Virus record (IMG/VR): IMGVR_UViG_3300030102_004839
Location: 1 to 22,700 of that record
Reading direction: 5' to 3' (one strand)
Source: a virus
DNA length: 22,700 nucleotides
Both the position numbers and the translations under genes were made by a program. Under the pieces are notes generated by a model. It saw only the letters and a list, made by a program, of their open reading frames with translations, searched no databases and was not told the origin of the DNA. Positions within the stretch are counted from its first letter, which is position 1. Each line of letters opens with the position of its first letter. Positions 1-22,700 of the stretch are shown piece after piece.

Positions 1-111
1 ATTAATTTTCCTGTACCAATTTTATTTAAGACTAATGTTAATACTGCTTTTACTACAGAGCAGATTACAGCTATCACTGTGTTTCATAGTGGCGGAAAAA
101 ATACTCAGTAG
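1..111 (+). CDS. C-terminal end of an upstream virion-module gene (partial)
   Basis: An open frame enters from the left edge and stops at TAG 109-111, giving 36 residues that end in SGGKNTQ. The following gene's ribosome-binding site (GGAGG, 111-115) overlaps this stop, so the two are co-transcribed. Nothing in the short tail identifies a family. Its position just upstream of head-tail adaptor genes suggests a head or connector protein, but that is inference from gene order only. Confidence 0.7.
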   Translation: MNFPVPILFKTNVNTAFTTEQITAITVFHSGGKNTQ

Positions 112-120
112 GAGGTTTAA

Positions 121-1056
121 GTGGCTTTCTCAGGCACAAGTACATTCGAGAAATTTCTCTCGATCGATGATATTATAACTGAATCTTTTGAAAGATTAGG
201 ATTTTTTGATTATTCAGGTAATGATTTAAGATCAGCTAGACGTTCTTTAAATATAATGTTTCAAGAATGGGATAATAGAGGTTTGCATTTTTGGGAAGTT
301 GCAAGAACTGCGATCACACTTGCATCTGGTCAAAACGAATATACAATTTTTAGATCACCATCCGACGGAAATGCAAATGGAATAACTACAACTTTATCTT
401 CTGGTATTTCATCAAGTGCAACAACTATCCCTGTTTCATCTACAAAAAATATGAATGATACAGGTAAAATTAGAATTAATTCTGAAGTAATTATTTACAC
501 TTCTATTTCTGGTAATAATATAATCTGTGATGCATCAGGACGTGGATCAGATGGAACTACGGCTGCAGGTCACTCATCAGGTGATGCTGTCACAAATTTT
601 GTAGATATGGTTTCAGATATTCTTGAAGCAAGTTTTAGAAATACAAGTGATGTCGACACACCTTTGTCAAAAATTAACAGATCTCAATATCAAGCTTTTT
701 CAAATAAAAGTTCAACAGGTCAACCATCACAATATTTTGTACAAAGATTTATAGATAAAGTCACTATTACCTTATATCTAACACCTGGAGATACACAGGC
801 AGGTAATTTTATTTATTTTTATTATGTTAAAAGAATTCAAGATGCAGGTAAATACACTAATGAAGCTGACGTAGTTAATAGATTTGTACCCTGTATGTGT
901 GCAGGTTTAGCTTATTATATGGCTATGAAAAAAGCTCCACAAAGAATACAAGAAATGAAATTAATTTATGAAGACGAATTGCAGAGAGCTTTACAAGAAG
1001 ATGGTTCAGCTGCTAGTGTTTTCATTTCACCTAAAACTTATTATCCGGAGATATAA
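121..1056 (+). CDS. Adaptor-like head-tail connector protein with inserted beta domain
   Basis: This is a 311-residue protein starting at GTG 121, chosen because GGAGG at 111-115 sits five bases upstream and the next gene overlaps its stop. Residues about 13-60 form a helical opening (IITESFERLGF, then FQEWDNRGLHFWEV). A C-terminal helix (VPCMCAGLAYYMAMKK) is followed by a short tail. This layout is the one seen in podovirus tail adaptors of the P22 gp4 / phage SU10 adaptor type, which join portal to tail. Residues about 85-157 are an extra Thr/Ser/Gly-rich beta segment ending in GRGSDGTTAAGHSSGDAV, a module common in phage tail proteins and apparently inserted in the adaptor. The role as connector is inferred from layout and position next to a second adaptor-like protein; no catalytic motif is expected or seen. 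Confidence 0.6.
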   Translation: MAFSGTSTFEKFLSIDDIITESFERLGFFDYSGNDLRSARRSLNIMFQEWDNRGLHFWEVARTAITLASGQNEYTIFRSPSDGNANGITTTLSSGISSSATTIPVSSTKNMNDTGKIRINSEVIIYTSISGNNIICDASGRGSDGTTAAGHSSGDAVTNFVDMVSDILEASFRNTSDVDTPLSKINRSQYQAFSNKSSTGQPSQYFVQRFIDKVTITLYLTPGDTQAGNFIYFYYVKRIQDAGKYTNEADVVNRFVPCMCAGLAYYMAMKKAPQRIQEMKLIYEDELQRALQEDGSAASVFISPKTYYPEI

Positions 1057-1427
1057 TGGCTAAATTTGCAAAAGGAAAATACGCACTAGCAATATCAGAT
1101 AGAAGTGGTCAAGCTTTTAAATGGAGCGAGATGGTCACAGAATGGAATGGTGCCTTTGTGCATATTTCAGAATACGAACCTAAACAACCACAATTAGAAC
1201 CTAAACCTTTTGTAGCTGACCCACAAGGTTTAGAACAAGCAAGACCTCAACGTTTTCCATCTGATCAAATAGGTGGTGGAAACATGGTAGCTAGTTTAAC
1301 TTTACCTGGAGATTTTGCATTTCAAGATTTAAGTAATAATAGTATGGTGCCTGAAAATCCATCTGTTATAAATACTAGAAGAGAAGCACAAATGTTATTA
1401 GGAGAGGTGACGGTAAGTATATCATGA
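1056..1427 (+). CDS. Small conserved virion-module protein, function unknown
   Basis: This is a 123-residue protein whose ATG overlaps the previous stop as TAATG (1054-1058), so translation is probably coupled. It begins MAKFAKGKYALAISDRSG and carries a polar Pro-rich centre (SEYEPKQPQLEPKPF, residues about 38-52). There is no signal peptide, membrane segment or Cys pair. From memory, proteins of this shape occur between the two adaptor genes in uncultured marine podoviruses, but their role is not known to me. A minor structural or assembly role is inferred from the sandwiched position only. Confidence 0.6.
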   Translation: MAKFAKGKYALAISDRSGQAFKWSEMVTEWNGAFVHISEYEPKQPQLEPKPFVADPQGLEQARPQRFPSDQIGGGNMVASLTLPGDFAFQDLSNNSMVPENPSVINTRREAQMLLGEVTVSIS

Positions 1428-2074
1428 CATACGCTGAATTAGTTCAAAAAATTAGAGATTACACAGAAGTATCAAGTACAGTTTTAACTGATACTATTGT
1501 AAATGGTTTCATAGAAGATGCAGAATTTAGAATTTTAAGAGATGTGGATTCCGATAATAACAGAAGATATGTGACAGCAAATTTAATAGCAGGCACTAGG
1601 TTTATAGATACACCGACTGATTTGTTAGTAATTAGATCTGCTCAAATTGTAGATTCTGATGGCACAGCAGAGCCTGATAACAGAGATTTTTTACAATATC
1701 GAGATACTAGTTTTATGTCAGAATTTAACAATCTCAATAGTCAAGGAGTGCCAAAATATTATAGCAATTGGGATGAAAATACAGTCGTGGTTGCTCCGAT
1801 TCCAGATCAAACATATACAATCCAGTTAAATTATATCTTGAAACCAGCTGGATTATCTAGTAGTAATACTACTACATATTTAAGTCTGCAATTTCCCAAC
1901 GGACTTTTGTATGCGTGTCTAGTTGAGGCATATGGATTTCTAAAGGGACCAAATGATATCTTGCAATTATACGAAGGAAAGTATAAACAAGTTATCGAAG
2001 GCTTCTCAATAGAACAAATGGGAAGAAGAAGACGAGATGAATATCAAAGTGGTGTTCCTCGTATAGGTAAATAG
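1424..2074 (+). CDS. Head-tail adaptor protein (SU10/P22 gp4-like)
   Basis: This is a 216-residue protein starting at ATG 1424 in a four-base ATGA overlap with the gene before. The N-terminal helix pair (MTYAELVQKIRDYTEV, then IVNGFIEDAEFRILRDVD) leads to a beta core with the typical adaptor wording: DTPTDLLVIRSAQI, FLQYRDTSFMSEF, GVPKYYSNWDENTVVVAP, and YTIQLNYILKP. A C-terminal helical segment (LLYACLVEAYGFLKGP) follows, then a basic tail (MGRRRRDEYQSG). This order matches the phage adaptor family that forms a dodecameric ring under the portal in short-tailed phages such as SU10. It would act in virion assembly as the docking surface for the nozzle. Family recognition is from motif memory, not from a search. 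Confidence 0.72.
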   Translation: MTYAELVQKIRDYTEVSSTVLTDTIVNGFIEDAEFRILRDVDSDNNRRYVTANLIAGTRFIDTPTDLLVIRSAQIVDSDGTAEPDNRDFLQYRDTSFMSEFNNLNSQGVPKYYSNWDENTVVVAPIPDQTYTIQLNYILKPAGLSSSNTTTYLSLQFPNGLLYACLVEAYGFLKGPNDILQLYEGKYKQVIEGFSIEQMGRRRRDEYQSGVPRIGK

Positions 2075-2086
2075 GAGAAAATAAAA

Positions 2087-2530
2087 ATGGCTATAACACA
2101 AGCAATTGCAAATACTTTTAAAAAACAACTATTAGAGGGTGGACAAAAATTAACTAACTCTAGTGGTGATAAGTTTAAAATAGCTCTTTATACTTCTTCA
2201 GCAACTCTAAACAGCAGCACAACTTCTCTGTTGACTAGCTCCCCTACACATGAAGTTCCAAACTCTGGAACATATACAGCAGGTGGTGGATTACTAGTTA
2301 ACTTAGCAACCTCATTAACAGCTGGTGTAGCAAGATGTGATTTTGCAGACAGATCGTTTACAAACGTCACTATAACTGCTAGAGGAGCTTTAATCTATAA
2401 CACATCAAACTCAAATGCAGCGGTATGTGTTTTAGATTTTGGAGGAGATAAAACAGCTACATCTGGAGTATTCACAATTCAGTTCCCGGCTAACACATCA
2501 ACAGCAGCGATTCTAAGGATCTCTGGTTAA
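2087..2530 (+). CDS. Conserved phage structural protein, probably tail- or fibre-associated
   Basis: This is a 147-residue protein with a good ribosome-binding site (GGAG, 2074-2077) ahead of ATG 2087. It starts with a helix (ITQAIANTFKKQLLEGG) and then becomes an all-beta, Ser/Thr-rich chain with the recognisable run FKIALYTSSATLNSSTT, then NSGTYTAGGGLLVN, TITARGALIYNTSNSNAA and VLDFGGDKTATSGVFTIQF. That set recurs in marine tailed-phage structural proteins of unassigned position in the particle. It sits between the adaptor and a repeat-rich tail protein, which fits a tail-tip or fibre component. No enzymatic motif is visible. Confidence 0.62.
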   Translation: MAITQAIANTFKKQLLEGGQKLTNSSGDKFKIALYTSSATLNSSTTSLLTSSPTHEVPNSGTYTAGGGLLVNLATSLTAGVARCDFADRSFTNVTITARGALIYNTSNSNAAVCVLDFGGDKTATSGVFTIQFPANTSTAAILRISG

Positions 2531-2533
2531 TCG

Positions 2534-2550
2534 TAGGAGGTAAACTCCTA
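2534..2550 (+). promoter_or_regulatory. Shine-Dalgarno sequence inside a hairpin that reaches the start codon
   Basis: A perfect six-base inverted repeat, TAGGAG (2534-2539) and CTCCTA (2545-2550) with loop GTAAA, pairs the ribosome-binding site of the next gene with the bases just before and including the A of its ATG. Folded, it would hide the start. Whether it is regulatory or incidental to a strong GGAGG site cannot be told from sequence. Confidence 0.4.
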
Positions 2551-3515
2551 TGGCATCCGGAACTTGGGGTACTGGCTTTTGGGGTCAAAACCAATGGAAC
2601 GATTCAGCTGACTCGACTAATGCAGTCACGGGTATTGCCCTTACTGCAACTTTAGGAGACGAGACAACTGTTGGTGAAATTAATACTGGTTGGGGAAGAC
2701 TCAACTGGAACGATGGTGCGTGGGGTATTGCTGGTAATGTTTTATTATCTAGTTTACCTATAACAGCTGCATTAGGTAATGAAACTATTTCTATAAGTGT
2801 TTCACCTGGCCCAGCTACAAACAACAATCAACTTTTATCAGCCGCTCTTGGAAATGAAATAATAGATATTCAAACAATAGCATTTCCAACAGGGATTGCT
2901 ATGACTGGAGCTTTAGGAACTGCTGACGCAAGTCCTGATGCAATGGTCACTGGTATTTCAATGGCCATGGGTCTTGGTTCAGTAGATGCATTTAACCAAA
3001 CTGGTTGGGGTAGACAAGGTTGGAACGTAAATGCATGGGGTGTTGAAGGTCAGTTTGCAACAGCAACTCCAACTGGAATTGCAATGACAGCAGCGCTAGG
3101 TAATGAAACAATTACTGGTTCTGCTACTTTAACTCTTAATACTCTAAACGTAGCACAAGCAACTCTTGGTAATGTAGATCCTGCACCTGATGCAATGATC
3201 ATTGGTAATGCAATGACAGCAACATTAGGAAGTGCTTTAGGTTTAGCAGGAGCTGGAGCTAATCCAACAGGAATTCCAATGACTGCTGCTTTAGGAACTT
3301 CTGTAGCTGTTCCTGGCGTAGATGTGCCAGTCACAGGTTTACCTATGAATAATCAATTATCATCAGCATTTAATATAGTTATTCATATTGATGTTCAACT
3401 TACAGGAAATGCCTTGACTATGAACCAAGGAAGTGGTAGTGCTTTAATCTGGAATGAAGTAAATACAGGTTCAGCGCCTATTACACCTCCAGGATGGCAA
3501 GAGGTGGCTGCATAA
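2550..3515 (+). CDS. Repeat-built tail or fibre structural protein
   Basis: This is a 321-residue protein starting at ATG 2550, seven bases after GGAGG-type site 2536-2540. It is made of about nine diverged beta repeats of the form TG-I/L-x-MT-A-x-LG-N/T, for example ALTATLGDET, PITAALGNET, AMTAALGNET and PMTAALGTSV. Two tryptophan-rich signatures (GWGRLNWNDGAWG, GWGRQGWNVNAWG) and an opening GFWGQNQWN punctuate them. It is low in charged residues and has no Cys, as expected for an exposed trimeric or decorative phage protein. The unit length varies between copies, pointing to expansion by duplication followed by drift. It lies among tail genes and is probably a tail-surface or fibre protein; no receptor-binding domain can be named. 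Confidence 0.55.
   Translation: MASGTWGTGFWGQNQWNDSADSTNAVTGIALTATLGDETTVGEINTGWGRLNWNDGAWGIAGNVLLSSLPITAALGNETISISVSPGPATNNNQLLSAALGNEIIDIQTIAFPTGIAMTGALGTADASPDAMVTGISMAMGLGSVDAFNQTGWGRQGWNVNAWGVEGQFATATPTGIAMTAALGNETITGSATLTLNTLNVAQATLGNVDPAPDAMIIGNAMTATLGSALGLAGAGANPTGIPMTAALGTSVAVPGVDVPVTGLPMNNQLSSAFNIVIHIDVQLTGNALTMNQGSGSALIWNEVNTGSAPITPPGWQEVAA
2638..3436 (+). repeat. Diverged coding repeats (TG-x-MTAALG unit)
   Basis: The protein repeat is partly visible in DNA. The clearest pair is around 2762-2788 and 3085-3111, both reading ACAGC-(T/A)-GC followed by TTAGGTAATGAAAC or its near copy CTAGGTAATGAAAC. Other copies near 2900, 3205, 3280 and 3330 have drifted at third positions and in spacing. 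Confidence 0.5.
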
Positions 3516-3541
3516 TGAGTTTGACAGAAACTCATATTTTT
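3515..3541 (+). terminator. Possible weak intrinsic terminator between tail genes
   Basis: ATGAGTTT (3515-3522) and AAACTCAT (3528-3535) form a perfect eight-base inverted repeat with loop GACAG, followed by a run of five T (3537-3541). The stem has only two G-C pairs, so any termination would be partial. The structure begins in the stop region of the repeat protein and also covers a 14-codon open frame (3515-3559). Confidence 0.4.
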
Positions 3542-3570
3542 AATAAAATGAACGAATAAGGAATTAAAAA

Positions 3571-4272
3571 ATGGCGAATTCTACATCTGCTAGTTTAAAA
3601 CTCACAGTACAAGCAACCGGTGAAAACTCGGGAACTTGGGGTCAAATTACAAATACAAATTTATTAATTTTAGAACAAGCTATTGGTGGTTTTACAACTT
3701 TTAACTTAACTAATGCCAATAGATCTTTAACTTTTTCAAACGGTGCTGTTTCTAATGGTAAAAATGATGTTATTAAATTAACAGGAACATTAGCTGCAAA
3801 CAGAACAGTTAGTATCCCAGACGGAGTTGAAAAAACTTATTTTGTACAAGACGCGTGTGATCATGCTGGAAATACTTTAACTTTTAAAACTTCTTCAGGA
3901 ACAGGTGTTCTTTTATGTGAAGGTAATTGTTATACTTTATATTCAGATGGAACAAACGTTGAAAAAGTAAATGAATATAGAAAATGGAGAGCCGTTTCAG
4001 CAGCTGAAACAGTTCAAGCTGGAGCTCAACTTTTAGTAAATACAAATGGTGGAGGAGTGACAATTACACTACCTGCTTCACCTAGTTTAGGGGACACAGT
4101 TTCATTCGTAGACCAAGGTTATGACTTTAACTCTAATGCACTAACAGTTGGAAGAAACGGATCTAATATAGTAAACGCAGCAGCAGACCTTACAGTTAAT
4201 ACTCAAGGTGCAGCTTTTGAATTAGTATTCTCAGGCGATGCTACAACAGGATGGACTTACACGGAGAAATAA
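3571..4272 (+). CDS. Tail fibre-like structural protein
   Basis: This is a 233-residue protein, with AAGGA at 3558-3562 upstream of ATG 3571. The N-terminus (LKLTVQATGENSGTWGQITN) followed by LLILEQAIGG is a familiar opening of marine phage tail proteins. The middle is beta-rich. Residues about 140-233 form a second unit, with VQAGAQLLVNTNGGGVTITL and then FELVFSGDATTGWTYTEK, like the small beta domain at the ends of many cyanophage and pelagiphage fibre proteins. The next gene, a collar protein, follows after one base, so the two are probably partners in the tail or fibre. Its exact location in the particle is not shown by the sequence. Confidence 0.55.
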   Translation: MANSTSASLKLTVQATGENSGTWGQITNTNLLILEQAIGGFTTFNLTNANRSLTFSNGAVSNGKNDVIKLTGTLAANRTVSIPDGVEKTYFVQDACDHAGNTLTFKTSSGTGVLLCEGNCYTLYSDGTNVEKVNEYRKWRAVSAAETVQAGAQLLVNTNGGGVTITLPASPSLGDTVSFVDQGYDFNSNALTVGRNGSNIVNAAADLTVNTQGAAFELVFSGDATTGWTYTEK

Positions 4273-4273
4273 T

Positions 4274-4840
4274 ATGGCAAATTACGAAGCAACAAAATAT
4301 AATTTTGACGGTGCAAACCTTACAGGTATTGAGGGAATCCCAACAGGAACTATTGTTCCATGGTCAGATTCTTCTGTGCCAACAGGATTTTTAGAATGTA
4401 ATGGTGCATTAGTTTCAAGATCAACTTACTCTGCATTATTTGCAATCATAGGTACAACTTACGGAGCTGGAGATGGTGCAACTACTTTTAAATTACCTGA
4501 TTTACAAGATAACGTACCACTAGGTAAATCTGGTACAAAAGCTTTAGCTTCAACAGGTGGAGCAAACACAGTTCAAACTACTGGAAACGTTGCAGGTTCA
4601 ACAGCAAATGCAACTTTAACAACTGCACAACTTGCATCACACAGTCACCCAGTCCCTGTAGGAGGATTTAGTCCAGGAGGCCCTTCAGGTGCTGAGTCAA
4701 ATCCATCTAAAAGTACCGGAGGTTCAGGTAGCGCAGGTTCTGGAACAGGTCACTCTCACAACATGAGTGCTAACTTTGTAGGAGATTCAACATCAGTAGT
4801 ACAACCGTATATAGCTTTGATATACATAATTAAGACGTAG
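4274..4840 (+). CDS. Tail collar domain protein
   Basis: This is a 188-residue protein from ATG 4274, chosen because GGAG at 4263-4266 is well placed and the frame before it has no sensible start. Residues about 24-87 match the phage tail collar domain: GTIVPWSDSSVPTGFLECNG, then TYSALFAIIGTTYGAG and TFKLPDLQDNVPLG. Two HxH motifs follow (H123/H125 in ASHSHPV and H160/H162 in GTGHSHN), separated by a Gly/Ser-rich stretch. HxH sites in T4-type fibres hold metal ions that lock trimers, so a similar role is plausible here. The chain ends hydrophobic (VVQPYIALIYIIKT), as is usual for this family. It is a short receptor-side tail or fibre component. Confidence 0.82.
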   Translation: MANYEATKYNFDGANLTGIEGIPTGTIVPWSDSSVPTGFLECNGALVSRSTYSALFAIIGTTYGAGDGATTFKLPDLQDNVPLGKSGTKALASTGGANTVQTTGNVAGSTANATLTTAQLASHSHPVPVGGFSPGGPSGAESNPSKSTGGSGSAGSGTGHSHNMSANFVGDSTSVVQPYIALIYIIKT

Positions 4841-4850
4841 GAGAAAAAAT

Positions 4851-5198
4851 ATGGCAACTAATTCAACATGGACAGTAATATTTGATGATAAAAAAATTAT
4901 CAAACAAAGTGGTGATGCAGCTGGAACTGCATACGATATTGTTGACGATAACTTTTGGGGATTAGCAAAATGGTCAAATATTTGGGCTATCCAATATGGA
5001 ACATCTAATCCTAATGATGCAGTAGAATACAGAGATGATACTCCTCACTCTAATTGGGAGTCTTCAAACTTAGGTGATTTTCAAGATTTCATTACTAGAT
5101 GGGACTCAGCTCATTTAGCACAATTACAAGCTGATTGGGATGCAGACGATAGAGATGAGTCAGAAAAAGGTTCAAGACCTACTTCATACACATCTTAA
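4851..5198 (+). CDS. Hypothetical acidic protein at the end of the tail gene run
   Basis: This is a 115-residue protein with GGAG at 4840-4843 before ATG 4851, overlapping the previous stop. It is acidic and tryptophan-rich (DNFWGLAKWSNIWAIQYG, then QADWDADDRDESEKG) and has no membrane segment or Cys. I do not recognise the family. It follows the collar gene closely and so may be a tail accessory or chaperone. Its stop TAA (5196-5198) interlocks with the stop of the minus-strand gene (complement of 5195-5197), so it marks the exact left edge of the minus-strand cassette. Confidence 0.55.
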   Translation: MATNSTWTVIFDDKKIIKQSGDAAGTAYDIVDDNFWGLAKWSNIWAIQYGTSNPNDAVEYRDDTPHSNWESSNLGDFQDFITRWDSAHLAQLQADWDADDRDESEKGSRPTSYTS

Positions 5199-5647
5199 TT
5201 AAAAGATTTTACAAAAGCTTCTGATCCTAGTCTTCTTCTAGATCCTTCTATAAAATAAACAACGTTTACTTTATGTGTAAGCCAAAATTCAAGTAGCCAA
5301 TCTAAAACTTTAACAGACATTTCTTGTCCACAAGGTTTAAATTCATAATACTCAAATTCTTTGTGTTTTTGTATACTAATTATTATTTTACTTTTTTCTG
5401 GTTTTAACCACTCTGGAAAAATTTCTGGATGTAATAACCAAGAACATGAAAATGTTTTACAAGGATCTAAAGGCCTATCTTTATATATTGTACAACCCCC
5501 TTGTCCTTTTGTTTTATTTAAAAAATGACAATATCTACCTGGGAAAAATTTAAATCCATAAGCTTCTCCTGGTAGCCATCCTTCACAACATTTAGTACAG
5601 TCACCACATTGTCTAGCTGGCAAAGGTTTTATCTTAGATTCATCCAT
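5195..5647 (-). CDS. CxxCxxCC cysteine cluster protein (YkgJ-like putative metal-binding)
   Basis: This is a 150-residue protein. The N-terminal motif C14-x2-C17-x2-C20-C21 (QCGDCTKCCEGW) followed by C40, C52, C63 and C68 matches the YkgJ-type family, described as a putative zinc- or iron-chelating domain. The part CTIYKDRPLDPCKTFSC is also typical of that family. No membrane segment is seen, so it should be cytoplasmic. It is the last gene of the minus-strand cassette, overlapping the dioxygenase gene upstream by 19 bases, so translation is probably coupled. Its neighbours all need Fe(II), so a role in supplying or guarding iron is tempting, but that is inference; the biochemical role of the family is poorly known. 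Confidence 0.75.
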   Translation of the reverse strand: MDESKIKPLPARQCGDCTKCCEGWLPGEAYGFKFFPGRYCHFLNKTKGQGGCTIYKDRPLDPCKTFSCSWLLHPEIFPEWLKPEKSKIIISIQKHKEFEYYEFKPCGQEMSVKVLDWLLEFWLTHKVNVVYFIEGSRRRLGSEAFVKSFN

Positions 5648-6222
5648 GAAGTTAGTATATATTTTTTACCTGATAAAGGTGAATTACCTCTATGCACGTA
5701 AGGAAAAGCAGCAGGCCATATAACAATTCTACCTTTTTTAGGCTTAACTCTTTTTGAAAAATGAAGAAATTCAGTTTCGCCTCCTTCTTCTACGTCATTT
5801 AAATATACAGTATACACAAAAGCTCTTGCTTCGTTTTCATAACCTTGACCATGTTCAATGTGCCAAACATGATAGCCCTCTGTTGGTAAGGTCTTTTGAA
5901 TTTTTAAACTAGTATAATGAAAATCTTTATTGTCATACGCCTCTTGTGCACCTGTGTGCTTAATATAATGTCTAAAAGCTATTTCATAATTCATAATTAA
6001 TGGTATGAGTTCAGATCTCCAAATATGTATGTTATGAGAATTACCAAAAAATTGTTGATCTTGTTTTGTTAAAACACTTGTATCTTCAGATGAAATACGA
6101 TTTAAAGTTTTATTAAACTTATCTTGATTTTCAAAAAGATTTATAGCTTTATCACATTCTTGAGAAGTTATATAGCCATCGTACACACCTATAAAATTAT
6201 CTATGTTAACTGTTTTTTCCAT
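5629..6222 (-). CDS. 2-oxoglutarate/Fe(II) dioxygenase, prolyl-4-hydroxylase-like
   Basis: This is a 197-residue protein with the double-stranded beta-helix order of the prolyl 4-hydroxylase group. The signature is EGYHVWHIEHG, then FVYTVYLNDVEEGGETEF, then KKGRIVIWPAAFPYVHRG and GKKYILTSW. The expected iron ligands are H121, E123 and H177; K187 would hold the 2-oxoglutarate carboxylate. The usual second ligand is Asp, so the HxE here is a variation that may alter activity. The product would be a hydroxylated protein side chain or small molecule; the substrate is unknown. It overlaps both neighbours (19 and 22 bases). A GAGGA site lies rather far upstream of the start, so coupling probably matters. 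Confidence 0.85.
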   Translation of the reverse strand: MEKTVNIDNFIGVYDGYITSQECDKAINLFENQDKFNKTLNRISSEDTSVLTKQDQQFFGNSHNIHIWRSELIPLIMNYEIAFRHYIKHTGAQEAYDNKDFHYTSLKIQKTLPTEGYHVWHIEHGQGYENEARAFVYTVYLNDVEEGGETEFLHFSKRVKPKKGRIVIWPAAFPYVHRGNSPLSGKKYILTSWMNLR

Positions 6223-6770
6223 TTTTTTATTTTTTCCTCATCTTCTTTTGTTGATTGTATCTGTTGAGTTTTAAGAACTTGATCATATGCATGATGTTTA
6301 AATAAACCATTTTTATTAACATAATGTAAAAAAACTTGAGCCATTCCGTCTCCTTTGTATTTACCAGGTCTTTGATGTTTTTCAAATAAACCATTATATA
6401 AAACCGCATCTCCTTCTTCTAATTCAAATTTTTTGCCTTCTACTATAATAGGCCAATTATCATATTTCTTTATACAAGAAGTCACAGATATTTCACAAGA
6501 AGGTCTATCTACATGTTTGGGTAAACTACCCCCTAATACGTAGTATCGCCAATATGCATAAGTAGGAAATAATTCTAATTTACTTTCTTGAGATACTAAA
6601 GGTAATTTTATATCTAATAAAGCAGTCATTAAAGGATCATAATACCATGCAGGTGAAAAAGACTGTGGGTCTATTGTCCAATCTTTAGAATGATCTAACT
6701 TGTTATAACAATACTTTTGTAAAAGTATTAATTCATTTTCAGATAAAAAATTCTTAATTAACGAAGCCAT
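6201..6770 (-). CDS. 2-oxoglutarate/Fe(II) dioxygenase-like protein
   Basis: This is a 189-residue protein. The core reads YAYWRYYVLGGSLPKHVDRP, then a cupin-like beta run (EISVTSCIKKYDNWPIIVEG), then LEEGDAVLYNGLFEKHQRPG. Likely iron ligands are H86, D88 and H132. The basic residue that usually binds 2-oxoglutarate is less certain (R134 or a nearby Lys). This arrangement, with EGDAVLYNG before the distal His, is seen in small phage and bacterial oxygenases of unknown substrate. The C-terminus is highly charged and helical (QSTKEDEEKIKKWKKQ). There is no clear ribosome-binding site, and the start lies inside the upstream gene (13-base overlap), which suggests reinitiation. Confidence 0.72.
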   Translation of the reverse strand: MASLIKNFLSENELILLQKYCYNKLDHSKDWTIDPQSFSPAWYYDPLMTALLDIKLPLVSQESKLELFPTYAYWRYYVLGGSLPKHVDRPSCEISVTSCIKKYDNWPIIVEGKKFELEEGDAVLYNGLFEKHQRPGKYKGDGMAQVFLHYVNKNGLFKHHAYDQVLKTQQIQSTKEDEEKIKKWKKQLT

Positions 6771-7309
6771 GATACTATGCTATACCTTTTACCTTTTTCA
6801 ATTGGTTTAATACTGTGTGGATACATAAAATTACTAGGAAAAAAAATTACAGATCCTTTAGTAAGTTTAAATGATTTTACTTCTTTATAGTGTTGGTCTA
6901 CAAATATTAAATCTCCTCCAACATATTCATCATTAAGATTTAAGATAACACTTAATAATCTAGGACTATAAGTAGTATCATCTAAATGTGCATTGTATTT
7001 GCCTCCTGCGCTATATTTTAATAAATCTATTTGATCTACTTTATCACTACTCATCAAAGGAAATTTACCTTTATAAAAAACAAGCAATCTTTCAATTTCA
7101 TTTTTAATAAAATTCCAATAAAATATATTAGTAGGAGTATCTGGATTTAAAGAATAACCATTTACATTTCTAATATTTTTATCAATATTATTTTTACCAA
7201 TATATAAATTAGACTTAGCTTTTTTATCAATAAATACAGTTAACTTATTTATAAAATCAGGATTTAAAATCTTAGGTATGTGAACAATAGCTTCTAAATA
7301 ATCTTTCAT
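6758..7309 (-). CDS. 2-oxoglutarate/Fe(II) dioxygenase, prolyl-4-hydroxylase-like
   Basis: This is a 183-residue protein with the most canonical oxygenase motifs of the cassette. They are LLKYSAGGKYNAHLDD, then LLSVILNLNDEYVGGDLIF, then KGSVIFFPSNFMYPHSIKPI and KGKRYSIVSWL. The iron triad is H108, D110 and H165, and R175 should bind 2-oxoglutarate. This is the textbook HxD...H...R pattern of P4Hc-type hydroxylases. It is Lys/Asn/Ile-rich, reflecting very AT-rich DNA. The start overlaps the previous gene's end by four bases. The substrate is not shown; related phage proteins are usually left as oxygenases of unknown target. Confidence 0.9.
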   Translation of the reverse strand: MKDYLEAIVHIPKILNPDFINKLTVFIDKKAKSNLYIGKNNIDKNIRNVNGYSLNPDTPTNIFYWNFIKNEIERLLVFYKGKFPLMSSDKVDQIDLLKYSAGGKYNAHLDDTTYSPRLLSVILNLNDEYVGGDLIFVDQHYKEVKSFKLTKGSVIFFPSNFMYPHSIKPIEKGKRYSIVSWLR

Positions 7310-7797
7310 ATTTTTTTATGATCGTAAAATATATTAAGTGTATGTCTAGGAGAGCTTTCTCCTAAAGCCTGTAGATCTGTATGAACATTGTTTTTTCCAT
7401 CAAAAAATAAAGCCCTGTTTTCTACAAAACCTACATAAGTATTTAAATTATTATTTTTATCATAAAAACCTGTGCCATTATAAACTAACTCTTGACCTTT
7501 TAAATAAAGGATAAAATTATAATCTGGACCATCAGTATGGCTCATTACTTTTTTATTATTGTGCCTAAGATGATATGAAGCGTGTTTTAAATGCAAATCT
7601 TTTTTTCTAAAAAATGCTTGTTTTATTTTAGCAAACATCCATTCATTATCTTTATCTTTTTCAAAAGTGTGCCTAAATCCGTATATACCATTTTCATTTG
7701 TCATAATTTTTAAATCTAGTTTTGATATATTACTTTGAATAATATTAAATTCTTTTTCTGAAAAAAAGTTATCTATTACTTGTAAATTAAGACTCAT
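7306..7797 (-). CDS. 2-oxoglutarate/Fe(II) dioxygenase-like protein (tandem paralogue B)
   Basis: This is a 163-residue protein whose opening (LQVIDNFFSEKEFNIIQ) is the usual first helix of small phage dioxygenases. H87 and D89 (MSHTDGPDYNFILYLKG), H139 (NNVHTDL) and R151 (PRHTLNIFY) give the complete ligand set. The stretch YNGTGFYDKNNNLNTYVGF then ENRALFF aligns clearly with the gene immediately upstream, so the two are tandem paralogues. There is an 11-base overlap with that gene. No substrate can be assigned. Confidence 0.82.
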   Translation of the reverse strand: MSLNLQVIDNFFSEKEFNIIQSNISKLDLKIMTNENGIYGFRHTFEKDKDNEWMFAKIKQAFFRKKDLHLKHASYHLRHNNKKVMSHTDGPDYNFILYLKGQELVYNGTGFYDKNNNLNTYVGFVENRALFFDGKNNVHTDLQALGESSPRHTLNIFYDHKKI

Positions 7798-8290
7798 AAT
7801 CCTCTAAAAATAAAGTTGCTGTATATCTTCTCATTCCTAGCTGAGTGCTTTGATGAGGGCTATGCATTTTATTAGAAGGAAACATTAAAGCTCTATTTTC
7901 TCTAAATCCTATATGCATATCTAAATTATTGTCTGTATAAAACACAGTGCCATTAGTCACCGCAGTCATACCTTTTATCATAATTAAAATGTTTGCAAGA
8001 TAACCTTTATCAACATGTGGTTTAAAAGAATCTAAGTTTCTCATGTCTACACCACTATGATCAGATACTTTTTTAATCTTAATATTAAATTTTTTTTCAG
8101 ATTGTTTAACAAAAGTATTTAATAAATTTGTATCATTACGTAAATCAAAACGATCTCCATAATAATTTTTTTTGGTTTTTTCTGTGGTGTTGTCAAAATA
8201 CCTAGGAGTAAATATTAAGCTAGTGCTTACATGATGTTGAATTTTTTCGAACATATCCTGCTCAAAAAAATCGTCTATTATCCTAATCAT
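7787..8290 (-). CDS. 2-oxoglutarate/Fe(II) dioxygenase-like protein (tandem paralogue A), first gene of the minus-strand operon
   Basis: This is a 167-residue protein starting MIRIIDDFFEQDMFEKIQ. Ligands are H92 and D94 (KPHVDKGYLANILIMIKG), H143 (KMHSPHQ) and R155 (MRRYTATLF), spaced like those in its tandem paralogue. NGTVFYTDNNLDMHIGF and ENRALMFPSNK mirror the neighbour's sequence. The start has a good ribosome-binding site on the minus strand (AGAGGG just upstream) and a promoter about 30-65 bases away, so this is the operon's first gene. The target of hydroxylation is unknown. Confidence 0.82.
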   Translation of the reverse strand: MIRIIDDFFEQDMFEKIQHHVSTSLIFTPRYFDNTTEKTKKNYYGDRFDLRNDTNLLNTFVKQSEKKFNIKIKKVSDHSGVDMRNLDSFKPHVDKGYLANILIMIKGMTAVTNGTVFYTDNNLDMHIGFRENRALMFPSNKMHSPHQSTQLGMRRYTATLFLEDYES

Positions 8291-8317
8291 TTTCCCTCTT
8301 TCATTCCTTTAGAAACT

Positions 8318-8357
8318 ATTATATAACCCATTATATGCTGCAAAAATTAAAATTCAA
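8318..8357 (-). promoter_or_regulatory. Sigma-70-type promoter for the dioxygenase operon
   Basis: Read on the minus strand, TTGAAT (8352-8357) lies 16 bases before a perfect TATAAT (8330-8335). A second perfect TATAAT follows at 8318-8323. Transcription would begin some tens of bases before the start codon at 8290. The -35 element lies inside the first codons of the divergent structural gene, so the two units share this 44-base gap. Confidence 0.6.
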
Positions 8358-10299
8358 GCCAGGATTTAATAAACAGGACACAGAATCAGGAGCTGAAGGT
8401 CAATGGACAGACGGCGATTTTGTAAGATTTAGATATGGATTACCTGAAAAAATAGGTGGCTGGCTACAATTAACCTCTGCAAATAAAACATTACCTGGAG
8501 CTGCAAGAGCACAGGTAGCTTTTTCTAGTTTTGCAGGTGAAAAATATACAGCTCTTGGAACTTCTCAAGGTTTGTTTTTATATTATGGTAATGATTTTTT
8601 TGACATTACACCCTTAGATACAGCTATCACAGGTGGAACATTAACTACTACTAATGGGTCTAGAACCGTGACTATTAACAAAGGTTCTCATGGTTTATCC
8701 GTAGGAAGATATGTGACTTTATCATCAGTCACTGTGACAGGGGCATCTGATTTTACAGCAGCAGAATTAGAACAAGCCTATGAAATTTTAACTGTACCTG
8801 ACATAGATAAATTTACTGTTCAAGCCTCACGTGCTGAAGGTGGATCAGGGATGACAGCAGCAGGAGCTGTGACTGTTAATCCATACGTTTTAGTAGGACC
8901 TACAAATCAAACTTCTGGTTATGGATGGGGTACTTCTACTTGGGGTGACTCAACGTGGAACACAGCCAGAGCTACAAGTGATGTGACTCTAGATCCAGGA
9001 AACTGGAGCTTAGATAATTTTGGTCAAGTATTAGTAGCTACTATATTTAATGGTAAAACTTTTACATGGGATGCAGGGGCTTCAAGTGCAAGAACTAAAA
9101 GAGCATCACAATCAACAACTAATTTTCAAACAACAAACAATCCATCAGCTACACGATTTACTTTAGTATCTGATCGAGATAGACACTTATTTCATTTTGG
9201 AACAGAAACAACTATTGGTTCGGCTTCTACACAAGACCCAATGTTTGTAAGATTTTCTAATCAAGAAGACTTAAATGTTTACGCACCTACAGCTACTAAT
9301 ACTGCTGGAACATTTAGATTAGATACAGGTAATGAAATAAGAGCAGCTATCCAAGGTAAAGATTATGTTTTTGTTATCACCGATAATGCAGCTTATGTGA
9401 TACAATTTGTAGGACCACCATTTACTTTTAGTGTCAGACAAGTAGGGACAAACTGTGGATGTATAGGTCAGCATGCAGCTGCTTATGTTAATGGTATTGT
9501 ATTTTGGATGGGTTCACAAGGTGGATTCTTTTCATTTGATGGTACAGTTAAATCATTGCCTTGTTTAGTTGAAGATTTTGTATTTACTACAGATGGAGAT
9601 AATCTTGGATTAAATTTTAATTCAAGAGATATTATCTTTGCAGGGTCTAATAATTTATATACAGAGGTAAATTGGTTTTATCCTAAAGATGGATCAGAAC
9701 AAATTGATAGATGTGTGACGTACAATTATGCTGAAAATGTATGGACAACATCTTCATTAGACAGAACGACATATCAAGATCAAGGTGTATTTGATAATCC
9801 ATACGCTACTGATTATGAAAAAACCAGCACGCCAACATTTCCTGCAATACTAGGAATTACTAATAAGTATGGTGCATCTATTTATTATGAACACGAAGAA
9901 GGTGTTGATCAAGTTAATAGCACTTCAACAACAGCTATACCTGCATTTATAAGATCTGGAGATTGGGATATAACATCTAGACGAAGTCCGTTAGGACAGA
10001 TGACTGGTGTCGCAGATTATAGGGGAGATGGAGAATTTTTTATGGCGGTAAGAAGATTTATACCTGATTTTAAATACCAAACAGGTAATGCTAAAGTCAC
10101 ATTATTTGTTAGTTCTTACCCTGATGATATTGCAGTTAGTTCACCTCTTGGTCCCTTTACAGTCACATCAACTACTGATAAAGTAGATACTAGAGCAAGA
10201 GGAAGATTAGTTTCAATTAAAATAGAAAATGACTCTACAGGTGAAAGTTGGAGATATGGAACATTAAGACTAGATGCTCAACCAGATGGTAGAAGATAA
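8335..10299 (+). CDS. Large tail protein, probable nozzle / tail-tube hub
   Basis: This is a 654-residue protein beginning MLQKLKFKPGFNKQDTESG then EGQWTDGDFVRFRYGLPEKI, an opening I associate with marine podovirus tail proteins that follow the adaptor. It is nearly all beta with propeller-like repeats (YTALGTSQGLFLYY, YVFVITDNAAYVIQFVGPPF, GIVFWMGSQGGFFSFDG). This fits the nozzle class represented by T7 gp12, P22 gp10 and the SU10 nozzle. Residues about 103-182 are an inserted beta domain (GSRTVTINKGSHGLSVGRYV). No Shine-Dalgarno sequence precedes the start, and a TATAAC at 8322-8327 lies seven bases before the ATG, so a leaderless or near-leaderless transcript is possible. The next gene overlaps the stop as TAATG. 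Confidence 0.65.
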   Translation: MLQKLKFKPGFNKQDTESGAEGQWTDGDFVRFRYGLPEKIGGWLQLTSANKTLPGAARAQVAFSSFAGEKYTALGTSQGLFLYYGNDFFDITPLDTAITGGTLTTTNGSRTVTINKGSHGLSVGRYVTLSSVTVTGASDFTAAELEQAYEILTVPDIDKFTVQASRAEGGSGMTAAGAVTVNPYVLVGPTNQTSGYGWGTSTWGDSTWNTARATSDVTLDPGNWSLDNFGQVLVATIFNGKTFTWDAGASSARTKRASQSTTNFQTTNNPSATRFTLVSDRDRHLFHFGTETTIGSASTQDPMFVRFSNQEDLNVYAPTATNTAGTFRLDTGNEIRAAIQGKDYVFVITDNAAYVIQFVGPPFTFSVRQVGTNCGCIGQHAAAYVNGIVFWMGSQGGFFSFDGTVKSLPCLVEDFVFTTDGDNLGLNFNSRDIIFAGSNNLYTEVNWFYPKDGSEQIDRCVTYNYAENVWTTSSLDRTTYQDQGVFDNPYATDYEKTSTPTFPAILGITNKYGASIYYEHEEGVDQVNSTSTTAIPAFIRSGDWDITSRRSPLGQMTGVADYRGDGEFFMAVRRFIPDFKYQTGNAKVTLFVSSYPDDIAVSSPLGPFTVTSTTDKVDTRARGRLVSIKIENDSTGESWRYGTLRLDAQPDGRR

Positions 10300-10463
10300 T
10301 GGCTAAAGTGACTAATTATATACCCGAACCTAAACAAGAATATGATGTAGAAAATCAAAGACAGATATTAGAATCTTTGACTACATTACAAAATCAACTT
10401 AATTTTTCGTTTCAACAAGATTTAAAAAACGAACAAGATGCATTTAATTATTTTTTATCATGA
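10299..10463 (+). CDS. Short 54-residue protein, virion module
   Basis: A 55-codon frame runs from ATG 10299 to TGA 10463. It is linked at both ends: TAATG with the nozzle-like gene and ATGA with the next gene. That double coupling is strong evidence it is real despite its size. The product starts MAKVTNYIPEPKQEYDVEN and is mostly a predicted amphipathic, Gln/Asn-rich helix (RQILESLTTLQNQLNFSFQQ) ending in AFNYFLS. Short helical proteins of this sort follow nozzle genes in related phages as I recall them. Its function is unknown; a coiled-coil tail or assembly factor is possible. Confidence 0.72.
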   Translation: MAKVTNYIPEPKQEYDVENQRQILESLTTLQNQLNFSFQQDLKNEQDAFNYFLS

Positions 10464-10810
10464 GTATATTTTATAAAAATCAAGGTTTTAAACAATCTGA
10501 TACAAGCAAAGCCACAGTGTTAACTTGTCCAACTGATGGAACAATTATAGTTAAAAGTATATATTGTGCAAACAACGATGCGTCATCAGCTATTTTAGTA
10601 AATATGAATTTAGTTGACTCATCTGATTCTAGTGCTGAATATGAATTTTTTAGAGACGACTTAGCTGCTAAGTCACAAGTAAATGCCACACCACAAGGCT
10701 TGAATTTAGAAGCAGGTGATGCTATAACTGTGCAAGCAGCAACAGGCAGTAATAAAATACAAGGTGCCATAAGTTATGCTTTAATAAATAGAGAGAATGA
10801 AAATGGATAA
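10460..10810 (+). CDS. Small beta-rich structural protein
   Basis: This is a 116-residue protein starting MSIFYKNQGFKQSDTSKATV with a four-base overlap with the 54-residue gene. It is largely beta strands: GTIIVKSIYCANNDASSAIL, VNMNLVDSSDSSAEYEFF, LNLEAGDAITVQAATGSNK. It resembles the small single-domain beta proteins used by phages as tail decorations or fibre attachments, and I place it there on that shape and its position. One internal Cys; no enzyme motif. The next gene starts just before its stop. Confidence 0.58.
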   Translation: MSIFYKNQGFKQSDTSKATVLTCPTDGTIIVKSIYCANNDASSAILVNMNLVDSSDSSAEYEFFRDDLAAKSQVNATPQGLNLEAGDAITVQAATGSNKIQGAISYALINRENENG

Positions 10811-10991
10811 TAATATAGTAAATATAGATTGTACAACTATAACAACATATAGAAATACAAAAACAGGTGAAATATATAAAGAAAAGAAAGAAGGACCAGA
10901 CATCGCTGTGGACGTGACAATCGAAGTCACTAACAAAGGATTAGCAGTCTTTCAGAAAGTTATGAATGAAGATAAGAAACCAAAATCCTAA
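10803..10991 (+). CDS. Small conserved hypothetical protein
   Basis: This is a 62-residue protein. ATG 10803 is preferred over the in-frame ATG 10797 because GAGAG at 10791-10795 is then seven bases upstream. It reads as an opening beta hairpin with NIDCTTITTYRNTKTGEIYK and then a charged part (KEKKEGPDIAVDVTIEVTNK). It is acidic and basic in patches, with no membrane segment. It overlaps the glycosyltransferase gene by 26 bases, so it is in the same message. I do not recognise a function. Confidence 0.55.
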   Translation: MDNNIVNIDCTTITTYRNTKTGEIYKEKKEGPDIAVDVTIEVTNKGLAVFQKVMNEDKKPKS

Positions 10992-11913
10992 AGGCGGAAC
11001 AGAATTACAATTTGCATATTTAGAAAAATATGTTGATAAAAATTTATTAGATCAAGTACAGATCTGTACTTCGGTCCCAGAAAAAATACCGTTGCATCCA
11101 ACTAAACCTAATATACTTTGGCAAAAAAATTCTTACGATCAGCCTAATTTAGCTCCATGGTTTACTAACCCTGCTAACCATAATAAATATGATTGGTATG
11201 TTTTTAACTCACATTGGAACTATGAAAAATTTAGATACAATTTTAATATACCTACAAATAGATGTGTTGTTATTAAAAATGGTATAGATGAAATAAAAAA
11301 AGCTAAACCATATAAAAAAGGTGAACCTATAAAAATAATACATCAAAATACACCGTGGCGTGGATTGTCTGTATTATTGGGTGCAATGCAGTTAGTAAAA
11401 AATCCTTTGATAACTTTAGATGTGTATTCTTCAACTGAAGTTTATGGCAAACAATTTTATGATCAGAATGATCATGAATATAGAGAACTATATGAACAGG
11501 CAGAAAAACTACCTAACGTAAATTATATTGGTTATAAATCAAATGAATACATAAAAGATAACTTAGAAAATTATCATATGTATGCATACCCTAGTATTTT
11601 TGAGGAGACATCTTGTATATCATTGTTGGAGTGTATGGCTGCTGGATTATATTGCATTGTCACAGACTTTGGAGCTTTGTACGAAACAGGTGCAGAGTTT
11701 CCTATGTATGTGCCTTTCGATACTAATCACAGAGCCCTTGCACAAAAGTTTGGTTTTGGTATTGAACAAGCTTCGCATACATTAGATCAAAAACAAATTT
11801 GTGATCATTTACAATCTCAATCAAACTATACGCAAATTTATTATAATTGGAATAAAATATCTATGCAGTGGACAACTTTTTTAAAAGGAGTAATTGATGC
11901 AAAATCCCAATAA
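10966..11913 (+). CDS. Glycosyltransferase, GT-B fold (GT4-like)
   Basis: This is a 315-residue protein opening MKIRNQNPKGGTELQFAYLE; the PKGGTE loop is the usual nucleotide-sugar-side start of GT-B enzymes. Residues about 107-150 hold CVVIKNGIDEIKKAKPYKK and IIHQNTPWRGLSVLLGAMQ, typical of the second Rossmann domain. The EX7E-type motif is E214...E222 in YPSIFEETSCISLLECMAAG, followed by GLYCIVTDFGALYETG. It should transfer a sugar from a nucleotide donor in the cytoplasm; donor and acceptor are unknown. It starts inside the preceding small gene and is followed by a second glycosyltransferase whose start lies within its end, so the two are likely one functional pair. Confidence 0.85.
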   Translation: MKIRNQNPKGGTELQFAYLEKYVDKNLLDQVQICTSVPEKIPLHPTKPNILWQKNSYDQPNLAPWFTNPANHNKYDWYVFNSHWNYEKFRYNFNIPTNRCVVIKNGIDEIKKAKPYKKGEPIKIIHQNTPWRGLSVLLGAMQLVKNPLITLDVYSSTEVYGKQFYDQNDHEYRELYEQAEKLPNVNYIGYKSNEYIKDNLENYHMYAYPSIFEETSCISLLECMAAGLYCIVTDFGALYETGAEFPMYVPFDTNHRALAQKFGFGIEQASHTLDQKQICDHLQSQSNYTQIYYNWNKISMQWTTFLKGVIDAKSQ

Positions 11914-12781
11914 ACCTATTTGGTTTAATGAAGATACATATCAAACTATTAAACAGTCTAACACTGGCGCAGAGGTAATAGATATGTCTGACCCTAAACC
12001 AGAGTCTAGATCTCCACATAAGATAATGGTTTGCACACCAGTACACAGTGATGTGTCTATGCACTACTGTCAAGCTGTATTAAAGTTTCAACAAGATTGT
12101 ATGCTCAGAAAAATATTAGTTAGTTTTACTTTAATGAAATCTTCTTTAGTGACCCAAGGTAGAAACTTATGTGTGGCTGAAATGTTAAATCATGAAGATG
12201 GATACACACATTTATTATTTATAGACTCTGATATTGACTTTGATTTTAAAACTATTGAGACAATGTTAAAAGCAGATAAAGATGTTATTGCATGTCCTTA
12301 TCCTATGAAGTCTTTAGATTGGGATAAAATATTTCAACAAAAAGATAAAGCTCAAACACCTGATCAATTAAAGAAACCAGGTTATACTTTTCCAATAAAA
12401 ATAGAAGATCACAATGCTATACACTCTAAAAATGGTATTGTAGAGGCAACTCATATACCTACTGGATGTATGCTTATAAAAAGAAAAGTATTAGAAGATA
12501 TGATGAAACATTATCCTGAACTAGAGATATTTCAACCTACTAATATTAATGGTAAAGAAGTTAAAAAACCAAACTTTTTTAATTTATTTGACACGATACA
12601 TGACCCAAGCACCAAGCGTTATTTTGGTGAAGATTTTGGTTTTTGTCAAAGATGGGGTGATATGGGCGGTAAAGTCTATCTTTATATAATGGATTATATA
12701 ACTCATGTGGGCGAACATCAGTTTTGTGGGCGCTTCTTTGACAATCTTAAAGTAGTTGACGATAGTAAAAAAATCAAATAA
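11897..12781 (+). CDS. Glycosyltransferase, GT-A fold with DxD motif
   Basis: This is a 294-residue protein. ATG 11897 is preferred over the upstream TTG 11894 because AAGGAG (11885-11890) then sits six bases away. A 40-residue polar leader precedes the Rossmann core (KIMVCTPVHSDVSMHYCQAV). The metal-binding DxD is D110-S-D112 in HLLFIDSDIDF. HIPTGCMLIKR and GEDFGFCQRWGDMGG (residues about 244-258), followed by YLYIMDYITHVGEHQF, complete the GT-A pattern found in many phage glycosyltransferases. It overlaps the GT-B gene and ends 56 bases before the next one. Targets might be virion proteins, DNA bases or host surface sugars; the sequence does not decide. Confidence 0.83.
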   Translation: MQNPNKPIWFNEDTYQTIKQSNTGAEVIDMSDPKPESRSPHKIMVCTPVHSDVSMHYCQAVLKFQQDCMLRKILVSFTLMKSSLVTQGRNLCVAEMLNHEDGYTHLLFIDSDIDFDFKTIETMLKADKDVIACPYPMKSLDWDKIFQQKDKAQTPDQLKKPGYTFPIKIEDHNAIHSKNGIVEATHIPTGCMLIKRKVLEDMMKHYPELEIFQPTNINGKEVKKPNFFNLFDTIHDPSTKRYFGEDFGFCQRWGDMGGKVYLYIMDYITHVGEHQFCGRFFDNLKVVDDSKKIK

Positions 12782-12837
12782 AGTGTGATATTTCAGGATA
12801 AGTACGCCTGCCTTTTAAACTAAATTTAGACAAAATT

Positions 12838-14283
12838 ATGGCAATAACAAACACTACACAAGCAAAAGAATTCTCAGCAGGAGCACCTAGAATTACATTA
12901 AGAGGTGACTTAAAGCCTAGTAAAAAAATTATACAAGACAGAAGCCAAAACATAAAAATGAATCAAATGATGGCTTCTGATGACACTAACGAAAGAGCAT
13001 TGGAACAAATATTTGAACAACTTTTAGAAGAAGGTTTTTCTATTGAAGAAGCAGCTATAAAAGCTAGAGAAATATTTAATCAAAGAGCCATGGCTGATGG
13101 TGGCAGAGTAAACCTTAGATTTGGAACTGAAGGATATCAAGGTGGTGCTACAAATCAAGGGGGTGCTGGTAGAGGAACGGCAGTTGATGACAGAGGAACA
13201 CCAGATCAAAATATGGTACAACAGTTAGCAGTTGCAGGTATGACACCTAAACAAATAAATAAAAGTATGGGATTTACACCTAAAGGGATAAATTTAGGAC
13301 CTGCAGTTGATTTTTTAGGTAAAGGTATTTTATACAATAAAGCTGCTCCAATGATGAATATGTTGCCAGCAGCAATGACAGTAAAAGGAATTTATGATTT
13401 ATTTAAAGGTTCTGCTACAACGGATGAAAAACTTGAAGAACAATTAGAAGATAATCAAAATACTAATTTAGCAAACGGTGGTAGAGTAAATTTTGGTTTA
13501 GGAAGTATTTTTAAAGGCGCTAAGAAAGCTGTTAAAAAAGTGACAAACGTTGTTAAAGATAATCCTTTACTAGCCGCAGCTGCTTTAAACTTTGCACCTA
13601 TGTTAGCGGGTAGAGCACCTTTTTTCGGTATAGGTGGTTTAGAAGGAAGTGTTAAAACATTTGGTCTTCCAAGTTTTCTTAGTGATATCAGCATGCCTAG
13701 CATTCTTGATAGTGATGCAGCAAAAGCAACGGCAACCGGTGTAATAGGTGGTGGAATTGTAGGACTACTTGCTGAAAAAGAACAATTACCTGATGAAAGT
13801 GATGCAGATTTTGCAAATAGAAGAGCAAAAGTTATTGAACAATTAAAAGTGCAGTTTTCTAGATTATATCCAAAACAAGAAAATGAATCTCCAGACGATT
13901 ACAATACAAGAATAACAGCTATGGTAGAGGCAGCTGATGATTCTACAATACCAGTTGGAGAAATGGCAGAAGGTGGTAGATCTGGTTATGCTATGGGTAC
14001 TCCTGATACAGCCAGTAAAAATGCTATGCAAGCATCAAATGTTGAAGGTTTACCAATAAGACAAAATAAAGCTGGTATTAAAGAATTAGATCTTAGAAAT
14101 ACAGGTGGATTTATCCCACCAGTTGGTATAAAAGAAAAGGCAGATGATATCCCAGCGATGTTATCAAACAACGAATTCGTATTTACCGCTGATGCAGTAA
14201 GAGCTGCAGGTGGTGGTAGTGTAAACAAAGGAGCTCAAAGGATGTATGATCTTATGAAGGGCTTAGAGAGTAAGGTAGTATAA
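12838..14283 (+). CDS. Putative internal virion / DNA-ejection protein with GGR motifs
   Basis: This is a 481-residue protein with a helical N-terminus (FEQLLEEGFSIEEAAIKARE), glycine-rich middle and three short look-alike motifs: MADGGRVNLRFG (about 84-95), LANGGRVNFGLG (about 211-222) and MAEGGRSGYAMG (about 378-389). Hydrophobic Ala-rich segments (DNPLLAAAALNFAPMLAG, ATATGVIGGGIVGLLAE) could touch membrane. The C-terminus has KADDIPAMLSNNEFVFTADAV then RAAGGGSVNKGAQRMYDLM, a conserved ending in marine phage proteins next to ejection genes. Its position just before two further ejection-type genes supports this role. There is no convincing ribosome-binding site before ATG 12838. Confidence 0.55.
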   Translation: MAITNTTQAKEFSAGAPRITLRGDLKPSKKIIQDRSQNIKMNQMMASDDTNERALEQIFEQLLEEGFSIEEAAIKAREIFNQRAMADGGRVNLRFGTEGYQGGATNQGGAGRGTAVDDRGTPDQNMVQQLAVAGMTPKQINKSMGFTPKGINLGPAVDFLGKGILYNKAAPMMNMLPAAMTVKGIYDLFKGSATTDEKLEEQLEDNQNTNLANGGRVNFGLGSIFKGAKKAVKKVTNVVKDNPLLAAAALNFAPMLAGRAPFFGIGGLEGSVKTFGLPSFLSDISMPSILDSDAAKATATGVIGGGIVGLLAEKEQLPDESDADFANRRAKVIEQLKVQFSRLYPKQENESPDDYNTRITAMVEAADDSTIPVGEMAEGGRSGYAMGTPDTASKNAMQASNVEGLPIRQNKAGIKELDLRNTGGFIPPVGIKEKADDIPAMLSNNEFVFTADAVRAAGGGSVNKGAQRMYDLMKGLESKVV

Positions 14284-15086
14284 TGGCACAAATTTCAACA
14301 GTACAACAATTACCAGCACCATTTATTGAAGCGGCGGGTAAAACTTATTTATCAGATTTACAAAGTGCTATTGGTGGATTACGTGGAGCTGATTTATCTA
14401 AAGTTATGGGTCCATCTTTTGTGGCTCCAACATCAGCTATTACACAAGAAGCTCAAGCATTAAGAGGTGGTCTAGGATCATTTGCACCTTTTTTACAAAC
14501 AGCAGCAGCAAGCACCGGGCCTCAAGCATATCAACAATTTATGTCGCCTTATCAACAAGATGTAATTGATACAACGTTAAAAGAATTTGATGTACAAGCA
14601 GCTAAAGGTATTCCAAGTATTGCTGCCCAAGCTATTAGTCAAGGTGCTTTTGGTGGTGGTAGAGAAGGCGTAGTAAGATCAGAGTTTCAAGCAGCAAGCG
14701 ACAGGAACCGAGCAGCATTACAAGCACAATTATTAAATCAAGGTTTTGGTCAAGCTCAGCAAGCTGCACAACAACAATTTTTAAATCAATTAAATTTAGC
14801 TCAACAAGCACCAGCTTTAGCAGGGCAACAGATTTCAGCATTAGGTTCGTTGGGCACACAGCAACAAGCACAAAGCCAAGCTGAATTAGCAGCTCAACAA
14901 CAATTAGCTTTTGCTCAGCAACAACAACCTTTACAGTTGTCTCAAACACTTGGTCAAGGTGTGATGGGATTAATATCTGGATATCCAGCACAATTCCAAA
15001 CGCAGTCAACACCTACGCCTTCACCATTACAAACAGCGTTAGGAGCTGGAGCTACTTTAGCAGGGGTATACAGAGCGTTTAAATAA
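14283..15086 (+). CDS. Putative internal virion protein, Gln/Ala-rich (gp14-like role)
   Basis: This is a 267-residue protein joined to the previous gene by TAATG. It has YQQFMSPYQQDVIDTTLKEF and AISQGAFGGGREGVVRSEFQ, then a long Gln/Ala helix (residues about 130-225, with repeated LAQQ and QQQ). These two signatures are widespread in marine podovirus internal proteins and resemble the helical, membrane-crossing ejection proteins typified by T7 gp14. The C-terminus is short and hydrophobic (LQTALGAGATLAGVYRAFK). Likely packed in the virion core and released into the host envelope during DNA entry. The assignment rests on composition and gene order. Confidence 0.6.
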   Translation: MAQISTVQQLPAPFIEAAGKTYLSDLQSAIGGLRGADLSKVMGPSFVAPTSAITQEAQALRGGLGSFAPFLQTAAASTGPQAYQQFMSPYQQDVIDTTLKEFDVQAAKGIPSIAAQAISQGAFGGGREGVVRSEFQAASDRNRAALQAQLLNQGFGQAQQAAQQQFLNQLNLAQQAPALAGQQISALGSLGTQQQAQSQAELAAQQQLAFAQQQQPLQLSQTLGQGVMGLISGYPAQFQTQSTPTPSPLQTALGAGATLAGVYRAFK

Positions 15087-15087
15087 T

Positions 15088-15492
15088 ATGAGTAAAACAT
15101 TTAAAAGACCTATGTTTAGAAAAGGTGGTACTACCGGTGGTGGTATTATGGATAATGTTGTTGAGAGAGGACAATATGCTGACAGTAATATTAAAGATTT
15201 ATCTATTAAAGAAAAAATACAGTTAGTTGAAAATCTTGGAGGATCAGACAGAGGTCTTGGAGATCCGTTAACACAATTTTTATTACAAGTTGGACCAAAC
15301 ATTGCAACTCAAACAGGTGGTGGCGGAATCATACCTAATATATTAGGTGCAAGTAAAGAACCTATACAAGATTTAATTGAAGCTCAAAGAGATAAAAGAA
15401 AAACAAGACAAGCAATTGGTTTAGAATTTATTAAAGATTTATCTGATTGGTTTTACCTGAGTTTAGAAAACGTAAAGACCCTCAAGATATAG
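15088..15492 (+). CDS. N-terminal half of a split virion-module gene
   Basis: This is a 134-codon frame from ATG 15088, one base after the previous stop. The start MSKTFKRPMFRKGGTTGGGI is a recognisable opening of proteins found beside ejection genes in marine phages. The frame is orderly to about TRQAIGLEFIKDLSD and then runs 13 unlikely residues (WFYLSLENVKTLK and beyond) to TAG 15490-15492. The -1 frame, open from 15447, continues as a sensible charged protein. The two parts together would give about 247 residues. I take this as one gene with a frame change, by mutation, assembly error or slippage. Confidence 0.55.
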   Translation: MSKTFKRPMFRKGGTTGGGIMDNVVERGQYADSNIKDLSIKEKIQLVENLGGSDRGLGDPLTQFLLQVGPNIATQTGGGGIIPNILGASKEPIQDLIEAQRDKRKTRQAIGLEFIKDLSDWFYLSLENVKTLKI

Positions 15493-15830
15493 CAAGAGAT
15501 GAATTAAGCACTAATATAGAAAGTATTATAACTTCAACAGAAAATAGATTTGGAACACCTACGATAGATTACGAGCAAGCTCAATTAATTTATCAAGATG
15601 TACAAAATTTAAAAGAAATTAACCCAGAAGCATATAATCAATTTTTAAGAACAAGATCTCAAGATAAATACATCTTTGGTAGTAGAGAATATAATGACGC
15701 TAATAAAACACTTACAGATGATTCAATATTAAAAAACATACCTGAAAACAGATATGTATATGATATTGAAAAAGGTAAATTTATTTATAGACAAGGAAAT
15801 AAAGTTTTTGACTTAGAGACTGGGGAGTAG
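15447..15830 (+). CDS. C-terminal half of the split virion-module gene
   Basis: This is a frame of 127 codons that opens after TGA 15444-15446, with only TTG 15447 as a nominal start and no ribosome-binding site. Its content (EFRKRKDPQDIARDELSTNI, then IDYEQAQLIYQDVQNLKEIN) is hydrophilic and helical. It ends in YVYDIEKGKFIYRQGNKVFD then LETGE, a small beta hairpin common at the ends of these proteins. It reads as the second half of the gene starting at 15088. Independent translation from TTG is less likely. The next gene has its ribosome-binding site (GGGGAG, 15822-15827) within this end. Confidence 0.55.
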   Translation: MVLPEFRKRKDPQDIARDELSTNIESIITSTENRFGTPTIDYEQAQLIYQDVQNLKEINPEAYNQFLRTRSQDKYIFGSREYNDANKTLTDDSILKNIPENRYVYDIEKGKFIYRQGNKVFDLETGE

Positions 15831-15833
15831 AAA

Positions 15834-18800
15834 ATGGCTGACAAGTCTAATTGGTATGATTTTCTAATCCCAGAGCCTGAAACTAAAGAAGCTATTCAAA
15901 AAGGTATTGATGAAGCATTAAAGACAGTTAGGATTTTAAAAAGCGAAGGTCCTCAAGCTTTAGAAAGAAGACGTCAAGAAGAAAGATTTTTAGATCAAGG
16001 TTTTAGTGATGAAGAATCTAAATCTTTGGCAGCTGATGCAATAGCTAACGATAAAAGATTTAGAATAATTCCCAAAGATATTAGTTTAATAAGTAAAGCA
16101 CAGGCCATCGAACCACCTGATGATTTTGATGTATCTTCAGATTTAGACAAAGTAAAACCACCTAAAGTTGAAGAAGTGAAAAAAATAGGAATGGGTAGTA
16201 AAGATGACTATGAAGTTGGATTAAGTGAGTCAATAACAGGTGCTTTAGCATCTACTTTAATTAAAATTCCAAAAGGTGTAATTAATTTTGGAACATTAGT
16301 GACTGATGCATTAACACAAGATGGAGTACCAGTAGATAAAAGTTTAACAGAAAGATTTAATACAGAATTTGAAAAAACAATTTTAGGTCAGATAGAAGCA
16401 CAAGCAGAAGAATCTGCAAGAGCTACAGCCATAGGACATTTAACAGAGGCTTTTGGACAATTGTATGGTGGATATAAAATAGCTGGAAAAACAGCTATAC
16501 CAGTTGTTGAATATGCTTCAAGAAAAGCAAGACAGCTAGGCCCTATATTAGTTAATGCTATTAAAACTGCACGATATGGAAAAACAGTTAACAATAAAAA
16601 TTTAAGCAAAGCATTTGATAAAGCTAAAAATTTAAATAAAGCAAGTAAGTTTGATAAATTTGCAGCAGTCACAGTTGGTGGTGGATTTGGTACAGCAGCT
16701 GTTGTAATGAAACAAGAAGACATTGGAACATTAGGAGATATAGACGCTTTAGATTTTTTAGGCACAGGTCAAGATAGAGAAAAGAAAGAGACTGCTAATG
16801 ATGATGCATTTAGACAATTAAATAATAAATTTAAATTTGGAGCTGAACTAGCATTTCCTGTTATACCTTTTGTATATGGTACAGGTAAAGTAGCTAAAAT
16901 GTTAGCAACAAAAGGTAAAGATCTTGCATTTAGTGATTCATCAATAGAACGATGGGTGGATAAATTTGTAGGTAAACCATTTAGATCTAGAAGTAATAAA
17001 CCACAACAAATATTTGATGGTATACAAAGATTAGAAGGTAAAAAAAGTTCTGTTAAAATTTTAGCAGATGATGCAGCTAGAAGTTTTGATGATGTATTAA
17101 AAAAAATATCTAGAAATAGCACAAAAGCTTCTGAAGCTATTCAAGATCCTAATCAATTATCAGAGATGTTTTCTAAATTTTTATTATCAACAGATGATGT
17201 AGTTAAAAAAAATAATATTGTATTTAAAGGTTTCAGTAAAAGAACTTTAAACTCTTTTAGAAAAGCAATGGATGATTTAGGAGTTAATAAAAATCAAACT
17301 GATGAATTAATTAATAATGGTATTGATTTTAGAATAGCCACAGCAACTCTTAAAAATACTATTGCAAAAAATAAAAATACTAACGTTGCTACTAAGGAGT
17401 TAAATCAAATATTAAATGATAGAGTTAGATATAATTTGGGCGCAGACTATAAAATTTTTGACATGAACATGGGATTATTTGATGGGTTTAAACCTACTCT
17501 AGCTGCAAAAGAAGAAGTAGCTAGAATTATTCAAAAGTATCATAGACGAAATGGTGAAAGAAAATTTTCTATAGATGATGCCATGATTGTTGTTAATAAT
17601 ATTTTAAAAAATAGAACATTAAATCCTGTGACTAGAACTCCAGAGTTTCCAATAGGCACAGTTAATATATTAGATGATCAAGCTGTTCAGATGAAAAATA
17701 TTGGCAATAATATTACTGCTGGAGGTAAATTTAAGGCCGATAAAACAGGTGGGTTAATACAAAAAAAATCAGATTTAGAAGCATTTAATACTTTGTTTGG
17801 TAAATATACAAACGCAAAAAATGTTATTTATAACGTAATGACAGATCTTGCAGAAATTGTTGCAAGAGATGAGTTTTATACAAAATTATTAAAAGATAAT
17901 GATGCTTTATTAGCTAAAGGAGAAAGAGGTTTATTTTATCCTAATTATAATAAAGCTTTAATTAATTTAGGAAAAGGTGGTGAGATATCTAAACGAACAA
18001 AATTTGAAACAAGATTATCTGATGAAGTTTATAGTTCTCCTTTGGATAATAAATTTACACTTAAAATTTTTGAAGATGCTATTAAAGCTGGAGACAAAGT
18101 AGTAGCTAGCGCATTGACTAGATCATTACCATATAGAGCTATGATGTTAATACCAAAAGGTATATCACAAGCAGGTAAAACTATTTTAGGTCCTTTTACT
18201 CACATAAGAAATTTTTTCTCTGCTGTATTTACAACAGTTCACAGCGGTAATATTTTAATTCCACCAGCAAAGTTAGCTGAGTTTGCTAATCAAGCTAGAA
18301 AGTCTGTACAACCACAATTACTTTATAGAATGACTGGTAATCCTAGATTTAGAAATCAACCTGAAGATCAAGCATTGTATAGATTTTTATTAGAAGAAGG
18401 AGTGACCAATCAAAACGTAGTGGCAAGAGATATAGAAGGACTGTTTGGTGACATCACGCTAGCAGGGCAAAGAGATGAAACAGCAGAAGTATTTTTTAAT
18501 AAATTAGTAGATACTACTACTAAAAAATTTAAAAAATTATATGGTGTAGCTCAGGACTTATACACAGCTGAAGATGATGTATTTAGAATTGTAAATTTTT
18601 TAGCAGAAGGATATAAATTAAAAGAAGCTTATAGAACAGCTATTAAAAATGGAATAAAAAATGCAGACGGCAGTGTAGTTAAAATGCCTGGTGATTTAGA
18701 GATTATGAAAGAATCTGCTAAAATAATTAGAGAGACTGTTCCTAATTATGCATACGTATCAGACTTTGTAAAAGGTATTAGAAGATCTCCACTAGGAAGC

Positions 18801-20168
18801 TTTGCATCTTTTCCAGCAGAAATATTTAGAACAGGTGGTAATACAACTATGCTTGCACTAAAAGAACTTAAAGATCCCATAAGAGAAACTATTGGAATGA
18901 AAAGGTTAACAGGTCAAGCAATAACATATACCTTCTTTCCAATCGCAGCGATGAAAGCCGGTTCTGCTTTGTATGGTGTCACTAGAGAAAAACTAACAGC
19001 GATGAGAGAAATTTTACCTGTATGGTCAGAAGATAATACAATTATTGGTGTGTATGAAGATGGTCAATATAAATACATAGATTTTAGTCATGGTTTTTTT
19101 TACGATACTTTAGTTTCACCTGTAAGCACCGTTCTTTCTAACGTACAAAAAGCTAAAACTGCAAACGAAGATGATCCACTTGTCGTTGGTTTTGTAAATG
19201 GTTTAACTAAAGCTATGGGTAAAGTATTAGAACCATTCTTTTCTGAGTCTATTTGGTTTGGTGCCGTGGCAGATATTATGATTAGAAATGGTGTTAAAGA
19301 TAATGGTAGCCCTGTTTGGAATCCAGATGATAGTATCATGACTAAGTGGACTAAATCTACACAACATGTTGCATATACGTTATCTCCTGGATCATTACCA
19401 CAGGTAAGAAGATTAATTAATGCTATCGAAAAAAAATCTCAAAAAGGTGTAAATTATGAAGTACCAGATGAATTATTAGGGTTCTTAGGTTTTAGAAAGG
19501 TGCCATTAGATATTGAATCAAATTTAAATTTTAAAATTACAGATTTTCAAGAATCGCAAAGAAATGAGTCTAAAAAAATATTTGAAGGTTTAAGAACAGG
19601 TGATCCTGTAGAAGATCCTAATGCAGTTATTAGACAATACTTTAACGCAAATAAATCTTACTACGAAGACATGAGTAAATTAAGAAGAGTATATGATGCA
19701 GTTAAAACTTTAGGTATGAGAGATGAAAAAATTGAAGAACTGTTTGGTAAAAGAAATGAAGGACCACTGTATGGAGATATAGAAAATAATAGTTTTTTTC
19801 CATTATTAATTACTAGAGGACAAATTATTGGAATAGAAGAACAAGCAGAAGATAAAAAAATACCTAATATTCTTAATAGAAATGTTTTAAGAATAATTGA
19901 AAGAATGGAAAGAGATATGCAGAGATTAAGATTAAACAAAGATTTTGATTTAGATATAAATAATTATCTAATAAAAACACAAGAACAAGTATCTGAATTA
20001 CAAACACCACCTTTACCAAAAACTGTATTAGATGCTAATCCTAACCCGCAGGTCATTCAAACCTCCCAAGTTAATCAAATTAATCAAGGATTAACAATGA
20101 CCGAAAATGCCTTATTGTCTGATGATGAAAAAATGATAAGGTTAAGACAAAGAAACATGATAACATAA
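15834..20168 (+). CDS. Very large internal virion / DNA-ejection protein (gp16-like role)
   Basis: This is a 1,444-residue protein, the largest in the window, with GGGGAG seven bases before ATG 15834. It is mostly helical and Lys/Asn-rich, without a signal peptide. Hydrophobic or amphipathic stretches occur near residues 132-165 (SITGALASTLIKIPKGVINF), 333-350 (FGAELAFPVIPFVYGTGK), 764-800 (PYRAMMLIPKGISQAGK) and 1029-1050 (ITYTFFPIAAMKAGSALYGV). One giant protein following a gp14-like protein at the end of the structural module is the arrangement of T7 gp14-gp15-gp16, whose largest member spans the envelope during DNA entry. No lysozyme, protease or nucleotide-binding motif was recognised by eye. 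The next gene begins in a TAATG overlap. Confidence 0.58.
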   Translation: MADKSNWYDFLIPEPETKEAIQKGIDEALKTVRILKSEGPQALERRRQEERFLDQGFSDEESKSLAADAIANDKRFRIIPKDISLISKAQAIEPPDDFDVSSDLDKVKPPKVEEVKKIGMGSKDDYEVGLSESITGALASTLIKIPKGVINFGTLVTDALTQDGVPVDKSLTERFNTEFEKTILGQIEAQAEESARATAIGHLTEAFGQLYGGYKIAGKTAIPVVEYASRKARQLGPILVNAIKTARYGKTVNNKNLSKAFDKAKNLNKASKFDKFAAVTVGGGFGTAAVVMKQEDIGTLGDIDALDFLGTGQDREKKETANDDAFRQLNNKFKFGAELAFPVIPFVYGTGKVAKMLATKGKDLAFSDSSIERWVDKFVGKPFRSRSNKPQQIFDGIQRLEGKKSSVKILADDAARSFDDVLKKISRNSTKASEAIQDPNQLSEMFSKFLLSTDDVVKKNNIVFKGFSKRTLNSFRKAMDDLGVNKNQTDELINNGIDFRIATATLKNTIAKNKNTNVATKELNQILNDRVRYNLGADYKIFDMNMGLFDGFKPTLAAKEEVARIIQKYHRRNGERKFSIDDAMIVVNNILKNRTLNPVTRTPEFPIGTVNILDDQAVQMKNIGNNITAGGKFKADKTGGLIQKKSDLEAFNTLFGKYTNAKNVIYNVMTDLAEIVARDEFYTKLLKDNDALLAKGERGLFYPNYNKALINLGKGGEISKRTKFETRLSDEVYSSPLDNKFTLKIFEDAIKAGDKVVASALTRSLPYRAMMLIPKGISQAGKTILGPFTHIRNFFSAVFTTVHSGNILIPPAKLAEFANQARKSVQPQLLYRMTGNPRFRNQPEDQALYRFLLEEGVTNQNVVARDIEGLFGDITLAGQRDETAEVFFNKLVDTTTKKFKKLYGVAQDLYTAEDDVFRIVNFLAEGYKLKEAYRTAIKNGIKNADGSVVKMPGDLEIMKESAKIIRETVPNYAYVSDFVKGIRRSPLGSFASFPAEIFRTGGNTTMLALKELKDPIRETIGMKRLTGQAITYTFFPIAAMKAGSALYGVTREKLTAMREILPVWSEDNTIIGVYEDGQYKYIDFSHGFFYDTLVSPVSTVLSNVQKAKTANEDDPLVVGFVNGLTKAMGKVLEPFFSESIWFGAVADIMIRNGVKDNGSPVWNPDDSIMTKWTKSTQHVAYTLSPGSLPQVRRLINAIEKKSQKGVNYEVPDELLGFLGFRKVPLDIESNLNFKITDFQESQRNESKKIFEGLRTGDPVEDPNAVIRQYFNANKSYYEDMSKLRRVYDAVKTLGMRDEKIEELFGKRNEGPLYGDIENNSFFPLLITRGQIIGIEEQAEDKKIPNILNRNVLRIIERMERDMQRLRLNKDFDLDINNYLIKTQEQVSELQTPPLPKTVLDANPNPQVIQTSQVNQINQGLTMTENALLSDDEKMIRLRQRNMIT

Positions 20169-20368
20169 TGTCTATTGAACCAAAAACAACTAGAGAACAC
20201 ATAGTATCACTATATGGACACATCAAAGGTGTCAAAAAAGATATTTCACATATGCATAAAGGTATTCACGAATTGGGCGGCAAGATAGACAAAATCTATT
20301 GGGTATTATTGGGTACGGTGGGGGCTGTATCACTAGTTTTAATTGAATGGCTTATATCCATTGTTTAA
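20168..20368 (+). CDS. Small membrane protein, possibly holin or XhlA-like
   Basis: This is a 66-residue protein overlapping the previous stop (TAATG). Residues 1-42 are charged and helical (HIVSLYGHIKGVKKDISHMH, then KGIHELGGKIDK). Residues 43-66 form one hydrophobic segment (IYWVLLGTVGAVSLVLIEWL) ending in ISIV. A coiled coil followed by one membrane helix at the C-terminus is the layout of XhlA-type proteins and some small phage holins. Being the last gene of the late unit supports a lysis role, but no endolysin is present in this window. Its 3' end overlaps the 3' end of the helicase gene on the opposite strand by 17 bases. Confidence 0.55.
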   Translation: MSIEPKTTREHIVSLYGHIKGVKKDISHMHKGIHELGGKIDKIYWVLLGTVGAVSLVLIEWLISIV

Positions 20369-21791
20369 GTTCTTCACCCATTACATCATTAGCTATATTC
20401 ATTTTATTTCTTAAAGCTTTTTGAATTTTAATATCTATTGTATCTTCAGCAACTAAATCAATGTAGGTCATCGGCTTTGTTTGACCAATACGATCAATAC
20501 GGGCTTCTGACTGTAAACGTTTTTCTAAATCATAACCATTAGAATAATATATCATTGTGCTTGCAGATGTTAATGTAATACCATAACCACCTGTGCCAGT
20601 AGTTCCTACAAAAAATCTACACTCAGGGTTTTCTTGAAATTTTTTTATATTCTTTTGTCTATCCTCTGTAGCCGTAGCTCCGTAATAATCTACTACAGAA
20701 TTTTCTCCAAAATGTTTTTTTATTTCTTCAATAATTCTTTTACAGTCTTCAACATAATAAGACCAGATAACAGCTTTTCCTGATATTTCCCAAAGAATAT
20801 CCATAAGTTCAGTTAACCTATTACATGGAAGTTGTTGAGACTTACCATCATCGGTCGCGTGATATCCACAAGATATTTGATGAAGTCGTAATAGTTGAAC
20901 CATTACTGTTGAAGTAGAACAAACTTTACCCTCTAATTGAGAGATAGCATATTTTCTCATCTCATTGTAAAGCCTTTTTTGAACACCTGTTAATTCTATT
21001 TTACGAGTTAAAAAAGTTTTCTTTGGTAAATCTAAACAATCATCTTTTAAAACACGTTCACTAAATAATTTTATCTTTGCTTCTAGTTCAGGTATATTTC
21101 TTTTGTTAGGACCTACAGGCACACTAACAGATCTAGAACCTAAGTTCATAGTTTTCATAATACAATAGTGAGCTCGGTATGCCCAGAAAGAATCAAAACC
21201 TAATAGATGATTATCTAAAAAAACAGCTTGACTAAATAAATCTAAAGGTGAATTAGTAATAGGTGAACCAGTTAATATTCTTCTATACTTGGCTAAAGGT
21301 TTTAGTGTCATTATATTTCTAGTTCTATTTGCTGTAGGTGTTTTTATTGTTGTTGATTCATCGATAGCCATCATAGCTTTGTGACAGGATAAAAAACGTC
21401 TGGCAAATTCAGTAGCTTTTGGATAAGAAAAAGCTTCAACATTCATAATTAAAATATGAAAGTCTGTACCTGTTTCAAATAATGTATTTAATTTTTTTAT
21501 TTGTTCTATTGAGGAATTTGATGTTTCCCACAATACTACTTTTTTTTCTATGTGATTTACCATGTGTGTAGGTATTTCACCTTCATACCAGTTTTTATAA
21601 ACACCTTTAGGAGCCACTAATAAAAGGCCATTTATCTCCCCTTTGTCATACAAAATAGAAGCATTATCTATTAAGACTTTAGATTTACCGGTACCCATTT
21701 CCATAAAATAGGCAAAATATTCTTTATTCCAAGAACGCTCTAATGCTTTTAACTGATGCGCATATGGCTTAGTTTTAAATTTATAATTCAT
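20352..21791 (-). CDS. SNF2-type superfamily 2 helicase / DNA-dependent ATPase
   Basis: This is a 479-residue protein with complete helicase motifs. They are: AHQLKALE (residues 11-18); Walker A MGTGKSK (32-38); motif Ia LLLVAPKGVYKNW; motif II as D144-E-S-T (MMAIDESTTIK) where DEAH is usual; motif III ILTGSPITNSP (172-182); motif V GTTGTGGYGITLT (396-408); and motif VI QSEARIDRIGQ (427-437). Motifs V and VI of this wording mark the Swi2/Snf2 family. It should use ATP to translocate on duplex DNA; in phages such proteins act in replication, recombination or transcription control. It is transcribed against the structural module and has its own promoter, so it is probably an early or middle gene. 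Confidence 0.9.
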   Translation of the reverse strand: MNYKFKTKPYAHQLKALERSWNKEYFAYFMEMGTGKSKVLIDNASILYDKGEINGLLLVAPKGVYKNWYEGEIPTHMVNHIEKKVVLWETSNSSIEQIKKLNTLFETGTDFHILIMNVEAFSYPKATEFARRFLSCHKAMMAIDESTTIKTPTANRTRNIMTLKPLAKYRRILTGSPITNSPLDLFSQAVFLDNHLLGFDSFWAYRAHYCIMKTMNLGSRSVSVPVGPNKRNIPELEAKIKLFSERVLKDDCLDLPKKTFLTRKIELTGVQKRLYNEMRKYAISQLEGKVCSTSTVMVQLLRLHQISCGYHATDDGKSQQLPCNRLTELMDILWEISGKAVIWSYYVEDCKRIIEEIKKHFGENSVVDYYGATATEDRQKNIKKFQENPECRFFVGTTGTGGYGITLTSASTMIYYSNGYDLEKRLQSEARIDRIGQTKPMTYIDLVAEDTIDIKIQKALRNKMNIANDVMGEELKQWI

Positions 21792-21792
21792 G

Positions 21793-21820
21793 TTTACTTT
21801 TGCTTTCTAATTGTTATATA
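21793..21820 (+). promoter_or_regulatory. Possible promoter for the rightward gene
   Basis: TTTACT (21793-21798) and TATATA (21815-21820) are 16 bases apart on the plus strand. The -10 is palindromic and would be shared with the opposing helicase promoter, so the two would compete. Matches are modest. Confidence 0.28.
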
Positions 21821-21843
21821 TTATGTGAAAGATAAAAAGTCAA
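21815..21843 (-). promoter_or_regulatory. Probable sigma-70 promoter for the helicase gene
   Basis: On the minus strand TTGACT (21838-21843) is followed after 17 bases by TATATA (21815-21820), with TATAAC close by. The helicase start lies about 25 bases further. The -35 element touches the start codon of the divergent gene. Confidence 0.45.
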
Positions 21844-22178
21844 TGAGCAAAGTTTATTTAATTCAAGACATACCAGGCACCAGCAAAGGTGAGCCTAAAT
21901 ATAATATTGTAGGAGCACAAAAGTATGGTGATATTGTGTCTTTACTTCCAGAATTTTCACAAATGATTCACTCACCAGGACCTTTAGTTATGAAACTTAG
22001 AACGCTTCTAAAAAATTATACTGAAGATGATTATCTTTTATTGTCTGGTGACCCAGCCATCATAGGTGTAGTATGTTCTTTAGTTTCAGACACAACTAAT
22101 GGTAAATACAAACTTTTAAAATGGGACCGTCAAGAAAAAACTTACTATCCTATTGAAGTAAATATTTATCAAAAATAG
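21843..22178 (+). CDS. Conserved hypothetical phage protein
   Basis: This is a 111-residue protein from ATG 21843. An in-frame ATG at 21756 is rejected because it would put a hydrophobic leader inside the antisense start of the helicase and across the promoter region. The product reads MSKVYLIQDIPGTSKGEPKY, then IVGAQKYGDIVSLLPEFSQM, PLVMKLRTLLKNYTEDDYLL and LLKWDRQEKTYYPIEVN. It is a compact alpha/beta protein with no obvious catalytic residues; I recall similar proteins in marine phages without a known role. There is no strong ribosome-binding site. Confidence 0.68.
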   Translation: MSKVYLIQDIPGTSKGEPKYNIVGAQKYGDIVSLLPEFSQMIHSPGPLVMKLRTLLKNYTEDDYLLLSGDPAIIGVVCSLVSDTTNGKYKLLKWDRQEKTYYPIEVNIYQK

Positions 22179-22206
22179 TTGACACTCAAAAATATATCCA
22201 TATATT
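22179..22206 (+). promoter_or_regulatory. Strong sigma-70-type promoter, with palindromic possible operator
   Basis: TTGACA (22179-22184) is a perfect -35, followed after 16 bases by TATATT (22201-22206), five of six matches. AATATAT (22191-22197) and ATATATT (22200-22206) form a perfect inverted repeat around CC that covers the spacer and the whole -10. A repressor bound there would block the promoter. The start codon at 22268 is about 55 bases after the expected transcript start. Confidence 0.65.
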
Positions 22207-22267
22207 ACAAATTGCGAAAAGATATTATTATTAATGATTAAACTAACAAAAACATATGGAGAAAGAT

Positions 22268-22700
22268 ATGACTATCGACCTACGAAAAGATGCACCAAAT
22301 CAGGTGTCAAACGTCAATCCCGACGAACTCTCAAACGAAATTAATACACTTCAAGAAATCAAACAAGAAGTTATTAATCAAGAAACAAAATTAAAAGAGT
22401 TAAAAGAAAGAGAAAAATATTATTCTAATATTATTATTCCTGATCTAATGAATCAGTTAAATCTTAAAACTTTAAAATTAAAAGACGGATCTGAAATATC
22501 CGTCAAGGATGTATTTGGCGCTTCTATAATTGCAGCTAAAAAAACAGAGGCGTACGACTGGCTTCGGAATAACGGACTGGGAGCAATTGTGAAAAATGAA
22601 GTCACAGTTAAATTTGGTCTGAACGAAGATAACAAGGCGGAGCAATATGCTTCACTTGCACGAGGACAAGGTTATGAACCCGATCGGAAAATTGCAGTTC
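22268..22700 (+). CDS. Conserved phage protein, N-terminal part (runs off the window)
   Basis: An open frame from ATG 22268 continues past the right edge (144 codons seen). GGAG at 22258-22261 sits six bases upstream. Residues about 20-60 are a coiled coil (ELSNEINTLQEIKQEVINQE, then KLKELKEREKYYSNI). Then come IIPDLMNQLNLKTLKLKDGS and EISVKDVFGASIIAAKKTEA, and the motif YDWLRNNGLGAIVKNEVTVK. I recall this layout in podoviruses of marine bacteria near replication genes, without a proven function. Its first and last parts use CGA and CGG arginine codons and more C/G at third positions than the neighbours. Confidence 0.7.
   Translation, partial: MTIDLRKDAPNQVSNVNPDELSNEINTLQEIKQEVINQETKLKELKEREKYYSNIIIPDLMNQLNLKTLKLKDGSEISVKDVFGASIIAAKKTEAYDWLRNNGLGAIVKNEVTVKFGLNEDNKAEQYASLARGQGYEPDRKIAV

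Follow-up and report, generated by a model that had tools for sequence, protein, structure and literature searches.

The question raised by this locus is why a phage genome should lack one short palindrome altogether, while a variant differing from it at the central position only is abundant. The window, meaning the whole stretch of 22,700 nucleotides that was analysed (positions 1–22700), makes up the left 78% of a 28,960-bp IMG/VR contig, which in turn covers about half of the phage genome. The contig is related to the Pelagibacter (SAR11) phage HTVC027P (MN698241), with which it shares highly similar genes for structure and replication, with 82% identity on the amino acid level in the gene for a 654-aa protein. 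With HTVC027P and HTVC023P both having HTCC1062 as host, SAR11 is the probable host of the window phage as well. Restriction-site avoidance is already a known phenomenon in phages, and the specificity found here, GTWAC, is one without an attributed enzyme; a literature search for this motif gave nothing relevant.

Absence of GTWAC from the Window and the Contig

GTWAC comprises GTAAC and GTTAC, which are mutual reverse complements, and is thus a palindromic, type-II-like site, with GTSAC as its central variant. A direct count gave 0 GTAAC and 0 GTTAC in the window, so that the absence applies to both strands, as had been claimed in a sequence-only reading of this DNA. GTSAC was counted 43 times (22 GTCAC and 21 GTGAC), compared to "about 40" in that reading, whose examples were accurate to within 3 bases (760, 1134, 2625, 8668, 8713, 8728, 8734, 10096, 10914, 16299, 17628 and 22601). 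The same reading had described GTTAAC and GTAC as present and GANTC as not avoided, and 8, 42 and 47 sites, respectively, were identified in the window. Its expectation of about 45 GTWAC sites was slightly high: for the window, a maximal-order Markov model predicts 29 sites, and shuffling of synonymous codons gives 40.5. The deficit itself was confirmed.

For the complete contig, 400 shuffles with the proteins and the codon usage kept constant gave an expectation of 45.4 GTWAC sites (range 35–64), and none is present (z = -10.5). The sites neither return to a normal number in the remainder of the contig, nor is an equal deficit seen in the codon-shuffled control, the two outcomes which had been named as arguing against avoidance. 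The second-lowest 5-mer reaches a z of only -4.4. The most enriched 5-mer class is GTSAC, with 45 sites compared to 18.8 expected (z = +7.3), and GANTC is not among the depleted palindromes. The preference for GTG and GTC proposed for Val-Thr pairs was found without exception: the 32 valine codons preceding ACN are GTC (15) or GTG (17) and never GTA or GTT, while GTA and GTT account for 404 of the 474 valine codons (85%) in other contexts.

GTWAC is absent from the structural gene block on the plus strand (121–5198), for which homologues are present in HTVC027P, from a cassette of five 2OG-oxygenase-like ORFs and one further ORF on the minus strand (5198–8290), from a glycosyltransferase gene (10966–11913) and its adjoining gene (10966–12781, plus strand), which are conserved in relatives, and from the replication-side genes (20352–22178), which code for an SNF2-type helicase (20352–21791, minus strand) and a Pam3 gp32-like protein. 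The highest expectation of any gene, 9.4 sites, was obtained for the 654-aa tail/stabilisation-type protein (8335–10299). For a 1444-aa protein of unassigned function (15834–20168) and a 321-aa repetitive protein (2550–3515), 5.6 and 3.3 sites are expected; all three genes are on the plus strand and contain none. The further ORF in the oxygenase-like cassette, located at 5198–5647, is missing from every relative fetched. No restriction or methylation gene was recognised in this cassette, and no methyltransferase or nuclease gene was found in the 28,960-bp contig.

Replacement of the Sites Compared to Related Phages

In about 250 related viral loci, GTWAC is near normal, with a median of 0.86 of expectation, which shows that the loss is private to the lineage of the window phage. 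HTVC027P contains 86 sites compared to 94 expected and, unlike the window phage, has no purged palindrome; the family otherwise avoids almost nothing. Four replication-gene relatives (L346, L347, L348 and L351) seem to be partly depleted (8 compared to about 31), on short contigs with no clear GTSAC enrichment.

At 32 aligned sites, GTWAC is present in at least half of the relatives. None of these was kept in the window phage and 23 were lost synonymously, whereas 167 of 247 sites were kept for pooled control motifs (Fisher p about 1e-14). The replacements differ by frame, with GTG or GTC in frame 0, and G-CTA-C and WAT in the others. For the 654-aa gene, 81 relatives with 82–92% amino acid identity were codon-aligned, and their GTWAC sites are replaced in the window phage by frame-specific synonymous codons. 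The codon-shuffle null and the alignment with relatives bear out the proposal of a synonymous swap removing one palindrome throughout the modules; the loss is genuine and has been selected. The purge took place after the lineage had diverged from relatives with which it has about 84% DNA identity.

Purged Palindromes in Other SAR11 Phages

GTWAC has been purged independently in at least two further SAR11 phage groups. L525, an HTVC019P-like locus unrelated to the window phage, contains 1 site compared to 34 expected, and 34 GTSAC compared to 18.7. T7-like prophages within the SAR11 genomes G107, G178 and G183 contain 0-1 GTWAC per about 38 kb and about twice the expected GTSAC, and in eight viral relatives of these prophages 0 sites were found compared to 89 expected. 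GATC and CATG are also zeroed in this prophage clade.

In other groups of SAR11 phages, GATC, GANTC, GCWGC, TCGA, CTWAG or GTSAC is missing, in combinations specific to the lineage, and in certain phages at least four palindromes are at zero. Among 81 HTVC019P-like loci, GATC is at zero in all 81, GAWTC in 63, GCWGC in 43 and TCGA in 17; HTVC019P itself contains 0 GANTC compared to 48.6 expected. HTVC027P and HTVC023P, which were isolated on HTCC1062, avoid neither GANTC nor GTWAC. Phages of HTCC1062 differ in their avoided sites, and avoidance tracks the phage lineage and not the host strain. A gene-content comparison revealed no gene common to the GTWAC-free phages and missing in the others.

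Methyltransferases and Restriction Systems in SAR11 Hosts

SAR11 bacteria, the most abundant bacteria in the ocean, are commonly described as almost devoid of restriction systems. A CcrM-like gene was identified in about 90% of the sampled SAR11 genomes. In eight chromosomes sampled at 100 kb or more (100–180 kb each), GANTC occurs at 0.57–0.78 of expectation and GTWAC at 0.84–1.03; no GTWAC depletion was found in 120 SAR11 genome pieces either. The hosts of the GTWAC-free prophages have the same GANTC-type chromosome pattern, and in the three lysogens no methyltransferase besides CcrM was present among the families tested. Modules consisting of a methyltransferase and an ORF of unassigned function occur sporadically, in about 1% of 397 SAR11 genomes, and one of them is partly decayed. 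SAR11 genomes with extra methyltransferases or candidate restriction-modification modules show no GTWAC depletion. For Ca. P. ubique, restriction-modification was reported in 19 of 172 genomes (PMC11066056). No methyltransferase or nuclease of GTWAC specificity was identified in the phage contig or in the SAR11 genomes examined, including the host methylase proposed earlier.

Possible Causes of the GTWAC Loss

It is probable that the purge of GTWAC protects the phage lineage from a type II restriction specificity which it encounters in some of its SAR11 hosts. A putative GTWAC endonuclease and its partner methyltransferase would be carried by a minority of cells, of SAR11 or of a closely allied group, presumably on a mobile and short-lived module. 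Incoming unmodified phage DNA containing GTWAC would be cut, and lineages passing through such hosts would fix GTG/GTC, CTA, AAT/TAT and like synonyms until no site is left. Anti-restriction by site elimination is directed at orthodox type II sites (PMC6286503), and the present case resembles those described in that a short, type-II-like palindrome is lost from a dsDNA tailed phage in an all-or-none manner. It differs in the lack of an attributed enzyme and in that one purged clade consists of prophages, which speaks against restriction escape, since fewer sites are eliminated in temperate phages (PMC6286503). The candidate-module genomes without GTWAC depletion and the lysogens with CcrM only, among the families tested, are further points against it. 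Of the earlier proposal of methylation or restriction avoidance, the restriction part is retained as the best explanation, given the convergent purges of GTWAC and the purging of other palindromes. The sporadic modules and the restriction-modification reported for Ca. P. ubique also count in its favour.

As to the methylation part, a CcrM variant recognising GTWAC has no support in the SAR11 hosts sampled. That an orphan methyltransferase of the CcrM type methylates GTWAC in the host chromosome, and that phages avoid the site because methylation or hemimethylation disturbs their replication or expression, is unlikely. CcrM-like genes are near-universal in SAR11, pelagiphage groups lacking GANTC are known (PMC9516812), phylogenetically clustered as here, such a disturbance has been suggested for GANTC in pelagiphages, and GTWAC resembles GANTC in being a palindrome of 5 bp whose centre varies. 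However, GANTC is also avoided by the SAR11 chromosomes sampled, a feature which GTWAC lacks, and GANTC is normal in the window phage. The two HTCC1062 phages avoiding neither site show that the HTVC027P-like family tolerates host CcrM. Rather doubtful, too, is a phage-encoded GTWAC nuclease degrading the DNA of the host or of rival phages, with the phage's own sites purged rather than methylated. The tracking of phage lineage would fit such a nuclease, and its gene might be located in the half of the genome outside the contig; however, no recognisable restriction nuclease is present in the full GTWAC-free prophages, these phages have no exclusive common gene, and at least four zeroed palindromes would require several nucleases in some phages. 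It is likewise doubtful that SAR11 phages in general carry site-specific nucleases against GTWAC and the further palindromes that have been purged, with lineages immune by site deletion. An adaptation to the base, codon or oligonucleotide usage of the host, with no enzyme involved, is highly improbable: host composition is often tracked by phages, but GTWAC is near expectation in the sampled SAR11 hosts, which refutes this cause for them, and a single 5-mer class is at zero with codon usage constant in the null. Systematic sequencing errors at modified motifs occur on some platforms, but a base-calling or assembly artefact at modified GTWAC has a negligible probability, because the replacements are frame-specific and synonymous; the same pattern is also present in prophages of host assemblies and in other contigs.

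Implications for SAR11 Phages and Their Hosts

If the sites were purged as targets of phage weapons, the cause would be phage-phage conflict instead of host restriction. SAR11 phages bear the marks of many type-II-like specificities, as complete losses in lineage-specific combinations, so that the restriction enzymes which a lineage has met can be read from the words missing in its genome. The window phage, with a single purged site, is a clean case, and missing words such as GTWAC offer a means of tracing defence systems that are hidden in uncultured hosts, and of inferring the host range of phages.

Absence of GTWAC from the contig

In the window, neither GTAAC nor GTTAC was found, while 22 GTCAC and 21 GTGAC were counted. 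This confirmed the sequence-only reading, which had described GTWAC as absent and GTSAC as common, and which had located its GTSAC sites correctly to within three bases. The parent contig is a 28,960-bp IMG/VR virus record whose left part makes up the window; a 10-N scaffold gap in it begins at 22,701, exactly at the window end, and the rest of the contig likewise contains no GTWAC. The absence can be regarded as certain for practical purposes. With a maximal-order Markov model, 29 GTWAC were expected in the window (z -6.2, the lowest value among all 5-mers). The codon-shuffled null proposed as a check in the same reading is stricter, keeping protein and codon usage fixed, and gave an expectation of 40.5 for the window and of 45.4 for the whole contig (400 shuffles, range 35-64; z -10.5). 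The second-lowest z-score in the contig was -4.4, and GTSAC was the most enriched 5-mer, with 45 occurrences versus 18.8 expected (z +7.3).

The two motifs are discriminated at the codon level. As had been claimed, valine preceding threonine is written GTC (15) or GTG (17) and never GTA or GTT, although the latter account for 404 of the 474 remaining valine codons. In Pelagibacter phage HTVC027P, the closest annotated phage, 62 of 73 such valines are encoded by GTA or GTT. The sequence-only reading was also right that GTTAAC (8) and GTAC (42) are present in the window and that GANTC (47) is not avoided there. GTAC counts are mildly reduced in the window genes (40 versus 68.5, z -4.6); they are also low in HTVC027P (104 versus 130), so that this depletion is apparently unrelated to the GTWAC purge.

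HTVC027P was isolated on SAR11 strain HTCC1062 and has a genome of 57,595 bp, which implies that the contig covers roughly half of a genome. On the minus strand of the window, five consecutive 2OG-oxygenase-like ORFs form a variable cassette (5632-8290); HTVC027P carries related ORFs at the matching position, one of them annotated as 2OG-Fe(II) oxygenase. For a 150-aa cysteine-rich ORF with CxxC and CC motifs (5198-5647, minus strand), no homologue among the relatives fetched and no Pfam match was identified.

Lineage specificity of the loss

The loss of GTWAC is private to the lineage of the window phage. Relatives were represented by 80 IMG/VR loci encoding the 654-aa tail- or stabilisation-type protein (window 8335..10299, plus strand; 85-92% amino acid identity), counted alongside the contig's own 14,961-bp overlap locus. 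The 80 relatives contain about 1381 GTWAC versus about 1330-1340 expected from the Markov model. By codon shuffle, the median observed/expected ratio of 252 related loci was 0.86, and HTVC027P contains 86 versus 94 expected. At 32 codon-alignment positions, GTWAC is present in at least half of the relatives; the window has kept none of these sites, and 23 were altered synonymously, in line with the synonymous removal of one palindromic site proposed earlier. In the same alignments, 167 of 247 control sites (68%) were kept (Fisher p ~1e-14 versus GTWAC). The replacement depends on the frame: Val-Thr sites became GTG or GTC, sites with leucine as middle codon became G-CTA-C, and sites ending in asparagine or tyrosine became WAT. 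Base-calling errors at modified sites would be blind to the reading frame and are thereby ruled out, so that the loss represents real sequence evolution under selection.

Four relatives identified by a UvrD-like helicase gene (L346, L347, L348, L351) contain 8 GTWAC versus about 31 in all, without a clear GTSAC excess, and perhaps represent an intermediate state.

Purged palindromes in other SAR11 phages

At least three groups of SAR11 phages have purged GTWAC convergently, the window phage being unrelated to the two T7-like ones. In the genes of L525, an HTVC019P-like podovirus contig, 1 GTWAC versus 34 expected and 34 GTSAC versus 18.7 were counted; the 80 loci of its set together contain 1923 GTWAC versus 2043. 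An RNA polymerase match from a second sample (L652) is identical to L525. With the L525 RNA polymerase as query, 397 SAR11 genomes yielded three complete T7-like prophages, closely related and each about 38 kb long, in G107 (L722/L728), G178 (L724/L729) and G183 (L726/L730); each has 0 or 1 GTWAC and about doubled GTSAC. They are devoid of GATC, GTWAC and CATG, and two also of GANTC. Eight viral contigs related to them contain 0 GTWAC versus 89 summed.

Every palindrome of 4 or 6 bp, and of 5 bp with W or S at the centre, was scored by codon shuffle, a motif being counted as zeroed at no more than 6% of an expectation of at least 10. The window contig has exactly one zeroed motif, GTWAC, and the median in HTVC027P/HTVC023P-like loci is 0. 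Among 81 HTVC019P-like loci of at least 10 kb (L489-L568, L652-L711), some being overlapping pieces of one contig, GATC was zeroed in all, GAWTC in 63, GCWGC in 43, CTWAG in 23, TCGA in 17, and GTSAC or GTWAC in a few; GATC is absent or almost absent from each, and most are without GANTC. In the SAR11 prophage clade the missing motifs are GATC, GTWAC, CATG and GAWTC. HTVC010P-type loci (L569-L648, L485) show the opposite pattern to the window phage, keeping GTWAC and avoiding GTSAC (24 versus 315 expected), and some lack CTWAG or ACGT. L467 (G377:C8:15000-34999), a SAR11 prophage related to HTVC010P/HTVC028P, has 0 GANTC in 20 kb versus about 39 expected; its genes include one for a 385-aa N6_N4-type methyltransferase and an ORF resembling MT-A70.

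Phages isolated on the single strain HTCC1062 differ in their missing motifs: GANTC is missing from HTVC019P and GTSAC from HTVC010P, and both occur in HTVC027P and HTVC023P. The purged set therefore tracks the phage lineage.

Host methyltransferases and candidate restriction modules

A PF01555 match above cut-off was identified in 356 of 397 SAR11 genomes, usually within an open frame 355-375 aa long, and most genomes encode one CcrM-like methyltransferase. In eight SAR11 chromosomes (100-180 kb sampled from each), GANTC, the CcrM target, occurs at 0.57-0.78 and GTWAC at 0.84-1.03 of expectation; 120 shorter genome pieces agree. The near-normal GTWAC content removes mimicry of host composition as an explanation. 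In the lysogens G107, G178 and G183, whose assemblies may be incomplete, no methyltransferase other than CcrM was found among PF01555, PF02086, PF00145 and strong PF02384 matches.

In a few SAR11 genomes, compact pairs of a methyltransferase and an unknown ORF resemble type II systems. A putative type II module with an unknown ORF of 285-293 aa is present in G133 and G377; the partner ORF also occurs in G171, and in G108 a remnant has decayed (L470:8774-10607; L468:9916-11740; L798; L799 for this set). A SNF2 helicase, a NOV_C-domain ORF and a 279-aa methyltransferase lie together in G121 and G391, possibly as a defence island; this methyltransferase is also present in G067 (L463:9364-12886; L476; L802 for this set). 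In G288, a 294-aa methyltransferase gene overlaps a 185-aa unknown ORF (L472:11190-12625); TCGA is somewhat depleted in this genome (125 versus 187). No module occurs in more than about 1% of SAR11 genomes. GTWAC is present in all five candidate-module genomes examined, and GTWAC specificity was therefore assigned to none of the modules. Published counts, with restriction systems in 19 of 172 SAR11 genomes (PMC11066056) and earlier in one of more than 100 (PMC7029224), agree that such systems are sporadic in SAR11.

Origin of the purge

The sequence-only reading had attributed the avoidance to methylation or restriction, with a CcrM variant of GTWAC specificity as a fitting enzyme. The latter part is unsupported: the sampled hosts deplete GANTC and keep GTWAC, which argues against a SAR11-wide CcrM of this specificity and makes a CcrM-like regulatory origin unlikely. 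Loss of GANTC in pelagiphages has already been published (PMC9516812); the present case differs from this CcrM-motif avoidance in that the host does not avoid the motif and the window phage keeps GANTC. The purge might also be due to a nuclease encoded by the phage, half of whose genome lies outside the contig. This is quite improbable, since a T7-type endonuclease I and a small ORF are the only recognisable nuclease candidates in the complete GTWAC-free prophages, and each has a homologue in the GTWAC-normal HTVC019P. Furthermore, no gene is both restricted to and common among the GTWAC-free phages compared, and several purged words per genome would require several nucleases.

The restriction part of the earlier proposal is favoured, and the purge is probably an escape from restriction. 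Phages are known to counter restriction by eliminating sites, mainly orthodox type II ones (PMC6286503), and the window phage shares with this strategy the depletion of a site, its synonymous loss and its palindromic nature. A restriction enzyme cutting GTWAC would then be present in part of the phage's host range, and purged sets bound to phage lineages are as expected if the lineages differ in the hosts they have passed through.
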